64,000 nt of DNA from a virus, in IMG/VR virus record IMGVR_UViG_3300007539_000009, positions 1-64,000 of that record; one strand, 5' to 3'. This document shows positions 1 to 64,000 of this stretch, piece by piece (the stretch's first letter is position 1; each line of letters starts with the position of its first letter). The notes under the pieces were generated by a model. The model searched no databases and had not been told where the DNA came from. It saw only the letters and a program-made list of their open reading frames with translations. Position numbers and translations under genes: made by a program.

Positions 1-110
1 AAGGTATTGAGCTCCCGCCTAGGCCGTTCGACGGCCTGCCGAGATCACACAGCACCGCAGAGAAGGAAGCCTACTCTCGAATCCCGCTCATGAAGTCGGG
101 AGTTCCTGAC

Positions 111-305
111 ATGGCTAACTACCCTGTCGACGGAGATCTGGATGCTGAGGCGTACCTGGATGCGCGCATCTGGCAGCCGTGGGTAAATGTCCTCAAACCC
201 GGCCCGTTCCACCGCGTCACCCTTTTCCGCTGGCGCTCCAGTACTGTGTGGGCGATCCGCGACCCGTACCACCTCGTTGTACATACCATCCCTGATGAAG
301 AGTGA
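111..305 (+). CDS. Small hypothetical protein, 64 aa
   Basis: I do not recognise this short protein. An in-frame ATG at 90 would add seven residues, but the ATG at 111 has a GGGAG ribosome-binding site 8 nt upstream and is preferred. The product is acidic at its N-terminus (DGDLDAEAY) and rich in aromatic residues, with no membrane segment or signal peptide. Its stop codon overlaps the start of the DHH remnant at 295, as expected within a tightly packed early operon. Bases 1-110 hold nothing else that I can support. Confidence 0.45.
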   Translation: MANYPVDGDLDAEAYLDARIWQPWVNVLKPGPFHRVTLFRWRSSTVWAIRDPYHLVVHTIPDEE

Positions 306-500
306 TACCATCACTGTCGACGTCAATGACGTCGTCGTTGTCTATCACGCTCGCTGCGCTGATGGCGCTACTGTTGCTTGCGCTCGCGTGAGGGCCTTCC
401 CGACGTGAGCAAGGTCGCCAAGGCCATAGGCGGCGGCGGTCACAGAAACGCGGCCGGATTCGCACAACCCACTCACATCCTTCCTGATTCCAATGCCTGA
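295..500 (+). pseudogene. Deletion remnant of a DHH/DHHA1-family phosphoesterase gene
   Basis: Two halves of one protein family lie fused out of frame. From ATG 295 the first 37 codons give a beta-strand followed by YHARCADG, which matches the N-terminal YHxxCxDG motif of DHH-type phosphoesterases (nanoRNase/oligoribonuclease relatives). This frame stops at 408. From about 390 another frame reads VSKVAKAIGGGGHRNAAGF, the hallmark GGGHxxAAGF of the DHHA1 domain, and stops at 498-500. The intervening 200 or so residues of a normal enzyme are missing. The ATG of the next gene (493) overlaps the remnant's stop, so the operon junction has been kept. The remnant cannot encode an active enzyme unless the pieces work in trans, which is unlikely. 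Confidence 0.72.
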
Positions 501-867
501 CGTCAGCGGTTGGTACCTAATTTCGAATCTCACCGAAGAACAGAAGCGTGCTCGCACAGCTGGAGAGGAGGTGGAACCGGCCAAGCAAGACCGCCTGGAG
601 GCGTACCCGAAAAGCGGAGTTGTCTGGCACTGCATGGTCTACCACCCATGCGAAGCGCGCAACTCCTGGGTTGCTATTGCACACTGGGCAGGAGCAGTGC
701 GCCGAAGCGAGATCCCTGTAGAGAGCCAGACTGGACAAACAGGTGCTCGCGCTGAGGCGGTTCGCCTGCTGCTAGAAGAACTGAAACGAACCGAGGACGA
801 CGCTACGTCGCCCGACTACTTGCTAGAGCAGGTTCCCGTGATTCGGGAGCAGCTAGCAGATTACTGA
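493..867 (+). CDS. Hypothetical protein, 124 aa
   Basis: Unrecognised soluble protein. The N-terminal part is charged, the middle contains HCMVYHPCEARNSWVAIAHW, and the C-terminal 45 residues look like one long acidic helix. The cysteines and histidines in HCMVYHPC could bind a metal, but the pattern is too short to call a known finger. The start ATG overlaps the stop of the upstream DHH remnant, so translation is probably coupled. It ends 3 nt before the next ATG. Confidence 0.6.
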   Translation: MPDVSGWYLISNLTEEQKRARTAGEEVEPAKQDRLEAYPKSGVVWHCMVYHPCEARNSWVAIAHWAGAVRRSEIPVESQTGQTGARAEAVRLLLEELKRTEDDATSPDYLLEQVPVIREQLADY

Positions 868-870
868 ACC

Positions 871-1680
871 ATGCACCCTAGTGACTTTGAGGCCCTGAAG
901 AGCGGGAGCTACAGCGTTGAAGCGTTGCATCGCTTCGCGTACGTACCTCCCGCCAAGATGCAGATGCTTGCCGATCTGCTACCTGATGAAGAGTGGGGCG
1001 AGGGTCACCCGGTGTTGACCAAGTACTTGGCAGTGCACTTACCAAGGTGCATAGAAGCCGGTGCATTCGTGATCAACGAGAAAGACCAACTCGTTGTGCC
1101 TACAGGCTTCCGCGATGCGGAAGAGAACCAGCCCATCTTTCTCGCGTTCGGCGAGAACCAGAAGAAGGGCAGCACACAAGACAGTCCTGCCTGGCTCGCG
1201 TACGTCGGCATGTCTCCGCAAACCAACGGGGCCGTGCTGACGTTTCCCAGGGTCGACCCGGACTTGTGGCCTCTACTTCGCCGGACCAACCGGCCGTTCA
1301 TAGAAGCTCATGTAGAGTCGCGTGTGCCGCAAGATGCTCCGGACTGGGTCAAAGCAATGCCGATCCTGTCCTTCCAGGAGATGCTTGTCGGTCACGCGAT
1401 GAGTGCGTTCCGTGATGGAACCGCAGCACCGATGTGGATGCGCAACCAGCCGTCATACCTGATCCCTGTGTGGGCGAGCAGCAGGCAAACGCTAGATAGC
1501 GAGCCTGACTTCGTTGCCTGCGCAGAGGCGGCTAGTCCTGGAAGTCTAATCATCCGCACGCTGGGCGAAGCTGCTGAGTTCTACCCCAGAGCTCGAGCAG
1601 CCGTCGCTCGGTGGGAGCAACTCCCTGTGTGGCTTGTCAGCACATGGGAAGAAGCAGAGATGGAGGACGACAATGACTGA
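871..1680 (+). CDS. DUF3825-like protein, 269 aa
   Basis: Residues 22-115 or so follow the pattern I associate with DUF3825: a FAYVPPAKMQMLADLLP opening, an E-W pair, PVLTKYLAVHLPRCIEAG, a GFRD segment where the family usually has an NTGL-type element, and PIFLAFGENQ. The biochemical role of that domain is not established; it occurs in phage and defence-associated contexts. The rest is unassigned and the last residues are acidic (EEAEMEDDND). The gene sits in the accessory block upstream of the replication genes, 3 nt after the preceding stop. A profile search against DUF3825 would settle the assignment. Confidence 0.55.
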   Translation: MHPSDFEALKSGSYSVEALHRFAYVPPAKMQMLADLLPDEEWGEGHPVLTKYLAVHLPRCIEAGAFVINEKDQLVVPTGFRDAEENQPIFLAFGENQKKGSTQDSPAWLAYVGMSPQTNGAVLTFPRVDPDLWPLLRRTNRPFIEAHVESRVPQDAPDWVKAMPILSFQEMLVGHAMSAFRDGTAAPMWMRNQPSYLIPVWASSRQTLDSEPDFVACAEAASPGSLIIRTLGEAAEFYPRARAAVARWEQLPVWLVSTWEEAEMEDDND

Positions 1681-1695
1681 ACCCGGAGTAGTCAC

Positions 1696-2043
1696 GTGCC
1701 TGAAGCGAAGCGTCCGAAAAGTCTGTTTGAGCAAGAGATTAAGTCACGCCTCAGTGGGCTGAGTTCCACGAATAAGCGGCTCGAGATCATGCTCGAGTAC
1801 GCGCCTGTTAGCCGCAACGCCGCTATTCAGCTCGACCCAGAGCTGATCAATCATCCAATGATTCGCACGCTGCTGGCTGCGCAAGAGCTAGCACGCAGAG
1901 CTTTGGATGAAGACATGGCGCCGCTAGATGCTCTGTCTCGCATTCAGCAGATGGTTACGGCGCTGATCCCTACGGCTGACAGTGCGTGCCTATCACGCGC
2001 AGCTAAGAAGGCTGCGGCTGCGCAGCTAGACCGGTTTACATGA
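1696..2043 (+). CDS. Hypothetical protein, 115 aa
   Basis: Unrecognised, mostly helical protein with a basic N-terminus and an Ala-rich basic C-terminus (SRAAKKAAAAQLDRF). The start is GTG 1696, supported by GGAG at 1684-1687, about 8 nt upstream. The gene begins 15 nt after the DUF3825-like gene and is probably in the same operon. A short sequence just past its stop, ACATGACATGAGT (2038-2050), recurs at 8278-8290 upstream of the first hairpin leader. Confidence 0.55.
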   Translation: MPEAKRPKSLFEQEIKSRLSGLSSTNKRLEIMLEYAPVSRNAAIQLDPELINHPMIRTLLAAQELARRALDEDMAPLDALSRIQQMVTALIPTADSACLSRAAKKAAAAQLDRFT

Positions 2044-2053
2044 CATGAGTTAG

Positions 2054-2197
2054 ATGACCGAGGATCTACTGATCCGAAACCCTCTACAGACCACGGAAGA
2101 CAACACCGAGACGATGTACCAGCGTGGGTGCTACCAATGCACCTACTGGACGCTGGCGCTCTTGTCAGCGCTAGTCGTCATCGCCCACACCGTGTGA
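2054..2197 (+). CDS. Small single-pass membrane protein, 47 aa
   Basis: Reading from ATG 2054 gives a 47-residue peptide with a polar acidic N-terminal half, two cysteines (CYQC) and a C-terminal hydrophobic stretch of about 17 residues (YWTLALLSALVVIAHTV) that can span the membrane once. It is too short for most gene callers. It sits directly before an intrinsic terminator and so ends this small operon. The function is unknown; small phage membrane peptides of this shape are often host-takeover or superinfection-exclusion factors, but nothing here shows that. Confidence 0.45.
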   Translation: MTEDLLIRNPLQTTEDNTETMYQRGCYQCTYWTLALLSALVVIAHTV

Positions 2198-2200
2198 ACC

Positions 2201-2230
2201 AAGGCCACCTTCCCGGGTGGCCTTCTTTTA
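2201..2230 (+). terminator. Intrinsic terminator
   Basis: A perfect 9-bp stem (AAGGCCACC / GGTGGCCTT) with a 6-nt loop is followed by CTTTTA. It lies 3 nt after the stop of the small membrane protein and ends the first plus-strand transcription unit. Confidence 0.8.
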
Positions 2231-2245
2231 TGCACCAGAGAGTCC

Positions 2246-2440
2246 ATGAACACAGACCGAATCATCGAGCGGATGCTGAACCTGAGCCGGAAGCAAGGCA
2301 ACAAGCCAGCACCTGCGCTGCTCGAGGCAGCTACTGAGCCCTCCAAGATCGCAGGAGTCGACGCGATGCTGCCTGAACTGCTGATCGCGTTTACTGGCTC
2401 GTGCGCGGTTTCGAGCAGGAGTTCCCGCTGCAGGCAGTGA
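2246..2440 (+). CDS. Small hypothetical protein, N-terminal part of a frame-split pair
   Basis: From ATG 2246 (AGAGAG just upstream) the frame reads MNTDRIIERMLNLSRKQG and continues as a plausible soluble helical protein to about codon 50 (MLPELL). After that the composition turns into low-information SCAVSSRSSRCRQ and stops at 2440. The natural-looking continuation (DRVYWLVRGFEQEF) lies in the -1 frame from about 2383. This looks like one gene broken by a single-base frameshift, or a programmed -1 shift. No canonical slippery heptamer is visible at the junction. Confidence 0.45.
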   Translation: MNTDRIIERMLNLSRKQGNKPAPALLEAATEPSKIAGVDAMLPELLIAFTGSCAVSSRSSRCRQ

Positions 2441-2640
2441 CTACTACCCAGGTCCACGACGAGACAACCTTCACCATGAACAATCCTGCCACCAATGGGC
2501 CTACCACCTTCACGTGGGCAGGTCGCATGCCGGCCCGAGATGTTGCGGCTGCGGTGGTAGCCGACGCCATCGCCGAGGTGAACGAGCAGGCTGAGGAGAT
2601 CGGCGAGGGGCAAGAAGAGCTCGAAGATGGCGAGCCCTAA
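2401..2640 (+). CDS. Hypothetical protein, C-terminal part of the frame-split pair, 79 aa
   Basis: This frame is open from 2374 and has a possible GTG start at 2401. Its upstream extension DRVYWL continues smoothly from MLPELL of the preceding frame, so the two pieces together would give a protein of about 130 residues. The C-terminal 40 residues are acidic (EQAEEIGEGQEELEDGEP). I do not recognise a family. It ends 6 nt before a hairpin at 2647-2677. Confidence 0.4.
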   Translation: MRGFEQEFPLQAVTTTQVHDETTFTMNNPATNGPTTFTWAGRMPARDVAAAVVADAIAEVNEQAEEIGEGQEELEDGEP

Positions 2641-2646
2641 CGAAAA

Positions 2647-2677
2647 GAGCCCCAAGGCTTTATGGGCCTTGGGGCTC
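2647..2677 (-). terminator. Strong hairpin with T tract on the minus strand
   Basis: A 12-bp perfect stem (GAGCCCCAAGGC / GCCTTGGGGCTC) encloses a 7-nt loop. On the plus strand no T run follows it. On the minus strand the stem is followed by TTTTCG, so as an intrinsic terminator it would stop leftward transcripts. No minus-strand gene is visible nearby, so it may instead insulate the operon or stabilise the 3' end of plus-strand mRNA. Confidence 0.6.
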
Positions 2678-2966
2678 CCGGAGGTTGGACTCAGGCTGTC
2701 AGGGGTCTTGACTCGCCAAAGATCCGGAGTAGGGTCACTCGTCTGTGGGGCCCCGCCCCCCTGCCGTAGTTGGTGTGTGTCGCACCAGCAGAGAACGGTG
2801 TTGACTTGGCCCCGTGCCGTACGACTCCCATGAGAAAAAAGCCGCACGACCTGTGCAGTGTAGAGCAACACGCATCGAATCGCCAACCCCATACAACGGG
2901 TTTCTCACGAGATCACGGATGCGTAACTGTTGAAACGATCACCACTTACGGCGCTGAGGTGCAGCT
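2678..2966. promoter_or_regulatory. Non-coding gap with possible promoter upstream of the initiator-like gene
   Basis: About 290 bases without a convincing gene separate the accessory operon from the replication operon. There are two TTGACT hexamers (2708 and about 2800). The first has TAGGGT 16 nt downstream (2730-2735), a weak sigma-70-like arrangement. A run of G and C (GGGGCCCCGCCCCCC, about 2748-2762) lies between them. A transcription start for the 2967 gene is expected here, but I cannot place it with confidence. Confidence 0.3.
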
Positions 2967-4433
2967 GTGAGTGGATTCATGACGCTCTACAAGTGTGTTG
3001 GATCCTCCAACGTCCTCACGAAATCCGACCGGCTGGTGTTTCATACGGTCGCTGAGCTCAGTGAGGCGGGGCGGACACAACTGTGCTTCGCCAGCCAGCG
3101 GACCATGGCTGAGGAGAGCGGGGTCAGCCTGACGGCACTGAAGCGTAGTCTCCAGCGTCTGACTGATGTCGGCGCGATCATCAAGCACGACCGCAGAGGG
3201 AAGCGGCCGAGCTACTTTCTGCCTGAGCGGGTGACGCTGGCGATGATCTACGCCATGGAGCCAATGGCTCACCTGAGCAAAACGGTCATCGACCACCTAG
3301 TCAAGCTGTTCGAGATGAACGACTGGCTAGCAGAGAAGGTGGAGCTGCTGCGGAAGAAGATGACGAAGGCGAAGCGCTGGGCGAAGCGCGCCGAGGCCAA
3401 GGCGGAGCCTGCCACCGCCACCCCCCTGCACCCCCCAGTCGGCCCCTGCGGGGCCTCCTGTGACGGGTCCAAAAATGGACCCGCCACTGAAAGAGTAACC
3501 CTAGAAAGGGCCAGTGGCCTGGCAAGTGACCTCCTCCACATGGTCAGAAGGAGACGAACCGATAGGTCCATCGGCGATGCTCTGTCCTCTGACGAAGTGT
3601 TGGAGACTCAGCGCAAGCGGGCTGAAAGCCGTAGGAGGAAGCGGCTGGGGAACATCGTTCCCGAACCTCCCAAGGAGGAGCAGAAGTACGTAGCAGGGTC
3701 GATCACAGCCGATGTCGATCAGTGGTCCAACAGCCGGCTTCTACACTACGTGATGCACCGAGCTCACATCCACGGAGTGATGATGTGGAGCAACAGCCGG
3801 GGTCAGCACAGCTTCGAGAAGCCGCTGAAGATCCAGCCGAAGTTCATCTCCCAGTTCACGAAGCTAGTGGATGTGCTGATTGCCAACGGGTACCGAACTC
3901 GGTACGACCAAGCCCAGATGTTCGATGCCTGGTTTGCCAATTGGACTCGATTCCTGGGGGATCTACCCAAGACTCGTTGTGACCACTTCAATCCGATCTA
4001 CTGGATGAAAGCGTGGGATCAGGCCGGGGAGGTCGTCCGCCTGTTCTATCGGCCGAAGTCCAAGGACGAGATGATCGCTCGAGCCAAGGAGCTGGAGACC
4101 ACGGTGGACCACGAGGGGATCATGCAGGCTCCGCTCCCCGCAGATCTCGAACAAGCTGCTAACCGCATCAAGCGCGCTGAGCAGACTGGTGAGTACGACT
4201 ACCAGCACCTGGCAGAACTGCTGCACAGCGTTGATAGCTCGTGGTACTCTCCGGATCAGATCTCGAAAGAAGATCTGAAGGGTATCGTTACCCAGTGCCG
4301 CCTGTTCCCTGAGCAGACGGATAGGCAGACTCTGGAGAACGTAGCGCTCTATCTCGGAAAGTCAAAGCACCACGGTCTGACGAGTTTTGAGACATACAGG
4401 CTCTCTCAGAGACTTCAACAACACCTCAAGTGA
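2967..4433 (+). CDS. Winged-helix replication-initiator-like protein, 488 aa
   Basis: The N-terminal 90 residues have the shape of a winged helix-turn-helix: an opening helix (SDRLVFHTVAEL), then FASQRTMAEESGVSLTALKRSLQRL as helix-turn-recognition helix, then VGAIIKHDRRGKRPSYF as the wing. Such N-termini are typical of phage and plasmid replication initiators and of DNA-binding accessory replication proteins. A highly basic linker follows (about residues 125-150 and 190-225), then a longer unassigned domain containing HYVMHRAHIHGV and several tryptophans. GTG 2967 has GAGGT about 8 nt upstream; ATG 2979 is the alternative. The position ahead of the DnaB-like helicase supports a role in origin recognition or helicase loading, but this is inference. 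Confidence 0.5.
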   Translation: MSGFMTLYKCVGSSNVLTKSDRLVFHTVAELSEAGRTQLCFASQRTMAEESGVSLTALKRSLQRLTDVGAIIKHDRRGKRPSYFLPERVTLAMIYAMEPMAHLSKTVIDHLVKLFEMNDWLAEKVELLRKKMTKAKRWAKRAEAKAEPATATPLHPPVGPCGASCDGSKNGPATERVTLERASGLASDLLHMVRRRRTDRSIGDALSSDEVLETQRKRAESRRRKRLGNIVPEPPKEEQKYVAGSITADVDQWSNSRLLHYVMHRAHIHGVMMWSNSRGQHSFEKPLKIQPKFISQFTKLVDVLIANGYRTRYDQAQMFDAWFANWTRFLGDLPKTRCDHFNPIYWMKAWDQAGEVVRLFYRPKSKDEMIARAKELETTVDHEGIMQAPLPADLEQAANRIKRAEQTGEYDYQHLAELLHSVDSSWYSPDQISKEDLKGIVTQCRLFPEQTDRQTLENVALYLGKSKHHGLTSFETYRLSQRLQQHLK

Positions 4434-4435
4434 CC

Positions 4436-5641
4436 ATGCTTACAACCACAATCAACGACCGCACATTCGTCCTCAACGGCAAGACCTACAAAGCGGGAGA
4501 GCGTCTACAGCTCACAGGCGCTGAAGACGAACTACTCGCCGAAGCCGTTGAGCTCGAGCGCAAGATTCGCAACAGCCGTTCAGCGCTGTGGACTGCGTGC
4601 CTCAGCTCCACAGACGACTACTTGCCGGACACCGCTCGCGAGTACTACGACTACGACGGCTACAGCAACGACCACGCTTCGGTCACAGCACGGCTGATTC
4701 GGGAGATCTGTGGTCGTCTGGGCGGGATCATCCCGCTCACCATCGTGACCAAGGTGGAGGACGGAGACGTTCCGCACATCCTGGTCAACCAGATGGCGCC
4801 GAACACCAACCTGCAGCTGGACATGTCTCGTATCCGGCAGCAGACCGCGTTCAACTCCATCGTCGGAGACGTGCGTCTGTTCGCTCTGCGCATGCTCGGC
4901 CGTAACGGCGACATCAACCAAGAGACGCACGACCTCATGGCCGAAGGCCGTGTGGAAGCCAACGTCGACGAGTGGATCACCACAGGCGTGCCGTACCTCG
5001 CACTGGACTCGGGTCTTCTTGGTGATGACTACCAGTTCACGGAAGCCGACGAGGACGAGCGCTTCGACGTCGTCCGTCAGGAAGACCCGGAAGCGTCGTC
5101 GTTCGTTCCGACCATACTCAAGGGTCTGACCGGCCTGCTGTCTCAGGGTGCGCGTGTGCAGGAGATCGTCTCCCGCCGCGTACCCATGGCTCAGCTATTC
5201 GTCGCCATCGGTCCGGATCGAACCATCGTCGCCAACCTGACCCCGATCGTCGGCACCACGAACGAGGAGCGTGAGAACGAGAAGATCAAGATCATCCACA
5301 AGATCCTCGAGCGCTGCCAGGCGACCGCGTTCTCCATCCTCCAGTACGGCATGCTCGACCCGGACGGATCCGGGGTGGACATGCAGCCGGCCAACCGTTC
5401 ACAGCTTCCGAACGGCGTACGCGTTGCCCTGTCTCTCCGAAGCAACGCTGCGGAGCGTGGCTTCATCACCGGGTCGTATCAGTACACGATCGACACGCCT
5501 CCCGGCGAACCGGTGCAAGTGAAGGTCTTCGCATACCACGAAGACAACCCGGCCCTCCCGACTCGGGACGGCGTTGGGAAGATCGCAGAACTCTGGGGCT
5601 CTCTCATCGGTAGCGAGGCAGCTACTGCAGCCGCAGAGTGA
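4436..5641 (+). CDS. Hypothetical protein, about 401 aa
   Basis: I do not recognise this acidic, soluble protein. No nucleotide-binding loop, zinc cluster or membrane segment is visible. It contains an Asp/Tyr-rich patch (REYYDYDGYSNDHASV) near residue 70 and ends in an Ala-rich tail. ATG 4436 is chosen; GTG 4430 overlaps the previous stop and would add two residues. The gene lies in the early replication operon between the initiator-like gene and the DnaB helicase, so a replication-accessory role is a reasonable guess only. Confidence 0.65.
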   Translation: MLTTTINDRTFVLNGKTYKAGERLQLTGAEDELLAEAVELERKIRNSRSALWTACLSSTDDYLPDTAREYYDYDGYSNDHASVTARLIREICGRLGGIIPLTIVTKVEDGDVPHILVNQMAPNTNLQLDMSRIRQQTAFNSIVGDVRLFALRMLGRNGDINQETHDLMAEGRVEANVDEWITTGVPYLALDSGLLGDDYQFTEADEDERFDVVRQEDPEASSFVPTILKGLTGLLSQGARVQEIVSRRVPMAQLFVAIGPDRTIVANLTPIVGTTNEERENEKIKIIHKILERCQATAFSILQYGMLDPDGSGVDMQPANRSQLPNGVRVALSLRSNAAERGFITGSYQYTIDTPPGEPVQVKVFAYHEDNPALPTRDGVGKIAELWGSLIGSEAATAAAE

Positions 5642-5681
5642 TGCGACTTTGACACACGTCGGTTGATGTGTTGTTGTGGGG

Positions 5682-5710
5682 CCGGGTACCTGCGGGTAGC
5701 CGGTCCTTTT
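5682..5710 (+). terminator. Hairpin with T-rich 3' side (probable terminator or attenuator)
   Basis: A stem CCGG-g-TACC / GGTA-g-CCGG with one central mismatch and loop TGCG is followed by TCCTTTT. It lies between the 4436 and 5729 genes. A TTGACA hexamer at about 5650 lies just upstream, but no good -10 box follows it. Some read-through into the DnaB gene is likely. Confidence 0.5.
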
Positions 5711-5728
5711 CCATGTAGAGGTCACACG

Positions 5729-6457
5729 ATGATTCTTATTAACGCGCGCGAGAACCCTCCGATCAAGGCGACGCAGGTGCCTGGAGAGGCGAGCTACTAC
5801 TACGATCCCAGGCCGAAACTTGGCGGCGACTTCCTCGCCTGGACCAAGGCGTCGAAGTACGACGACCGCTGGATCAAAGCGCTTCGCCGGCACTACCAAG
5901 GTGATTCGAAGTTCGAGCGGCCAAGCCTGTTCTTCTTCGAGAAAGCTCCGTACGCCAAGGATCACGCGATGGAGCTGTTCACTACGCACCGAGACGAGGT
6001 CGCTAAAGACGTCTACCGGTGGCAAGCGCTCATGGGCTCGATGATCCGGTGCATGGCGCACTGGACGTTGGACTTCGCTGTTCGAGACTTCCTGTGGCAA
6101 GAACACCACCTGATGCAGAACGTTGAGTGGGAGCCCGACACGGGCCAGACGTTCCGGGCGCACTTGGTCCAGGGTGATGTCATCGGGCTGTACGGCATGC
6201 CTGAGTACGACGAGAGCAACGAGATGACGATGCTGCTGAACAACCTGATAGCGGCACGGTACCGCGACACAGGTAAGCCCAAAATCACGCTGATGATCGG
6301 TCCGCACCAGACCTACCCAGCGTGCTTGGACATTCAAGGAATCAAGCTCCCGGCTCCGATCACGCAAACAGAACAGGACAAGCACGCAGACGCGCCTAAC
6401 GTCGTAGACAGCGAGCTCATCAAAGACGACCTAGACAGGATACTTGGCAGTGAGTGA
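5729..6457 (+). CDS. Hypothetical protein upstream of DnaB helicase, 242 aa
   Basis: ATG 5729 is chosen because AGAGGT lies 7-12 nt upstream; an upstream in-frame ATG at 5663 would run the reading frame through the terminator hairpin. There is no Walker A. The C-terminal third (DVIGLYGMPEYDESNEM, then NNLIAARYRDTGKPKITLMI) loosely recalls the Walker B to sensor-1 stretch of DnaC/DnaI-type helicase loaders ('INRRYEAGKPTIIT'). With the DnaB gene directly downstream and overlapping, a degenerate or non-ATP-binding helicase loader is a possible but weak interpretation. Its stop overlaps the helicase start by 8 nt. Confidence 0.6.
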   Translation: MILINARENPPIKATQVPGEASYYYDPRPKLGGDFLAWTKASKYDDRWIKALRRHYQGDSKFERPSLFFFEKAPYAKDHAMELFTTHRDEVAKDVYRWQALMGSMIRCMAHWTLDFAVRDFLWQEHHLMQNVEWEPDTGQTFRAHLVQGDVIGLYGMPEYDESNEMTMLLNNLIAARYRDTGKPKITLMIGPHQTYPACLDIQGIKLPAPITQTEQDKHADAPNVVDSELIKDDLDRILGSE

Positions 6458-7949
6458 TGACGAGTACGAAGGCTCTGCTGAGGAGCTAGATGACCTGATG
6501 GAGCTCGGAGACGACTTCGAGGGTCTTGATGACCTGCTTGACGTCCAGGACGACTCAAGCATCAAGGGTCAAGTGGAGCAGGCGCTGCTGGTCAAGATCC
6601 TGAGAGAGAAAGACACCAAGGGGTTCAACTGGTTGGTTCGTGAAGGCTGTAAGGCCGACATGTTCAACAAGCAGGTCCAGCCGATCTACGAACACATCGC
6701 TGACTATCGGCGAGACTATGGCGTCGTTCCTGACATCGAGATGCTCAGGGTCCAGCGACCGTCCATGTACGAGATGCTGGCTGGCGTGCCGACTTTCGAG
6801 GCACCGCTTGAAGCGCTGTATGACGAGGTGCTGCAAGACAAGGTGCTGCAGGAGATCACTCAGCTCGGCGCTGGTATCGCAAAGCGCATGGAAGCGGAGG
6901 AAAGCGGCTTCACCGTACTCGACTTCGTGTCTCAGCACGTTCAGACCATCGCACGCAGGTACACACGCTCACGCTTCAGCACCTCGAGTGTGGGCGGTGT
7001 GGGTGACGCGCTAATCCAGGACTACATGGACGGGATGAACAACGTGACGCGCGGCATTCCGTGCCCGTTCCCGTTCATCCAAGAAGCGCTCGGTGGTTGG
7101 GAGCTGTCACAGCTCGTAGCGATCGTTGCAAAGCCAGGTACCGGCAAGACGTTCTTCGAGCTCCTGTGTGTCGACGCAGCTGTGCACGGTGACCCGTACC
7201 GCTGGTCCAAAGGAGAAGGTCTACCTGAGTACACAGATGAGCAAAAGGAGGCAGCTCGAGCCAAAGCACTGCTGGTCAGTATGGAGATGAGCGACCTCGA
7301 CATCTCTCGTCGACTGATTGCGCTCTACATGCAGCTCAGCTTTGCTCGTATCCGTGCGCACAAGCTCACTGACGAAGAGCGCGAGACCTACTTCAAGTTC
7401 ATTCGTGAACTGAAGACTGGCGGCATCAATGAGATGATCGAAGACCGAGTACGTCTGGTAGGTCCAGGTGCTGCGACAACCATCGATCAAATCGCAGCGC
7501 AGGCAGAAGACTTCGGTGCCGACATCGTCTTCATTGACGGCTTCTATCTGCTGGAGGGAGAAGGCGAAGAAGCGTGGCAGCGCGTAGGCCACAACACGCG
7601 TGCAGCGCGACTGCAATCACTCAAGACACCCACTCACTGGCAGCTCGCCAGTCAGCTCAACAGATCTGCAAGGAGCCGAGACTCCACCAGCCTCGACACG
7701 CTGGCGTTCTCTTCTAGCATCGGGTTCGACTGCACAAACGTGTTCGCGTTGTCGCAGACAGCTGATCAGAAGAAGAACCGATTCGTCGACATGTTCGCAC
7801 TGAAGATGCGCGATGGCGACGTCAACAAACCGTTCCTCTACAACTGGAACCCTGTTCAGATGAGCTTCTCCGAGATCGGCGAAGCTGTGTCGAACGACGA
7901 CATCGCAACAGGCTCAACGGGCGGAGGCCCTAAACAACTCAGCTACTGA
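6450..7949 (+). CDS. DnaB-family replicative helicase, about 499 aa
   Basis: This is the hexameric 5'-3' helicase of the phage replisome. The N-terminus is strongly acidic (about 35 residues), then a DnaB-N-like helical domain. The RecA-like motor carries Walker A AKPGTGKTF, motif SMEMSDLDISRRLIA (the 'xSLEMs...R' element of DnaB), Walker B ADIVFIDGFYLL, and the downstream ASQLNR element. The length is typical of the family. GTG 6450 is preferred (AGGA 10 nt upstream); TTG 6444 would add two residues. It overlaps genes on both sides (GTGAGTGA before, TGATG after). Primase, SSB and polymerase are encoded from 14.8 kb. Confidence 0.9.
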   Translation: MSDDEYEGSAEELDDLMELGDDFEGLDDLLDVQDDSSIKGQVEQALLVKILREKDTKGFNWLVREGCKADMFNKQVQPIYEHIADYRRDYGVVPDIEMLRVQRPSMYEMLAGVPTFEAPLEALYDEVLQDKVLQEITQLGAGIAKRMEAEESGFTVLDFVSQHVQTIARRYTRSRFSTSSVGGVGDALIQDYMDGMNNVTRGIPCPFPFIQEALGGWELSQLVAIVAKPGTGKTFFELLCVDAAVHGDPYRWSKGEGLPEYTDEQKEAARAKALLVSMEMSDLDISRRLIALYMQLSFARIRAHKLTDEERETYFKFIRELKTGGINEMIEDRVRLVGPGAATTIDQIAAQAEDFGADIVFIDGFYLLEGEGEEAWQRVGHNTRAARLQSLKTPTHWQLASQLNRSARSRDSTSLDTLAFSSSIGFDCTNVFALSQTADQKKNRFVDMFALKMRDGDVNKPFLYNWNPVQMSFSEIGEAVSNDDIATGSTGGGPKQLSY

Positions 7950-8254
7950 TGCACGAGCACATTGAGAAAGCACTGTATGACCTTCGCGACGAGTTCGAGA
8001 CCAAGAGCATGTCCACACTTGCTCAGTACCTACGCGCCCGGATCATCGACTGGCAACGAAGGCATCCGGGTGTAGGCGTAACGCTTTGGTGGTACGACGA
8101 CTGCATCGTGTCGATCTACCCGGATGACGAAGAAGATCTAGGTGATGAGCTCCACGACCTGCAGAACTGGGTGAATGAGTTCTTGGACGATTACTTCAGC
8201 GAAGACGTAAGTGCTTTTCCTAACGACGAAACCCAGTGCTATCCGTCCCAGTAA
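7949..8254 (+). CDS. Small acidic hypothetical protein, 101 aa
   Basis: An unrecognised acidic protein with a helical N-terminus and a WWYDDCIVSIYPDDEEDLGD core. Its ATG shares the last base of the DnaB stop, so it is translationally coupled to the helicase. No catalytic motif is visible. It is the last gene before the hairpin leader at 8288. Confidence 0.6.
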   Translation: MHEHIEKALYDLRDEFETKSMSTLAQYLRARIIDWQRRHPGVGVTLWWYDDCIVSIYPDDEEDLGDELHDLQNWVNEFLDDYFSEDVSAFPNDETQCYPSQ

Positions 8255-8277
8255 GTAGTGCCCAAAATGTAAGAAAA

Positions 8278-8333
8278 CATGACATGAGTCTATTGAGGGA
8301 AACTGTACTCCCTCACAACCACGGAGAACTCAG
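8278..8333 (+). promoter_or_regulatory. Hairpin leader, copy A
   Basis: The sequence AGTCTATTGAGGGAA at 8286-8300, followed by TGTAC, is shared with the leader at 34389-34410. Here it forms a 7-bp hairpin, TGAGGGA (8294-8300) and TCCCTCA (8309-8315), followed by a CGGAGAA ribosome-binding region and ATG 8334. Upstream, ACATGACATGAGT also occurs at 2038. The element heads the unit that includes the lysozyme gene. It could be a phage promoter plus structured 5' leader, or an RNA-processing site. Confidence 0.45.
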
Positions 8334-8552
8334 ATGATCTTGTACGAGATCCAGCTGGTCGACGAGGATGTCACGATCGTGGACACCATCGAAGGTGTTC
8401 GTTCGTGGCTAGAGTGCTACGGCGCACTCGGCGTGCGCCTGAACGCCTCGACCAAAGAGTGGGTTCGTGTGGATGTGCCGGCCATCTCAGGGCCTGTGTA
8501 CGTTCGCCGAGCTCTTTCTCCTACACACGTCGCGGATAACCTCCGCGCATGA
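8334..8552 (+). CDS. Hypothetical protein, 72 aa
   Basis: A short soluble protein of mixed alpha/beta character (MILYEIQLVDEDVTIVDTI opening). ATG 8334 has CGGAGAA about 7 nt upstream. No family recognised. It is the first gene after hairpin leader A and precedes the lysozyme gene. Confidence 0.55.
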   Translation: MILYEIQLVDEDVTIVDTIEGVRSWLECYGALGVRLNASTKEWVRVDVPAISGPVYVRRALSPTHVADNLRA

Positions 8553-8565
8553 CTCCAGCAGACTC

Positions 8566-9222
8566 ATGGTCATGACCTTTCTTCTGATCGTCATCGTCGG
8601 CCTTCTGGCCGTTCTCACTGCCTCCGCCGTCCTTGGCGTGAGCGCGAGCCTCCTCATCAACGAGGAGGACATCCGGGCCAAACTGTCGGACATCGACGCT
8701 CCGTACTTCGAGAGCGTCGAAGAGCAGGACTCATCCCAACGTCCCTTCACCGGGCTGTCGTGGGGAGAGCAAGGCGTGGATCCTCACGCCGCGTTCTTGC
8801 TTGCCCTCGGGCAGGCGGAATCATCGTGGCGTTTCGACGCCCCGATGGGGGACGGCGACAACGTCGCACCCGTGTACCAGCTGCGACCCATCTACATCGA
8901 AGACGCCGACAAGGACGGCATCTTCGATCCGCAGATGGTGAGGCCATCCGACGAGATGGAACTCGTCGGCAACTACATGCGGCGCTACGCCCCCAAGGCG
9001 TGGCACCAGCTCTACCAACCGGATGACTACGAGTCTCTGGTTGAGTCCGTACGCACCCTGGCGCGCGTGCACAACGGAGGCCCTCGCGGGGCCTCCAAGG
9101 CTTCAACCGAAGCCTACGGCGACAAGGTCGTCAACTACTTCAAATCCCTCCCGCTCTCGTGGGATGGCGCGGGCTACTTCGACCTCACCCTTGCGGCTGA
9201 TGCCGCCTGGGCGCAGCAGTAG
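8566..9222 (+). CDS. Membrane-anchored lysozyme-like cell-wall hydrolase, 218 aa
   Basis: ATG 8566 (or 8572) begins directly with a hydrophobic segment of about 25 residues (MTFLLIVIVGLLAVLTASAV), a signal anchor or SAR-type signal. The following domain has the lysozyme/lytic-transglycosylase layout seen in many phages: AFLLALGQAESSW with the candidate catalytic Glu, then GDGDN with YQLRPIYIEDA, then NYMRRYAPKAW, then the very typical ARVHNGGPRG and a C-terminal helix with Tyr/Lys. The likely role is peptidoglycan cleavage at lysis or entry; a secreted anchored endolysin would fit. It is GC-rich compared with its neighbours and followed by a strong terminator. Confidence 0.75.
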   Translation: MVMTFLLIVIVGLLAVLTASAVLGVSASLLINEEDIRAKLSDIDAPYFESVEEQDSSQRPFTGLSWGEQGVDPHAAFLLALGQAESSWRFDAPMGDGDNVAPVYQLRPIYIEDADKDGIFDPQMVRPSDEMELVGNYMRRYAPKAWHQLYQPDDYESLVESVRTLARVHNGGPRGASKASTEAYGDKVVNYFKSLPLSWDGAGYFDLTLAADAAWAQQ

Positions 9223-9233
9223 TTCGTCGGTCA

Positions 9234-9316
9234 GAACTGGCCCCTTGCGGCGCTTACGCGCGATTAGGGGTCAGTTCCGACACCTTGAGAAGGCCGCTCG
9301 CGCGGTCTTCTTTTTT
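9234..9316 (+). terminator. Tandem hairpins ending the lysozyme unit
   Basis: Two structures follow the lysozyme stop. The first (9234-9277) pairs GAACTGGCCCCT with AGGGGTCAGTTC around a 20-nt loop. The second (9289-9310) pairs GAAGGCCGC with GCGGTCTTC around TCGC and is followed by six T. The second is a classical intrinsic terminator; the first may protect the mRNA 3' end or slow the polymerase. Confidence 0.85.
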
Positions 9317-9349
9317 GCACACACCACAACTCAGCAACAACTCACTGCA

Positions 9350-10018
9350 ATGGCAACCAAGTCCCGTATCTCCAGCATCCCCCGTAAGAAGGTCAGCGTC
9401 GACGCACACGAGCGCAGCATGATCGAGCACCGTGTCCCCAGCGAGAAGGACATCGATCAGCTCATGTGGCAGGTGTACGACTACATCGAGAACACCGGAG
9501 AGTCGTACGCACAGTTTGCGAAGCGCACCGGGCTCAGCGTCGCTACGGTGTACCGACTCGTCGCGGAGGAGATCCCGACGGTCGGGTTTGCGGCCAAGAC
9601 ACTGCGTGCGCTACTCCACGCTGGAGTCGACATTCACTGGTACACCGACAAGTACTTCCCCAACCTCTTCTCCGATCTCCAGACGTCCGACTTCGTGGCT
9701 CAGATGCTCGAGCTCGGTATTGCGTTCGCCGGCTACGACGCGGAGCCGCAGGATCAGCTCTGGTCTCAGCAGCGGACCATGCTCGTGCTGGGTATCGGCG
9801 CTCGCCTTGCCCGGCTCGAGGGCACCAATCTCGAAGAGGGGGTCAACTACATGTACACTCTCATGCAGCAGTCCGGCCCGGGCCAGCCGGTCCGGATGGA
9901 TCAGGTGCTCGACGCGAAGTCGATGCAGGCGGTAGTCGACGCGGCTAGCGGCGAGCTGCGGCTGCTGAGCAACCACCGTCCGCGCAAGACGCGCAAGCGC
10001 GCAACCAAGAAGAAGTAG
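9350..10018 (+). CDS. HTH DNA-binding protein with lysine-rich tail, 222 aa
   Basis: ATG 9350 is chosen over a longer upstream frame that would run through the terminator. After a basic N-terminus, residues 45-75 read SYAQFAKRTGLSVATVYRLV, a helix-turn-helix. A helical middle part (about residues 75-190) follows, ending in a basic tail (RPRKTRKRATKKK). The combination suggests a sequence-specific DNA-binding regulator or nucleoid-type protein. The tail resembles the lysine-rich N-termini of the recombinase (26315) and of the 30011 protein. The gene is monocistronic, with terminators on both sides. Confidence 0.6.
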   Translation: MATKSRISSIPRKKVSVDAHERSMIEHRVPSEKDIDQLMWQVYDYIENTGESYAQFAKRTGLSVATVYRLVAEEIPTVGFAAKTLRALLHAGVDIHWYTDKYFPNLFSDLQTSDFVAQMLELGIAFAGYDAEPQDQLWSQQRTMLVLGIGARLARLEGTNLEEGVNYMYTLMQQSGPGQPVRMDQVLDAKSMQAVVDAASGELRLLSNHRPRKTRKRATKKK

Positions 10019-10029
10019 TCATGCAATAT

Positions 10030-10072
10030 GGCCCCTCGTCCCTGGCATAGGGCGGGGGGCCGCTCTTCTTTT
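10030..10072 (+). terminator. Intrinsic terminator after the HTH gene
   Basis: A GC-rich interrupted stem, GGCCCC (10030-10035) to GGGGGGCC (10054-10061) with CCCT/AGGG near the loop, is followed by TCTTCTTTTA. It separates the HTH gene from the esterase gene. Confidence 0.7.
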
Positions 10073-10089
10073 AGCAGCACAATGTGTGC

Positions 10090-11118
10090 ATGCAGCAGAA
10101 CACCAGACTTGTCACGGGTGCGCTCGTGGCGGCAGTCACAGTCGCAGCGGTTTTAGGGCCGCAGCGCACACCTCAAGGGTCGGTTCAGATCTCCAAGCCC
10201 ATCGTACAAGCGCAGATGTTGCCAGGAGGCGTGACCACCGGAGTCTACGCTCCTGACGGCGTCGGCAACGGATACCAGGACTACAAGCTGTGGCTTCCTG
10301 ACCATGGACAGCCTGCGCCGCTCCTGATGTTCAACCTCGGCGGCGGCTGGACTGAGCCATCACCTCTGCCGGAGAACTTGCCGGCATCGTTCGAGCCGTG
10401 GGTTGAAGCTGGCTTCGCCTTCGCGCTCTGCCGGTACACATGGACGGACGACCAGTTCTTACTGAACGGCGAGTTCCCTGCGGCTGAACAAGATGCGCAG
10501 CGCGCCATCCAACACTTCCGACACAACGCTTCGCGGTTACGCCTCAACCCTGACGCCATCTGCGCGATGGGCCGATCGGCTGGAGCGCACAACATGCTGT
10601 GGGCAATGCTGCGGCAAGACGCAGCAGATAGCCGCCTGGAAGGCCAGGGGTCAGCGAGCTCCAAGCCGGATGTAGTACTGCTCCGTGCGCTCGCGCTAGT
10701 GCACCTGCCGGCGAGCCTGCAACATCAGTTCTCGACAGGCGTCAAGCACTACGTCCCCACCGGCAAGCTGAAGGACCTCGGCATCGGAGCGCAGCTCAAC
10801 GCGTCAGCTACCACGTGGCTTGACGAAGCAGCTCCCGGAACAATCGAGGACATCCCTGTGTGCCTGACGTCTGGTTCTCAGAAATTGATCTATGGCACGG
10901 ACTTCCCGTACCCCTCGAACGCTATCGGGTTCAACCACGACCCGTGGAACGGAGCGGTGCTTTGGGCGCGGCTGCAGGAACGTGGGGGCGTCCACCTGAC
11001 GCATAGCCGTTACGTGTCCCTCTATGACACTCCGCTCACTGAGCAAGAACTCACCAAGCAGCAGATCCGCTGGACCAGAGCGATGCTTGACCACTTAGGG
11101 CAACCGCTTCCGAACTGA
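10090..11118 (+). CDS. Secreted or virion alpha/beta-hydrolase (esterase/lipase-like), 342 aa
   Basis: From ATG 10090 the N-terminus is a good Sec-type signal peptide: basic N-region, hydrophobic TGALVAAVTVAAVLG, and possible cleavage around residues 20-40. The mature part has features of the BD-FAE/acetyl-esterase group: NLGGGW where the oxyanion-hole HGG usually lies, AEQDAQRAIQHFR before the nucleophile elbow, and MGRSAGAH with Ser in G-R-S-A-G. The acid and histidine of the triad cannot be assigned with certainty. It overlaps by 1 nt the gene for a fibre-adaptor paralogue, so a tail-associated enzyme that strips acyl groups from host surface glycans is a reasonable inference. Confidence 0.65.
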   Translation: MQQNTRLVTGALVAAVTVAAVLGPQRTPQGSVQISKPIVQAQMLPGGVTTGVYAPDGVGNGYQDYKLWLPDHGQPAPLLMFNLGGGWTEPSPLPENLPASFEPWVEAGFAFALCRYTWTDDQFLLNGEFPAAEQDAQRAIQHFRHNASRLRLNPDAICAMGRSAGAHNMLWAMLRQDAADSRLEGQGSASSKPDVVLLRALALVHLPASLQHQFSTGVKHYVPTGKLKDLGIGAQLNASATTWLDEAAPGTIEDIPVCLTSGSQKLIYGTDFPYPSNAIGFNHDPWNGAVLWARLQERGGVHLTHSRYVSLYDTPLTEQELTKQQIRWTRAMLDHLGQPLPN

Positions 11119-11693
11119 TGGGCGTACAAGACGACAATCTAAGGATCGTCACCCTCGACGGCGATGCGTTCATTCGCACCTCGTTCGAAAATGGCGTTCA
11201 CTACCCTCACCACTACGTACGGCTCTTCGCATCGGACGGGGCAGAGTACAGCCCGGATCGTCCGCTGCCTGTGGCGCTGTACAGCGTCGGTGGGGTGGAG
11301 GTTGTCGTCGAGTCCGGCAACATCAACATCAACCTAGACCACGAGAACGACAGCGTGGTTGCGTACGGCACGCAAGCAGGCGGATCTCCGACTGCGTTGC
11401 GTGTCGATGCAGATGGTCACCTTCAAGTAGACATCGTTTCAGGAGACTGGCAGCAGTATGAAGTAGACACAGTACCCGACGCGCAGTACAGCGGCACGAT
11501 TGCCGTGGGTCTGCAAACAGGATCACCAGGGCCTGTAGTGGGCAACGGCACGTACGCACCACTGCAGTTCTCAGACAACGGAGCGCTGCTCGTTAGCCTC
11601 GGCACTGCGGGCGCTTCCGGCTCATTCACGACAGCCGATTCTCCCCCTAGAACGGTAACCGTGACAAACGGCTACATCACCTCTATTACATGA
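11118..11693 (+). CDS. Tail-fibre adaptor-domain paralogue, 191 aa
   Basis: The first 170 residues align by eye with the N-terminus of the long fibre encoded on the opposite strand at 14746: DAFIRTSFENGVHYPHHY corresponds to DAVIRTSESGGIHTPYHK, RPLPVALY to RPVPVALY, and GNGTYAPLQFSDNGALLVS to GNGRLAPLIMDDEGRVYVS. It therefore looks like the virion-attachment domain alone, without a fibre shaft. The ATG overlaps the esterase stop (TGATG) and the ATGA at its end overlaps the next gene, so the three genes are coupled. It may attach the esterase to the baseplate, or be a decoy or chaperone for fibre assembly. Confidence 0.65.
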   Translation: MGVQDDNLRIVTLDGDAFIRTSFENGVHYPHHYVRLFASDGAEYSPDRPLPVALYSVGGVEVVVESGNININLDHENDSVVAYGTQAGGSPTALRVDADGHLQVDIVSGDWQQYEVDTVPDAQYSGTIAVGLQTGSPGPVVGNGTYAPLQFSDNGALLVSLGTAGASGSFTTADSPPRTVTVTNGYITSIT

Positions 11694-11890
11694 CCAACTA
11701 CGTTTACGAAGAGTGCTCTCATTGCCAAGGGACTGGAAACTGCAACGAATGCGACGGATCAGGGGACGAGTACAACGAAAACGGAGATAGGACCGGAGAC
11801 TCCTGCTCTATGTGCGGAGGTCACGGTGAGTGCAGCGAGTGCGACGGTACGGGCGAAGAAGAGGTCGAGGTAGACGACGATGACGACTGA
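11690..11890 (+). CDS. DnaJ-like zinc-finger miniprotein, 66 aa
   Basis: Four CxxCxGxG-like units fill the protein: CSHCQGTG, CNECDGSG, CSMCGGHG and CSECDGTG. This is the cysteine-rich zinc domain of DnaJ/Hsp40 without the J domain, and should bind two zinc ions. The tail is EEEVEVDDDDD. Free-standing DnaJ-type fingers are thiol-disulfide or assembly-chaperone modules; here, coupled by ATGA to the fibre-adaptor gene, it may assist folding of the esterase or adaptor. That function is inferred. Confidence 0.75.
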   Translation: MTNYVYEECSHCQGTGNCNECDGSGDEYNENGDRTGDSCSMCGGHGECSECDGTGEEEVEVDDDDD

Positions 11891-11915
11891 GCAGAAGCTC
11901 AAGTAGATAACGAGC

Positions 11916-11944
11916 AGGCCGGTCGACCACCCGGCCTCTCTTCT
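11916..11944 (+). terminator. Terminator between convergent genes
   Basis: The stem AGGCCGG / CCGGCCT with loop TCGACCAC is followed by CTCTTCTTT on the plus strand. It ends the esterase operon, directly abutting the stop of the minus-strand fibre gene. Confidence 0.8.
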
Positions 11945-14746
11945 TTACAGCACAGTCCGGAACCAAGCAGTGACTACGTTTGGTGTGCCAGTACCCGAAG
12001 AGGTGTTTGTGGTGAATCCGACCACATCCCCGGCTGCAAACTGAACTGGCGACGACAGCTCGGTGTACGTGTTGTTAGGCGTAGCAGCACCGCCTGATAT
12101 CATCGAGTATGCGTTCGTTCCGTTTTTCTCGATATCGACAGTTGCTGTACCAGACGCAAGACTGAGTGCCGCTGCAAATAGCTCACACTTAGGTACAAGC
12201 ACCCCTTGGCCTGATGGCATGTTGGCGCCGTTACCGAACGCCCATTCGGTCGCACCCCCAGTACCTAGCGCTGCGTTCTCCTCGGCCCAGATAGCGAAGA
12301 CACCTACAGCGCCCAGCCGATTATCGATACCAGACAAATGTGACGACAGGTGGTCGACATTGTTGTGAGTAGGCGACTCAGTACTGGGGGAGTAATGCGT
12401 AGGGGTGAAATCTATGCCTAGCTTGTCAGCATCGATTGCGTCACTGCCGCCCAAGATGTGTGTCTCAATCACTGACCCGTGAGCAGTCGTTGCGTACAGC
12501 GTATCCAGGCTAAAGTTTGTCCACGTAGCTCCGCTGTATAGCAGCACATGAGCGACGGCAGGTGTGGTGAGGGTCACATCGCTCAGGTCATTGATGCTTA
12601 GTGAGATGCCACCGACTTCTGCGTCAACGTAACCCTTGTTGGCTGCAGAGCCTGCAACCGTAGGACTTGGTACGGCTACTTCACCGCTAAACGCACGTGT
12701 GCCGTCAACCAGCGAGTATTGGGTATGGTCATCATCCGCCAACCCACCGAGTGCGCCGTGATCAGTGATGACGTTAGCGGTGAGTTGGCCGTCGACGTAG
12801 CCCTTATTAGCAGCAGACCCAGCGGCCGTAGGGCTGGGTACCACAACTTCGCCCGTGAAATCGCGCGATCCGTCTGCCAACGAGTATTGCGTGTGGTCAT
12901 CATCACCCAAGCCTCCTAGAGCACCGTGATCGGTGATGACGGGAGGTAGGGCGCTTATCTGTGCGTCGACGTATCCTTTGTTACTAGCGTCAGCGCTTGT
13001 GGTCGGGGAAGACAGGCTGGTGAGCTTGTTGGACCCCATCGACTGATCGCCTGTAAACGCACGGGTGCCGTCAGCTCGTGTGTATTGGGTGTGATCGTCA
13101 TCAGTTAAGCCAGACAGGCCACCATGCTCTGTGATGACGGTGATCCCGGCTACTTGCGTATCGACGTAGCCCTTGTTAGCCGCTGACCCGCCGGCCGTGG
13201 GACTGGGAACTACGACCTCCCCACTGAAGGCCCGAGTTCCGTCGGCCAGTGAGTACTGGGTGTGATCGTCATCGCCAAGACCACCTAGTGCTCCGTGATC
13301 GGTGACGATATTGGTGGCGATCTCAGTGTCAACGTAGCCCTTGTTTGCTGCCGACCCACTGGCAGTAGGACTAGGGACAACGACTTCACCGCTGAAGTCT
13401 CTCGAGCCATCCGCCAGTGAGTATTGCGTATGATCGTCGTCACCGAGACCCGACAGCCCACCGTGGTCTGTGATCACAGTGATGCCGCCTACCTGATCGT
13501 CGACGTAGCCTTTGTTTGCTACTGAGTCTCCTGCCGTAGGGCTGGGCGCAGTGACCTGACCGCTGAAGCCTCGAGTGCCGTCAACAAGGACGTACTGCGT
13601 GTGGTCATCATCAACAAGTCCAGTCAGTGCTCCGTGGTCCGTGACCAGCGTGGGCTTGTTGAGAATCTCTGCGTCGCCACCGACTGCGTTCCAATCCGCG
13701 TTGACATTGACCTCTGCACCGGCAGCGATGCCCGACAGCTTTGTCTGTTCGGCGTCAGTGAACGCATTGGTATCTGCTTCACCTTCGTAGGCAGCCTTGA
13801 TCTCCGCGCCTGTTTGATCAGCGGTGGCCCCGGACTCGATACCGTCGAGCTTCGCACCATCTGCTGATACGTCGCGACCGTCGACGTTACCAACGTTGGT
13901 GATGGCGTTGGCCCCCATGTTGAGGCCGCCTGACATGCTGCGAGTACCATTGGTGAGCAGGTATTGCGTGTGGTCATCATCACCCAGGCCAGTAAGAGCC
14001 CCGTGGTCACTCGTGCCACCACCTGTGCCCAGAGGCACCGCCCACACCAAGTCGCCTCGCAGGAACTTGGCAGGGCTGCTGGCGTCCGGAGACAGCCACT
14101 TCAGACCGCCCGTGACGCTCGAGTCCGCTACGAGAATCGAGTTGTCGGATCCGACCTCCAAAACGAAGTCCGTAGATCCGTCATAAGTAAGTAGATCACC
14201 CTTTTGCGTGAACGGGATCATCGCCACGCTGTTGGCGAAGCTGACATAGACGCGACCTTCGTCGTCCATGATCAATGGTGCCAGCCTGCCGTTGCCGGTG
14301 GTCTGGCTGGCCGGGGTAGCCCCTACCTGCACACCCAGCACCACCTGCCCTGCGTTGCTAGCGGGCGACGCGTAGGCCGACCCGATGCGCGGGTGGCTGG
14401 CCAAGGTGATCGCGTCAACCTCGAGCTCGCGCGCATAGTTGACGCGAAGCTGCTGCGCCTCGTCCCCGGGACCCACCCCGTAGATCGAGATCGAGTCACT
14501 TGACGCGTCCGTGTCGACATCGATAGCGTCAGCCACGAGCACGATGGGCGATCCGGAGGTCGCGTAGAGCGCAACAGGGACAGGGCGGTTCGCCCCATAC
14601 TCGTTACCGCTTCCGTCGAGCAGTCGAGACTTGTGATACGGCGTGTGAATGCCGCCGGACTCAGAAGTCCGAATCACTGCGTCGTCTAGGAAGCCGTCTT
14701 TTACAGAGAGATTGTCTGACATGGTTACAGCCGTGGCCACGCCCAT
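11945..14746 (-). CDS. Long tail-fibre protein with DHTQY repeats, 933 aa
   Basis: Probable receptor-binding fibre. Residues 1-190 form the virion-attachment domain shared with the 11118 protein. A shaft of seven repeats follows, each built around DHGALxGLxDDDHTQY and a GTRxFSGEV...ANKGYVD unit, a motif common in phage fibres. The last 130 residues (from WAEENAALG to WFRTVL) are a beta-rich tip. ATG 14746 gives MGV like the paralogue; ATG 14722 (MSDNLS) is the alternative. No clear Shine-Dalgarno is visible. The gene is the only minus-strand gene among the plus-strand replication genes, which suggests a movable host-range module. Confidence 0.8.
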   Translation of the reverse strand: MGVATAVTMSDNLSVKDGFLDDAVIRTSESGGIHTPYHKSRLLDGSGNEYGANRPVPVALYATSGSPIVLVADAIDVDTDASSDSISIYGVGPGDEAQQLRVNYARELEVDAITLASHPRIGSAYASPASNAGQVVLGVQVGATPASQTTGNGRLAPLIMDDEGRVYVSFANSVAMIPFTQKGDLLTYDGSTDFVLEVGSDNSILVADSSVTGGLKWLSPDASSPAKFLRGDLVWAVPLGTGGGTSDHGALTGLGDDDHTQYLLTNGTRSMSGGLNMGANAITNVGNVDGRDVSADGAKLDGIESGATADQTGAEIKAAYEGEADTNAFTDAEQTKLSGIAAGAEVNVNADWNAVGGDAEILNKPTLVTDHGALTGLVDDDHTQYVLVDGTRGFSGQVTAPSPTAGDSVANKGYVDDQVGGITVITDHGGLSGLGDDDHTQYSLADGSRDFSGEVVVPSPTASGSAANKGYVDTEIATNIVTDHGALGGLGDDDHTQYSLADGTRAFSGEVVVPSPTAGGSAANKGYVDTQVAGITVITEHGGLSGLTDDDHTQYTRADGTRAFTGDQSMGSNKLTSLSSPTTSADASNKGYVDAQISALPPVITDHGALGGLGDDDHTQYSLADGSRDFTGEVVVPSPTAAGSAANKGYVDGQLTANVITDHGALGGLADDDHTQYSLVDGTRAFSGEVAVPSPTVAGSAANKGYVDAEVGGISLSINDLSDVTLTTPAVAHVLLYSGATWTNFSLDTLYATTAHGSVIETHILGGSDAIDADKLGIDFTPTHYSPSTESPTHNNVDHLSSHLSGIDNRLGAVGVFAIWAEENAALGTGGATEWAFGNGANMPSGQGVLVPKCELFAAALSLASGTATVDIEKNGTNAYSMISGGAATPNNTYTELSSPVQFAAGDVVGFTTNTSSGTGTPNVVTAWFRTVL
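12700..14016 (-). repeat. Coding repeats of the fibre shaft (DHGxLxGLxDDDHTQY)
   Basis: Seven copies of the DHTQY unit are visible within the fibre gene; the five nearest the C-terminus also share the VPSPTA...ANKGYVD linker or close variants. Repeat length is about 55-65 codons. Copies are diverged at the nucleotide level but similar enough to allow unequal recombination and shaft-length change. Confidence 0.8.
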
Positions 14747-14772
14747 TGTGGTGTTAGCGGAGTAGGGGTCCC

Positions 14773-15810
14773 ATGCGAGAAGATCACCTGCGGGGGCTGC
14801 TAGCGCAGCTTCCTCACGTTCTCGACGTCAAGTATGCCGGAGACCGCCTCGTCACCAACTGCGTAGTTGCTCCGATCAAGCACGAAGGCGGAGTAGACAG
14901 ACACCCGTCGATGACAATCACGTACGACGAAGGTGCGAGCTTCTGCTTCTGCCACGCCTGCGGCTGGATGGGAACAATCGAGGACGCCTTTGGGTTCCTC
15001 AGTCAGCGGCTAAGCAGGTCTGACCACCTGAGGAGTACAGTAGGTGCGCTGCACCTGCGGGTCGCGGATTTGGAGAAGCTGGACTTCCCCAACCTTGAGC
15101 GGTCGATGGCTAAGCGAAAGCAGCCGCCGGTACGGGAGCACACCAAGCTCTGGTCAAAGCTCGTGCAGCACAGATGGTCGCAAGCGGCTATTGATCTGTG
15201 CGCAGCAAAGAATGTTGATCCCGAATATGCGCGAACAAAGTTCGGTGTGGCATTCATTCCTGAAGGGACTGAAGACTTCGCCTTTGGACGTGATGAGTTC
15301 GGCGATCCAAAGGAACTGCATCAAGATGTTCTCGCGTTCCCTTCGCTGATCAGACGCGAAGGACGCTTGACCTGCATCGGAGCACAAGCGAGGGCTACTG
15401 AGCCCACCAGCTCCGGCAGCAAGTACTGGTCACTACTGGAAGGCTTCAAAGCTCACCAACACTTCTTTGGGTACCATCTAGCGGCGTCTTGGCGACGACG
15501 CGTCATCGCCCTGGTCGAGGGTCCGTTTGACGCCATGCACTTGGCACAGATCGGAGTGCCTGCCCTCGGTCTCCACGGCCTCTACATGAGCGACCAAAAG
15601 GCTGCCAAGCTGCGGCTGCTTGACCCGCCGCTGGTCGTCGTGCTCTTAGACCCTGATACTGCGGGAGTTACGGCCGCCGAAAGAGTCAACTACATCTTGT
15701 CCCAGAACGGCTTCAACGCTACCATTACTCACCTAGGGCTTGATCCCAAGCACTACGATGTGGACTCCCTGCGCCACGAGGCGCCGGAGCTCTTCCCTGA
15801 CCTCAACTAG
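14773..15810 (+). CDS. DnaG-type DNA primase, 345 aa
   Basis: Makes RNA primers at the fork. The N-terminal zinc-binding region reads TNCVVAPIKH, then DRHPSMTI, then FCFCHACGWMG, matching the CHC2-type finger of phage primases with Cys/His spacing slightly altered. The TOPRIM fold follows: ALVEGPFDAMHLA with the conserved Glu, VVVLLDPDTAG with the DxD, and HYDVDSL near the end. It is shorter than bacterial DnaG and has no C-terminal helicase-interaction domain. ATG 14773 has GTAGGGGT upstream and starts only 26 bp from the divergent fibre start. Confidence 0.85.
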   Translation: MREDHLRGLLAQLPHVLDVKYAGDRLVTNCVVAPIKHEGGVDRHPSMTITYDEGASFCFCHACGWMGTIEDAFGFLSQRLSRSDHLRSTVGALHLRVADLEKLDFPNLERSMAKRKQPPVREHTKLWSKLVQHRWSQAAIDLCAAKNVDPEYARTKFGVAFIPEGTEDFAFGRDEFGDPKELHQDVLAFPSLIRREGRLTCIGAQARATEPTSSGSKYWSLLEGFKAHQHFFGYHLAASWRRRVIALVEGPFDAMHLAQIGVPALGLHGLYMSDQKAAKLRLLDPPLVVVLLDPDTAGVTAAERVNYILSQNGFNATITHLGLDPKHYDVDSLRHEAPELFPDLN

Positions 15811-15833
15811 CAACTCGAAAAGCAATTCGACCA

Positions 15834-16850
15834 ATGTCTAACAACGATCTCTTCGACGACTCTGAGCCCACTGGTTCCGGCATTGCCGGCCTGAACGTCG
15901 TCCGCCAGCAAGGGCTGGGCGGCATGGCAGGTGAACTGCCGTTCACTGCACTGTGGAAGTCCGCGCCTGGGTTCCCCTTCTACATGAAGGCGGACACCAG
16001 CAAGAAGCTCATCTTCTTGACGGAGCCCGTGGTGAAGCTCGGCTACCCAATCATCGTCAAGTACAACAGCGGCAAGAACGGCCAGTTCGCTGACACCATC
16101 GAAGTCGTGAGCGGTGCTTACGACAACGCGGAAGCGGTGAAGAAAGGCAACGACCCGTTCACCGTGGCTTTCTGTGACCGCGACCCGTCGGCGTACATGT
16201 TCGCTGTCGTGTTCGACCGCACCCCGTGGGAGCACAAGGACAAGCCGGGGGTCCTAATCCCTGGTTCGGTCCGCCTCTGGGTGACCAACAACGCGAAGGT
16301 GCAGAACCAGCTGGACCAGATCGCCAAGTACCAGCTGGGTGGCAAGTTCACCGGGGCCGCGTTCAACGTCTCGCGCAGTGCGGAGCGGAACTCGGCACGC
16401 GTCGGTGACAGTTACACGTTCCTCGGCAAGCACTTCCCCATGGATCAAGTGCGGAAGAGCATGGGCGGCCAGATGTGCAGCATCTTCGACAAGTTCGACA
16501 TGGGGACGCGCCTTGCGTACCCCGGCGACGAGCTGGCTACCAAGATGGTGCTGCACCACAAGCGCATGAAGGACAAGCAGCCGAACATCGAGGCGTACTC
16601 GTACAACGCCGATGGGGTGCAAGCAGTCCAGAATGGGACGTGGAAGTCCATGGCAAGCTCCGACGACATGTCTGAGCTGGATGACGTGCTCAGCGGTGGG
16701 GGTGTCACCACGACCACGACGACTGATGGGGGCGGCCTCGATTTCCTCGATGATCTCGACGAAGGCACGCCCGAGCCGGAGGCTGATGACAAGCCGACGG
16801 TTGAGCCGGAGGAGGACAACCCCTTCGGTGATGACGAAGACGCCAAGTGA
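15834..16850 (+). CDS. Single-stranded DNA-binding-protein-like, 338 aa
   Basis: Placed between primase and DNA polymerase, with a beta-rich N-terminal 220 residues containing many aromatic and basic residues (FPFYMKADTSKK, YPIIVKYNSGKNGQF). An acidic disordered tail follows, ending in EEDNPFGDDEDAK. This is the design of phage SSBs such as T4 gp32 and T7 gp2.5, where the acidic tail recruits polymerase and helicase. I cannot align it to a specific OB fold by eye. The TTTTTTDGGG stretch marks the flexible linker. Confidence 0.6.
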   Translation: MSNNDLFDDSEPTGSGIAGLNVVRQQGLGGMAGELPFTALWKSAPGFPFYMKADTSKKLIFLTEPVVKLGYPIIVKYNSGKNGQFADTIEVVSGAYDNAEAVKKGNDPFTVAFCDRDPSAYMFAVVFDRTPWEHKDKPGVLIPGSVRLWVTNNAKVQNQLDQIAKYQLGGKFTGAAFNVSRSAERNSARVGDSYTFLGKHFPMDQVRKSMGGQMCSIFDKFDMGTRLAYPGDELATKMVLHHKRMKDKQPNIEAYSYNADGVQAVQNGTWKSMASSDDMSELDDVLSGGGVTTTTTTDGGGLDFLDDLDEGTPEPEADDKPTVEPEEDNPFGDDEDAK

Positions 16851-16869
16851 CGTCTAGACGTTGATTCAG

Positions 16870-16900
16870 GCCCGCAGTCTCTCCGGAGGGGACTGCGGGC
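16870..16900 (+). terminator. GC-rich hairpin between SSB and polymerase genes (attenuator?)
   Basis: A perfect 10-bp stem GCCCGCAGTC / GACTGCGGGC encloses an 11-nt loop with CTCC/GGAG complementarity. No T run follows. The polymerase ATG (16921) lies 20 nt downstream. It may attenuate transcription, or set the SSB-to-polymerase ratio by shielding mRNA ends. Confidence 0.45.
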
Positions 16901-16920
16901 TGCTGACATTCGGAGTAGGT

Positions 16921-19527
16921 ATGGTCGCGATCAAGTACGCGTCGATCCCGGAGCTTCGTGCCCTCATAGCGAAGCACAAGCTGTTCGGGTACGACTTTGA
17001 AGCCGAGTCGACAACAGGACGACCGCAGGACGCCAAAGACGCGTGGACAGCACGCGCAACGCTGATATCGATCTCATGTGACGACAAGGTCGGGGTGTTC
17101 ACGCTCACCGACGAAGTCATCGCATTCATCCGCGAGATCTGCGGCAACCCCGACTACTCCGTAGTCATCCAGAACGCGCGGTACGACTGCATTCTGGGCC
17201 ACTCAAACGGCATCCTTCCGTTCGACCAGTTCCGGGCAAAGATCATCGACACGATGGTCTTGTTCTGGCTGATCAACGAGGAGCAGCCGCTTGGTCAAAA
17301 GGATCTCGAGGTTCGCTACCTGCGGGTGCGGGACAAGCGCTCCTACGAAGACGTCACGCGTGATAGCCCGACCCATCGGCGCATCCGCTACCTGAACAAT
17401 CTCATCCGCACGCACCAGACCAACCTGGAACGCTGGCGTGAGCCGATGAGTAAGCGATGGCGACCTTGGCCTACGTTCAATGACCCTGCGATGCCGTGGA
17501 CGCGTGTACGCCGGCAGCTGATACAGGATCAAGGCTGGACCAAGGAAGAGGCCAAAAAGGGTGAGCCGTCTAAGTGGCTCAAAGCCCAGCGCGAAGAGAT
17601 CTTCGCAGACAAGCACTGCGACCGGTACGAGAAGTTTGTTCAGCGCGGTGTTCGCAAGGCTGAGGCTGAGCTGATCAAGCTGCACGTTAAAGCGGAGAAA
17701 GAGTTCCGCGAGTACGCAGCACTTGATGCCAAGCGACTGCTGCCGCTGTACCGCATTGCGCATCGCAAGCTGACGCGAGCCAACCTGTGGCACTGGGTGC
17801 AGGTTGAACTCGAAGTGCTGCGCATCTGCATCGAGATGGAAGTCACCGGCATGCCGGTGGATCTTGATCGACTGCAGAAGAAGAGCGATGTGATCAACCC
17901 TCTTGTTGAGGAGTTTCTCGGCGAGCTTCACAACATTGCTCGACGAGAGTTCAACCCCAACAGCCCGAAGCAGTTGTGCGAAGTCCTGTTCAGCGACATG
18001 GGGCTGACCCCTCCGCGCTACCGACGCGTGTTCGACGCGAACACGAAAGAGACGATGTGGCTGCCAAACCTCAACAAGTTCGGACAAGACTACATTAAGC
18101 GGCACGGTCCGTTCGATGTGACGAACGTACCTACCGCTGTTCGCAGAGAAGGCATATCCTGCAATTCGACAACGCTAGAGATGCTTGACCACCGGATTGG
18201 TCAGATGATTCTGAACTTCCGGTCGGTCGACAAGCTGCGCAGCACCTATGTCGACAAGATTCCTCCGGTGCTTGAACGGATGCCCGACGCGCGCATCCAC
18301 GCCACGTTCAAGCCGACAGGTACCAAGACCGGGCGCCTAAGCTCATCAGGACCGAACCTCCAAAACATCCCTGCTCGGGGCAAGAGCGCAGCCTACGACG
18401 ACCGCATCCGATTCATGGGTGTGCAGCTGCGCGAAGTGTTCCGAGCACCTGACCCTGACGAGGAGTACGAAGAAGGCTACGACCTGATCATCTGCGACCA
18501 GAGCCAGATCGAGCTGCGGATGATGTCGCACGTCACGGGCGACAAGTCACTGAGTGAGATCTACACCCGCAAGGTGGTGATCGACGATGTCGTTTACTAC
18601 ATCGGCGACGTTCACCAGAAGACGGCAACGTCTCTCGGCATCCCCCGCAAGAACGCCAAAGGCGTCAACTTCGGGTTCAACTACGGGATGGGTCCGGAGA
18701 AATTCGCGCGTCAGAACATGCTGCTGAAGCCGGACACTAACGAATACGACATTCCGCGAGCAGCTGAGTGGCGTGACGGCTTCTTCACCGAGTACGCCAG
18801 TATCCCTGCGTTCATGGACAAGCTCGAGCAGCAGTTCATGCACGGGATCACTGAGTACGAGATGATCTCCGGCCGTAGACGGCACTTCACCGACGACCGG
18901 GTGGCGAAGGGTAAGATCCTGAACGCCATCATTCAGGGCAGCTCGGCTGATCTGCTGAAGGTCAACATGATGATCATCCGCAAGTACGTGCAGCCGAAGT
19001 TCCCCGGAATGAAGCTACTGTTCCAGGTGCACGACGAGCTGGGATACGTCTGCCCCAAGCGGTACAGCCGCGAGGCTGCCAAGCTCGTTAAGTACGTGAT
19101 GGAATATCCGTACTTCCCGTTTCAGGTCCCGATCCTCGCAGGCGCCAAGCTGTGCGAGACATGGTCGGATAAAGACCGAGACGTTGTGCCGGAGATCGGG
19201 CTGTACTACGCCCAGATCGACGGCAAGGAGGACCGTGTCTTCACTGAGAAGACTTGGGGAGAGATGGTCGAGCTGGACGAAGCTAAGCGACTCACGCAGA
19301 AGAGTGCGTGCGCCATGCTTCCGCCTGACGACATCAAGTGGTGTGAGACCATCGTCCCTGACCGTGGTCCGATCACCCGTACTACAGGAGATACCCGCAC
19401 CATCATCACACGCCAGGAGCGTCTTGCTGCCCGTCGAGCTGCAGAAGCAGAACTCGATGAGCTCATGAAGCCCACTACTCCGGAATCCGACTTTGAGGAC
19501 TTCGACGAGATGTTAGGTGACCTATGA
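16921..19527 (+). CDS. Family A DNA polymerase with 3'-5' exonuclease domain, 868 aa
   Basis: Main replicative polymerase. The proofreading domain has Exo I in YDFEAEST (D25, E27), Exo II around VVIQNARYDC, and Exo III YAALD. The polymerase domain has TGTKTGRLSSSGPNLQNIP, motif A DQSQIELRMMSHVTGD, the O helix RKNAKGVNFGFNYG, and motif C VHDELGY, with the active-site Asp in motifs A and C. There is a basic insertion of roughly 100 residues between Exo II and Exo III (about 160-265). The acidic tail (DFEDFDEMLGDL) could contact other replisome parts. ATG 16921 has GGAGTAGGT directly upstream; a longer frame from 16861 runs through the hairpin. Confidence 0.92.
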   Translation: MVAIKYASIPELRALIAKHKLFGYDFEAESTTGRPQDAKDAWTARATLISISCDDKVGVFTLTDEVIAFIREICGNPDYSVVIQNARYDCILGHSNGILPFDQFRAKIIDTMVLFWLINEEQPLGQKDLEVRYLRVRDKRSYEDVTRDSPTHRRIRYLNNLIRTHQTNLERWREPMSKRWRPWPTFNDPAMPWTRVRRQLIQDQGWTKEEAKKGEPSKWLKAQREEIFADKHCDRYEKFVQRGVRKAEAELIKLHVKAEKEFREYAALDAKRLLPLYRIAHRKLTRANLWHWVQVELEVLRICIEMEVTGMPVDLDRLQKKSDVINPLVEEFLGELHNIARREFNPNSPKQLCEVLFSDMGLTPPRYRRVFDANTKETMWLPNLNKFGQDYIKRHGPFDVTNVPTAVRREGISCNSTTLEMLDHRIGQMILNFRSVDKLRSTYVDKIPPVLERMPDARIHATFKPTGTKTGRLSSSGPNLQNIPARGKSAAYDDRIRFMGVQLREVFRAPDPDEEYEEGYDLIICDQSQIELRMMSHVTGDKSLSEIYTRKVVIDDVVYYIGDVHQKTATSLGIPRKNAKGVNFGFNYGMGPEKFARQNMLLKPDTNEYDIPRAAEWRDGFFTEYASIPAFMDKLEQQFMHGITEYEMISGRRRHFTDDRVAKGKILNAIIQGSSADLLKVNMMIIRKYVQPKFPGMKLLFQVHDELGYVCPKRYSREAAKLVKYVMEYPYFPFQVPILAGAKLCETWSDKDRDVVPEIGLYYAQIDGKEDRVFTEKTWGEMVELDEAKRLTQKSACAMLPPDDIKWCETIVPDRGPITRTTGDTRTIITRQERLAARRAAEAELDELMKPTTPESDFEDFDEMLGDL

Positions 19528-20003
19528 ACGACAACCCTTTCTTTTCTTCTAGACCTCCTACCTGTCCCAACAACCCACATGTAATCAACGCGCTGCTGCT
19601 GAAGTTCACGATCCGCCGCGCACTGCAGGAACGCCTTGCAGTGTCGTACCAAGGCCGAGTGGTCGTGCAGTATGTGGCAGAAGAAACAGGTTCGTACCTT
19701 TCTGTGTACTTACCTGCTGAGCCGTCGCTGACTGCGACGTTCCCGGACACGTCGTACGGACAGGCCACAGACCGGTTCATCGACACGTTCATCAACTCGT
19801 TAGACCCGCATCTCGAAGATGTGGGTTTTCACGAAGACAACAGCGACTCGTCGCCCGCTGTTCGTTGGGGATTCCTGAGGCAGTCTCTGCCTATGGCAAT
19901 TCTGTTTAGCGACGACCAAACCTCACTAGCAAACCGAATCAAGCAAATCATCCAAGATGAAGAGACTCACCGAACAACAGACCGAGGCGGTCAACCACGA
20001 TGA
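19524..20003 (+). CDS. Hypothetical protein, 159 aa
   Basis: ATGA overlap with the polymerase gene. The protein is unrecognised. It has a beta-rich middle (VVVQYVAEETGSYLSVYLP) and a polar C-terminus. It overlaps the next gene (helicase) by 47 nt, more than usual in this genome, so either its C-terminus or the helicase start may be misplaced. No catalytic motif is seen. Confidence 0.6.
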   Translation: MNDNPFFSSRPPTCPNNPHVINALLLKFTIRRALQERLAVSYQGRVVVQYVAEETGSYLSVYLPAEPSLTATFPDTSYGQATDRFIDTFINSLDPHLEDVGFHEDNSDSSPAVRWGFLRQSLPMAILFSDDQTSLANRIKQIIQDEETHRTTDRGGQPR

Positions 20004-22899
20004 CGGGAACGTTGCCGTTGTTTCCGTACCCGGATCCGGCAAGACAACTGTACTAGTCGAGAGAGCTCGACGACTTGCACGCGAGAACAAAGGAGCCCTG
20101 CTGGTTCTGACGTTCTCTCGTGCAGCGGCCGATGAGATGAACAACCGTCTCGGAGGCCAGGCTATGCCGGCTGATTCGTTCATCGGCACCTTCCACAGCT
20201 GGTCGCTCCAGATGCTAAAGAAGCTGGACGTCTACCCGTACCTCGACCGGTCAGCGATTCTCGATGCTCGAGAAGACTGGCGCCGCATCATGTGGGCGGA
20301 CAAGGCTGTCAAGTATGTCAACGACGGTCTGGACGAGCGAGCCAAAGCCGATGTCGTAGCAGACGAAGTGCTCAGCACAGTCACTCGACTGAAGCTCAAC
20401 GGTGTGCATCCCACGAAGTGGGAGGAGCTGATCGAGCAGCAGCCGACTGACGGCCTCGCATCACTGATGATCGCGGCTGTTCAGTACGAGCAGATGAAGC
20501 GAGAGGCTGGCCGAGTCACGTTCGAGGACATGCTGGTCGACGTCTTGCATGAGCTAAGCTCGCGCCCGACTCTCGCCCGTAGACTCCAGGAGCACTACCG
20601 AGAGGTTTTGGTCGATGAGTTTCAGGACGTAGATCCGTGCCAAGCGCAGATCCTTCAGCTGATCACGGACAACAACCTGTTCGCGGTCGGTGACGAGGAC
20701 CAGTGCCACCTGGCCGGGGACATGATTGAGGTGCACGTTCAGGAGAACCGCGAGCTGGCTATGCCTGTGGAGAGCATCCGGCCCGGCATGCTGGTCACGA
20801 CGCTCAAGCCAACGCACGATCGCCATTCTGACCTGAGCACGGCCGAGGCCGTGATAAACTCAGGCAAGGTCATTGGTGGGCTGCGTAAGTCGGTCGGGGC
20901 CATCACGAACGCATCGGAGAACCTCTACTCCGGTCTGATCCTGACTTTGGTCAGTAAGGCAGTGCGCCCAAACACCAGATACCTACAGCTGACGCCTAAC
21001 CATAGGCTTCCGCTACAGCTTGGTGGTGCCAGCCGTGACTTCGTGTACGCAGTTGCGGTAGTCCGCACAGCAGGGCGTTATCAGGTTGAGCTGCTCAAGC
21101 TCGCCTTTGGTGACATAAACCGCAGACATGTTTCGTCTAACTGGATTCGTATCTGGAAGGATGTTCGCGACAACAAGTCCGTAGCGTGGCTAGTGTGTGG
21201 CGACCCCAGCCAAGCCACCGTATTAGGCTTTGCCAAGCACCTGCAGGAGAAGTACCCCGATGAACTTGATTTCCATCCGGAACTTGCTCGCACCCTGGCG
21301 GACCCAACGACACACAATGTCTTCGCAGCGCGACAAGATAAGGCAGCAGACATTCTGCTGTTCGAGGAGCGGTTGAAGAGTGCTCCGCTGATCAGCCGAC
21401 ATCAGCTGGGCGACACCATCGTAGATGAGGGCATCACCGAGGAGACGGTGCTCAAGAAACTCGTGCTGCCCGGTCGGGCAATCCAGATTGTGGATTGTCT
21501 AGTTCAGCCGGTAACGAGCTCGCAGCTGGTCTCTTACTACGGGATACGCAGCGGTCCGCTGTGGCTGAGCGTCAGTCGTGCTCGCGATGTGCCGGTGTAT
21601 AGCTTGGAGCTTGACGACAAGTACTACACCACCTGTAACGGTGTTGTTCTCCACAACTCGATCTACCAGTTCCGCCACTGTGATCCGAAGTTCTTGCTCG
21701 ACTTCGAGTCGCACTTCGGCCCGTATCGTCGCATCACAGTAGATCAGAACTTCCGTTCTGTGCCTGCTGTTATCGGCCGGGCTAACAGCCTGATCGAGCA
21801 GAACGATCAACGTCACGACAAGAGGATTCAAGCTACACGAGCTGAGGGTGGTGAGGTTCAGTGCGTGCAGACAGCAAAGCAGCGAGACGTGCTGCTTGCG
21901 TCCGTAAACTACGCAACCAAGAACCTCGGCTACCAATACCGCGACATCGCGGTGCTGTACCGGACGAATGCCGAGTCTGCGCTTGCAGAGGAGGCGTTCG
22001 CCGGTGGTGGGATTCCGTTCTACAACGCCGTCAACCGGGAGGGCTTCTTCGGCTTGCGGGCCGTATCGCCACTGATTGACTATCTGTCGCTCGCCGTCAA
22101 CCTCAAGGACCTTGGCGCGCTCACCCGAATCGTCAACCGCCCTACGCGGTTCATCAAAGGTGAGCATGTTCGCAGCGCGATTCGAGACCACGACAGTCTC
22201 GATCCTGATGCGCTTGAGGTACTCGACTCTGTGTTCGAGCTCACTCGAGGCAGCAACATCAGGAAGAACATCCGTGCTCTGCAGGATGTGCTTCATCGCC
22301 TTTCCAGGGAGAACACCACAGGTGCCTCACCGAGCCAGCTGCTTGCTCTAGTCTTGGCCGAGATGCCCTACGAAGCCTGGTTGATCGAGCAATACAAGAA
22401 GAAAGCGATCACTATCGCAGACGATGACGCGTTACGAGCAGTACGCGTCCTCGAAGAGAAGGTGCTCCCGGAATACACCGCAACGCGAGGATTCCTGGAT
22501 CACGTTGCACGCACCAAAGCTGAGCTGTTACGTCGCAACGAGTCGACGGACGCTGTGCAGCTCATGACGATCCACCGTTCCAAGGGTCGCGAATGGCCGA
22601 TGGTCATCGTGATGAACGCGAACGAGGGGATGCTGCCTCACGAGAACTCTGAGGTGGATGAAGAGCGACGGCTAATGTACGTGGCCATCACTCGTGCGCA
22701 GAACTACTTGATCGTAACAGCCGAAGGCGGCATTCCGCCCTCTCCGTTTCTGAAGGAGATGGGATACACCTTCAGCTCGAACGTTCGTCTAAACGAGATC
22801 ACTGAAAAACAAGAGACAACCGAAGATGAGACGACTGTACCGGATGACTTTTCACTTGGCGGCAACGTCCTCGTTCAAGGCCAGAAGGCTGGACAATAA
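19957..22899 (+). CDS. UvrD/Rep-family SF1 helicase interrupted by an intein, 980 aa precursor
   Basis: 3'-5' DNA helicase for repair, recombination or fork restart. Extein motifs: Q motif LTEQQTEAV, Walker A VPGSGKTT (24-31), motif Ia FSRAAADEM, motif II VDEFQDVD, motif III GDEDQ then SIYQFR, motif IV NFRSV, motif V LMTIHRSKGREW, and motif VI YVAITRAQ. An in-frame 318-aa intein sits between Gln249 and Ser568. After splicing the helicase is about 662 aa, the normal size for UvrD/PcrA/Rep. The C-terminal tail is polar. The gene starts inside the preceding one; ATG 19957 is directly followed by the Q motif, which supports it. Confidence 0.93.
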   Translation: MKRLTEQQTEAVNHDDGNVAVVSVPGSGKTTVLVERARRLARENKGALLVLTFSRAAADEMNNRLGGQAMPADSFIGTFHSWSLQMLKKLDVYPYLDRSAILDAREDWRRIMWADKAVKYVNDGLDERAKADVVADEVLSTVTRLKLNGVHPTKWEELIEQQPTDGLASLMIAAVQYEQMKREAGRVTFEDMLVDVLHELSSRPTLARRLQEHYREVLVDEFQDVDPCQAQILQLITDNNLFAVGDEDQCHLAGDMIEVHVQENRELAMPVESIRPGMLVTTLKPTHDRHSDLSTAEAVINSGKVIGGLRKSVGAITNASENLYSGLILTLVSKAVRPNTRYLQLTPNHRLPLQLGGASRDFVYAVAVVRTAGRYQVELLKLAFGDINRRHVSSNWIRIWKDVRDNKSVAWLVCGDPSQATVLGFAKHLQEKYPDELDFHPELARTLADPTTHNVFAARQDKAADILLFEERLKSAPLISRHQLGDTIVDEGITEETVLKKLVLPGRAIQIVDCLVQPVTSSQLVSYYGIRSGPLWLSVSRARDVPVYSLELDDKYYTTCNGVVLHNSIYQFRHCDPKFLLDFESHFGPYRRITVDQNFRSVPAVIGRANSLIEQNDQRHDKRIQATRAEGGEVQCVQTAKQRDVLLASVNYATKNLGYQYRDIAVLYRTNAESALAEEAFAGGGIPFYNAVNREGFFGLRAVSPLIDYLSLAVNLKDLGALTRIVNRPTRFIKGEHVRSAIRDHDSLDPDALEVLDSVFELTRGSNIRKNIRALQDVLHRLSRENTTGASPSQLLALVLAEMPYEAWLIEQYKKKAITIADDDALRAVRVLEEKVLPEYTATRGFLDHVARTKAELLRRNESTDAVQLMTIHRSKGREWPMVIVMNANEGMLPHENSEVDEERRLMYVAITRAQNYLIVTAEGGIPPSPFLKEMGYTFSSNVRLNEITEKQETTEDETTVPDDFSLGGNVLVQGQKAGQ
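20704..21657 (+). mobile_element. Intein in helicase motif III, 318 aa
   Basis: Begins with Cys250 (CHLAGDMIEV, block A) directly after GDEDQ. Block B is LTPNHRLPL with the TxxH signature. Block F is DVPVYSLELDDKYYTTCNG and block G ends VVLHN before Ser568, the +1 nucleophile. All residues needed for protein splicing (N-terminal Cys, TxxH, penultimate His, terminal Asn, +1 Ser) are present, so it should splice. The middle region is large enough for an endonuclease, but no LAGLIDADG motif is visible. It may hold a degenerate or different endonuclease. Confidence 0.92.
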
Positions 22900-23821
22900 T
22901 ACGACCCGCTTACCGCTGACGTGGTTGGAGCACCAAACGAGGAAGAGGGGGATACGGATCCCGCTATCTCCGAACGTGACCGGAAGGGACGCGCTGAACT
23001 ACCGGAATGATGCGCGACCGACACGCCGGGTAGACGCTCTGCCCAACATGCTGCCGCTGTGGGTGGACCTGGTGACTACCTCAGCCACGGCCACCAACGA
23101 CGTGAAAGTGTGGCGGCTGCCGTTTGTGCAGAGCACTGTGCTGGCCGGCACGATGCGCGAGCTCCGAGATAACGCACACGCCAAAGGAGCGTTCGAGATG
23201 GCTCCGCGCTATTCAGTGAACCTGAACCGCATCGCAGGTGTCTACGGCGTGGTCACGGACTTCTCGTGGCGAACACAGAACGTGGGTCGTGCCTACGTTT
23301 ACAAGCGTCTGCAAGACACGACGCCTGTGGTGCTGGCTGAGACCTCTCGCGGTGTGATGCTGGACTGTACTAAGGTGGACGCCGACCAGCTTCGGTTTGT
23401 CGTGCACCGTCCGCAGAAGCATCGTGGTCGAGCCGCCCCGTTGCCCGACGAGCGCACTCCGTACGCAACCTCCGGCGTCGGACTCTTCATGGATGCGTAC
23501 TACGACATGATGATGCACAACGACTTAGGGATGCTGATTCAGCTCTGCGCAGAGAACGGCGACCACTACGAGTCGCTGGTTAGCGGGCAGGATGCGGAGC
23601 GGACGCCTCCTGGGCACATGGGCTGGTGCCACAAGACGCTGACGTACGATCAGATGCAGGCGCAGTACCTGACAGGCAGCTTCCGCATGCCGGCACCTGC
23701 GTCAATGATTGAGTACGTAAACCAACAAGTCCGTATGGCACCGCAACTGCACGTGGTGATTCGCGACAGGATGACGCCGTTGGTGCCGTTGCGGCGTGAG
23801 AAGGTGACGGCTGAGGCATGA
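22826..23821 (+). CDS. Hypothetical protein, up to 331 aa
   Basis: Unrecognised basic protein. The listed start (ATG 22826) lies 74 nt inside the helicase gene; the true start may be later, for example TTG 22924, because the first 30 residues look like a shadow of the helicase tail. The body contains a beta-rich segment (PRYSVNLNRIAGVYGVVTDF), a basic RPQKHRGRAA patch and HMGWCHKTLTYDQMQAQY. No enzyme motif is recognised. It ends in ATGA overlap with the next gene, so it is part of the helicase operon. Confidence 0.6.
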   Translation: MRRLYRMTFHLAATSSFKARRLDNNTTRLPLTWLEHQTRKRGIRIPLSPNVTGRDALNYRNDARPTRRVDALPNMLPLWVDLVTTSATATNDVKVWRLPFVQSTVLAGTMRELRDNAHAKGAFEMAPRYSVNLNRIAGVYGVVTDFSWRTQNVGRAYVYKRLQDTTPVVLAETSRGVMLDCTKVDADQLRFVVHRPQKHRGRAAPLPDERTPYATSGVGLFMDAYYDMMMHNDLGMLIQLCAENGDHYESLVSGQDAERTPPGHMGWCHKTLTYDQMQAQYLTGSFRMPAPASMIEYVNQQVRMAPQLHVVIRDRMTPLVPLRREKVTAEA

Positions 23822-24135
23822 GCGAAGAGCACGAATCGCCCTATGACGGATTCGCATTCCCTTCGGAATGGATGAAGCAGGGGCGGCAGTGCTACCAGCT
23901 CGAGCTACAGACCGAGGGCTCCGAACCAAGAGTCCTCGGTCTGGTCGTGGCTGATAGCCTCGAAGAGGTTCAGGCGAAAGCCTTGGAACTCTGGGGTGAC
24001 GAAATCCAGGCAAGCGCCAGGCAAGGCGCAACAACGCTAGACATCCGACGTTACCCGCAAGACTGCGACGGGCCTCCGCCGCTCAATGACGATGACACCC
24101 CAAGCAAACCGCAACTCTTCGACTCCCTCTGGTGA
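23818..24135 (+). CDS. Hypothetical protein, 105 aa
   Basis: Small acidic protein of mixed alpha/beta pattern (CYQLELQTEG, then VLGLVVADSLEEVQAKALELW), resembling compact two-layer domains that many phages encode, but not assignable. It starts by ATGA overlap. The final 17 codons overlap the start of the SF2 helicase. Confidence 0.55.
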   Translation: MSEEHESPYDGFAFPSEWMKQGRQCYQLELQTEGSEPRVLGLVVADSLEEVQAKALELWGDEIQASARQGATTLDIRRYPQDCDGPPPLNDDDTPSKPQLFDSLW

Positions 24136-25675
24136 GCTGACAGTGCGCGGAATGCTGCTAGCGCCAGTACCCCTGGCCAAGCGTTTGCGAGACGCCGGCC
24201 TGCTCCAGCAGGTCGGCCTCAAAGCTACGCCAGAGCAGTTCCGCCCCGAGGTCGATGCCGAAGGCAACCCCGTAGATACGTCGTTCAACTTGTGGCATAA
24301 GGTAGAGGGTGGACTTCTACTGCCTAAGTTTCACCACATCTGGACTGGGCGTGACACGCTCAACAGGTGGCTGAACGACGCTATGGCTGCTGGCGCCACA
24401 CTGCGCCAGCCGAACGAACACACCGAACACGACTGGGACTTCAAGTTCACACTGTACGAACCGCAAGAAAATGCGGTTCGTGAAGTCACGGCGCTGCTAC
24501 ACAAAGAGACCGGCGGCATCCTGAACGCCAAGTGCGGTAGCGGCAAGACCATCATGGCGATGGCTGTGGCTGAGCGCATGCGAGCTGGCCGCATCATCGT
24601 GCTAGTCGACCAGATCGACATCGCGAAGCAGTGGCAAGAGCGCATCGGCGACACGATCCCCGACATGCCTGTCAAGATTGTCAGGGGCAGCAAACTGGCG
24701 CGCGATATCGAGCTCAAGGAGCCGGGCGCGTTGATCATCGTTGCACAGACGCTGATGCGCACTCCGGAGCGGTTGAGTAAACCGCTGCAATGCGACCTGC
24801 TGATCGTAGACGAGGTGCACGTGTTCGCTGCACCTTCTTTCTACGCCAGCATGTGCCAGCTGGACTTCCGATGGAGCCTGGGCCTCAGCGCAACTATCGA
24901 CCGGCGTGACAGCATGGAGTGGGTGTTCAAAGCCCTACTCGGCACCACTGTTGTTGAGGCTAAAACTACTTCGATGCTGGCGCGGGTCAAGCAGGTCAAA
25001 GTGCCTGTGCCTATGCCGACAAAAGCGTCTTTCGGCACTGCGTGGTGCAAGCGCCATCACCGGATGACCTCGCACGCATCATGTGAGTTCACATGTGAGC
25101 ACTTCAAGGAGAGCTATCCCAACGAGTGCGGCGGCAAGCTGCCAATGAAGACTCAACGCTTCGTTGACTGGGGGCCGCCTGACACGCTTCACACTCTGCA
25201 GACCATCAGCAAGTACGACAAGTACAACCAGTGGTTAGCGACCGTAGTTGCAGGACTAGTCAAGAAGCGCCGTCAGGTGCTCGTACTGTCCAAGTACGTC
25301 AACCACCTTGTTGAGCTAGCTCTACGAACAGGCAAGATTGTCGGCGAAGACAAGTGCGGCCTCTATATCGGAAAAGCTCGAGCTGGTGTATCCCAAGCAG
25401 AGAGGCAAGAGGCTCTGCAGCGTCCGGTGACGTTTGCCACTTACGGCGTAGCGGAGAAGGCGCTGGACATACCGCACAAGGACGCGTTGGTGCTGGCGCT
25501 GCCTGTCAGCGACATACGCCAGGCTAAGGGCCGCGTCGAGCGGTACCTGCCTGGTAAGCCCGAACCCATAGTCATAGATCCTATTTTCCAACACCCCTCG
25601 AACCTGTACTACGGCTCGAAGAGCCGCAGGGACTTCTACAAGATGACCGGATCCCCCGTGGAGATTGTTGGATGA
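24086..25675 (+). CDS. SF2 DExH helicase with Cys-rich insertion, 529 aa
   Basis: Helicase of the UvsW/RecG-like DExH group, probably acting on branched DNA or R-loops. N-terminal domain of about 120 residues, then YEPQENAVREV (Q-like), Walker A NAKCGSGKT, VLVDQIDIAKQW (Ia), DEVH (motif II) and GLSATIDRRD (III). The second motor lobe has VLVLSKYVNHLVEL and TYGVAEKALDIP, with an arginine-finger region RQAKGRVER. Between the lobes lies a Cys/His cluster (WCKRHHRM, SCEFTCEH, NECGG), likely a zinc site and not part of the core fold. ATG 24086 overlaps the previous gene by 50 nt; ATG 24152 is possible but would trim the N-terminal domain. Confidence 0.85.
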   Translation: MTMTPQANRNSSTPSGELTVRGMLLAPVPLAKRLRDAGLLQQVGLKATPEQFRPEVDAEGNPVDTSFNLWHKVEGGLLLPKFHHIWTGRDTLNRWLNDAMAAGATLRQPNEHTEHDWDFKFTLYEPQENAVREVTALLHKETGGILNAKCGSGKTIMAMAVAERMRAGRIIVLVDQIDIAKQWQERIGDTIPDMPVKIVRGSKLARDIELKEPGALIIVAQTLMRTPERLSKPLQCDLLIVDEVHVFAAPSFYASMCQLDFRWSLGLSATIDRRDSMEWVFKALLGTTVVEAKTTSMLARVKQVKVPVPMPTKASFGTAWCKRHHRMTSHASCEFTCEHFKESYPNECGGKLPMKTQRFVDWGPPDTLHTLQTISKYDKYNQWLATVVAGLVKKRRQVLVLSKYVNHLVELALRTGKIVGEDKCGLYIGKARAGVSQAERQEALQRPVTFATYGVAEKALDIPHKDALVLALPVSDIRQAKGRVERYLPGKPEPIVIDPIFQHPSNLYYGSKSRRDFYKMTGSPVEIVG

Positions 25676-26313
25676 TCCGACCTGTAACTCTACACGTCAT
25701 GGCGTTTGTCGGAGAAGGCACAGGCTTTCAGAAGACCGAGCGCCAAATTCTCGATGACACCTACCGACTGCAGCTCCGAAACAAGATGAATCCTGACGCC
25801 ACCGTTGTTGTCACTGACGCACTCACGTTCTCTGGTGACGTGTACGGCCCCTACAGCAGCCACACCATCCACACGGTCCTGACCATTCCGCTGGCAGCAG
25901 CGGAGGTTGCCAAGTTCGAGGAGCTGACCGACCGCTACTACGAGATGGCTGGCTGGTGGATGCGGTCGGCCGCTAACCGGGTGTTCCAGTGGATGGAGCG
26001 GGATCCGCTGTTCGAGCTTGGCGACAAGCCGGCGGCTCCCAAGGTCGTGGCCGAAGCTAACGACGACACCGGCAAGGGTCCCAGTATCAGCATCACCAAC
26101 AACATCAAGGTGGGCCAGCATGTCCACGGCCCGTTCAGCTCGCGAGCCTTAGGCATCACCTTGACGAGCCCGGTCGCGGCTGACAAGCTGGGAGCCTTCG
26201 ACAAGATCGCGGACAAGGTGTTCGATCGGACACAGCTCTACTTGATGAAGCGCATGAACCTCGTGTTCACCGAAGGCGGCAAGGAGCCTATCTTCTCCGT
26301 AAGCACCAACTGA
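25672..26313 (+). CDS. Protein made of two homologous halves, 213 aa
   Basis: No known family recognised. By eye the two halves are related: VYGPYSSHTIHTVLTIPLA with a following helix, and VHGPFSSRALGITLTSPVA with a following helix. Each half ends in a hydrophobic-aromatic helix and a 'PLFEL / PIFSV' strand. The acidic, Pro-containing linker lies near residue 120. It is coupled by ATGA to the SF2 helicase gene and precedes the recombinase by 1 nt, suggesting a recombination accessory factor (mediator or ssDNA binder), which is inference. Confidence 0.65.
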   Translation: MIRPVTLHVMAFVGEGTGFQKTERQILDDTYRLQLRNKMNPDATVVVTDALTFSGDVYGPYSSHTIHTVLTIPLAAAEVAKFEELTDRYYEMAGWWMRSAANRVFQWMERDPLFELGDKPAAPKVVAEANDDTGKGPSISITNNIKVGQHVHGPFSSRALGITLTSPVAADKLGAFDKIADKVFDRTQLYLMKRMNLVFTEGGKEPIFSVSTN

Positions 26314-26314
26314 C

Positions 26315-27823
26315 ATGGCAAAGAAACGCGCCTCTAAGAAGGCATCCACACGTAAGTCCCTGAACCCTAAAGAAGCAAGCAAAGCTGCTGCTAGGACTCG
26401 ACGCCGCAGCGGCCGGGGAGCCCGTATCAGTGATGTGCTCGAGGGCAGCGTTAACACCAAGAGCGACAGCTTCCGTGCCACGGCCGTATTCTCTGAGTTC
26501 CGCAAGAACCTGATCTACACGGGTCAGATCGAGTGGGACCTGAACTTGCGGCCGGTGCACGGAACACGTCTTCAGCTGTCAGGTGACCAGCACAAGGGCA
26601 AGTCGCTGTTCGCGTACCGGATGATCGGCGCTGTTCAGCGCACATGCCGGCAGTGCTTCACGCCTATCATCCCGTTCCTCAACGAGGAGACAGGTGAGAT
26701 CGCTGAGACCTGTATGTGCGGCCAGTGCGACCGTGGCCGCGCTGTGCTGTTCGACATCGAGAAGGACTTCGACCCGGCTTGGGCAGCTGTATGGGGCGTG
26801 CTTCTGGGTGGTCGCTTGTCGATGGAAGACGAAGACGACGACTTTGAAGAGGTGGAAGACGGCCTGCGTGTCAGCCCGGACTCAACCTTTGCTATCTGCC
26901 GCGTCAAGACAGCAGAGCAGGCTGGCGAGATCTTGTCTTCGCTGATCCGTCAATCTGCGCTCGACATCGGTGTTATCGATTCAGTGGCCGCGATGCTGCC
27001 TAAGGAGATGCGCGACGGTAAAGCCCAGCCTGCCATGCTTGCTCGGGCCATGGGCCGCGTCATGTCGCAGCTCAACGCTGCTCAAACCGACAGCTGGATC
27101 GAAGAAGGCGTAGACCCGACGCTTCTGTACACCAATCAGCTTCGCACGGATATCAACACACCTAACCCTCGTGCGGACAATCGCGTCGAAGCTGGTGGCA
27201 GGGCAGTCGGGTACTCCAACATGCAAACGTACCGCATCAACACGCGGTACAACGAAGGCATCGACGGAGGCTTCAAGCGTGAGCACATCATCGCTGACAT
27301 GAACGTGACGCTGAAGAAGGACAAAACCGGCGGCGAGACTGGGCGCCAAGGTAGTGCGCGACTGTTCCTGCGCGATCACAAGCAGGGAAAGACGCAGTAC
27401 TACGCTGGCGACACAACAGAGAGCGCAAAGCTCTACGAGGTCATCAAGTACCTTGGTGAAGGCGATTCGACCACCGGCCGCAAGCCCGACCCTCGGTGGT
27501 TTGAAAAGGCGAAAGGCAAGTACTGCATGCTCGGTCGTAGCTTCTCGACTGTGGCAGACATCCACGGGTTCCTAGGCCGGGAGGATGTGCGGTTCATGCT
27601 ACGCCTTCCGATCCTGGCGCAGATGACAACGTCTGCTACTGCGCGTGCGCACTTGTCTGCACGCAACTACATGTACTCACCCTTTCTTCCGGAGACAGAC
27701 GTCATCTGGGAGCTCTTGCATGAAACGAAAGAACGCGTGGGAAAGGTTGACGCACGGGCACAAGTTGCCCGAAGAACAGCAGCCAAAGGCAAAGCCGGGG
27801 ACATCGACCTCGGAGACTTATAG
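26315..27823 (+). CDS. RecA/UvsX-like recombinase with Cys-cluster insertion, 502 aa
   Basis: Strand-exchange ATPase. Residues 1-38 are a lysine/arginine-rich tail (MAKKRASKKASTRKS). Walker A is SGDQHKGKS (89-97). Walker B is IGVIDSVAAMLP, followed by ARAMGRVMSQLNAAQ and NQLRTDIN, the loop/NQxR region typical of RecA-like proteins. Between Walker A and the rest lies an unusual cluster C111xxC114-x18-C133xCxxC138 followed by an acidic EDEDDDFEEVED stretch, probably a zinc ribbon inserted into the core. The C-terminus is acidic (DIDLGDL). It is longer than RecA or UvsX (about 350-390) because of these additions. Confidence 0.8.
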   Translation: MAKKRASKKASTRKSLNPKEASKAAARTRRRSGRGARISDVLEGSVNTKSDSFRATAVFSEFRKNLIYTGQIEWDLNLRPVHGTRLQLSGDQHKGKSLFAYRMIGAVQRTCRQCFTPIIPFLNEETGEIAETCMCGQCDRGRAVLFDIEKDFDPAWAAVWGVLLGGRLSMEDEDDDFEEVEDGLRVSPDSTFAICRVKTAEQAGEILSSLIRQSALDIGVIDSVAAMLPKEMRDGKAQPAMLARAMGRVMSQLNAAQTDSWIEEGVDPTLLYTNQLRTDINTPNPRADNRVEAGGRAVGYSNMQTYRINTRYNEGIDGGFKREHIIADMNVTLKKDKTGGETGRQGSARLFLRDHKQGKTQYYAGDTTESAKLYEVIKYLGEGDSTTGRKPDPRWFEKAKGKYCMLGRSFSTVADIHGFLGREDVRFMLRLPILAQMTTSATARAHLSARNYMYSPFLPETDVIWELLHETKERVGKVDARAQVARRTAAKGKAGDIDLGDL

Positions 27824-28316
27824 CCGCCGCGCGCACAAGAACCGCAAGACGGGTGAGGAGTACGAGAAGTTAGCCGAAGAATACTTCGGCTTGGTTCGTA
27901 CTCGTGGATCCGGCTCTGGGCGTCAGAAAGGTGACGCCTGGAGTCGGACCTGGTTCTTTGAGGCCAAGGCGACCTCCAAGGCGCACATGCGCGTGGAAGC
28001 TCAGTGGTGGCGCAAAGCGATCACACAAGCTGGCTGGATGCGTAAGCCACACGTAGCCCTGGGCATCCGCTTCGGGAAGCGGGAGATCGAAGGTCCTCTC
28101 GGCTTCGTGCTGATAGCAGCAGATATGCTGCCGCAGCTAGGGATCTCATCCATCAACTGGCGACCCGACGAGGTTGGAGTCACTGCTCGCGTGCGGCAGT
28201 TTGAGATAGCGACGTTCGCCGACGGTGTAGGCCACAACATCACGCTTGACCGAATGAAGCTCTCAGCGATCTCCGAACGCACCTTTCGACGAACTGTTTT
28301 GAACGAGATCCAATGA
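27720..28316 (+). CDS. PD-(D/E)XK nuclease, Holliday-junction-resolvase-like, 198 aa
   Basis: After a basic, polar N-terminus the core reads GEEYEKLAEEYFG, then RGSGSGRQKGDAW, then WFFEAKATS. This is the E...GD...ExK arrangement of Hjc/RecB-type endonucleases, with the catalytic Asp in KGDAW and the E-x-K in FEAKA. ATG 27720 has GGAG 7 nt upstream, although this places the first 34 codons inside the recombinase gene; the conserved core begins only downstream of the overlap. The neighbouring recombinase and second nuclease support a recombination role. Confidence 0.65.
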   Translation: MKRKNAWERLTHGHKLPEEQQPKAKPGTSTSETYSRRAHKNRKTGEEYEKLAEEYFGLVRTRGSGSGRQKGDAWSRTWFFEAKATSKAHMRVEAQWWRKAITQAGWMRKPHVALGIRFGKREIEGPLGFVLIAADMLPQLGISSINWRPDEVGVTARVRQFEIATFADGVGHNITLDRMKLSAISERTFRRTVLNEIQ

Positions 28317-28987
28317 AGTATGTAGCTGTCGCTGACTGCGAAAACATGCTCCCGTCTTCGACGCGGATAGACATGATGTACGCCCAATGCCGGTCCATGG
28401 CGGAAGAGCATGAAACTGCGATCGTGCAGATACTCGACAAGAAGCGCGTGCTGACGCTGCACTTCGATGGGACCAGCTTTACAGAAGGACCCAACCTGTC
28501 GGGCGATACTTACCAGTCAGCTGTTCGCGCCATGAACGCAGCACTTGAGCAGCTGCGTAGTCAGGGGCTTAAGCAGACAGCGGTTGTTCGCGTGATGTAC
28601 GACAACATCATTCGCGATGCGCTGAATGCGGTAGCTTGGGGCCCTAACAACGCCGTGTCCGCACTGCGCGAGCTCGTACAGCAACCGGAGGCGTACTACC
28701 GCGTCATCGTGCTGTGGGCGGCAGATGACAAATCACGGCCTCACTTGGTGTACCGCGACTACCGGCTGTTCTTGGACCCTACGTTTCCGGTGCCGTCAGT
28801 GTCGGAGGCGGAGGTGGACGCCGCCGTTCCGAAGATGATCGCAAAGCTGATACCTAGCTCATTGAAGATCGATCTACACGATCGAGCTATGCACTGGGAC
28901 GGATACAGCGAGGACAAGCGTAAGGTGCGGCCTGCTACTTGGCCGTTCACTGATGCACACGACGCCTTGATACAGAGTGACCGATGA
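28313..28987 (+). CDS. Hypothetical protein, 224 aa
   Basis: Unrecognised. Opens with a beta strand and acidic residues (MKYVAVADCENMLPS), contains a helical middle with GDTYQSAVRAMNAALEQL, and a WPF-containing C-terminus. The N-terminal AVADCEN might be part of a Rossmann-like or nuclease active site, but I see no complete motif. ATGA overlaps on both sides place it firmly between two nucleases in the recombination operon. Confidence 0.6.
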   Translation: MKYVAVADCENMLPSSTRIDMMYAQCRSMAEEHETAIVQILDKKRVLTLHFDGTSFTEGPNLSGDTYQSAVRAMNAALEQLRSQGLKQTAVVRVMYDNIIRDALNAVAWGPNNAVSALRELVQQPEAYYRVIVLWAADDKSRPHLVYRDYRLFLDPTFPVPSVSEAEVDAAVPKMIAKLIPSSLKIDLHDRAMHWDGYSEDKRKVRPATWPFTDAHDALIQSDR

Positions 28988-30033
28988 GTTTCATCACAGA
29001 TCTAGCCACTGTTGCTGCCGAGCTCAGCGGTCAGCAATCAGGCATTACCGAGAACAACGAGGTTCTGAAGCGGATTCGCGAGGGCGAGCACAAGGCGGCA
29101 AAACGCCCTGGGCGCGTCTCGAAGCGCTTCAATCCTAGCAAGCTGTTCTTCATGTGCCAGACCAAGGAGGTCTACCGGCGCTTGGAGGGGGTATGGGAGG
29201 ATCTGCCCCGAAGGACCCCTAAGCAGGTCAACGACGAGGTCGCGCTGAGTCAGCTAGGGCTGGCCGGATCTGCGATCCACGACGCGTTCCAGGACCGGGT
29301 GCTGGCTCCTATCTCTGGCCTGCTATGGGGTCTCTGGGTACACCGAGACACCGGCGACGTGGTAGGGCCGTGCTTCAACACAGAGCTTCCAGGGATGCCC
29401 CCGGAGGGCTCAGAGGAGTGGCACCAGGCCCTGGCCGAGAACTGGCGCTACCGTGAGCTGGCTGTCCGCATCGAGTCGCCGCTAGGCGAGAGCTACGCCA
29501 TCAGCGGCCGAATCGACGGTGTCGTCGCTGTGGAGGACCAGTGGGAGGTTCTGGAGATTAAGACCGTCAGTGACGACTACTTGCGCGGCCTGCGCCGCAA
29601 ACCCGGGCCTGAGGCTGGACAACTCCTGCTCGAGCCTGATCCCTTCATGGAGTTGCCCCGAACCAGGGACATCTTTCAGGCCAGGTTGTACGCTTCGATG
29701 TTGACACGAGCCCTAGAAACTGAGTTAGTATCAGGACTTGACGCGACAGCGTGCCGAGGAGTGACGATTCTCTACCTGTCACGTGACAACCCCGATGAGC
29801 GGCGGGCCTTCCACTTTCCTGTGGATACGCACGCGCTCACTCATCAAGAGCAACAGATCCAACTCATTCACCACCTGGTCTCTGACGGGACCCCCGAGCT
29901 TGCCATGAAGCGCTGCAAGAATCGCAGTAGCAGCCCGGCGCTCTTTTGCCCGTTCAAAGATCACTGCTTCCCGAAGAAGACTCGCGGAAAGAAACAACCC
30001 GATATTCAAGATGGCCAAGAAACGCTCGAGTAA
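28984..30033 (+). CDS. Cas4/RecB-like PD-(D/E)XK exonuclease with Fe-S cysteines, 349 aa
   Basis: The nuclease core reads SGRIDGVVAVEDQWEVLEIKT, giving the catalytic Asp and E-x-K. One cysteine near the N-terminus (LFFMCQTKE) and three at the C-terminus (RCKN, ALFCPF, DHCFP) match the split four-Cys arrangement of Cas4 and AddB-type nucleases that holds a 4Fe-4S cluster. The basic helix KRPGRVSKRFNPSKL precedes the first Cys as in relatives. Likely role: DNA end resection for recombination with the nearby RecA-like protein, or host DNA degradation. The start codon overlaps the previous stop (ATGA). Confidence 0.75.
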   Translation: MSFITDLATVAAELSGQQSGITENNEVLKRIREGEHKAAKRPGRVSKRFNPSKLFFMCQTKEVYRRLEGVWEDLPRRTPKQVNDEVALSQLGLAGSAIHDAFQDRVLAPISGLLWGLWVHRDTGDVVGPCFNTELPGMPPEGSEEWHQALAENWRYRELAVRIESPLGESYAISGRIDGVVAVEDQWEVLEIKTVSDDYLRGLRRKPGPEAGQLLLEPDPFMELPRTRDIFQARLYASMLTRALETELVSGLDATACRGVTILYLSRDNPDERRAFHFPVDTHALTHQEQQIQLIHHLVSDGTPELAMKRCKNRSSSPALFCPFKDHCFPKKTRGKKQPDIQDGQETLE

Positions 30034-31537
30034 GAAGACCGCCTCCCGCACCACTAAGAAGCGTGCATCCAAGAAGGCAACTACCCGCAAGGCCCAGCCC
30101 GGCAGCCTGGACGATGTGAAGTCCGAGGTAGCCCTCCTCAAGGAGGTCGAGTCTGCCGGCCGCGATCTGATCAACACCGATCACGGATCCAAAGGTCTGT
30201 TCGACCCCTCGGTTCGAGACGCCGTCACCCTCGAGAAGCGCGCTCGCGCGGTGAACGAGGAGCAGATGCGTCGAGCTCCCGAGATGGCGTTCATGCTCTA
30301 CGCACTGAACGCCTCGGGACGGGCGGCTGACAAGGGCTACCGGACCTTCGAGGAGTACTGTGAGCTGGAGCTGGAGATCAGCCCGGACAAGGCGAAGGCA
30401 CTCGCCCGATCGTGGGAGATCTTCGAGTTCCTGGGGCTGGATGCGAACATCACCATCCTCAACCGGATCAACTGGAACAAGCTCACAATGCTGCGGCCGC
30501 TCCTGCGGCACGAACTGCTGACAGCGGATAACGTGCACAAATGGCTGCCGTATCTTGAGAAGGGTGGTCAGCACTCGCTGCTGGGTAAGGACCTGAAGAA
30601 CCGGGTCAACCGCGCGCTCGACGACGCCGGCATCACGAAGGCGGATATCAAAGAAGCGCAGGAGATGCACCCGAAGAACATCAAGCTGCAGATACCTACT
30701 GCCCGGCTTGATGAGTTCGAGAAGTACATGCATGTCCTGGGCAAGCTCGATCCCAAGGGCTCAGCCGCGATCGGTACGACGCTGCTTAACTCGCTGGCAA
30801 CCACGATCATGACGATGCAGACAGACGACATTGACGGCGTCTCTCAGCAGACCCTGAGCGTGCTGCAGGCGAAGAACCTGATCGAGCAGGTAGTACCGGG
30901 AGCCCATATGGTGCTGGTAGCTCCGCAGGACGACGAGGGCGAGTACGACTACTCGAACCTGGGCGTGGTGCCTGCGCACCGCGCATTCCTTACCACGGAG
31001 AAGAAGCCGCGCCTGGTCATTGCTGTGGACGCGGAGGAGGCGTGTGAGGAGCTCGGCGTCGAAGAGGTCGTCGAAATCCCCTTGTCCCTCTCCAGCACGT
31101 ACACCGCGCAGCTGCGCGCAGCCACCCCGGCTGACGTGGAGGATGAAGACGAGGCCGAGGAGGCCGAGGAAGAAGTGACCGACATCGACGAGCTTCTGGA
31201 CTCAGTCGATGACGATGACGAGGAGGAGCCCGAAGAAGAGGAGGAGAGTGAGTCGGATGACGAAGAGGAAGGGATCGTCAACGACCGCGTCGAGGCAGGG
31301 CGGATCTCAGGAGATGATCGCCAAGCGGTGGTGAAAGGTATCATCGCGAAGTTCGTGGAGGCTGGATTCGACAAGAGCGAGTTCCAGCACCAAGTCGTCC
31401 AACGAAAGCAAGAATTGGTCGCCCAATACGCTGGAGAAGATGACGAGCGGTTCCTGATCTTCCAGGACCTGCTGAACTACCTGTACGACGAAGCTGATGC
31501 CGCAGGCATCGAACTGAACGAAGTGGTGCCCGCCTAA
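30011..31537 (+). CDS. Lysine-tailed protein with long acidic linker, 508 aa
   Basis: N-terminal 28 residues are a histone-H1-like basic tail (MAKKRSSKKTASRTTKK) close in style to that of the recombinase at 26315. A helical domain (about 30-370) has no recognised motif; GYRTFEEYCELELEISPDKAKALARSWEIF looks like a DNA-binding helical bundle as in chromosome-partition or 'Gam/KilA'-type phage proteins, but not convincingly. Residues 373-425 are almost entirely Asp/Glu. A small helical C-terminal domain follows. It may be a DNA-packaging, condensing or recombination-scaffold protein. It ends the main plus-strand operon at a terminator. Confidence 0.65.
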   Translation: MAKKRSSKKTASRTTKKRASKKATTRKAQPGSLDDVKSEVALLKEVESAGRDLINTDHGSKGLFDPSVRDAVTLEKRARAVNEEQMRRAPEMAFMLYALNASGRAADKGYRTFEEYCELELEISPDKAKALARSWEIFEFLGLDANITILNRINWNKLTMLRPLLRHELLTADNVHKWLPYLEKGGQHSLLGKDLKNRVNRALDDAGITKADIKEAQEMHPKNIKLQIPTARLDEFEKYMHVLGKLDPKGSAAIGTTLLNSLATTIMTMQTDDIDGVSQQTLSVLQAKNLIEQVVPGAHMVLVAPQDDEGEYDYSNLGVVPAHRAFLTTEKKPRLVIAVDAEEACEELGVEEVVEIPLSLSSTYTAQLRAATPADVEDEDEAEEAEEEVTDIDELLDSVDDDDEEEPEEEEESESDDEEEGIVNDRVEAGRISGDDRQAVVKGIIAKFVEAGFDKSEFQHQVVQRKQELVAQYAGEDDERFLIFQDLLNYLYDEADAAGIELNEVVPA

Positions 31538-31560
31538 TCGGGCTTCTGTTGCTGTTGAGG

Positions 31561-31592
31561 GGGCCCCGGCTTCGGCCGGGGTCTCCTCTTTT
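31561..31592 (+). terminator. Intrinsic terminator
   Basis: Stem CCCCGGC / GCCGGGG with a TTCG tetraloop is flanked by further pairing and followed by TCTCCTCTTTT. It ends the recombination operon at 31537. Confidence 0.85.
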
Positions 31593-31598
31593 ACAACC

Positions 31599-32003
31599 AT
31601 GAGCGACGAGATTACCAAGTTCTGGACCTTCGCGCCTGAGACCATCACGATCAGCGCGACCAACCCTATTGGGGCCGCCACAGTCACCGGCAGTTTCTAC
31701 TACATCGAGATCACGCCTCCAGGTCCCAGAGGGGGAGACCCGGACATGACGGTGCAGAATCCCCTAGGGACCAACCTAAACCTGACGATCCCTGCATCCT
31801 TCTTCGGTAGCAAGCTGGTCAAGGATATAAGTGGGCAGGACGTGATGAACAGGTTGCAGCAACTGTTCGGGGCAACTCCCTACCAGCACGTGCCGCCGGC
31901 ACCCAAGGATGTCGACCGTGTGCTCCACCACGTGCCCCCGAGCAAGCGTAGCGCGCTTTTGGACAAGCTCTATCCGAACCGGAGCAAGCCATCGAGCGAA
32001 TAG
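31599..32003 (+). CDS. Hypothetical protein, 134 aa
   Basis: Unrecognised. The N-terminal half is beta-rich (TITISATNPIGAATVTGSFYYIEI), and the C-terminal third is a basic helix-rich tail. ATG 31599 lies just after the terminator, within a T/A-rich stretch. Its final codons overlap the start of the RuvC-like gene. Confidence 0.6.
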   Translation: MSDEITKFWTFAPETITISATNPIGAATVTGSFYYIEITPPGPRGGDPDMTVQNPLGTNLNLTIPASFFGSKLVKDISGQDVMNRLQQLFGATPYQHVPPAPKDVDRVLHHVPPSKRSALLDKLYPNRSKPSSE

Positions 32004-32521
32004 TCGGCATCGACTGTGGCTCCGTGAAAGCCGGCGTTGGGGTCCTAGCTCCGGACCCTGACGTCGGATTTTGGCTGTCTTACGCAGAGCGGTTCGACAT
32101 GAAAGCCGGGCTTGTGTTCGAGGATCGTTTGGTATCGTTCGCTAAGCAGCTCGAGAGCTTCCTAGAAGAAGCGAACCCGACTCATGCGTTCATTGAGGAC
32201 GTCTGGTTCAATCCAGGAGTCCCTAACCTGCGGTCTATGACTCAGGTCGCAAAGGTGGTAGGCGTGGCCTCAGCCATCACCCGAAGACGGGACATCCCGG
32301 TTGTTCTGCTGAATGTCAAATCAGTTCGCCATATTCTAGGGGTGAAGGCTAATCGTGGCGATGTAGCCAAAAAGATAGTACGGAAGCAGATCAATAGGCG
32401 CTTTGAGGAGGACCTGGCGTTGCTGGGCTACCCCAAGGGGCTGCTGACTGCGCATCAGGACGTGGCCGATGCAATAGCCGTTGCGTGGGCCGGTACTAAA
32501 TGGAAAAGTACGGAGCAGTGA
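31991..32521 (+). CDS. RuvC-like Holliday-junction resolvase, probable non-AUG start
   Basis: RNase-H-fold nuclease with the RuvC signature: GIDCGSVKAGVGV (first Asp), HAFIEDVWF (Glu), and AHQDVADAIAVAWAG (final Asp pair). The family is usually 150-180 residues, as here. The only standard start in the frame after the stop at 31949 is GTG 32024, which would remove the catalytic Asp of GID. GGAG at 31981 is correctly spaced for ATC 31991 (GAG CGA ATA GTC GGC ATC GAC), so an AUC or AUA start, or a frameshift from the preceding gene, is inferred. Coordinates assume ATC 31991. Confidence 0.7.
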   Translation: MERIVGIDCGSVKAGVGVLAPDPDVGFWLSYAERFDMKAGLVFEDRLVSFAKQLESFLEEANPTHAFIEDVWFNPGVPNLRSMTQVAKVVGVASAITRRRDIPVVLLNVKSVRHILGVKANRGDVAKKIVRKQINRRFEEDLALLGYPKGLLTAHQDVADAIAVAWAGTKWKSTEQ

Positions 32522-32718
32522 TCTGTCCCCAGCACGGGGATATCGGTCACGACCTTGGATACGATGGCTTCTCCCAGGACACCGAAACGTCAGTCTCACG
32601 GTGCCCCCGATGTGGCCGAGTTCTGCTCGCTGCTGGGGGTGGGGATGGATCGGTACACGCACAAGGGGACGCGGACCTGGATCGTCTTAACCGCGCACCT
32701 CAAAGCTCAGCTGGATGA
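32500..32718 (+). CDS. Small zinc-ribbon protein, 72 aa
   Basis: MEKYGAVICPQHGDIGH gives one half and SRCPRCGRVLLAAGG the other half of a putative CPxH / CPxC ribbon. The remaining 30 residues are low-information and overlap the next gene, so the functional part is probably the first 45 residues. ATG 32500 overlaps the resolvase by 22 nt. Confidence 0.45.
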   Translation: MEKYGAVICPQHGDIGHDLGYDGFSQDTETSVSRCPRCGRVLLAAGGGDGSVHAQGDADLDRLNRAPQSSAG

Positions 32719-33067
32719 GCTCTGCGACCTGTCTCAGCGCAGCCCTTCTCGGCCGCTGATGTATATGGTCGGTTGGAGCATCCAGAACGGCCTGCTGGAC
32801 GGGCTGCTGCCGGACGAAGGTATCTTCGACCCAGAGAACAAGCCCTACCTGATCCGAGACATCTGGGTCCCTGCTCGCTGGCTAGGCCGCGTTGCGGATA
32901 TTGCGTTTGAGGCTGAGGTGTACCGAGACAGCCCAAACCACCTGATGGGCTTGTGCTTCCACTACGCGATCGCCCGGAAGCCGCTGGAAGAGTGGGGGAA
33001 GTTCTTCCGGGACGAGGAGGATCTAATCGAGCGGCTACATACCGCAATGCTGGCGCGCATCAAATGA
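32645..33067 (+). CDS. Hypothetical protein, 140 aa
   Basis: ATG 32645 is preceded by a G-rich Shine-Dalgarno-like stretch (GGGGGTGGGG); upstream in-frame starts such as 32555 only read through the zinc-ribbon gene. The N-terminal TWIVLTAHLKAQLDELCDLS followed by PLMYMVGWSIQNGL is helical. No family recognised. It ends in ATGA overlap with the next gene. Confidence 0.6.
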   Translation: MDRYTHKGTRTWIVLTAHLKAQLDELCDLSQRSPSRPLMYMVGWSIQNGLLDGLLPDEGIFDPENKPYLIRDIWVPARWLGRVADIAFEAEVYRDSPNHLMGLCFHYAIARKPLEEWGKFFRDEEDLIERLHTAMLARIK

Positions 33068-33489
33068 CTGATACAGACTTCACTACCGGCGACGTCGACA
33101 AGCTCAAGGCAGCTATCGACTCCGCAAACAAGCTCGAGAACCTCGGCGACCTCGCAGGGCAGAGCGCCTTCGAGATCGATTGGGAAGAGCTCAACCTCAA
33201 TAGGGGCCGGTACGTGATGACTGGTCGCTCGGCGGTAGTCCCTACGTACGGCGGTCTGACTAAGATCGTGTTTCATATCACTCGGGGCTCGATCAACGAC
33301 CTTGAGAAGATTGCAGAGGCCCTGGCGTTAGCAACCCAGGGCCTTGACATTACCGGCACGTTTGCGGAAGCCGGGCAATCACCAGTGATACGAGGTCAGT
33401 GGGACTTCGTTCTCTTCCAGGTTCCTGCCGTGAACGCTCACAACGTTCACTCTTACTTGCGAGACGCTGCACTGCGTGCCCTGACGTGA
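33064..33489 (+). CDS. Hypothetical protein, 141 aa
   Basis: ATG 33064 overlaps the previous stop. An acidic helical N-terminus is followed by alternating strands (RYVMTGRSAVVPTYGGLTK) and the helix NDLEKIAEALALATQG. Unrecognised. It overlaps the sigma-factor gene by GTGA, so the two are likely co-translated. Confidence 0.55.
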   Translation: MTDTDFTTGDVDKLKAAIDSANKLENLGDLAGQSAFEIDWEELNLNRGRYVMTGRSAVVPTYGGLTKIVFHITRGSINDLEKIAEALALATQGLDITGTFAEAGQSPVIRGQWDFVLFQVPAVNAHNVHSYLRDAALRALT

Positions 33490-34337
33490 ACGAATACCAC
33501 GAACGCTATCTACAAGGTCTAACCGCTAAGTATCCCGTACTTGATCGTGAATACGAGCGGCAGCTGCTGCTTCGTGTCGATCTGCACGGAGACCCTGTGG
33601 CTCGAGAGCTGCTGTTCAAGCACAACGTGCGGCTCATCATCAACTGCGTTCAGAAGTTCTGCCACGTCAACGACCCACGCTTCCAGGACTTGTTCCAAGC
33701 TGGGTCAATGAGCATCTTCACCGCCATCGACCGCTTCGATACGTCACGAATGCGAGACGACGGCAAGCCGATCAAGTTCTCCACCTTCGCCGTGTGGTGG
33801 ATCATGGCTGGTGTTCGATCGGAGCTACAGAAGCTGCAGATCAAGACGCCGCCTAGTTTCCAGAAGCTGCGTGCCGACTTCCAGAAAGCAGCGAGAGAGC
33901 TTCGCAAAGAGCTCAAGTACACACCGAACGAAGACGAGGTGTTCGCCCGGCTGGAGTGGAGTGAGATCGACAGGGCACTGTACGAGATCAGCTGTGATCG
34001 ACAGATCGTTTCCCTATCCAACATCACCGCATCTGGTAGCTCTGACTCTGTAGGATCAGACGACCTAGTAGATGGCAAAGACACTGAATCGCTAGCTATC
34101 GAAGCGCTTCAGCAAGAGGACCTCGCGGCTGCAATAGCGCAAGCACTTGAAGGTCTCGAACCGATAGAGGCTGATATCGTTCGCCGGCACAACGGCCTTG
34201 GCGGTGAGGAGCCGCAGAGCTGCGAGCAGATATCACACGTGTACCTGATGACGCGTGAGCAAGTCCGTGACATACACGCAGGCGCCCTTGCGCAGCTTTG
34301 GGTGCTCCTAGAAGAGCTCAAAACGCAGGTCGAATAG
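33486..34337 (+). CDS. Sigma-70-family transcription factor, 283 aa
   Basis: Region 2 is clear: ARELLFKHNVRLIINCVQKF, then FQDLFQAGSMSIFTAIDRFD (regions 2.1-2.2 core-binding), then IKFSTFAVWWIMAGVRSEL (regions 2.3-2.4 with aromatic residues for promoter melting). A region-3-like helical part follows. Region 4 is LEPIEADIVRRHNGL with a helix-turn-helix SCEQISHVYLMTREQVRDIHAGALAQL that is more diverged than in host factors. No region 1.1. GTG 33486 overlaps the preceding stop. It would direct RNA polymerase, host or phage, to phage promoters; RNA polymerase beta-prime is encoded at the far end of the window. Confidence 0.85.
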   Translation: MNEYHERYLQGLTAKYPVLDREYERQLLLRVDLHGDPVARELLFKHNVRLIINCVQKFCHVNDPRFQDLFQAGSMSIFTAIDRFDTSRMRDDGKPIKFSTFAVWWIMAGVRSELQKLQIKTPPSFQKLRADFQKAARELRKELKYTPNEDEVFARLEWSEIDRALYEISCDRQIVSLSNITASGSSDSVGSDDLVDGKDTESLAIEALQQEDLAAAIAQALEGLEPIEADIVRRHNGLGGEEPQSCEQISHVYLMTREQVRDIHAGALAQLWVLLEELKTQVE

Positions 34338-34459
34338 GGCCGCAAAACAGGCCCAAACACTGCCAAAAATGACGTGTTTTCTGCCAGAAGTCTATTGAGG
34401 GAACGTGTACCAACGTGGTGCACGCCCTCTTTCGTAGACCTCCAGCAGAGGACAAAGCA
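34338..34459 (+). promoter_or_regulatory. Hairpin leader, copy B
   Basis: This gap holds AGTCTATTGAGGGAA (34389-34403), as at 8286. A long hairpin follows: GAGGG (34397) pairs with CCCTC, and CGTGTACCA pairs with TGGTGCACG around an ACG loop; TTTCG comes next. The 56 bases 34397-34452 recur at 35124-35179 with three C/T differences. The copy ends in AGAGGA, the ribosome-binding site for GTG 34460. It may be a promoter and structured leader, an attenuator or an RNA-processing site. Confidence 0.6.
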
Positions 34460-34927
34460 GTGAACAACTTCAGCGACGACTTCAGCGGCTCCTTCAGCGA
34501 CAAGCCCAACGCCTCGACCAACGAGGCGAATCGCCGTCGGCGCCAGGAGAAGCGCGAGGCCGAGAAGGCCGCGCGCGCGGAGGCCAGGGACGAGGAGGCG
34601 CAGGACATTCTGCGCAAGATCGGGAGCGCAGCCGAGGGGAGCACAGATCCGCTCATGAAGCGCCTGCCGACGCTCGTCGAACAGGGCATCGCCCTGGTCA
34701 AGCACGAGTACAAGCGCTACACGCGCCTGTCTGTGCTGATGTGGGCGGGCGTCGCCATGGCCTTCGCCGGCCTGCTGGCGAACGGCGTGGGGACGTTCTT
34801 CGTCGCCAACCTGGAAAGCGGATCGGACATGTACCGGTCCGCGTTCCTCCTCACGTGGCTCTCCGGAGCCGTGGCCTTCGCCGGTCTGATGACCGGCGCC
34901 ATCTGCGGAATCATCCGCCGGCGGTGA
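34460..34927 (+). CDS. Two-TM membrane protein (holin candidate), 155 aa
   Basis: GTG 34460 is chosen because AGAGGA lies 7 nt upstream within the conserved leader. Residues 1-80 are polar with a strongly basic/acidic helix (NRRRRQEKREAEKAARAEAR), followed by two membrane helices: LSVLMWAGVAMAFAGLLANG and AFLLTWLSGAVAFAGLMTGA, then a basic end (IIRRR). Two close TM helices with a charged terminus fit a holin. The leader shared with the lysozyme unit hints at this, but the long N-terminal coil is unusual for holins. Base composition is GC-richer than the genes before it. Confidence 0.65.
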   Translation: MNNFSDDFSGSFSDKPNASTNEANRRRRQEKREAEKAARAEARDEEAQDILRKIGSAAEGSTDPLMKRLPTLVEQGIALVKHEYKRYTRLSVLMWAGVAMAFAGLLANGVGTFFVANLESGSDMYRSAFLLTWLSGAVAFAGLMTGAICGIIRRR

Positions 34928-35123
34928 CAAGTATTCCTGACATCAGTTGCCCCTAGTAGGGTGTCAGGATCGATCGGTACTACTGGGGGCGGATCAGCTT
35001 CCTGCACGACTCGGGTACACCGAGCTCAAGTCGTGTAGGCGTACGGGTTCCACGAACGGGCCTGCGAGCCAGCCGCGAATTGTCCTGCGGGCCGAGCATC
35101 TCGAGGACGGCATCTGTCTTGCT
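34928..35123. other. Structured non-coding region
   Basis: No gene is visible. Two foldable segments: CCTGACA (about 34938) with TGTCAGG (about 34960), enclosing CCCCTAGTAGGG; and CCTGCACGACT (about 35000) with AGTCGTGTAGG (about 35030), enclosing CTCGG/CCGAG. There is no tRNA T-arm signature. Bases 35080-35117 are a near-exact copy of part of the virion gene at 55780-55817. It could be a 3' UTR terminator followed by recombination debris, or a small structured RNA. Confidence 0.4.
35080..35117. repeat. 38-bp copy of a virion-gene segment
   Basis: Matches 55780-55817 at 37 of 38 positions (T at 35099 versus G at 55799), same orientation. The partner lies inside the minus-strand gene 54867-56033 and encodes TDAVLELLGPQD there; the copy still reads TDAVLEMLGPQD on its minus strand. 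It directly precedes hairpin leader C. Confidence 0.85.
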
Positions 35124-35187
35124 GAGGGAATGTGTACCAATGTGGTGCACGCCCTCTTTCGTAGACTTCCAGCAGAGGAAAACCAAC
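35124..35187 (+). promoter_or_regulatory. Hairpin leader, copy C
   Basis: 53 of 56 bases (35124-35179) are identical to copy B. GAGGG pairs with CCCTC, and TGTGTACCA with TGGTGCACG around ATG. The two differences in and beside the stem keep pairing (C-G becomes U-G) or fall in the loop. The AGAGGAAAA end supplies the ribosome-binding site for ATG 35188. Confidence 0.65.
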
Positions 35188-35712
35188 ATGCAGTTCATCA
35201 ACCTGACGTCCCACGACGTCGTTCTGAACAGCGGCGTCACCATCCCCGCCTCGGGGACCGTGGCGCGCGTCGCCGCCAACTACGGCGACTTCGACGCTGA
35301 CGGCATCGCCGTCCAGTCCTTCGGGCAGGTTCAGGATCTGCCCGACCCCGCTCCGGGAGTTACCTACGTCGTGAGCGCGCTGGTGCTCTCGGCGTCCGAC
35401 CGGACCGATCTGGTGGCCCCGGCCACCGGTCACCCGGACTGCGTCCGGGACGACTCGGGACGCATCAGCAGCGTCCCGGGGTTTGTGCAGTCGGCTAAGG
35501 CCGCTGCGCAAGCGGACCGCCGCGCGGCGGCGGACCAAGTGGTGGCGGCGTTGAACGCCGGCACCTTCACTGCGGCCGACGCGCGTCGGCTGCCCTGGGA
35601 CGTCGCGAACTCCGTGTTCGCACGCGACGACTGGGACCCTGACGCCGTCACTGACGGCGTGTTCGACGCGCTCCAGGACCTCGCCGACGCCTACGTCGGA
35701 GGTGTCCAGTGA
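35188..35712 (+). CDS. Conserved phage protein with 'NLTSHDVVL' N-terminal domain, 174 aa
   Basis: The first 95 residues follow a family widely seen in phages and bacteria as a stand-alone protein of unknown function: QFINLTSHDVVL, then IPASGTVARV, FGQVQDLPDPAPGVTYVVSALV, DLVAPATGHPDCVRDDSGRI and VPGFV. Here an Ala-rich C-terminal extension is added, with AADQVVAALNAGTFTAADARRL. High GC, Asp/Ala-rich. The start has AGAGGA within leader C. It overlaps the next gene by GTGA. Confidence 0.65.
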   Translation: MQFINLTSHDVVLNSGVTIPASGTVARVAANYGDFDADGIAVQSFGQVQDLPDPAPGVTYVVSALVLSASDRTDLVAPATGHPDCVRDDSGRISSVPGFVQSAKAAAQADRRAAADQVVAALNAGTFTAADARRLPWDVANSVFARDDWDPDAVTDGVFDALQDLADAYVGGVQ

Positions 35713-36161
35713 TCGCCGTCACCCCGGCGGGCGTGCCGATCGGGCACGCGGACCACTCATTGACGGAGGCCCACTGGGCCTTCATCGATGAGGTCATGAG
35801 GGAGGAGCCGCAGGACGGCTTCTTCCGACTCGCTGTGCGGCTCCCCGACGAGCTGCCGAGCCTGCCGTCGGCCCTGTACGGGCCGGCGTGCGATGACGAT
35901 CCCATCAAAGACGATGAGGTCGAGTACGTGGTTCGAGGCAACCGCCCCGGGCCGTCGCGACTCATCGACCGTCCTCACCGCGAGGGCCGATGGGTCGTGG
36001 TCATCGGCCTCGGAGTGCTCTCCGAGAGGCCGATGATCTTCACGGCCTACGGGTCGTTGAACGCGGTCATCTCACCGCGTGAATGGTGGGATGCTTCCAT
36101 GCGCCCTGCCGAGGCCATCGAGTCCGCCCAGTTCTGGGCGGAGCACGCACTGGCCAAGTAG
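35709..36161 (+). CDS. Hypothetical protein, 150 aa
   Basis: GTG 35709 overlaps the previous stop. A GC-rich gene for a Pro- and Asp-containing protein with a central strand region (WVVVIGLGVLSERPMIFTAY) and C-terminal helix. Not recognised. It is the last plus-strand gene before the convergent virion operon. Confidence 0.55.
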   Translation: MIAVTPAGVPIGHADHSLTEAHWAFIDEVMREEPQDGFFRLAVRLPDELPSLPSALYGPACDDDPIKDDEVEYVVRGNRPGPSRLIDRPHREGRWVVVIGLGVLSERPMIFTAYGSLNAVISPREWWDASMRPAEAIESAQFWAEHALAK

Positions 36162-36182
36162 CACGGCCCTTGGGCCGCGTCC

Positions 36183-36208
36183 AGAGACCCTTCGGGGTCT
36201 CTTTTTTA
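36183..36208 (+). terminator. Intrinsic terminator of the GC-rich cassette
   Basis: Perfect 8-bp stem AGAGACCC / GGGTCTCT with TTCG loop, followed by TTTTT. It stops rightward transcription before the convergent virion operon. Confidence 0.9.
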
Positions 36209-36230
36209 CTCGCTGCTCTTGTTTTACATG

Positions 36231-36269
36231 AAAGAAGGAGCCATCAGCTGGCCGGCTGGTGGCTCCTTC
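36231..36269 (-). terminator. Intrinsic terminator of the virion operon
   Basis: A 15-bp stem (GAAGGAGCCATCAGC / GCTGGTGGCTCCTTC, one wobble) with a 6-nt loop is followed on the minus strand by TTCTTT. It lies 22 nt beyond the stop of the last virion-operon gene. Confidence 0.85.
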
Positions 36270-36291
36270 ACTTCAGGAGGGGGGTCTGGGA

Positions 36292-36675
36292 TCAATACAG
36301 ATGGGAGTCTGACTTTGCGGCTGTATAGCCTTCTGCTACGCGCTGCTTGCCGTAGCGCTTAGCCCGACTGCGATCCTTGACTTCGTCGTGAACGTACTCT
36401 GCCTTGTGCGACGGCAGGAAGCCTTTGGCTCGCTTCTTTCTGTATCGATCGTGCTTCACCTGCACCTCACCCGGGCTGACTATACCTCTAGGGTCGTAGC
36501 CGTGCGCCACCAGCTCGCGCTCAAAGCCACGAGCCATTGTGCGGTCCTGCACCCGCTCAGAGTACGTGGTCGACTTCTTCCTACCTAAGCCAGGGAAGAT
36601 CGATCGACGCTCGGTCGTAAGCTCAGCGGCGATCTTGTAAAGCTCGTCGCAGTAAGCAGCACCGAGGTCCATCAC
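36292..36675 (-). CDS. Small basic virion-operon protein with CDELYKIA N-terminus, 127 aa
   Basis: No family recognised. The first 20 residues (MMDLGAAYCDELYKIAAEL) carry the recurrent D-E-L-x-K-I-A peptide; the remainder is hydrophilic and strongly basic (KKRAKGFLPSHKAEYVHDEVKDRSRAKRYGKQR). It is the last gene of the late operon, overlapping the tube-like gene by 4 nt. The shape suits a DNA- or RNA-binding protein packaged in the head, which is inference. Confidence 0.6.
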   Translation of the reverse strand: MMDLGAAYCDELYKIAAELTTERRSIFPGLGRKKSTTYSERVQDRTMARGFERELVAHGYDPRGIVSPGEVQVKHDRYRKKRAKGFLPSHKAEYVHDEVKDRSRAKRYGKQRVAEGYTAAKSDSHLY

Positions 36676-37421
36676 GCGCCAGCTGAGTTGGTCGACAGCT
36701 GAATCGGGGCAATGCGGTCGAACTGCCCTGAGACGTTTTCAGTCATCACAACAGTCGAAGCATCGACCATCATGTTGTGTGTCTCAATATAGCAGTCCTC
36801 AAGGTACATAGCGCCGTACGGCCGGTCACGCGTGTCCTTGAACACTAGTGCCATACCGAACGGAACATTGAACAGCTCCGAGGTCAGGTTGGTGAAGAAG
36901 TCACGGTTCTGAACCTCAGTCGTTGATCCGCCCCAACCCGGTGCCACATCAAGCACTTTGTCTGGGAAGAGCTCGTTGTACGTCTCCAAGTAGGAGATCG
37001 GCTGCCCCTGCTCGTCAGGATCGATGAGCAACTCAGTACCGAACTCACCCAGTTTCTGGCCAGGGCCGATCGGAGCGAGCGCGTAGAGCAGACGCATCAA
37101 GCTCGGGCCGTAGAACAGGAAGCGCGAGACCGTGAAGTTCGCGAACATCCGTCCGGGCACCAAGTAGCTGCGCTTAGAGCCAATCTCGAACAGACGGCTG
37201 AGCTGCCTGTTCTGCGCGACCTGAATGCCTTGCAGCAGCCCAATCGGGATCAGCGAGTTGGTAGCGGTGAACCCCACTGCCGTGGGGTCGCCGGGTGTGA
37301 GCATGTCCAGACGAGCCGGACCGGCAAGCACCAGCGTCGACTCAGACGACACATACTCGCCGTTCTTGATCTCTGTCTGGACGTGCTCGTTAGTCCAGTT
37401 CCAGTTGAGGTAGCTCGTCAT
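36672..37421 (-). CDS. Probable tail tube protein, 249 aa
   Basis: Located close downstream of the sheath gene, where contractile phages encode the tube. Beta-rich, with RLFEIGSKRSYLVPGRMFANFTVSRFLFYG and an end segment DCYIETHNMMVDASTVVMTENVSGQFDRI that resembles the 'symmetry strand and insertion loop' style of tube proteins. Length is near the usual range (about 140-250). No E/D-x-K-x-A motif is visible, as for other tail components. The assignment depends on position and style, not on a diagnostic motif. Confidence 0.5.
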   Translation of the reverse strand: MTSYLNWNWTNEHVQTEIKNGEYVSSESTLVLAGPARLDMLTPGDPTAVGFTATNSLIPIGLLQGIQVAQNRQLSRLFEIGSKRSYLVPGRMFANFTVSRFLFYGPSLMRLLYALAPIGPGQKLGEFGTELLIDPDEQGQPISYLETYNELFPDKVLDVAPGWGGSTTEVQNRDFFTNLTSELFNVPFGMALVFKDTRDRPYGAMYLEDCYIETHNMMVDASTVVMTENVSGQFDRIAPIQLSTNSAGA

Positions 37422-37439
37422 TGGATGATGTTGTTTCTT

Positions 37440-37721
37440 TTAGGACTTGCGCCGGCCACGAGCCGAGCGCTGCTTGTCTCGCTCTCTTTTGTGCGCAGCA
37501 GCCGCTCCGACGCCTGAGCCAGCCACAACACCTACTGGTCCTGCGAGCGCGCCGCCAGCGAGGGAGCCGGCGAGGGAGCCGGCAGCAGACCGCCAACGAC
37601 TACCGTGCTCTGCACCGATAGCAGCGCCGATCGGCCCAAGCAGCGCTCCACCAGCACCAGCTGCTCCTGCGCCTGCAATCTTGGCCAGTTCGTCAACAAA
37701 TCCGAGAACGGTTGAGGTCAT
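37440..37721 (-). CDS. Glycine-zipper small protein with DELAKIA N-terminus, 93 aa
   Basis: MTSTVLGFVDELAKIAGAGAAGAGG opens the protein; the middle 60 residues are Gly/Ala-rich with GxxxG-type spacing (AAGSLAGSLAGGALAGPVGVVAGSG), able to insert into a membrane; the end is basic (RERDKQRSARGRRKS). It begins at the sheath stop. Similar architecture occurs in the 42323 and 47242 proteins. Possibly an ejected or membrane-active internal protein. Confidence 0.6.
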   Translation of the reverse strand: MTSTVLGFVDELAKIAGAGAAGAGGALLGPIGAAIGAEHGSRWRSAAGSLAGSLAGGALAGPVGVVAGSGVGAAAAHKRERDKQRSARGRRKS

Positions 37722-40700
37722 CAGATGAAGATGAAGATGGTGCCTTGCGAGGCGGAGAAGAAAGGTTCGACCTGGTACTCCATGATGAAGCCGTCCGGCT
37801 GATCCGGGTCGTCTTCGATCTTGTTGAGTTTGATCGACTTGATGTGCTTCTGCTCGAGGATCGAGTTTCGCACGCCTTGCTGGATGCCTGAGAGAACGTC
37901 GTAGAAGCCCTCGTCTCGGATGTAGGTACCGAGGATCGGGCGAATCGCCGCGCGCAGCAGTCGAGCGAAGTTGTCGATCTGCGTGGTTACTGCGTCCTCG
38001 TAGAACTCCACAGCCGTGGTGTCCGTAGTCAGAGCGCGGATGGCGCTGACCGTAGCTCCTTCGCCGCCAGGCTGCTGCATGTAGTAGTTGCCGGCGTTGA
38101 TGATGACGTCCTGGTCGTCAGCGCTGCCCGAGAACGGGTCGATGATCGACTGGATACCAGAGCCGGCAACCTTCGTCAGCGGCCGTGCAGGGCCGTACTC
38201 AGCGCGCTTGGCTGCTTCGATCGCGCAGGCGTACTGCATGCCCGCCTGGTAGTCCACGACGTCCTCATTCACCGTTCCGTAGAACCCGGTGGTGTCTGTG
38301 AACGTCAGCAGGCAGCGAGACGGGAAGATGTTGCGGACACGCCGCTCACTGATCGCATCGGTGTAGGCTGCGATCGAATCACGGAACTCCGTGGTCGATA
38401 GCAGCTTTGACTTGATCGTGTAGGCCGTCACAGTCAGGTCTGTCACGCCCTTGGCAATATTCCCGTCGGGAATCATTGTCAGAGTCGTAGTAGAGCCAAC
38501 TACGTTGACGACTGTGATTCGACCGGAGAAGTCGATCAGTGTCGTGCCATCGAAGGCTGTGCCTGAGAACTCATCACCGACGATGATGTCGTCTACGGCG
38601 GTAAGGTCACGCTGGACTGTGACTGTCTGGACGCCGCCCGGATCAGTGCGGCTGATCATCGGAGCGTCACCCGACTGCAGCGAGGACTTGTCCTCCTGCG
38701 TGACGTGCCACTTCGACTGGTACAGGATCCGCTCCCGCTTGTTGACGGGCAGCGACTGTGTCAGTACATGCGTCTGAGCTGCAGACAGCACCAGGTCGTC
38801 TTGGGTCAGCGGGACGATCGAGTAGACCGCATCGCTGGCCGCTGCCGCAAAGGCCGTGTTCCAGGCTGTGACGTTGTTGTCGCCGACCTGCAGGCAGTAC
38901 ACCTCTGTGTTGGTGTTCTGCGTGGCAAGCTGCGCGGCTAGCGCCAGCGGGTTGTCCGGAACCGGATCCCCCAGAAGCGACTGGTAGGTGCTGGCCGTGA
39001 CCCGGATGAACGTGTCTGTCGACGTGTTCAAGATCTCGGCGTAGCTCAGCTTGACCGTGCCTTCGAGGCTGGCACCAGACAGTGTCTTCTCAACTGTGTA
39101 GTTGAGGGAGCTCGCTGCATCGGCGCTACCCACAAGGAGGATGTCGTCACCAAGCACATCCGGGCTTGCGGCGATGTCTACTGCCGTCTGGAAGTAGATT
39201 GCACCCTTGACCGTCTGAGTGTCCGGCACGTTGTTCGGGCTGGTCGAGAGCTGCGTAATCTCGAGCGTCGAGTCGTTAACTACGCGCTTGACCGTGAAGT
39301 CAGCCCGCAGCGGGCGACGAACGCTGAACCCGATGTCTTCGATCGTCTCGTTCGACTGGAGAACGATGCCCTTGTTCGGGTGATCTTTGACCGTAAGCTG
39401 CGTAGCGCTGTCTTGCGTGATGACCACGAACAGCAAAACACCCGCGTCGCTAAACACGAGGTCACCCGCTGCGACGCCGTCGGCGCCGAAATCAGTGGAG
39501 CCGTTAGCGGTAAGTACGCGCTCCCCGCTGACGTTCTCCGCGCCGATGTCCGCTGTGTCCCCAGTCAGGGGCGAACCCGGGTTGCAGATTACGTAGTCGA
39601 CGTTAGATGCCGACAGCGTGTCCGAGTACATCTCGCCGAACTCGCGGACGACCAGCGTGTTGTCTGTGCCCGGCGAATGCCCGGACGGGCTCGGGCTAGT
39701 CAGGTTGCCGGCATTTGTGATCTCGAACACCGGGCGATAGATACCGTCAGTGTCCTTGATGAGGATGTGGTCGCCGACCTCTACTGTGCCGGGGAAGCCG
39801 GTGATAGCGGTGTCGATGAAGTTTCGAAGACCAGCTGCGTCAGCTGCCGAGAACGAACCTGTGGTGCCGCTCGCGCCTGCGCGCGGCGCGTAGGTGTACG
39901 CGCGGAAGGCTACGCCTTCGTTCGGGTCCGCATCTACGTAGTCAGGCAGGTCGCCACTGGCAAAGTCCTGAACTATGTGCTGGTCAGTAGCCGCAGTCTC
40001 GTCAGAGACTGTGTAGAACACCGGGCGATACTCAGCGTTCTCGTTCTGCGTGAAGAAGATCGTGCCAGTGAACGCAGCGTTGTCCCAGACTGTGACGGTG
40101 GTGCCGGCAGAGGGCAACGTCACAACACGCTGGTTACTGGCAACAGCGATTGCAGGGCTGCTGAGCAGTGACCCCTCGCTCTGCCCGACCTGGTCGAACT
40201 CAAGGCCGATGCCCTGGCTTCGGATGCTCCAGTGGTCGAGGAACAGGACGTCACCTTGCTTGACGCCCGTACCCGTCGAACCGAAGCCGCCGGCTGTGTT
40301 GAATGCTGTACTGGTGCTGCGAAGCGTGCGGATGCCGTTCGCATCCTCAGGCTCGACCAGGATCTTGGCTGCCTCGACTGCGCCGATAGTGCTCGGCCCT
40401 TTGTCTAGGCGGGTGACCAACAGCTGGTCGTCACTGATCAGGCCGCCGCTGGCAACCTTGTACGTAGACACGCCGTTGACCTTGATGATGTCTCCATCAC
40501 CTACTTGGTCAATGACGAAGTCAGCCGACGAATCAGTAAAGCTGCTCTCTGTCGGCGTATCGGTATCAACGGCGAACACACCGGCGGTACCTGATGCGAT
40601 CTCGAAGGTCGCGCTGGCGCCAGCAGCAATGGAGAAGTTCGGTGTGGTTGCCGACTCATCCAGGTTGGCGAAAGACACACCAGTCGTGATCTCCGCTGTG

Positions 40701-40975
40701 CCTAGGGTCGGGTGCGTGACGAAGATCGCGGGCTGCAGCAGAGCAGGTGACGCGGTCTCGTTCTCTACAACACCACCCTGCCAGTTGGCGAAGTCAACTG
40801 CAGTCAGCGGCGTGCCGGCGTTGTAGTCGCCTGCTCCCGCGTCGATCTGGTAGTTGAGGCTGCGGTTCAGACCAATCAGCAGAACCGGCAGGTTGGTTGC
40901 CGGCGGGGTACCACTGATCGTGGTGAACTGCTGAAAGATCTTCAGTCCAGGACGAAGATTAGATGAGCTGGCCAT
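37721..40975 (-). CDS. Tail sheath protein, 1084 aa
   Basis: The contractile sheath subunit. N-terminus LRPGLKIFQQFTTISGTPPATNLPVLLIG is typical of sheath proteins, as is the C-terminal core: QIDNFARLLRAAIRPILGTYIRDEGFYDVLSGIQQGVRNSI followed by a final strand pair (GFIMEYQVEPFF, GTIFIFI). At 1084 residues it is far longer than T4 gp18 (659) or most others, with several beta-rich inserted domains between about 100 and 650 that probably face outward. Its presence shows a myovirus morphology. Confidence 0.8.
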   Translation of the reverse strand: MASSSNLRPGLKIFQQFTTISGTPPATNLPVLLIGLNRSLNYQIDAGAGDYNAGTPLTAVDFANWQGGVVENETASPALLQPAIFVTHPTLGTAEITTGVSFANLDESATTPNFSIAAGASATFEIASGTAGVFAVDTDTPTESSFTDSSADFVIDQVGDGDIIKVNGVSTYKVASGGLISDDQLLVTRLDKGPSTIGAVEAAKILVEPEDANGIRTLRSTSTAFNTAGGFGSTGTGVKQGDVLFLDHWSIRSQGIGLEFDQVGQSEGSLLSSPAIAVASNQRVVTLPSAGTTVTVWDNAAFTGTIFFTQNENAEYRPVFYTVSDETAATDQHIVQDFASGDLPDYVDADPNEGVAFRAYTYAPRAGASGTTGSFSAADAAGLRNFIDTAITGFPGTVEVGDHILIKDTDGIYRPVFEITNAGNLTSPSPSGHSPGTDNTLVVREFGEMYSDTLSASNVDYVICNPGSPLTGDTADIGAENVSGERVLTANGSTDFGADGVAAGDLVFSDAGVLLFVVITQDSATQLTVKDHPNKGIVLQSNETIEDIGFSVRRPLRADFTVKRVVNDSTLEITQLSTSPNNVPDTQTVKGAIYFQTAVDIAASPDVLGDDILLVGSADAASSLNYTVEKTLSGASLEGTVKLSYAEILNTSTDTFIRVTASTYQSLLGDPVPDNPLALAAQLATQNTNTEVYCLQVGDNNVTAWNTAFAAAASDAVYSIVPLTQDDLVLSAAQTHVLTQSLPVNKRERILYQSKWHVTQEDKSSLQSGDAPMISRTDPGGVQTVTVQRDLTAVDDIIVGDEFSGTAFDGTTLIDFSGRITVVNVVGSTTTLTMIPDGNIAKGVTDLTVTAYTIKSKLLSTTEFRDSIAAYTDAISERRVRNIFPSRCLLTFTDTTGFYGTVNEDVVDYQAGMQYACAIEAAKRAEYGPARPLTKVAGSGIQSIIDPFSGSADDQDVIINAGNYYMQQPGGEGATVSAIRALTTDTTAVEFYEDAVTTQIDNFARLLRAAIRPILGTYIRDEGFYDVLSGIQQGVRNSILEQKHIKSIKLNKIEDDPDQPDGFIMEYQVEPFFSASQGTIFIFI

Positions 40976-40981
40976 GTCAGA

Positions 40982-41788
40982 TCAGGGTGAGGTGCCGTAC
41001 CACTGGTCGAGGAGGTCTTCCGGAGACCCGTTGATGATGCTTGTAGGTGCTGCTTTCACGCACCCAAGGCCGTCTCCGGCCGGTTCCGGGTAGCCACTTC
41101 CCGACAAGTTGCTGATGCCTGCTGCTGTGGCGTACGTGGCAGTGGTTGACTTGACCCAGTTAAGGGTTTGGTGCACCACTAGCGTAATCGGCGCCACAAA
41201 CAGATCGTGCTGAGAGTCCGCACGCACAGACCGTGCTTCGCCGATGATCGGGCTGTCGATCTTGTGGATCCGAGACCCGTCTCGAATCTCCTTTTCATGG
41301 AAGCGGATGAAAGACCCCGCAAGCCACGCCAGGAGCTCGGCGTTCAGATCGTTGCGTGCGTAGCAGTTGATGCTGATGGGAACAGTCGTGTTGTCCTGGA
41401 ACTCAGCCTTTGACCGACCGGTCGTTCCGAAGACCCGCTGACCGGTAGAACCAACGGTGGTTCGGGGAACAGCGCCCCCGAACCCTTTGCCGTTGATCGC
41501 CAAGTCATTGAACGAGAACGTGCCCCGACTGAGGATGATCGCCGGGCGGCCATCTGTCTTGAACACTTCACTGCTGAACGAGTCAGCGATGACGAGCTTG
41601 CTGTCATCGCTGATCTCGTTGCTAGGTGTCAGAACAAGACGGAAGGGGTTCGGCCGCGCGGCGAACTCAGGGAACGTCTCTTGCTGAAAAACGTCTCGGA
41701 ACACCTCGAGCAGAATCCGCCGAGGGTAAGTCAGCGGATTGTGTACAGCGGGATCTGCCGTCCCGAAGCTCGGGGTTCCGTCAGCCAT
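40982..41788 (-). CDS. Putative neck/tail-terminator structural protein, 268 aa
   Basis: Directly upstream of the sheath gene (6 nt gap). Contains TYPRRILLEVFRDVFQQETF near the start, a beta-rich central domain, and ISINCYARNDLNAELLAWLAGSFIRFHEK, a pattern seen in phage tail-completion or head-tail joining proteins that bind the end of tail tube. I cannot name the family. No motif E/D-x-K-x-A is visible. Confidence 0.4.
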   Translation of the reverse strand: MADGTPSFGTADPAVHNPLTYPRRILLEVFRDVFQQETFPEFAARPNPFRLVLTPSNEISDDSKLVIADSFSSEVFKTDGRPAIILSRGTFSFNDLAINGKGFGGAVPRTTVGSTGQRVFGTTGRSKAEFQDNTTVPISINCYARNDLNAELLAWLAGSFIRFHEKEIRDGSRIHKIDSPIIGEARSVRADSQHDLFVAPITLVVHQTLNWVKSTTATYATAAGISNLSGSGYPEPAGDGLGCVKAAPTSIINGSPEDLLDQWYGTSP

Positions 41789-42326
41789 TCTGTCGGCGAG
41801 ACGCCAAGTACCCGATGCCGCCTGCTACGCCAAGGCCAGCAAGAACCGGATTCCGCCGGACTGCGCTCATGAGCTTGCTGCTGCCCACACCGGACCCGCC
41901 GGACCCGCCGCCGCGACCAGCGCGGACCTTATCTAGACGTGCTTGACGAGTAGCAGCGGCTGCGTCGCCTGCGGCGCGAGCAGACCCGGCGGTGCCCGGG
42001 TTTTTCATCGCGCGCTGCATGACTTCGTTGCCCCATATCGTCGGATTCTTGGCAGCGACTTTCTCAACGTACGCCTGCATGGCGTTGTCGAGCTCGGCAG
42101 CACGCTTCTCAAAGACCTCTTCGACACCTGCGAGGAATGCCGGGTGCTCGATCAGCTGGTTCAGCTGGAAATCCGTGATTGCGGCGATCTTCTCGACCTC
42201 CGGCTCGGGCTGCGGCTCCTCAACTACAGGGGCAGCCGGCTCCATCTCCGCGAAGAGCGCGGCTGTCTTCGTGTTGTGGCCCAGGATGTCACTGAGCTCA
42301 GTGATTAGCGTGTGTTCAGCGTTCAT
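41781..42326 (-). CDS. Helical virion-operon protein with repeated K-x-A motifs, 181 aa
   Basis: Contains TKTAALFAE, VEKIAAITD, FEKRAAELD and VEKVAAKNP within the first 100 residues, a dense set of the motif common to head proteins here. The last 70 residues are Gly/Ser/Arg-rich with a short hydrophobic stretch (RRNPVLAGLGVAGGIGYLASRR). Function unknown; likely an internal or scaffold-associated protein. Confidence 0.6.
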   Translation of the reverse strand: MNAEHTLITELSDILGHNTKTAALFAEMEPAAPVVEEPQPEPEVEKIAAITDFQLNQLIEHPAFLAGVEEVFEKRAAELDNAMQAYVEKVAAKNPTIWGNEVMQRAMKNPGTAGSARAAGDAAAATRQARLDKVRAGRGGGSGGSGVGSSKLMSAVRRNPVLAGLGVAGGIGYLASRRQNG

Positions 42327-42895
42327 GATTTGCGACGAAGTCTGTTGTTCAGCCGGGACTCTTCCCAGCGACTTGCCCCTCTGTGAACAGCGTAGAGTCC
42401 TGCTCCTGACGCTGCACCTTTAGAGACGCCCCGTAAGGCAGCCTGGCCGACGGCTTTACGGCCGGCACCAGACGCGGACATAGCGCCTATAGCCGCCCCA
42501 GCCAGGGCACCGGCAGAGGCAGCATTAATTCCGGGCCGGGGATTTCCGGCTTTTCGAGCTCGGTATTGAGCGTAGCCCAGCCCAGCTCCAACACCCACAG
42601 CAGCTGACGCAGGCAAGGTCCGAGCTACTGCTTGAATCTGCTTGGCGGTCCTCAGGTTTGCAGGCGTCGTGCGGGCTACCTGCTTGGCAGTGCGGGCAGC
42701 CAAAGCCGCGTGGGCAGCACCGCTAGCAACCAAGCCCACCATGCCTGCACGCCCTCTTGGCTTAGCTGACGCTTTTGCCGCCTGAAACTCTTTGACGGCC
42801 TCCCACTCAGGGTCTAGCCGTCTGGGTTTCGTGCCTGCGGCGTCTGCGAGCTTGTCTAGCTCGTCTAGGAGATCACTGACTGACTTGCTTGTCAT
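42323..42895 (-). CDS. Gly/Ala-rich basic protein with LDELDKLA N-terminus, 190 aa
   Basis: MTSKSVSDLLDELDKLADAAG opens; a basic region (KASAKPRGRAG) and long Ala/Gly-rich stretches follow (ASGAAHAALAARTAKQVA, AASAGALAGAAIGAMSASGAG), then a basic end (NNRLRRKS). Same design as 37440 and 47242. ATGA-type overlaps on both sides place it in the late operon. It may be an ejected pilot-type or DNA-condensing protein. Confidence 0.6.
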   Translation of the reverse strand: MTSKSVSDLLDELDKLADAAGTKPRRLDPEWEAVKEFQAAKASAKPRGRAGMVGLVASGAAHAALAARTAKQVARTTPANLRTAKQIQAVARTLPASAAVGVGAGLGYAQYRARKAGNPRPGINAASAGALAGAAIGAMSASGAGRKAVGQAALRGVSKGAASGAGLYAVHRGASRWEESRLNNRLRRKS

Positions 42896-45800
42896 CAGAA
42901 GTCCACACTCAGGATGCCCAGGTTAGGTGACCCCGCGCTGGGTGCGTTAGCGAAGGTAGTCTTCCCTGGCACCGCTCGGATCAGAATAGGGTTGAGTGTG
43001 CTCAGGTCCGGCACTTCAAGAGTCGTCTCGATGTCTGACGGATTGATCCGAGTCAACGAGAATGATTGGTTTACCAGCACTCTCTTGTACTCAGCTGGAG
43101 TGATACCACCAACTCGATACCAACCACCTTGGTTAGTCTCGTGGATCAAGTCGCGAGGACGCAGCAACGGATAGTTAGCCATCATTGCGCGTGTCACCGT
43201 ATCCTGCCGAGTGATGTCTCCAGGCGTGTTCTGCTTGGACTCCGGATCAATGACAGCAAGTGTGGCAATGGGCTCGTAATACCCTTCGGTGTATCCGGTG
43301 CCAAAGCACATCGGACAATCCGGGTCGCTGCTCTTTTGCATGACTGCATCCCAGCAGCTGCAGCGGTCTTCTGCGAACCGACGCTGGAACACCAGCACAG
43401 GCGATCCGCCTTGGCGGACAAGAACCTGGCTAGCGCGCATGGCGTTGATGGCAGGTCCCGTGATGTCCCCATCAAGCCGCACCGGGTCGTACGCCGGTAA
43501 CGCTGAGTTGTTGACTACCAGCTGCAGTCGGTAGAATGGCCGGCGCCACAGGTCACTGACGTTGACCGTGCTATCGAGATAGAACTGATTCAGCGCGGGT
43601 ACGAGGTCGATCTGCTCGTACGTCCCGTTTTCGGAGTACGCACGATCAATCCGGACCTGAGCAGTGTTCGGGTTCTCGTTGCCTACAGTCCACAGGTTCC
43701 ACCCAATCAACTGGGACTGGGCGTCCTGCTGGTAGACACAGATGTTGTCGAGGCGCATGCGAGTAGGGGGTGCTCCCGTAATAGATTGTACGACGGTCAG
43801 CTCGGCGGCCTGACCAGTCACGCTGTACGCCCGGTCTCCGATGAAGAAGTAGTAGAAGATGCCCCCAGATGCAGGGCGCAGCTGGAAGTTGACTGCCTGA
43901 GGGAAAGAGGGGGTGTCGGGGAACTGATTGCCCAGGCTGTCCACGCCTGTGGCATTGAAGACCACTGTGCCCGCTCCCAGGTATGCCTCTCGAGCTAGTT
44001 CGGCGCTTTGACCGGCCACCAACAAGGCCGAGGACTCTGCTATGAGGAACAAGGCTCGGGCGTAACGAAGATCGGCCACTTGTCCGTCTACGTAGTAGTT
44101 GGCTGTTTCAGCAGTCAGGCGCAGCTGCCTGCTAAGCGCCGCGTCTTGCCCGGCAGCAGTAAACAGCCCTTCGTCTGCAACCAAGATCTCGCCGACAGGG
44201 AACAGGGCGTCTTGGCCAGCCACAACGTAGGTGCCTAGCTCAGCCTCGAGCGACACCGCCTTGGCCACCGTCGCGTCCTGACCCGTCACAACAAATGTTC
44301 CGGTGTCGTTAACTACTGTCAGACGAAAAAGACCGGGCTGTCCCGTGACAACAAAGGTTGCAGTGTCAGCGACAAACACTTCTCCCAGCAAGAACAGAGC
44401 GTCCTGGCCCGAGACAGCGAAGCTAGCGGGGCTGGCTCCCAACTGGGCTGCGCGGCGGAGATCAGCACCTTGTCCTGTAAGCGTGAATGTCGCGACCTCA
44501 GCCGCAAGCGATTCGTCATTGAGGAACGCCGCCTCAAATCCAGTCAGCGTGAATGTTGCTTGCTCGGCCAGCAGCCCAAAGCCGAACAGTATCGGTTGCC
44601 CTGCTACTGTGTACGTTGACTGATCAGCAGCAAGCAGCAGCCCTCGTGACAGCGCCGCGTCTTGACCAGTGAGCGCAAACGTCGTTTGCTCTGCGGTGAA
44701 GAGCAGTGCTCGTAGGAAGCCTGCGTCTTGCCCAGTAAGGGCAAAGGACCCGACCTCGGCTATGAGCGATACACCAACAGCCAGCGCTGCGTCCTGGCCC
44801 GTGACGACGTAGGTGCCTAGGTCAGCTGTCAGCCTGCGGACCACCGACAACGTGGCGTCTTGGCCTGATAGCGCAAAGACACCTACTTCGGCAATGAACA
44901 AGTCGTCGAACAGCAGGCCGGCGTCCTGGCCGGTGAACGTGTAGCTGGCCTGATCGGCCGTAAGCAGCGCTGCGCGCGTAAGTACAGCAGCCTGACCTTC
45001 AACCGCAAAGGCCGCCTGCTCCGCAACTATGCGCAGTGCGAGGTCAAAAGCTGTGTCTTGACCAGTAAGCGTGTAGCTCTGCTGCTCAGCTACAAGTTCA
45101 AAACTAGCAGCAAGCCCAGCGTCTTGGCCGCTGAGTGTGAACGTAGCCTGCTCTGCAGTCAGCGACAGGCCGAGGATGAAGTCTGTGTCTTGGCCGGCCA
45201 GGCTGTAAGACGCCTGAGCTGCGTCTATGACCCGTGCTGCTGCTAAGTCGGCTTGTTGCCCGCTAACAGTGAACGACGCGTCATTGCTGACAAGAACTGC
45301 GTCACGTGTCAGCGCAGCGTCTTGTCCAGCGAGCACAAACGTTGCTTGATCAGCAGCAAGCGTCACTCCCCGGTTGAGCGCCGCATCTTGCCCGGTCAGC
45401 GCGTAGCTCTGCTGCTGGGCGAGCAGCGCACGTTCCGCAGTCAGCGCTGCATCCTGGCCGGACAGCGTGAAACTTCCACTGTCAGCGACAACGGAAAGTC
45501 CTCTAGCAAAGGCAAGGTCTTGGCCGACTAGGGAGAACGTTCCCTCGTCCGCTAGCAGGGTCAGCCCACGATTGAGCGCAGCGTCTTGGCCAGTAAGTGT
45601 GTACGTCTGCTGATCAGCAGTAAGTGTCAGTCCTCTAGCAAACGCTGTGTCCTGGCCAGTAAGTGTGTACGTCTGCTGATCAGCAGTAAGCGTAAAAGCG
45701 CCTACACCGGGAGGCGAGTACGTGAACCCGCTGAAGTCAATGACTTGGTAGCGGATCTCCGAGTCTTGTCCGGACCGGATGCGCCGAAATTGCACTGCCG

Positions 45801-46752
45801 TTGGCGACAGTGTTTCGTAGAGCCACAGTGGGCGCGTAAACGCAGTGCCTGTGCCGTTACAGGAGTTCCACCCGGTAACTACCGACTGGTTGGTGTCGTA
45901 GCTACTGACGGTGTCGGTTACTGTGAAGTCACCAGAGGCGGCCGTGACAGTATCGCCGTGTTGTACCACGAGTCCCGTAGGCGACGGGAACTCGATGATC
46001 TGCCACGCAATGTTGCTCGAGTAGCTGGTTGTCTGGTCGTACCGCTCAACGAAAATATCACTGGCGTTGAGAGTCGTTGCCAACGAGCACTGCTCGAGAC
46101 CGTTGCTATCGTGGTCAAACGTAGCGATCAAGAACGACCGAGATGTGTCGACCGTCACACCGGTACTGATCGTGGTGCCGGCGGCCAGGTTACCGCTGAC
46201 GTTGTCATACCCGTGAGTGACCGTGACGCCAGTAGGAGAAGCCCAGGTGACGGCTTCCCACTGAATGAAGTTTCGGTACGTACCGGACGCAGTGGCTCTA
46301 ACCGTAGTCGCGCGACTAGGGCTATCTAGGTGGACTGATACGAAGCCGTCAAACGCTACCGAGCTGTTAGCGGTGTTGTTGACCCACGTAGTCGCGGTCA
46401 AGAACGTGCGGTCAACATCCAGAGGGCTGGAGAAGTTGATTGCGCCTGTTGATGATCCTGTAGCGATAAGCGACAGACCCCTCCGAACAAAGAACTCCTC
46501 TGCATCGCAGGTTACGGCGTAGACACCTACATTGCCCAGAGCAGTGGTCGCAGGTCTTCGAGAGCACTCGATCCCGCTAGGGCTAATCAGCTCAGTACCA
46601 AACGCCCAAGTGTCTGGCCCCTCGTTAGCCGTAGAGGAGTTGCCAGAAGCTCGAGTGATCAAGAACGTTCTCTCTACATCGACAGGACTGATGTGCAGGA
46701 TCGTGCCATCAGTTACCGACGCAGAGCTAACGTACTGAACTGTAATAGACAT
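42895..46752 (-). CDS. Giant virion protein with about 27 'TGQDAAL' repeats and a Cys-rich C-terminal domain, 1285 aa
   Basis: Three parts. Residues 1 to about 345 are beta-sandwich-like units (DVERTFLI... 'RTFL' repeats) similar to lectin-like virion modules. About 350-930 are tandem units of about 22 residues with consensus (Y/F)TLTGQDAALxRGLxLxAD. The C-terminal 300 residues contain RFAEDRCSCWDAVMQ followed by DCPMCFGTGYTEGYY, a CxC...CxxC zinc-binding signature known from a conserved phage structural protein. The repeats are probably a surface-exposed solenoid or stalk; the C-terminal domain anchors it in the neck, tail or head. It directly follows a terminator. Confidence 0.7.
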   Translation of the reverse strand: MSITVQYVSSASVTDGTILHISPVDVERTFLITRASGNSSTANEGPDTWAFGTELISPSGIECSRRPATTALGNVGVYAVTCDAEEFFVRRGLSLIATGSSTGAINFSSPLDVDRTFLTATTWVNNTANSSVAFDGFVSVHLDSPSRATTVRATASGTYRNFIQWEAVTWASPTGVTVTHGYDNVSGNLAAGTTISTGVTVDTSRSFLIATFDHDSNGLEQCSLATTLNASDIFVERYDQTTSYSSNIAWQIIEFPSPTGLVVQHGDTVTAASGDFTVTDTVSSYDTNQSVVTGWNSCNGTGTAFTRPLWLYETLSPTAVQFRRIRSGQDSEIRYQVIDFSGFTYSPPGVGAFTLTADQQTYTLTGQDTAFARGLTLTADQQTYTLTGQDAALNRGLTLLADEGTFSLVGQDLAFARGLSVVADSGSFTLSGQDAALTAERALLAQQQSYALTGQDAALNRGVTLAADQATFVLAGQDAALTRDAVLVSNDASFTVSGQQADLAAARVIDAAQASYSLAGQDTDFILGLSLTAEQATFTLSGQDAGLAASFELVAEQQSYTLTGQDTAFDLALRIVAEQAAFAVEGQAAVLTRAALLTADQASYTFTGQDAGLLFDDLFIAEVGVFALSGQDATLSVVRRLTADLGTYVVTGQDAALAVGVSLIAEVGSFALTGQDAGFLRALLFTAEQTTFALTGQDAALSRGLLLAADQSTYTVAGQPILFGFGLLAEQATFTLTGFEAAFLNDESLAAEVATFTLTGQGADLRRAAQLGASPASFAVSGQDALFLLGEVFVADTATFVVTGQPGLFRLTVVNDTGTFVVTGQDATVAKAVSLEAELGTYVVAGQDALFPVGEILVADEGLFTAAGQDAALSRQLRLTAETANYYVDGQVADLRYARALFLIAESSALLVAGQSAELAREAYLGAGTVVFNATGVDSLGNQFPDTPSFPQAVNFQLRPASGGIFYYFFIGDRAYSVTGQAAELTVVQSITGAPPTRMRLDNICVYQQDAQSQLIGWNLWTVGNENPNTAQVRIDRAYSENGTYEQIDLVPALNQFYLDSTVNVSDLWRRPFYRLQLVVNNSALPAYDPVRLDGDITGPAINAMRASQVLVRQGGSPVLVFQRRFAEDRCSCWDAVMQKSSDPDCPMCFGTGYTEGYYEPIATLAVIDPESKQNTPGDITRQDTVTRAMMANYPLLRPRDLIHETNQGGWYRVGGITPAEYKRVLVNQSFSLTRINPSDIETTLEVPDLSTLNPILIRAVPGKTTFANAPSAGSPNLGILSVDF
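43960..45700 (-). repeat. Tandem 66-bp coding repeats (TGQ units)
   Basis: About 26 consecutive units of roughly 22 codons, most with TGQDAAL or close variants. The two units at 45589-45628 and 45655-45694 are almost identical at the DNA level (both contain GTGTACGTCTGCTGATCAGC), consistent with recent duplication; others are diverged. Confidence 0.85.
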
Positions 46753-46757
46753 GGGCT

Positions 46758-46807
46758 CTAAACGAACGTGGGCGCGGCACCACCGTTAGGTAGCAGCCAC
46801 GCCCACG
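46758..46807 (-). terminator. Intrinsic terminator inside the late operon
   Basis: On the minus strand CGTGGGCGTGGC pairs with GCCGCGCCCACG (one wobble) around a 17-nt loop, followed by TTCGTTT. It lies between the 46826 gene and the giant repeat protein and should reduce expression of the downstream tail genes unless antiterminated. Confidence 0.7.
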
Positions 46808-46825
46808 ACTTTGCAGCAGCAGCGA

Positions 46826-47242
46826 TCAGGCGATCTGCAGTAGACCGTTGGCGTCGCTGAAGTCGATCGTCAGACTCTCGCCGTCACCAAGCGTGAGTGC
46901 TGAGCCGTAGTCGTACCAACCAATCAGCGGGTCCGCCGGCGACGTAGGACCGTCGTTGTAGATGACTACGTACTGGAACGGACCAGTAGACCCCCCAGAC
47001 GATGTCATCGTCAGGTCCGCCAGCGTCAGCTGATAGGTACCTGATGTCTGGGTGCTATCACTGGTGGTGATGTTGCGCGAGCTCAGGTTCGTGTATGCGA
47101 TCTGAGTGATGTTCGCCAGCACCGTGTTGGTAGCAACAGGGGCGGAGTTTGTCAGCGCAACAACTAGCTGATCAGTTGCTAGATCGTGAACACCGTGGGC
47201 GATGTCCTCAACGAACTGGTTGAACTTGTTGAACGTTGCCAT
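46826..47242 (-). CDS. Conserved phage structural protein, 138 aa
   Basis: KFNQFVEDIAHGVHDLATDQLVVALTNSAPVATNTVLANITQI matches a widespread small phage virion protein family with that exact opening, beta-rich in its second half and ending in a QYVVIYND...PLIGWYDYG segment. Its exact place in the virion is unsettled (decoration or tail-associated). It is followed by a terminator, consistent with high expression. Confidence 0.6.
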   Translation of the reverse strand: MATFNKFNQFVEDIAHGVHDLATDQLVVALTNSAPVATNTVLANITQIAYTNLSSRNITTSDSTQTSGTYQLTLADLTMTSSGGSTGPFQYVVIYNDGPTSPADPLIGWYDYGSALTLGDGESLTIDFSDANGLLQIA

Positions 47243-47778
47243 CAGTTGCTCTTCTTAGAGAATGCGCGATGCGCCATGTTCGTGGCCGCCATGCCAGCCA
47301 GACCGGCGACCACGCCGCGTGCGCCGCCTCCGATCCTACTACCTTTCCGCACCTTAGGCGTGTGCGGGTCTATGTAGCCGATCTGCTTAGTCTTAGCCAG
47401 TCGGTCCGCCACCGGGGTGTGTGTAATGGTGGCTGATGTAGGCTTACTTACCGGTGCTCCTGCCGCATGCGCATCGCTCAGGTTCATGTGGCGCCGAATG
47501 TCGGTTAGCCTGGTCTTCTGCTGGTGACTCCTTGCTGCAGATGCGACGCCAGCACGGACTTTGTTCTCTCCGTACCTGAGCGTATTGCGCGCAGCCACGA
47601 GTGCGCGGCCCGGCTTGTTGGTCCAAGCGCTCACGTTGGGGTTTGCTCGGTGGGCTGTGTAAGCAGTCCCAGCAGCAGCAGCACCGCCTAACGCAGTTGC
47701 CGCTGCTCTGCCCTTACTGCTATCGTCATCAGCAGCTAACTTGGTCAGCTCGTCGATGAATGCGTCTAGGTAGTTCAT
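47242..47778 (-). CDS. Basic small protein with IDELTKLA N-terminus, 178 aa
   Basis: MNYLDAFIDELTKLAADDD opens the protein; AATALGGAAAAGTAY and GARGVVAGLAGMAATNMAHRAF are Ala/Gly-rich segments; the remainder is basic. It overlaps the next gene's start by 1 nt. Part of the DELxKIA group. Function unknown; candidate internal head protein. Confidence 0.6.
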   Translation of the reverse strand: MNYLDAFIDELTKLAADDDSSKGRAAATALGGAAAAGTAYTAHRANPNVSAWTNKPGRALVAARNTLRYGENKVRAGVASAARSHQQKTRLTDIRRHMNLSDAHAAGAPVSKPTSATITHTPVADRLAKTKQIGYIDPHTPKVRKGSRIGGGARGVVAGLAGMAATNMAHRAFSKKSN

Positions 47779-47801
47779 TGGTTTGGCGATATTGCTTGAG
47801 G

Positions 47802-48353
47802 TCAGATGATGAAGTACAGGTTGTCGCCGTCGTACCCGTCGTAGTACTCGGTCTGACCCGCACGGTAGCCTCCATCACCGTAGGCAACTGAAATGTTCTG
47901 GCCTACTTTGAACTGGGTCTTCTTGTTTTCGTACTCAGCGCTCCACTCAGACACGATGGCCTGCAGGTTGCGCCAAACGGCGTTAGGCTGCGCGTTGACG
48001 TTACCAGCTGTATACGGCATGTCATTCCGCGCGAGCTTGAGGATCGTGGAGCGCAGCAAGCGCACAGCAGAGCCGAGCTGAATGATCGGTCGAGCCCCGT
48101 GGAACCGGTTGTTGGTCACCAGATCCAGGGGCTCAAGCCGATCGGACAGGAGCGGGGGAGTGCCGTTCCAGTCCTCAATAGTGTCGAGGATGTACCGCGC
48201 GATCTTCTCGTTCGAGTTCTCCTCGCCGTCGAACAGCTCGTTGGTCTGCGCGTAGTCCTGCACCATCGACCGGACCATGCGAATCATGATCGTCGGGATG
48301 GGAATACCCTGCTCAGTTGCAGTGCGGTAGGAGCTGTACGACGGCTCAACCAT
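47802..48353 (-). CDS. Putative head-tail connector protein, 183 aa
   Basis: Unrecognised by motif. A helical, mixed-charge protein containing a predicted connector-like helix pair (MIRMVRSMVQDYAQ, RLLRSTILKLARN) and a beta-rich C-terminus (KVGQNISVAYGDGGYRAGQTEYYDGYDGDNLYFI). Location after the capsid gene and before tail genes is where head-completion proteins lie. Assignment is positional. Confidence 0.4.
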   Translation of the reverse strand: MVEPSYSSYRTATEQGIPIPTIMIRMVRSMVQDYAQTNELFDGEENSNEKIARYILDTIEDWNGTPPLLSDRLEPLDLVTNNRFHGARPIIQLGSAVRLLRSTILKLARNDMPYTAGNVNAQPNAVWRNLQAIVSEWSAEYENKKTQFKVGQNISVAYGDGGYRAGQTEYYDGYDGDNLYFII

Positions 48354-48949
48354 TACAGCTCGAGGTCCAGCTCCTCTTCGTCGTCTTGGTCGTCAAGCAG
48401 GCTGACGTCAAGCTCGTCCAACTGAACGAGCTCTTCGATGATGTCACGCTTGTTGAGCGCTGTGCTCAGTCGCAGACCGTGCACTTCAGCGAGCGTCAAG
48501 AGCTCAGCTTTGGTGTGGGTCCGCAGCTCTGTCACCAGCTCCGCCTGTCGTTCGACCTCCGGGTCTACCTCGGGCTCGACTACCGGCTCAGGTGCGGGTG
48601 TCGGCTCCGGTTCAACTACCGGTTCCGGCTCGGTCACCGGCTCAGGCGCGGGTGCCGGTTTGGGTGCTGCTGCTGCGCGCTTGGGCCGCTCCGTCGGAGC
48701 TTGGATAGCCGTCTTGGCTACGCCCTTGGCGTGCATGACACGCACCGCTGTCTCCGGCAGCACGTCTACACCGATGTACTCGAGCACGCGAGTACGCGAA
48801 TCCATGATTGCGATCTGGGGACCAAATCGCTGCATGAACTTGTGAGTGAGGCGGTCCCGGCGGACCTTGCGGTAGCGCTGCGGTCCGATGTCAATGTCCG
48901 GCAGTTTGCCGGTGATGCCGAAGTTGCCGACTGTTACGACGCTACCCAT
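48353..48949 (-). CDS. Protein with Pro/Glu-rich linker and SAP/HeH-like C-terminal domain, 198 aa
   Basis: N-terminal 80 residues are a compact domain; residues about 85-135 are Pro/Glu/Ala repeats (PEPVTEPEPVVEPEPTPAPE), a stiff linker; the C-terminal KAELLTLAEVHGLRLSTALNKRDIIEELV resembles SAP/HeH/LEM-type helix-extended-helix domains that bind nucleic acid or protein; the tail is acidic. It follows the capsid gene after a terminator. Confidence 0.55.
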   Translation of the reverse strand: MGSVVTVGNFGITGKLPDIDIGPQRYRKVRRDRLTHKFMQRFGPQIAIMDSRTRVLEYIGVDVLPETAVRVMHAKGVAKTAIQAPTERPKRAAAAPKPAPAPEPVTEPEPVVEPEPTPAPEPVVEPEVDPEVERQAELVTELRTHTKAELLTLAEVHGLRLSTALNKRDIIEELVQLDELDVSLLDDQDDEEELDLEL

Positions 48950-48965
48950 TGTTCTGTGTAGTGGG

Positions 48966-49014
48966 GTAAAGGAAAGGGGCCCCGCAGACGGGGAACGTCC
49001 GTCTACGAGGCCCC
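48966..49014 (-). terminator. Terminator directly after the capsid gene
   Basis: On the minus strand GGGGCCTCGTAGACGG pairs with CCGTCTGCGGGGCCCC (two mismatches) around a short loop, followed by TTTCCTTT. It lies 27 nt beyond the capsid stop and probably enriches capsid mRNA over downstream genes. Confidence 0.8.
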
Positions 49015-49040
49015 GTAGGTCACATCAGATCCGGATCAGA

Positions 49041-50321
49041 TCACTCGTTGAACGGGTTGCCCGGATCGTTGTAGAAGGTGAAGGTACCGGTCGTGTTGAG
49101 CGCGGTGCCTGCACTGTTCTGGAACAGGTTCGGCATGTCGATCGAAGCGCCCGACAGCAGGATGCTACCGATGCCCTTGATGTTGCCGAAGCCCATGCCG
49201 ACTTCTTCCCACGCCTCGAACTCGATGAAGCGACCGCGCTTGTCGATGAAGAAGCGCGTGCCCTCGAGCAGGAGGAAGCGACCGAGGAACTCGGGAGCCG
49301 GGAACGAGAACATCTGACCGGGCTGGACGATGTTCGGGTTGTCGCGGACCGTGGTGACGAAGGTGTACCCACCGACAGTGGTGTACTTGTAACCGTCACG
49401 CGTGATCTCGCTGGTGATCTCGAGGCCAGCCTCGGTATCAGACCATGCGATCGTGTCAGTCCAGTCGACCTCGTGCAGGAGGAAGACACGGCCCTTCATC
49501 TCGCGAGCGGGCTGGACCTTCATGAGGTCACGCAGCACGTTGCGGTCGAACTCCGTAGCCGTGGAGGTCAGGAAGTTCGAGAAGACCGCGTTCGCCGGGT
49601 TGTAGTTCGGGTGCGTGGCGTCGAAGTCCGCATCCCAACCGTGCGTGGCCGGAGCGCCGGCACTCGGGCTCAGGGCACCACCGTCACCGACAGCACCGGA
49701 GGTACCGGCGTTAGCGACGTTACGGGTGTAGATGTAGGAGGCGAAGGAGTACTTCGAGTTGAAGTTCTTGCCAGTCGCCTGGGCCATATCGTCACCCTCG
49801 TGGGTGACGGTCCCGCGATCGACCAGGGTGTTCATGCGACGGCGGGTCGCGAGGAACACAGCAGTCCGGACGTGATCCATGAAGATCTTGTCCTCTTGCT
49901 CCTGGATGTCCTTGACGGTGTTCTGCTCGAGAACCTTCGTCAGGGGCATGCGGTAGGAGCGAAGTTCGGACTCGCTCTTCTGGAACTTGTCGGAGCTGAT
50001 CGTGGTGAAGCGGATCTCGTACCGCTTCGCCTCGATGTAGGTCTTCGACGGCTCGCCACGCATGTTGATCTGCATGGCCAGCGAATCGGGCTCGATGTCG
50101 TCGATGTACGACAGGCCCTCATCGGTCGTGTTGCGGGTGAGCTCTGCGGTGGTGACTACCTGCGGGGGAAGCACACGACGAGCGAAGCTGTTTTCACGGA
50201 GCTTGTCCTGGATGTAGGAGCCCGTGACCTCAGCGGTCTTCTCGAGTGCGTCTCCGCCACGGTTGATCGCCTCACCGAAGAGAGAGTTGAACTCATCCGC
50301 GTTAAGCTGGAAATCGCTCAT
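49041..50321 (-). CDS. Major capsid protein, 426 aa
   Basis: HK97-fold type by context and pattern: an N-terminal helical region (1-55) that can act as a delta domain, an E-loop-like segment, an abundant-protein composition, and a C-terminal P/A-domain run GTRFFIDKRGRFIEFEAWEEVGMGFGNIKGIGSILLSGA. The N-terminus contains ALEKTAEV (K28), the motif found across the head proteins; cleavage there would remove about 30 residues. It lies downstream of protease and acidic scaffold-like genes and upstream of a strong terminator. Comparison with known capsid profiles would confirm it. Confidence 0.8.
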   Translation of the reverse strand: MSDFQLNADEFNSLFGEAINRGGDALEKTAEVTGSYIQDKLRENSFARRVLPPQVVTTAELTRNTTDEGLSYIDDIEPDSLAMQINMRGEPSKTYIEAKRYEIRFTTISSDKFQKSESELRSYRMPLTKVLEQNTVKDIQEQEDKIFMDHVRTAVFLATRRRMNTLVDRGTVTHEGDDMAQATGKNFNSKYSFASYIYTRNVANAGTSGAVGDGGALSPSAGAPATHGWDADFDATHPNYNPANAVFSNFLTSTATEFDRNVLRDLMKVQPAREMKGRVFLLHEVDWTDTIAWSDTEAGLEITSEITRDGYKYTTVGGYTFVTTVRDNPNIVQPGQMFSFPAPEFLGRFLLLEGTRFFIDKRGRFIEFEAWEEVGMGFGNIKGIGSILLSGASIDMPNLFQNSAGTALNTTGTFTFYNDPGNPFNE

Positions 50322-50367
50322 CTGTCTTGAGTGGTGGTCAGTTGTGGAAGGAGGGTGTCAGTTCAGA

Positions 50368-50898
50368 TCAGGCGAGCGCCGGAGCCGTGAACGGACGTGA
50401 GTGGAAGTCGAAGAACGCGTAACCACCCTCGACACGCGTGATGGTGCCGTAGTAGTAGTCGCCTGCGTTGTACGCCTCGGCATCGAACTTGCCGCTGGTG
50501 GCGATGAACACGCCCTGACCAACGGTCGGAAGCACGGCGTCGTTCCAGGAGCCCGCCGGGAGGCCGATCTCGAAAGCACCCGAACCCTGGATGCCGGTCA
50601 GACCGCCACCTTGGATCGAACGCGTCGGAGCGCCGGCATCAGTCGGGTCCGTCTGGCTGAACTGGATGTCCGTGCGACCGGAGTCGACGAAGTTGACCAG
50701 AACGCGGATGTCCGGGGCGGTAGCACCAGAGGCGGTACCGGTGGGAGCAGCTGCGTAGCCAGTGGAGGCAACGACGAAGGGTTCACCTTCGGCGATGTCG
50801 AACGAGCCGTCGTACTTGACGGCCTGCAGGTTGACGCTGGTGAGCTTCGCGTTGAGCGCGACCGTGCTCTGCGTCTTGCGAATTTCGCTAGTAGCCAT
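50368..50898 (-). CDS. Probable capsid decoration (cement) protein, 176 aa
   Basis: Immediately upstream of the capsid gene. Beta- and Gly/Ala/Thr-rich throughout, ending in YYYGTITRVEGGYAFFDFHSRPF. Lacks the E/D-x-K-x-A motif, consistent with an external protein added after maturation. Decoration proteins of siphophages and myophages have this size and position; no specific family recognised. Confidence 0.5.
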   Translation of the reverse strand: MATSEIRKTQSTVALNAKLTSVNLQAVKYDGSFDIAEGEPFVVASTGYAAAPTGTASGATAPDIRVLVNFVDSGRTDIQFSQTDPTDAGAPTRSIQGGGLTGIQGSGAFEIGLPAGSWNDAVLPTVGQGVFIATSGKFDAEAYNAGDYYYGTITRVEGGYAFFDFHSRPFTAPALA

Positions 50899-50904
50899 GG
50901 TTTG

Positions 50905-51273
50905 TTACTCGGGGTTGAGTGCTGTCCGAAGTCCAGTGATCAGCCGGGCTTCGGCCGATGCACCAGACGCAGAGTCACCAGTACCAGTGTGGTCCAGTGC
51001 TCCGACGTCTGCTGAACCGAATCCGAGAGCAGCGGCCTGCTTGACGAGAGCGATGCTCTCGGGGTTGGTGCGGTATTCCGCAACCTTCTCTGTCATGTCC
51101 GCAGGATCAACCAATCCGTCCTCCACGAGCGCCATAACGCCGCGATAAACCTCCAGATCTTGCTGAAGGGCCGCAACCTCGGCTCGGGCGCTATCGCGCT
51201 CAGCAGCCTGCTTGCACAGAGCGTCACGAAGACTCTCCAGCAGGTCGATTCGGACTTGGACGGTCTTACCCAC
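50905..51273 (-). CDS. Coiled-coil scaffold-type protein, 122 aa
   Basis: Helical with heptad-like RIDLLESLRDALCKQAAERDSARAEVAALQQDLEVYRGVMAL and K-x-A motifs (CKQAAER, EKVAEYR, VKQAAAL). Located between the protease and capsid genes with three other small acidic helical proteins, so a scaffold or core protein is likely. Confidence 0.55.
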   Translation of the reverse strand: MGKTVQVRIDLLESLRDALCKQAAERDSARAEVAALQQDLEVYRGVMALVEDGLVDPADMTEKVAEYRTNPESIALVKQAAALGFGSADVGALDHTGTGDSASGASAEARLITGLRTALNPE

Positions 51274-51275
51274 GT

Positions 51276-51488
51276 TCAGGTGGCTTTGGAGAGGAGGTCG
51301 ATTGCAAGCGCGAGCTTGGCTACGCCGGTACGGCTCGACTCGGTCGAAGCCGCCTGCTTTGCCAAAGTCTCGTCGATCTCGCGGGTGAGCTCCTCTTCTT
51401 GTTCCGCTGAGGAAGGCTCAGCCTCGATAGGGGCTTTGCCTGCCTCAACGGCAACCTTGAGAAGCTCGTCTAGGGAAGAGAACTGCAT
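51276..51488 (-). CDS. Small acidic scaffold-like protein, 70 aa
   Basis: MQFSSLDELLKVAVEAGK opens with the DELxKxA peptide. The rest is acidic helix (EQEEELTREIDETLAKQAASTE) ending VAKLALAIDLLSKA. No family recognised; its position in the head-assembly block suggests a scaffold or core component. Confidence 0.55.
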   Translation of the reverse strand: MQFSSLDELLKVAVEAGKAPIEAEPSSAEQEEELTREIDETLAKQAASTESSRTGVAKLALAIDLLSKAT

Positions 51489-51502
51489 CGCTCAGTAGAG
51501 CG

Positions 51503-52003
51503 TCAGCGGCTCTCTTCGTCTTCGCCCAGGATCTCAGCAGTCAGCTGCGCCAGGTGGCGACCGAAAGCCTCTTGCTCGTCCTCGGCAATCTTCTCGAGAT
51601 CGTCGACGGTGACACCAAGCTCAGCGAGGCGCTGACCGAGGACGCGACCCAGGCCGATGACCTGTTCCGCCGCCTCTTTGTTGAGCTCTTCGTCGCCGAA
51701 GTCGGGGCCTTCTTCTACGTCTTCGTAGTAGCCCTCTTCGCTGGCCTCTTTGACCTGCTCGTCGTCCTCGAAGGAGGCTTCGACAAGGTCAACGGCCAGA
51801 GAGAACTGCTCCGAGCGCGACAGGTCGGACGAAAGCGAGCCTTCCTCCATGGCCTGCTTGACGATATCGGTAGCCTCCGACAGGCGAGCAATGCGATTCT
51901 CATCGCCGGCCCAGGCTTCTTCGACTGCGGCGATCTTGGCCAGCAGCTCTTCTTCGACTTGAGCTTCGCGGCGCTCAGCCAGGTAGTTACTGAATGAGGT
52001 CAT
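51503..52003 (-). CDS. Acidic scaffold-like protein, 166 aa
   Basis: Strongly acidic and helical. Motif copies at EELLAKIAAVEE near the N-terminus and DLEKIAEDE near the C-terminus. High Glu, no Cys. These are the properties of phage prohead scaffold or core proteins that are removed by proteolysis. It lies between the protease and the capsid gene. Confidence 0.6.
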   Translation of the reverse strand: MTSFSNYLAERREAQVEEELLAKIAAVEEAWAGDENRIARLSEATDIVKQAMEEGSLSSDLSRSEQFSLAVDLVEASFEDDEQVKEASEEGYYEDVEEGPDFGDEELNKEAAEQVIGLGRVLGQRLAELGVTVDDLEKIAEDEQEAFGRHLAQLTAEILGEDEESR

Positions 52004-52039
52004 TGGTTCAGTGCGCTTGAGGTTGCGGCGGACAGTAGA

Positions 52040-52447
52040 TCAGGCGCCCGCTTTGGGGAGGTTCCGCTGCGGGTTGACGACCGGTGCCGGGTTGCCCGAG
52101 ATCGCGCCGTCTTCTTCAGCACGAACGCTGGTATCGTCGCCCGGTGCGTGGGCTTCGCCCTTGAGCAGACCGATCTTCTTCGCCGTAGCGTGGACCGGAC
52201 CCTCCGGGATGGCGATACCGCGACCGCCAGCCGGAACGCCAGCAGCGAGCTTCTCGATCATGTGCGAAACAGCAGCTTCGCCAAACTCACGACCTGCGGC
52301 CTGTAGGTCCTCCGCGAGTTTGTCCATGGTGTCTTCGTCAGCGGTGGTCGCTTCGGTAGCCGCGTCCGAACCTTCCGAGGCGGTCTTCTCGACCTCGTCA
52401 GCTTCAGCTGCGAACCGCTTGAACAGGTCTTCGATGTTCTGTGACAT
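52040..52447 (-). CDS. Acidic scaffold-like protein, 135 aa
   Basis: MSQNIEDLFKRFAAEADEVEKTASEG gives a head motif (VEKTASE) near residue 20. The central part is acidic and Ala-rich, the C-terminus Pro/Gly-rich and flexible. Directly follows the protease gene. Probably a scaffold or assembly-core protein cleaved on maturation; not recognised by family. Confidence 0.55.
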   Translation of the reverse strand: MSQNIEDLFKRFAAEADEVEKTASEGSDAATEATTADEDTMDKLAEDLQAAGREFGEAAVSHMIEKLAAGVPAGGRGIAIPEGPVHATAKKIGLLKGEAHAPGDDTSVRAEEDGAISGNPAPVVNPQRNLPKAGA

Positions 52448-52454
52448 GGTTGGT

Positions 52455-53828
52455 TCAGATTGCGGTTGCCAGGAATGGCATCCAGTTGGGAACCGAGCTC
52501 GATGCTCGGGGTACAGTGAAAGCTGCGTCTACGCCGTTTCGCTGCAACGCGAAGCGGATGATCGGGTCTCTCTCCTGTAGCGCAGCAAACTTCTCCAAGT
52601 CTATCTGACGCAGCAGGTTACGGTACCGATCGTGCCCGTAGGCAGACGCAGTTTTTACTAGGGCGAAATGAGAGAGCTGGCTCGCGGTGCGCCTGGTGAA
52701 GTACGGATCGAACATCGACCGCTTCTCCAGATGCGGCTCCAAAGCCATTACCAGTGTGCGGTTAGGAGAAGCCAGCGGCAACGGATCTGAGATTTGAGTC
52801 TCTCCAGCCACTTTCTCGTACTCGTCATTCGTCAGATAGATCCCTAACGACACGCAAGCGCGCAGGGCTTCCTGTGCTCCAGCGTTGGCCAGTTTCTCGA
52901 GTACACCGGCCGGGAGCGGCTTAATGTATGTGAGGTCCTGGTGGGCTGACTTTTTCACGAAGTCGACCAGGCGGGGGTCGGTATCCGACTTCTTGGCAGG
53001 AACTGACTTAGCCACAGGCTCCATCGGCATGTCCTTCCGTATCTCGGACTTCTTGGACAGCGAAGCGCTGGCTACTTTGCGGATCGACCACGCGCTGCGA
53101 TCGGCCGGTGTGAGCACCCGGGAGATATCGAAGAAGCGCGGGAAATCGTTGTACGCGTAAACACGGCGACCATCAGGGAGCATCCTCCCCAGCCAGTTTT
53201 TTAGGTGGTCGCAGTAGTCGGCGCGCTGCTTAGCCGGGTTGCCGCAGATGCTGCAACGGTCGTAAGGCAGCTTAGCGCCCATTGACCACGGGACCGGTGT
53301 ACCGTCGTCAATCATCTTGACGACGTCAGGCGCGTGCTTTGTGCGGACGAACACAATCAGCTCGACCCGCTTCATCTTGTCGTTGTATGCGCTGGCGATC
53401 ACATCGCCGATCGACTTCGCAGGGTCTTTGTTCTCGTGGAACTTGTAGACGTGCGCGTAACGCGGGAACGTGTGCTCGCCGTACGCTTCTTTGGGCGGGA
53501 TGACGATGTTCGGGTACTTCTTCCGAACGCGATCATTGATGTAGCGTGCGATGTCGCTAGGCGGATCCATAGCCTTGAGGCTCCACTCCGGGAATGCGTC
53601 CCCGTTGCGGTTATGGCCCCAAGTCTCGCACGCACCTAACGCGTTCAACAGGACGTAGCGCCCGTCTTGGCGCGGCTTCAGCTGCTCAGCTACACGCAGT
53701 AGCGACTCAGGTGTTGAGTCAGCAGATGCGATCTTGTCGAACGTCGAGCCGTGCACAAGGCTGTAGTCAGGGCCCCAATCGTGGTAGCCGCCTACATCGA
53801 ACGTCTTGCCTGAGGTTGCGAAGCTCAC
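52455..53828 (-). CDS. Prohead maturation protease with C-terminal extension, 457 aa
   Basis: Residues 60-230 follow the phage prohead serine-protease pattern: HNRNGDAFPEWSL, GEHTFPRYAHVYKFHENKDPAKSIGDVIASAYN (candidate catalytic His in the AHVYKFHENKD region), VELIVFVRTKHAPDVVKMI, then PWSMGAKL with the candidate nucleophile Ser, followed by CSICGNPA...YCDHL, a zinc-like cluster often found in this protease type. The C-terminal 220 residues carry seven K-x-A motifs (IRKVASA, LEKLANA, YEKVAGE, LEKFAAL and others) and may be a self-cleaved scaffold extension. It sits upstream of scaffold-like and capsid genes. Confidence 0.7.
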   Translation of the reverse strand: MSFATSGKTFDVGGYHDWGPDYSLVHGSTFDKIASADSTPESLLRVAEQLKPRQDGRYVLLNALGACETWGHNRNGDAFPEWSLKAMDPPSDIARYINDRVRKKYPNIVIPPKEAYGEHTFPRYAHVYKFHENKDPAKSIGDVIASAYNDKMKRVELIVFVRTKHAPDVVKMIDDGTPVPWSMGAKLPYDRCSICGNPAKQRADYCDHLKNWLGRMLPDGRRVYAYNDFPRFFDISRVLTPADRSAWSIRKVASASLSKKSEIRKDMPMEPVAKSVPAKKSDTDPRLVDFVKKSAHQDLTYIKPLPAGVLEKLANAGAQEALRACVSLGIYLTNDEYEKVAGETQISDPLPLASPNRTLVMALEPHLEKRSMFDPYFTRRTASQLSHFALVKTASAYGHDRYRNLLRQIDLEKFAALQERDPIIRFALQRNGVDAAFTVPRASSSVPNWMPFLATAI

Positions 53829-54160
53829 TTTTTGTTGCGCTCTTTCATCCTACGCCTGTGCGAACTGTAAGCGCGCACAATGTCCTCGTTAGCACGTAGT
53901 AGTGACCCAATAGCCTTCCCTCGGCTCGACCCGAGCTTGCTGAGCTCGTCAGCGAACCCGCAGAGCATTGCGTACTTAGCCGGCCCTTCTACGCCTCGAT
54001 AGTTGCGGTGCTTGCGAGAGTGCTTGCGCTGGTAGCTTTCTCGATTCTCGAGATGACCGGTTTGCGGGCCTGCTCGACGAGTATCTGATTCGTCTTGCTG
54101 ACGATAGACGGGAGGAGCACCGCCCGGGTCGGTGATGGCGGTGTACTGATACTCGGCCAT
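53825..54160 (-). CDS. Small basic protein with internal FADELSKLG, 111 aa
   Basis: A polar first half (many Gln/Arg/His) is followed by AMLCGFADELSKLGSSRGKA at about residue 65 and a basic end (SSHRRRMKERNKK). The internal Met before CGFADEL could be the true start, giving a 44-residue protein that begins like the other DELxKIA proteins. Overlaps on both sides are 1-4 nt. Function unknown. Confidence 0.5.
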   Translation of the reverse strand: MAEYQYTAITDPGGAPPVYRQQDESDTRRAGPQTGHLENRESYQRKHSRKHRNYRGVEGPAKYAMLCGFADELSKLGSSRGKAIGSLLRANEDIVRAYSSHRRRMKERNKK

Positions 54161-54870
54161 CAGTTCTTCTTGCGGCCCGCGAAGCCCTCCATCGCCTTGC
54201 TCGACAGGCTGGCCACTGACTTACCGAGCTCAGGCAACCTCGCGGTGCTCTCATCACGGTAGGACCCGTAATCACGTTGCAGACTGAGCAGGTCCTTGAC
54301 GCGCGTAGTTGTCAGTGCGCGGGGACCGAAGGTCTGCATATCCCGCATCACGTTGCCCGCCAGCAGCGGATCCGCCGCTACATCAGGAGCGAAGTTCTTG
54401 ATGATTCGGAAGTAATGGTGGGCGTTGGGATCGTCGCGCAGCGTTGGGTTCTCGTGGACGATCTGCTTGACGGACTCGTTAATCTGCCGCCCACGCTGGC
54501 GCTTACGGATGCTGGCGCTGATAGCAGGCGTTGCTGCCAGAGCAAGGCCCGCACCCGCACCTACAAACTTGATCGCGTTCGCAATGTTCGTCGGGTTCCT
54601 GAGCGCCGGCAGCAGCGTGCTAGCTGCGCCAGTCTTCTCAAGCCGGTCGCAGTCGTCTGCCAACTCCTGGCAGAAGCCTAGGAAGCTCTCTGCGTAATCC
54701 GGATCCTCGATCTGCTGCGCAGCTTCTTTGACCAGGTCGACAACAGCCTCACTGTCATCTTCGCTGATCGCGCGCGCCAGCTTTACGCCGAAGTCTGACA
54801 CATCTGCCCGCTGATCGCGAGAGAGGTGCGTGCCGTAGAGGCAGGCAAACTCAGTGAATACTCCGCTCAT
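54160..54870 (-). CDS. Helical virion-operon protein with hydrophobic segment, 236 aa
   Basis: N-terminal acidic helices (residues 1-85), then NIANAIKFVGAGAGLALAATPAISASIRKRQRG, a hydrophobic segment followed by basic residues that could span a membrane, then a polar C-terminal half (SSKAMEGFAGRKKN). Located between terminase and protease. Perhaps an internal core or ejection protein; not recognised. Confidence 0.55.
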   Translation of the reverse strand: MSGVFTEFACLYGTHLSRDQRADVSDFGVKLARAISEDDSEAVVDLVKEAAQQIEDPDYAESFLGFCQELADDCDRLEKTGAASTLLPALRNPTNIANAIKFVGAGAGLALAATPAISASIRKRQRGRQINESVKQIVHENPTLRDDPNAHHYFRIIKNFAPDVAADPLLAGNVMRDMQTFGPRALTTTRVKDLLSLQRDYGSYRDESTARLPELGKSVASLSSKAMEGFAGRKKN

Positions 54871-56033
54871 TTGCTCTTATGCGCCGCCGGCGTTGCTTTG
54901 CTTTGGTGGGTACCGGGGATGTAGTCACGCGTCAGCTGACCGAACCCCCGTGTGATTGCTTTGTCTGCACCGGAGCTCAGTACGTCTTTTAGTGACGTAG
55001 GCTTGTAGCCCTTCATCACAGAATCGACACCGCTTTGAGATGCAGCTGTCTTTGTTATTGCCGCGTCGATTACAGCTGCAAACCCATCGGTTGTGGCTGT
55101 GCGAGCATCTAGCGACTCTGCGAACTTCTGAACTTGCGGCTCAGCGGTTTCGTTGTCCATGATCACTTGCTGGATGTCACGAACAGTGCTGCTCAGGTTG
55201 TCGACCTCGGTTTTCCAATCGTTGAGGTTCTCCGAGAGGTCCATCTTGCGCTTGACCTCGGTCAGCGTGCCGTAGAGCGCCGCCCGACCGTTGATGACTG
55301 TCACGTCCGGCCCACCAAGACGACCGCCTGAGCGATCGAAGTCGTCGACGGCGGCAAGCTCAGTGGCGTCAGCCAGGGCGACGTTAGTGGGGTGCGCATG
55401 CTTACGCATCTCGTTCTGAACCGCCTGGAAGATCGGGGTCCAGCGGCCGGGGCTGTCCGGGGTCAAGCACTGAGCGTATTTGTGCATGTCGGCCAGCCGC
55501 CCACGCGCTGAGTAGACGTACTCAGTGGCGAGCTTCATCAGCTCAGTCATGTCCTCGCGGAAGTCCTGAGCTAGACCGATGGAGCGCGCATTGATCATAC
55601 GCCCGTAGTTGTCAGCGCGAGATGCGACCTTCTCCAGGTGGATCAGGGCTGCGCGCTTCTCGGCCTCGTACAGCTCCTTAGACTTCGGATCAATCCGGTC
55701 CAGGTCGCGGTCGAGGGTCGAGCCCCGCCCAGTGATGAACGAAGAGGCGACCTTACGGATCTCCTGTACGGACACCCCTTTGTCCTGCGGGCCGAGCAGC
55801 TCGAGGACGGCATCTGTAGATGCCAGGTCAAACTCCTGGCCGCCCTTGGCTGCCACCTTGCGGAGCCCGTCACTGGTGGCGTGATTGGCGGCTGTCACCA
55901 GCGAGCCGATCTCCAAGCGCGTCAGACCCTTGTCCTGGGCGATCTTGGCGATTGACTCATTGAGGCTAGCGCCGTCACGGACGTAGGTCCGCGCAGCGTC
56001 TTGAGCCAGCAACTGAATCTCGATGTTTTTCAT
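54867..56033 (-). CDS. Helical internal-virion-type protein with ten K-x-A motifs, 388 aa
   Basis: Predominantly helical, no known domain. K-x-A sites occur at residues 30 (IAKIAQ), 59, 94, 126, 135 (LEKVAS), 167, 185, 211, 303 and 328, far more than expected by chance. Residues 73-84 (TDAVLELLGPQD) are encoded by the 38-bp segment copied at 35080. In this position other phages place the portal, but I see no portal features; a core or internal protein is more likely. The start ATG 56033 has no strong Shine-Dalgarno. Confidence 0.6.
   Translation of the reverse strand: MKNIEIQLLAQDAARTYVRDGASLNESIAKIAQDKGLTRLEIGSLVTAANHATSDGLRKVAAKGGQEFDLASTDAVLELLGPQDKGVSVQEIRKVASSFITGRGSTLDRDLDRIDPKSKELYEAEKRAALIHLEKVASRADNYGRMINARSIGLAQDFREDMTELMKLATEYVYSARGRLADMHKYAQCLTPDSPGRWTPIFQAVQNEMRKHAHPTNVALADATELAAVDDFDRSGGRLGGPDVTVINGRAALYGTLTEVKRKMDLSENLNDWKTEVDNLSSTVRDIQQVIMDNETAEPQVQKFAESLDARTATTDGFAAVIDAAITKTAASQSGVDSVMKGYKPTSLKDVLSSGADKAITRGFGQLTRDYIPGTHQSKATPAAHKSK
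55780..55817. repeat. 38-bp segment duplicated at 35080-35117
   Basis: Within the 54867-56033 gene. It matches 35080-35117 at 37 of 38 bases in the same orientation. Here it is coding (TDAVLELLGPQD), so this is the likely source copy. Confidence 0.85.
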
Positions 56034-56094
56034 GGGTGAGCAGGGCCGCTAAAATCGCCCTCATACCAATCGTAGGCGCCCTGGCGGGCAAGAG

Positions 56095-57873
56095 TTAGGG
56101 CAGGTTGGGCAGCAGGGTGGTTGTGAGCTCGCCGTAGTACTGCATACAAGCCGCCTCAGCGTACGCCAGGCTGTGGAATGCGTCGTCCGGGACCTCGTGG
56201 TCGTATTTGTAGGTGTTCCGCCGCTCGTCGAACTCGATGTAGATACCGGTGAAATCAGACACAAACGGCTTCAGGTCCATGAAGTTGAAGAAGCGCGTCT
56301 TGCCAGTTCTGATCTTGTCGACAATCAGCTCGATCATCTGGTTGCGGTCGATCGAGTAGCGCTCAGCGTCAGGGCGCCACTTAGCCAGGAGGCCCTGCTG
56401 GACGTACTGCATCTGCATCAGCAGCCGCTCAGCGCCGTACCAGTTCCACCCCAACTCGTCGACCAGTCGGGCGTTCTGAGCCGCACCAAAGCCCCAGTCA
56501 GCTCCGCACCAGCGCACGTTGCACTGGGTCATGATCTCGTTGAGCGCTCCTACCTGCTTAGAGAGGTTCACTTCTGTACCAGTGAACTTCTTCATGTAGA
56601 GAACGTGGAACACGCCTTGTTTGTCACGGTGACCAATTGTGATCACGGTGTACGACGGGTTGTCTCCCTCTCCTGAGCCGTAGTCAATGCCGGCAAATAC
56701 CGGGACGCCGCGATTGGCTATTTCGCGGATAGCACGAAACTGGCTCATCTCCCGCTCTTCGCACGCATTCCGCATGACGCTTTCGGTCAGCACTAGCTGA
56801 CCCTCGTCATACGGCAAGCCCAGCACCTCATTGAAGTACCGACGCGCGCTGTACTCTTCGCGCTTGGCCTTGACCTTGGCGTGGCTTTGGAACGGTACGA
56901 TCAGCTGCGGGATGCGGAAGCCCCAGCGATGGTCTAAGTAGCTCGGCTGGCTGGGAACCCACTTGCCGTTTCGCGGTTCGATCTCTTTTCGACAGCGCGT
57001 GCAGCGGTAAGCATCGTCCGCAACGATCTCGTCATCTGGATAGTTCCAGTGATTACATGCGCTGCACTTGATCAGCCACTCGAACTGGCTGGTTCTAGTC
57101 CAAGTTCGGCTGATTAGGTTGGATGTTGTCTTCGGTGTTCCAGCGTACAGCCGGAACTTGCGATGGTCCTTGGCGTGGGATTGGCACTCCTCGAGAACCT
57201 CAATCGCGTCGGAGACAATGTCCTGAATCTCGTCTACCAACAGGTGCTCGCAGGTGATGCCTCGAGCGTTGTCAGCGGACAGGTAGCACGACCGGAAGTT
57301 GAAAAACGCACCGTTGGTGAACTCACGGGACGAGACTTGCCACAGCGTCTTGCTGGGCTGCACCCACAGGCCCATGTCCGGTGAGTCCTCACACATTGCG
57401 CGGAATCGCTGCGTAGAGAACACGGACACCTGATCCCATCGAGGCGCGATGTATAGCGTTTTGTACGCTTTGTACATCGCAGCCAACGAGATGGACTTCG
57501 CTGCCTGGGACGTGGACTTCTCAACCTGTCGTCCAGCCAGCATCAGCACGTTACGACACCCCATTGGGTACTGCTTGCGCAGGTCATAGACGCCGTACAG
57601 GTACTCTCTGCCTGTGAAGTCAAACGGCTCGCGGTCGACAGTCAAGAAGTTCTTGACGAAGCCAGAGACAGTAGAAACCGCCTTAGGTCCGCCCAGGTCT
57701 TTCTTGACTCGGTGAGCCGCGACGTGCTGGCTCTCCTGAGCAATCTGCTCTGCCTGCTGGTTGTACTTCGACCAATCGATCGCCTCGAGGTCGTTGTTGG
57801 CCAGCGTGACCGCCACGTCACGCAGCAGCTGTGCATGTGTAGTGGGCGGAGCAGTTCCTAGAAGTTCAGCCAA
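56095..57873 (-). CDS. Terminase large subunit, 592 aa
   Basis: DNA-packaging motor. ATPase: Walker A MLAGRQVEKSTSQAA, Walker B HLLVDEIQDIV with catalytic Glu. A zinc-ribbon insertion CSACNHWNYP...YRCTRCRKEIE lies between. Nuclease domain: VFAGIDYGSGEGDNPSY (first Asp), CGADWGFGAAQNARLV (second Asp) and a final DDAFHSLAYAE acidic pair. The start codon is TTG 57873 with AAGGGGG about 9 nt upstream; the frame overlaps the preceding gene. No E/D-x-K-x-A motifs, as expected for a non-virion protein. Confidence 0.92.
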   Translation of the reverse strand: MAELLGTAPPTTHAQLLRDVAVTLANNDLEAIDWSKYNQQAEQIAQESQHVAAHRVKKDLGGPKAVSTVSGFVKNFLTVDREPFDFTGREYLYGVYDLRKQYPMGCRNVLMLAGRQVEKSTSQAAKSISLAAMYKAYKTLYIAPRWDQVSVFSTQRFRAMCEDSPDMGLWVQPSKTLWQVSSREFTNGAFFNFRSCYLSADNARGITCEHLLVDEIQDIVSDAIEVLEECQSHAKDHRKFRLYAGTPKTTSNLISRTWTRTSQFEWLIKCSACNHWNYPDDEIVADDAYRCTRCRKEIEPRNGKWVPSQPSYLDHRWGFRIPQLIVPFQSHAKVKAKREEYSARRYFNEVLGLPYDEGQLVLTESVMRNACEEREMSQFRAIREIANRGVPVFAGIDYGSGEGDNPSYTVITIGHRDKQGVFHVLYMKKFTGTEVNLSKQVGALNEIMTQCNVRWCGADWGFGAAQNARLVDELGWNWYGAERLLMQMQYVQQGLLAKWRPDAERYSIDRNQMIELIVDKIRTGKTRFFNFMDLKPFVSDFTGIYIEFDERRNTYKYDHEVPDDAFHSLAYAEAACMQYYGELTTTLLPNLP

Positions 57874-58942
57874 CGTCTTCAGCCCCCTTGTCTTTAGGGA
57901 TCTCGAAGAGGTTGTCGTCGACGTCGTCTTCTCGGATCTCGAAACGATCGAACACAGACTCTGCCTCAGCTTGGCCTACCGGCTTGCGCTTGGGATCCTC
58001 TGCGCGGTCAACCAAGAGCATGAGCGCCTTGAAGTCGCGGTCGAACATGGCGCGCGAGTCGGCGTCAGATGCATCGCGGTTTAGGTAGACCCGCCGCATG
58101 AGGCTGAGCTGCAGCGTGCTGAGCATTGCTTCGGTTCCTGCTTCGCCGTCATGGAGACCAAGCTGAGCCATGACCGAATCGACATCGCTACCGATACCGA
58201 TGGACAGCAGCTTGCGCACGGACGGCTTGAGACGCTTCAGGTGGGCTTTGAGCTCTTCGCCGTTCAGGAACGAGTAGTCCGAGAACAGCTGCTGATAGAA
58301 CAGCAACTGGTCGGGGTTAACGGACATACCCGTCATGCTCTCTGCCGCTGCCTGGATCTCCTCAAGTGATGAGGTCGTAGCCAGCAGTGTCTCGAGCGTC
58401 CACTTCTCCTCTGGGTGCGTCAACAACCAAAAGCCGTCTACACGCTCTGGGTTGTCGTAGAAGATGTCAATCTCGCAGGTCTCCAGCACTGTGCGCAGCT
58501 GCTGGGTCTCTACTTTGGTTGACGGTTCTTTGCCTGCGTTGACGCAAACTCTCAGCTTGTCCGGCAGGTTCCGCAGGAAGATGACGTAATGCCGCTCTAG
58601 CTGCGACTTAGGAAACCGCGACGATGCGAGGTTGTACTCAAGCAGTTCGTCGTAAACGTCGTCTAACGGGAGCTGTAAAAACCGCAGAAACAGAAAGCGT
58701 TGGAAAGGTACACGAGATACCCGAGTGCGCTGCGTAGCGGACCCAAATGAATGTATATGATTACCCGCGCCGTGTAGCAGACGCCGATTGGCGACTGTTA
58801 GCTTCGTCCTCAACAGACCGTGCTTTGCTTCCCAGCTCAGCTCTAGCTGTCCAGAGCCTTCTAGCTCTCGCAGCGTCCGGTCTGTGATGCCGAACTCTTT
58901 GCATAGTTGGACGCGGGAGTAAGCCTTATCGGCTTCTCCCAT
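57866..58942 (-). CDS. Putative small terminase or packaging protein with HTH, 358 aa
   Basis: The first 35 residues form a MerR-like helix-turn-helix: AYSRVQLCKEFGITDRTLRELEGSGQLEL. A long helical domain follows, ending with an acidic tail (IREDDVDDNLFEIPKDKGAEDVG). Encoded directly upstream of the large terminase with an 8-nt overlap. An N-terminal HTH and the position fit a small terminase (DNA recognition), but it is longer than usual (about 150-200), so another DNA-binding role is possible. Confidence 0.5.
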   Translation of the reverse strand: MGEADKAYSRVQLCKEFGITDRTLRELEGSGQLELSWEAKHGLLRTKLTVANRRLLHGAGNHIHSFGSATQRTRVSRVPFQRFLFLRFLQLPLDDVYDELLEYNLASSRFPKSQLERHYVIFLRNLPDKLRVCVNAGKEPSTKVETQQLRTVLETCEIDIFYDNPERVDGFWLLTHPEEKWTLETLLATTSSLEEIQAAAESMTGMSVNPDQLLFYQQLFSDYSFLNGEELKAHLKRLKPSVRKLLSIGIGSDVDSVMAQLGLHDGEAGTEAMLSTLQLSLMRRVYLNRDASDADSRAMFDRDFKALMLLVDRAEDPKRKPVGQAEAESVFDRFEIREDDVDDNLFEIPKDKGAEDVG

Positions 58943-58945
58943 GGC

Positions 58946-60628
58946 TTACCCGCTGTAAGTAATGTTCTTCAGTTCCGTCAGGTCGCGGATAACAGCGTCT
59001 AGTGCAAACAGCGCTGTACGGATCGGAGACGAGTCAACCTCAAGGCCAACGCGTGCTGCAATCAGTAACTGAGCAACGGCGCGACGAGCGTCTCGCATCG
59101 TGTCCAGCGACTCCACGAACTTCAGGACGTTTTGCTCGTTCAAGAAGTTGAGGCTGAGCACTGCGTCTACTGTGCGTCGGCTCAGCTCTTCTGCGCTTTC
59201 AGCACACTTGATGAGCTGCTGGCGCTCAGCTTGGTAGATAGCCTGCTCAACCAGAGCTGCCGTTTTCCAGAGAGCTGCCTTCTCTTCGTTCGAGAGAACC
59301 GGCATGCCTTCGATCGGCTTAACCTCCGGAGCGGGCAGCTCTACGTAGCTGACTACGCCATCAGCCATCAGCCGGCTAGCGGCCTCTTTTGCGAAGGCAT
59401 CTTCATACGTCCGTCCGAGGTAGTCAGCCAACTCACGCAGTCTGACTGTCTCACCGTCAGGCATGCGGGCGTAGCCGCCTACCTTTGTGATCGTTTGGGC
59501 TGCCGGCACGTCGCTGGTTGTGGGCTGGTAGTCCACAGGCTGTGCCTTGTCTGCGAGCTTCAAGAAGATCCAGTCGTCGTTCAGCAGGATGGTGTCCACA
59601 TCCCCTTCAACACGCTGGAACGGTTGCTCGCTAGCAGTCTTGCGGAACTTGATTGACTTATCGCCACGCAGTTCAGCGATGTAGTCATTGCCGGCGGAAC
59701 CGCGAATGTTCACGGGCTCGGTGACGATGGTGTCCGCCGATTTGACGAACACAAAGACGCCGGTACCGCTCCAGTCGTCCTCCTCAAGCTCCGGCACGCC
59801 GTCGTACGCAGAGCCCCACAGGGGACGATCAGTAAACGCGGCAGTTTTGTCGAGGCCCACAAACGCCTGGACACCTTCACGCAGGTCGTCCAAGTCGAAG
59901 TAGTAGACGTTGTGCGCTACGAAGCCGGCTCGCTCACCATCAGCGGTAGCGACCTTGTATATGCCCGGTTCCTGGATCAGCTGAGCAGGGTTGACCTCTA
60001 CATCGACTACGGCTGCTGCTGCTCGCGTGTCTTCAACGACAGGCTCAGTGGCGTTTGCTGCGTACTTGCGCAGCACGTCCTCGAAAGCGCGGCTGGTCGT
60101 CAGACCCCACTCCAGCTGGTTCGGCTTGAGGTACGCCATAGCCTGCTTGACTTGATCGTCAGCGTAGCTAAGCGATGCGTAAGCGTACTTGCCGTCAAAC
60201 GGAGGCAACGTGAGATACGCAATCGATGCGTCGGACGACTCACCTGAACGGCCCGGCTTCACCGGCTCCCCGATCGGGTCGTCACGCTGCAGCGCTTCCT
60301 CCAGCGCAGGACGTGTGAGCGGCAGCACGTCCTCTTTGCTAATGAACACGTCTAGCGGTGCTAGGCGGCAATCAGAGATCACGACAGGGATGATTACCTT
60401 GTCGTCAATGTTGATCGCACCGACACCGTGCCCACTATCAGAGTCCGTCTTGTTCATGCGGACGTTGATGTGGTAGTCGGCCAAGTACGGCTGCGTTTGG
60501 TGCAGCACGTCCATGACCTCCTCAGGCCAGTTCTTTGAGTCACGTGACAGCCGTGAGGATGCCGACTTCTCGAAGTCGCCGAAGCTCGGGGCCTCAGCAA
60601 ACAGCGCTTGTCCCCGGAGCTTAGGCAT
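58946..60628 (-). CDS. Conserved phage virion protein of unknown function, 560 aa
   Basis: Contains NWPEEVMDVLHQTQPYLADYHINVRMNKTDSDSGHGVGAINI and IPVVISDCRLAPLDVFI, a pattern I associate with an uncharacterised structural protein in large environmental phages. The middle is beta-rich with an SH3-like look; the C-terminal 150 residues are helical. Motifs: DFEKSASS near residue 20, LRKYAAN, LDKTAAF, FRKTASE, FAKEAAS and LWKTAAL. These suggest the head. No portal gene is otherwise visible, and I cannot exclude that this is a highly diverged one. Confidence 0.55.
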   Translation of the reverse strand: MPKLRGQALFAEAPSFGDFEKSASSRLSRDSKNWPEEVMDVLHQTQPYLADYHINVRMNKTDSDSGHGVGAINIDDKVIIPVVISDCRLAPLDVFISKEDVLPLTRPALEEALQRDDPIGEPVKPGRSGESSDASIAYLTLPPFDGKYAYASLSYADDQVKQAMAYLKPNQLEWGLTTSRAFEDVLRKYAANATEPVVEDTRAAAAVVDVEVNPAQLIQEPGIYKVATADGERAGFVAHNVYYFDLDDLREGVQAFVGLDKTAAFTDRPLWGSAYDGVPELEEDDWSGTGVFVFVKSADTIVTEPVNIRGSAGNDYIAELRGDKSIKFRKTASEQPFQRVEGDVDTILLNDDWIFLKLADKAQPVDYQPTTSDVPAAQTITKVGGYARMPDGETVRLRELADYLGRTYEDAFAKEAASRLMADGVVSYVELPAPEVKPIEGMPVLSNEEKAALWKTAALVEQAIYQAERQQLIKCAESAEELSRRTVDAVLSLNFLNEQNVLKFVESLDTMRDARRAVAQLLIAARVGLEVDSSPIRTALFALDAVIRDLTELKNITYSG

Positions 60629-60980
60629 TGCGTGTCACCTGCAGTACACCAATGTGCTGCGGATCGGTTCCTGGTGAGAACTTGTCAGAATTGACAGAAA
60701 CGAAGATGGGCGCGTAGCGACGGTATGCATCCAACGTGATTGCTTGGGCGGACGTACCAGTGGCGTTGAAGCCTCCGGTCTCTCCGGGCATCAACGTAGC
60801 CCACGTACCGCCGGCGCCGGCTACCTGGATACGCAGGATCACAGGAATGCGACCTTTGTTGGTGATGCTGTAGCTAGCGTTGGTTGTAACGCCTATCACA
60901 CCAAGCTGCGTCGTCTTGACGCTTGAGGTGCTGTCGAACGCGGGTTCAACGCGGACCCAGTACTGTGTGAGATTGGTCAT
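60621..60980 (-). CDS. Small beta-rich structural protein, 119 aa
   Basis: Beta- and Thr/Gly-rich (GVIGVTTNASYSITNKGRIPVILRIQVAGAGGTW), with no charged clusters. Overlaps the 58946 gene by 8 nt. Lies between the baseplate spike and the 58946 protein. Probably a baseplate or decoration component; not recognised. Confidence 0.5.
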   Translation of the reverse strand: MTNLTQYWVRVEPAFDSTSSVKTTQLGVIGVTTNASYSITNKGRIPVILRIQVAGAGGTWATLMPGETGGFNATGTSAQAITLDAYRRYAPIFVSVNSDKFSPGTDPQHIGVLQVTRNA

Positions 60981-60998
60981 AGCTGCTTAGACCCATTA

Positions 60999-62435
60999 TC
61001 AGGTCATCGGGACACTTGTGGGACCGCTCGGACCTTCGGGCGTCGGGTGAATGTGTGCGTTGTAGCTGGTGCGGATCTCGACCAGGTCCCCCAAGGCGTC
61101 CGCCACCAAGCCGGCAGCTGTGACATTTCCTTGGGCGGTCACATTCCCTTGAATGTTCATGTTGCCCTGCAGCTCGACGTCGCCAGTCACGTCTACTCCA
61201 TTCTGGGAAACTACAACTGTCCTGTTGACAGTGACTTCCAGCCCTTCGTCAGTCAACCGGAAGAACTGAGACCCGCGCTCTACCCGTGTGCCTTGGGAGT
61301 CAATGACCAGCTGATGCGGGGTGCCTGACCCCGTCTCCTGGATCTTGAGCTCGCCGGAGTCCGAGTTGAACGTGATGTCGAACTTGTCACCAACCTTGAA
61401 GTGGACGCCGGCTGAAACAGGCCCGCCAACAGCATCCTGCACCCCTCCAGGGGTGTTGGGGTTCGAAAAGTCCGTGCTGGGGTGCGGCGCATTCTCTGCG
61501 GCCAACTCCCCCATTTCCAGGCTCAGCAGCTGCTCTCCAGCCTGCTGCTGCATCCGGTAGGTGTTGGTCTCGTTGTCGATCTCCTCGACGCGATGGCCAC
61601 CCCACAGCCGGCGGCGCCCTCGAGCAACGATCGGGAGGCTGCCCAGCCCCGCTACATCATCGACAATCACCAGAGGCACGAATCCGGTGAACTCCCGCAG
61701 GTCTACGTCTTGCGCAAGACTCTGAGCCCGAAGCAGGTTCAAGTGCGTCACCCGCCCCTGTGTCGCCCCGGAGGCAGTGACCGTGGTGTGGGTGTCCGTC
61801 CACCCTGCAGACTCAAACGACCAGTCCCGACACGACGCTTGGATGCGGTTTCCCTGGGAGTGCATCAGGAAGTAGGTGCGGCGGGACTTCGGTTGGAGCA
61901 AGATGTCTCCGAAGTCGTAGACCCGCACTAACGCACGCTCCTGGTTGAGCCGCGCACGGTTCTGCATGATCGCGTCACCGGGGAAGATCGCCGACTCAGC
62001 GATGCCGCGCTGGTCTATTCGTCGGAAGCTGATCTGCTGACCTGTGCGGTTGAGGAGGTCACCTTCGAGGTTGGTTGCAGAGTCAGCAAGCTGCTCTTCG
62101 ATGGTGTTGGCCTCTGTGCCTGTATTGGCAGAGATGACATCAAGCTCACCGATCACTACCCAATCAGCACCTACGAAGTGAGCAGTGATTACGCGCGTAC
62201 CTTGCGAGTACGGCCGTTCTGCGCCTTGCCGCATAGCGGAGCAGAGACGATCCCCGATACGGTCGATCGTGACGTTGTAAACCCGTGTCTTCGGGTTGTA
62301 GCCACGAATCACACCAGCAAACATCTGGTGCGACCGGTTCACCCCTCGCGTTTGGTAGGCGTACAGCTGCTGACCCGCTGTGCTCAACACAGCAGGCTTA
62401 TTGCCTCCAAGTCCTGAAGGGTAGCCCGCGTCCAT
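60999..62435 (-). CDS. Baseplate spike protein (gpV/gp5-like), 478 aa
   Basis: N-terminal OB-like region (FAGVIRGYNPKTRVYNVTIDRIGD) with later beta-rich domains. The C-terminal 120 residues are a spike helix: repeated short strands (GVDVTGDVELQGNMNIQGNVTAQGNVTAAG) ending in SYNAHIHPTPEGPSGPTS, the HxH apex element that binds iron in P2 gpV-type spikes. This would form the trimeric needle that punctures the outer membrane or cell surface. It ends 18 nt before the 60980 gene start. Confidence 0.7.
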   Translation of the reverse strand: MDAGYPSGLGGNKPAVLSTAGQQLYAYQTRGVNRSHQMFAGVIRGYNPKTRVYNVTIDRIGDRLCSAMRQGAERPYSQGTRVITAHFVGADWVVIGELDVISANTGTEANTIEEQLADSATNLEGDLLNRTGQQISFRRIDQRGIAESAIFPGDAIMQNRARLNQERALVRVYDFGDILLQPKSRRTYFLMHSQGNRIQASCRDWSFESAGWTDTHTTVTASGATQGRVTHLNLLRAQSLAQDVDLREFTGFVPLVIVDDVAGLGSLPIVARGRRRLWGGHRVEEIDNETNTYRMQQQAGEQLLSLEMGELAAENAPHPSTDFSNPNTPGGVQDAVGGPVSAGVHFKVGDKFDITFNSDSGELKIQETGSGTPHQLVIDSQGTRVERGSQFFRLTDEGLEVTVNRTVVVSQNGVDVTGDVELQGNMNIQGNVTAQGNVTAAGLVADALGDLVEIRTSYNAHIHPTPEGPSGPTSVPMT

Positions 62436-62887
62436 CAGATCTGCTTGACGCTCTCCTTCAGCGACTCAATGATCTTCTCGCGAATCTCAGGACGCCGCGT
62501 CTCGATGATGCGAATCAGGCGCTGCACCCAGTCTTTGAGTGAGATCCTCAAGCCCTTTTGTTGAGGCAGGGCAATCGTCTTCTGCGCAAAGCGGCGAACG
62601 ATTTCGCGCTCCTCACCAGTGGCCGGAGCACCTTTGTAGTCGCGGCGGAACTGCTGTGCTTCCAAGTCTTGCCGACGGCCTGCGCGGTCGATCTCAGTCG
62701 TTGTGTACTGATGCTCAGCAATCTTGGCGAGCTCAGACACGTAGCTCTCCATAGCTCCTCGTTTCACAAATCCTCCTGGTATAGTTCGGCTCCCGGGCAG
62801 CACCGCACGATTGAATCCAGTTCCGGCCGTCAACTTGACGTTTGCCAGCTTTTCAAGTTGAGCCAAGAGTGCTTCGTATGCGTTCAT
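62435..62887 (-). CDS. Small protein with two copies of the start motif, 150 aa
   Basis: MNAYEALLAQLEKLANVK begins the protein and, after about 30 residues, MESYVSELAKIAEHQ repeats the same layout, including an in-frame Met. The C-terminal half is a basic, helical domain (LRISLKDWVQRLIRIIETRRPEIREKII). It overlaps both RNA polymerase beta-prime (ATGA) and the spike gene (TGATG). Function unknown. Confidence 0.55.
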   Translation of the reverse strand: MNAYEALLAQLEKLANVKLTAGTGFNRAVLPGSRTIPGGFVKRGAMESYVSELAKIAEHQYTTTEIDRAGRRQDLEAQQFRRDYKGAPATGEEREIVRRFAQKTIALPQQKGLRISLKDWVQRLIRIIETRRPEIREKIIESLKESVKQI

Positions 62888-64000
62888 ATCTTGACAGGGC
62901 GCTTGACAGAGTCGATGGAGCGCAGATTAGTCAGCGCCAGTTGAGAGATGGGATGACCTTTTTGCAGATCAGTCTTCAACCCCATGGTGGGGGCTCGCTC
63001 GAGCGTCTTCTGGAGCTTTTCGTGGATTAGCGATCCGACAAAGTCGGTGCTGTAGCTAGGCGCGGCCTTGATGCCTGCGACCAGCGGCTCGTATTCGATC
63101 TCTTTGCCCCGCATCTTGCGAATCTTGGCGTTGTACTCTTCGATCTGATTAGTAAGCACAAAGTCGCCGGACACGACACCGAACTTGGACCCATCGTTGG
63201 CTTCAGTGACCTTCGCCCGGTTGGTCAAAGGCGTGATCGCAGTCTCATAGATCTTGCGGCGAATCTTACTGCCTGACGCGCTGTAGTTCTTATCCAGCTC
63301 ATCAATCAGGTAGTTCTGCACGCGCGGCAGATCTCCTGTGAGGTCCAGCAGCTCTTTCGGCTCGACGATGCCGTGGCGGCTGAGTTGATCGCCTGCTTTG
63401 ACCCGCTGGCCTCGCGTCACCTTGGTTGCGAGCTCTTGCGGGATGAAATGTCTAGTGCCCGACACGAAGACATAGTCGCCCCCGGTAGGACCGGGCTCGA
63501 TCTTGTTAACTACACCGTCGTTCTGAGCCAGAACTGCTTTACCTCTAATGGTTTGCGGCATTTCCAGGATCTGCTTGATCCGGTCAAAGCCAAGGTTCGA
63601 CTCTGAGCCAACCGCACCACCTGTGTGGAACGCGCGCAACGTCACCTGCGTAGCACGCTCGCCAATAGTCTGCCCAGCAAGCGCACCAATGTGGAAACCA
63701 ATGCGAGGTGACTTACCACTCTCGTCGAGGCCAAAGCATTTCTGGCAGATGCCGCCAACTGCCTTACACGTCATAGGCGAACGCACCTTGATGCGCTTCT
63801 CGCCCTTCTGCCGCAAGCGGCGTGCAAGCTCTTGCGTGATGATTTGATTGCGGTACGCACCCTCAGCACCGTAGCGGTCGGAGATCTCCTTGTCGTCAAG
63901 AGACATCTCGATACCCTGCATCGTTCCGCAGTCATCCGCTTTGATGGTCATCTCGACGTTCGAGTTGACCAGCAGGCGGCTTAAGTAGCCTGTATCAGCA
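62884..64000 (-). CDS. RNA polymerase beta-prime subunit, C-terminal part (continues beyond the window)
   Basis: From the right edge, codons read ADTGYLSRLLVNSNVEMTIKADDCGT, the conserved 'A-D-x-G-Y-L-x-R-x-L' bridge-helix/trigger-loop region and first zinc cysteine of bacterial beta-prime. Next come SPMTCKAVGGICQKCFG (remaining three zinc cysteines) and IGFHIGALAGQTIGERATQVTLRAFHTGGA, the trigger-loop hallmark (I-G-E-x-x-T-Q-x-T-L-R-x-F-H-T-G-G). A shortened C-terminal jaw follows, lacking most beta-prime insertions. The start lies outside the window. It shares the late virion operon and overlaps the next gene by ATGA. Confidence 0.93.
   Translation of the reverse strand, partial: ADTGYLSRLLVNSNVEMTIKADDCGTMQGIEMSLDDKEISDRYGAEGAYRNQIITQELARRLRQKGEKRIKVRSPMTCKAVGGICQKCFGLDESGKSPRIGFHIGALAGQTIGERATQVTLRAFHTGGAVGSESNLGFDRIKQILEMPQTIRGKAVLAQNDGVVNKIEPGPTGGDYVFVSGTRHFIPQELATKVTRGQRVKAGDQLSRHGIVEPKELLDLTGDLPRVQNYLIDELDKNYSASGSKIRRKIYETAITPLTNRAKVTEANDGSKFGVVSGDFVLTNQIEEYNAKIRKMRGKEIEYEPLVAGIKAAPSYSTDFVGSLIHEKLQKTLERAPTMGLKTDLQKGHPISQLALTNLRSIDSVKRPVKI

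Follow-up and report, generated by a model that had tools for sequence, protein, structure and literature searches.

Why would unrelated proteins, encoded close together in one phage genome, begin with nearly the same short peptide? The 64,000-nucleotide stretch analysed here (the window) belongs to a 183-kb phage. The original prediction pointed to an E/D-x-K-x-A peptide in the first residues of many minus-strand proteins, and proposed that it marks head-region proteins as a protease site or as a capsid-targeting signal. The listed N-terminal peptides are all present at the genes named, among them VEKTASE (52040), LEKTAEV in the capsid protein, FEKSASS (58946) and FDKIASA in the protease. Both halves of the proposal have gained support from independent sequence evidence: the core of the peptide, K-x-A, is very probably the cutting site of a prohead protease whose specificity is new, and in cargo proteins it would be combined with a capsid-targeting helix like that of T4.

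Motif counts in the phage genome

Expected counts are based on shuffles that keep composition. Within the phage's own head block, K-x-A ranks first of 400 a-x-b patterns, with 56 copies against 21.2 expected (z 7.7). The form K[ILVTSFMYQ]A has 75 copies in 36.3-84.7 kb (31.8 expected, z 6.8); no excess of it was seen in 1-36 kb (16 vs 20.1 expected) or in the other blocks. A tighter form, [LMIF]xK[TVILQSMYF]A, occurs 46 times in 36.2-86 kb against 5.9 expected, and 12 times elsewhere against 11.4.

This means that virion and replication genes do not carry K-x-A equally after correction for composition, a comparison that the original prediction had called for: the replication genes sit at background, with 45 copies and 42.3 expected. 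The terminase, thought to be free of the motif, has a count of 0, and the 1084-aa protein, earlier called a sheath and said to hold few copies, has 4 vs 2.5 expected by shuffling. Two points had to be redrawn. The K-x-A core stands, but the acidic residue is favoured at P4, P6 and P7 rather than obligatory; what recurs is [L/F/M/I]-x-K-x-A. The motif does mark head genes, but is not restricted to them, as small cargo-type genes also lie among the tail genes.

Relatives and specificity

The original prediction had also suggested a search for the motif in relatives. Salmonella phage Arash and Vibrio phage D69 have it, as do about 70 IMG/VR relatives. K-x-A is first of 400 patterns in the head proteins of Arash (54 vs 24.9 expected, z 6.7) and D69 (61 vs 24.6, z 8.3) and at the head-end of phage G (61 vs 36.3, z 4.4). 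Across 72 IMG/VR loci it leads once more, with 2895 copies against 1388 expected (z 38.9), whereas in the non-head sets tested it falls outside the top six. At these 72 loci the excess is largest, roughly 2- to 3-fold, at positions -3, -2, 0 and +1 to +3 in gene order relative to the protease, and smaller at +4, +5 and -8. Three bacterial-MAG contigs from outside the pattern-discovery set have sites in the protease and head proteins as well. The motif is kept in relatives where the remaining sequence has diverged past recognition.

Both the residues and their direction matter. In the clade head proteins K-x-A is found at 2.48x expectation, and there is no enrichment of A-x-K (0.83x), R-x-A (0.93x), K-x-G (0.72x) or K-x-S (0.74x). 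The clade logo reads [E/D]-[L/F/M/I]-E-K-[T/V/I]-A / [S/E], with E/D at P7 and P6, L/F/M/I at P5, E at P4, T/V/I at P2 and S/E at P1'.

As a positive control, T4 head proteins were scanned blind in the same way: IxE and LxE take the first two ranks, and K-x-A comes 29th. The scan thereby recovers the known specificity of gp21, which supports reading K-x-A as a cutting site. In SPN3US, AxE comes out at rank 6 and K-x-A at rank 110; in motifs of this kind, the cut made by the T4 and SPN3US proteases follows Glu (PMC5694885). The phage studied here does not match a Glu-P1 motif (L/I-x-E, A-x-E), since K-x-A is on top in its own, Arash, D69 and clade head proteins.

K-x-A excess is absent from Mycobacterium phage Tonenili (Bxz1-like), which has a distant homologue of the protease; that phage thus lies outside the motif's range. 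Arash gp95-gp100, structural proteins of the early region, were considered as a further K-x-A-rich set, and show no enrichment over composition.

The predicted protease and the capsid protein

52455..53828, minus strand: predicted prohead (capsid-maturation) protease, 457 aa (phrog_18299, invariant residues, predicted fold)
53727..53735, minus strand: protease site 1, K32-I-A34 / S35, end of the N-terminal propeptide (invariance, disorder border)
53070..53078, minus strand: protease site 2, K251-V-A253 / S254, C-terminal core edge (conservation, model)
49041..50321, minus strand: major capsid protein, HK97 fold, 426 aa (Foldseek, phrog_2522 major head protein)
50232..50240, minus strand: capsid site K28-T-A30 / E31, ahead of the N-arm (clade conservation)

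The head maturation protease family phrog_18299 is matched by 40 of 63 clade members at E<=1e-5. H131 and S182-M183 are invariant across the 63 clade proteases, with H131 and S182 as candidates for the catalytic His and Ser. The AlphaFold2 model has an ordered core at residues ~35-256 (pLDDT ~95-98), with residues 1-33 and 257-280 disordered and a helical C-terminal extension. A fold search gives T4 gp21 (5jbl) as top PDB match, weakly (E 0.14, probability 0.57). Profile searches did not connect its sequence with the T4 protease, and a search against PDB chains returned no protease and nothing informative.

K32 and A34 are invariant columns in 63/63 proteases, directly before the predicted core, and site 1 coincides with the end of the N-terminal disorder. 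Site 2 lies at the end of the last strand, ahead of the disordered linker 257-280; it is invariant with Arash and D69, and an LxKVAS-type form is found in 59 of 73 clade proteases. Within the first 60 residues, 74 of 76 protease hits have K-x-A, against 22 expected. The recurrence claimed for the phage's own protease holds (9 copies vs 2.9 expected), although the extension does not have the seven sites reported: there are six from residue 251 on.

The capsid fold was recognised by Foldseek at E 1.1e-7 to the phage D3 capsid, with HK97 next. Among clade capsid proteins, the first 40 residues contain Kx[AG] in 57/57 and KxA in 51/57 (15 expected). One subclade has the site shifted 10-12 residues upstream, yet it is kept. 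A cut directly after the A of EKTA, as first proposed, would fit the preference for Ser or Glu as the next residue. The site lies within a predicted helix (24-44 in the AlphaFold2 model), so that local unfolding would be needed for cutting. The rarity of K-x-A in the capsid body was considered as a sign of selection against cutting; A-x-K, K-x-G and K-x-T are similarly depleted there, and K-x-A rarity therefore gives no support.

Scaffold-like and other head-block proteins

54867..56033, minus strand: scaffold-like protein, 388 aa, ten K-x-A (motif count)
58946..60628, minus strand: head-region protein, 560 aa, 13 K-x-A, first at 60560-60568 (motif count)
51503..52003, minus strand: acidic core or scaffold-like protein, 166 aa, five K-x-A (0.6 expected)
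52040..52447, minus strand: core-like protein, 135 aa, three K-x-A, first VEKTA/S at 52379-52387
50905..51273, minus strand: head-block protein, 122 aa, three K-x-A
51276..51488, minus strand: small head-block protein, 70 aa, N-terminal LDELLKVA (51450-51458) and two further K-x-A
41781..42326, minus strand: 181-aa protein, four K-x-A (HNTKTA, VEKIA, FEKRA, VEKVA), glycine-rich C-terminal stretch

The ten sites described earlier in the 388-aa protein compare with 3.3 expected by shuffling. For the 560-aa protein, credited with six or more, expectation is 3.0. Arash gp220, which is syntenic to the 388-aa protein, also has 10 K-x-A, with undetectable sequence similarity.

Arash gp220-gp223, all high in K-x-A, are found in the virion proteome at high stated coverage (PMC10585845). 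This does not look like full loss of a scaffold, and counts against cutting followed by exit. The coverage values are themselves doubtful, because many proteins in that list show 100% with two unique peptides (PMC10585845).

Small proteins with an N-terminal tag

Six genes in the window have candidate cargo-type signals:

36292..36672, minus strand: candidate packaged cargo, N-terminal YCDELYKIA/A, site 36628-36636
37440..37721, minus strand: candidate packaged cargo, N-terminal FVDELAKIA/G, site 37674-37682, then a glycine-zipper-like stretch
42323..42895, minus strand: candidate packaged cargo, N-terminal LLDELDKLA/D, site 42845-42853
47242..47778, minus strand: candidate packaged cargo, N-terminal FIDELTKLA/A, site 47734-47742
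62435..62887, minus strand: candidate packaged cargo, LAQLEKLA (62843-62851) and YVSELAKIA (62717-62725)
53825..54160, minus strand: candidate cargo-type signal GFADELSKLG/S (K-x-G variant) within a 111-aa ORF

The cargo-type pattern [FYL]x[DEST][EGQ][LMIF]xKx[AG] has 9 matches genome-wide where 0.5 are expected, all 9 in 36.2-86 kb; the maximum in 200 shuffles was 3. A Pfam scan of the tagged small proteins gave no significant domain; the 37440..37721 protein has a sub-threshold match to Gly-zipper_Omp (E 0.011). The 62435..62887 gene may start at an internal Met just ahead of YVSELAKIA.

Across 815 small non-head proteins, the K-x-A excess is found mainly at residues 1-30 (252 vs 145 expected). 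Phe stands at P9 in 21% of these N-terminal sites (z 13), and internal head sites lack it. The N-terminal-only position and the extra Phe are what would be expected of a targeting element, which supports that role for the cargo-type copies.

Proposed mechanism and alternatives

The combined protease-site and targeting reading is supported by the invariance in the protease, the position in the capsid protein, the repeats in scaffold-like proteins, the absence from terminase and the conservation in diverged relatives. [L/F/M/I]-E-K-[T/V/I]-A would be recognised by the phage's own prohead protease (52455-53828), which would cut after Ala and prefer Ser or Glu next (A/S, A/E). Self-cutting at A34/S35 and A253/S254 would free the protease core, and the capsid protein would lose about 30 residues at A30/E31. 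Scaffold-like core proteins would be cut at many sites and leave the head ahead of DNA packaging.

In the small unrelated proteins, the site in the first 10-30 residues is embedded in an amphipathic F-x-[D/E]-E-[L/M]-x-K-[I/V/L]-A. This N-terminus would be a removable capsid-targeting peptide, comparable to that of T4 internal proteins, which docks in the prohead core. The protease would then strip the peptide, and the body would remain in the head and probably enter the host with the DNA. It is likely that the clade uses a K-x-A/S capsid protease together with a portable F-x-x-E-[L/M]-x-K-x-A tag that loads many unrelated proteins for injection. What the sequences show directly is the enrichment, its position, its conservation, the residue and direction specificity and the fit to domain borders. 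Proteolysis and packaging are a strongly supported inference, short of a demonstration, and the exact bond, docking and ejection are inferred as well.

Docking could also happen without any cutting. K-x-A would then form the centre of a short amphipathic helix that fits into a groove of the scaffold, the capsid or the protease; scaffold repeats would give multivalent binding, and N-terminal copies would recruit cargo, like encapsulin cargo peptides. The spacing F(P9)-L(P5)-[V/I/T](P2)-A(P1) suits one helix face, and the helical capsid site and the extra Phe at cargo-type sites fit as well. Yet neither protease site is in a helix: one borders a disordered segment and the other closes a strand. 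Lys is strictly kept and R-x-A not enriched, P2 favours Thr/Val and P1' favours Ser, and in the T4 control such a signal marks cutting sites. This makes docking alone unlikely.

The motif could in addition be an accident of composition, with L-E-K-x-A arising by chance in helical proteins rich in Lys, Ala and Glu. Scaffold-like proteins do have a high content of E, K, A and L, and a large share of the protease excess falls in its helical C-terminal part. Composition-keeping shuffles nonetheless leave z 7.7 (own head block) and 38.9 (clade), reversed A-x-K is below expectation, and the orthologous positions of K32 and A34 never vary; these three tests rule the artefact out, and its probability is practically negligible. 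Remnants of duplicated genes would explain why several cargo-type N-termini within one genome are near-identical, with no functional signal involved. This is very improbable, given protein bodies that share no domain in the Pfam scan, the ten K-x-A that the 388-aa protein and its Arash counterpart each have without detectable similarity, and a capsid site that moves yet is kept.

Comparison with known systems

A cutting site joined to a targeting peptide is reminiscent of T4. There too a phage-encoded protease, gp21, adjoins scaffold and capsid genes, with a three-residue a-x-b motif and repeats in core proteins, and unrelated internal proteins (IPI, IPII, IPIII, Alt) have a short N-terminal peptide, the CTS, in common (PMC9026906, PMC7411985). 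In IPIII, targeting residues 4 and 7 are upstream of processing residues 8 and 10 (PMC9026906), which parallels the P9 Phe ahead of K-x-A. T4 however cuts after Glu in L/I-x-E, whereas here Ala is at the predicted P1, and the present motif has a longer preference, from P7 to P1'.

SPN3US (gp245), phiKZ and 201phi2-1 similarly have propeptides on many head and ejection proteins, a self-cutting protease and a preference for Ser at P1' (PMC10052503, PMC5694885). All of these cut after Glu (A-x-E and similar), and gp245 is cut only at its C-terminus, its N-terminus staying uncut, unlike the sites predicted here at both core edges.

Herpesvirus assemblin is also a Ser/His capsid protease; it separates from its scaffold extension by self-cutting, and its cut follows Ala, as at the pseudorabies virus R-site YLQA/T (PMC4498786). 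It belongs to a eukaryotic virus, has few sites only, and its R-site lacks Lys at P3. No direct sequence or fold similarity to assemblin (S21) was found in PDB-chain profiles or among the 50 fold matches listed for the protease. The literature searched, including the SPN3US and T4 accounts, yielded no matching description of a K-x-A prohead site.

Short, portable peptides that send unrelated cargo into an HK97-fold shell are known from encapsulins. These differ in being usually C-terminal and uncut, and in having another sequence.

Significance

The well-mapped propeptide proteases of T4 and phiKZ type cut after Glu; a conserved Lys-x-Ala would mean wide divergence of capsid-protease specificity, with Ala at P1 shared with herpesviruses. 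In phages whose head genes mostly lack known function, K-x-A would make it easy to recognise scaffold parts, the ends of mature capsid proteins and proteins that are probably injected, from sequence alone. If the tag reading is true, sequence would be enough to list the proteins that phages throughout this clade inject, and the tag could serve to bring foreign proteins into their heads. With T4 as its check, the blind a-x-b scan may also uncover protease specificity in other phage groups for which only genomes are at hand.

The relatives are a clade of large tailed phages for which four sequenced isolates were found, Arash and three Vibrio phages; the group is wide and almost unstudied.

Motif excess in the genome

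Lys-x-Ala (K-x-A) is read here as a cutting site of the prohead protease, with residues numbered P7 to P1 and P1', and the cut after Ala. Two window genes are central:

52455..53828, minus strand: predicted prohead protease
49041..50321, minus strand: major capsid protein

The full virus record (183,184 bases), of which the window is part, was analysed. Genes come from a codon-model caller, with seven short or alternative ORFs put in or swapped by hand; gene starts are predicted.

The original prediction held that K-x-A peptides recur in head-region proteins. Every peptide it named is found in the sequence, and the recurrence is confirmed: K[ILVTSFMYQ]A occurs 75 times in 36.3-84.7 kb, versus 31.8 in composition-preserving shuffles. 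In the early replication block it is at background (16 versus 20.1 in shuffles). The tight form [LMIF]xK[TVILQSMYF]A is found 46 times in 36.2-86 kb against 5.9 expected, and elsewhere 12 times against 11.4. A cargo-type pattern, [FYL]x[DEST][EGQ][LMIF]xKx[AG], occurs 9 times in the genome where 0.5 are expected, all nine within 36.2-86 kb.

A blind scan ranked all 400 a-x-b residue patterns on their excess over shuffles. K-x-A comes first in the head blocks of this virus, Salmonella phage Arash and Vibrio phage D69, and likewise in Bacillus phage G over its first 25 kb. The same four sets also have L-x-K near the top, giving L-x-K-x-A. The K-x-A excess is absent from the non-head sets, and from Mycobacterium phage Tonenili, which has a more distant protease homologue. 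As controls, T4 head proteins put I-x-E first and L-x-E second, the known gp21 specificity, with K-x-A at rank 29; in SPN3US, A-x-E ranks 6 and K-x-A 110. Cutting after Glu in such motifs has been reported for both proteases (PMC5694885).

In the 134 proteins of the record outside 36-84 kb, the most enriched pattern is F-x-D (149 versus 99 expected, z 5.5). In phage G, the distant protease homologue gp19 (L017 16840-17742) has LVKTA|A ahead of its core; the K-x-A excess lies in head-end genes, but the capsid protein gp27 has none.

Form and conservation of the site

IMG/VR searches found at least 80 loci with the protease and at least 80 with the capsid protein; these relatives, Arash and D69 are called the clade here. 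Its statistics exclude near-duplicates at 80% identity and ignore kinship among the remaining sequences. The window capsid and protease share about 30% identity with their Arash and D69 counterparts, and only four isolates were found for the capsid protein, namely Arash and three Vibrio phages.

Over 72 loci there are 2895 K-x-A sites versus 1388 expected, peaking in genes adjoining the protease. In head proteins K-x-A reaches 2.48 times expectation, while A-x-K, R-x-A, K-x-G and K-x-S each stay below 1. Read from P7 to P1', the logo is E/D, E/D, L/F/M/I, E, K, T/V/I, A and then S or E. SPN3US gp245 reportedly also prefers Ser at P1' (PMC10052503), and herpesvirus assemblin also has Ala at P1, as in pseudorabies virus YLQA|T (PMC4498786).

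With near-duplicates out, K-x-A lies within the first 60 residues of 74 of 76 protease matches, where 22 are expected. All 57 capsid proteins have Kx[AG] within their first 40 residues, 51 of them K-x-A (15 expected). An alignment of 63 proteases has invariant columns at K32 and A34, and also at H131 and S182. One capsid subclade has lost the aligned K and has K-x-A or K-x-G 10-12 residues upstream, so it is the motif, not the local sequence, that is conserved there. The window 388-aa protein and its Arash counterpart gp220 have ten K-x-A sites each, with no detectable similarity between them.

Three phage contigs of the clade, L174, L175 and L176, were sorted into bacterial MAGs under the labels Candidatus Dependentiae, Deltaproteobacteria and Candidatus Bilophila; these may be hosts, or the result of mis-binning.

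Structure and class

In the AlphaFold2 model of the protease, residues 1-33 are disordered, the core is confident, and a disordered linker (257-280) leads to a helical extension. K32-A34 and K251-A253 lie at the two core edges. In T4 gp21 the N-terminal region reportedly blocks the enzyme until self-cutting frees it (PMC9958956), and K32-A34 fits this arrangement. A fold search has T4 gp21 as its first match, weakly (E 0.14). The capsid model has the HK97 fold; its K-x-A site is within a predicted helix, which counts against easy cutting there.

The idea that K-x-A is a protease site or capsid-targeting signal is supported, as a prediction from sequence. The predicted system would work like that of T4 gp21 and its capsid targeting sequences (CTS), but has Ala and not Glu at P1; it is therefore classed as of the phage prohead-protease kind, and not as a T4-type member. 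No prior description of a K-x-A prohead signal turned up in the literature searched, where coverage of subscription papers was slight.

Candidate cargo and other genes

Outside the relatives' head block, 815 small proteins have 252 K-x-A sites in residues 1-30 versus 145 expected, and roughly background further in. P9 is Phe in 21% of these N-terminal sites, alongside Glu at both P6 and P4 and Leu/Met at P5; internal head-protein sites lack the P9 Phe. The N-terminal form is read as a cutting core plus a putative docking face. This resembles the T4 CTS, where targeting residues also precede processing residues (PMC9026906), as P9 Phe here precedes K-x-A. It is found in the window as follows:

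36292, 37440, 42323, 47242 and 62435: proteins with the N-terminal form
53825: the same form, but internal in the ORF

All six are candidates for packaging, and would probably be injected. Pfam matches of the tagged small proteins are sub-threshold only. Several (37440-37721, 41781-42326, 47242-47778) have Gly/Ala-rich, membrane-like stretches, which would suit pore or ejection proteins. A Lys-rich 409-aa protein at record 84769-85998 (2769-3998 of L002, a stretch of the same record) has an internal MLRGFEDELQKIA tag directly after a K-T-A site, and a DUF6321 domain at its C-terminus.

According to the text of the Arash proteome paper (PMC10585845), which gives no N-termini, high-KxA proteins are present in particles at high coverage, with coverage figures that look unreliable; the RNA polymerase subunits, separate in Arash, rank with its best-detected virion proteins. 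The Arash virion RNA polymerase (gp206, L014 40093-44670) starts MPKSASEL and its D69 counterpart (L015 4924-9507) MPKKASDL, both with K-x-A|S in the first six residues. The window's RNA polymerase piece (62884-63951) is part of a 2388-aa ORF running to record position 70050 (L001, also from this record), a single chain in which beta (Rpb2) domains are followed by beta-prime (Rpb1) domains; unlike the Arash and D69 proteins, this fused polymerase starts without K-x-A|S.

The 1285-aa product of 42895-46752 carries many degenerate LTADQQTYTLTGQDAAL-type repeats and is probably a tail or fibre protein.
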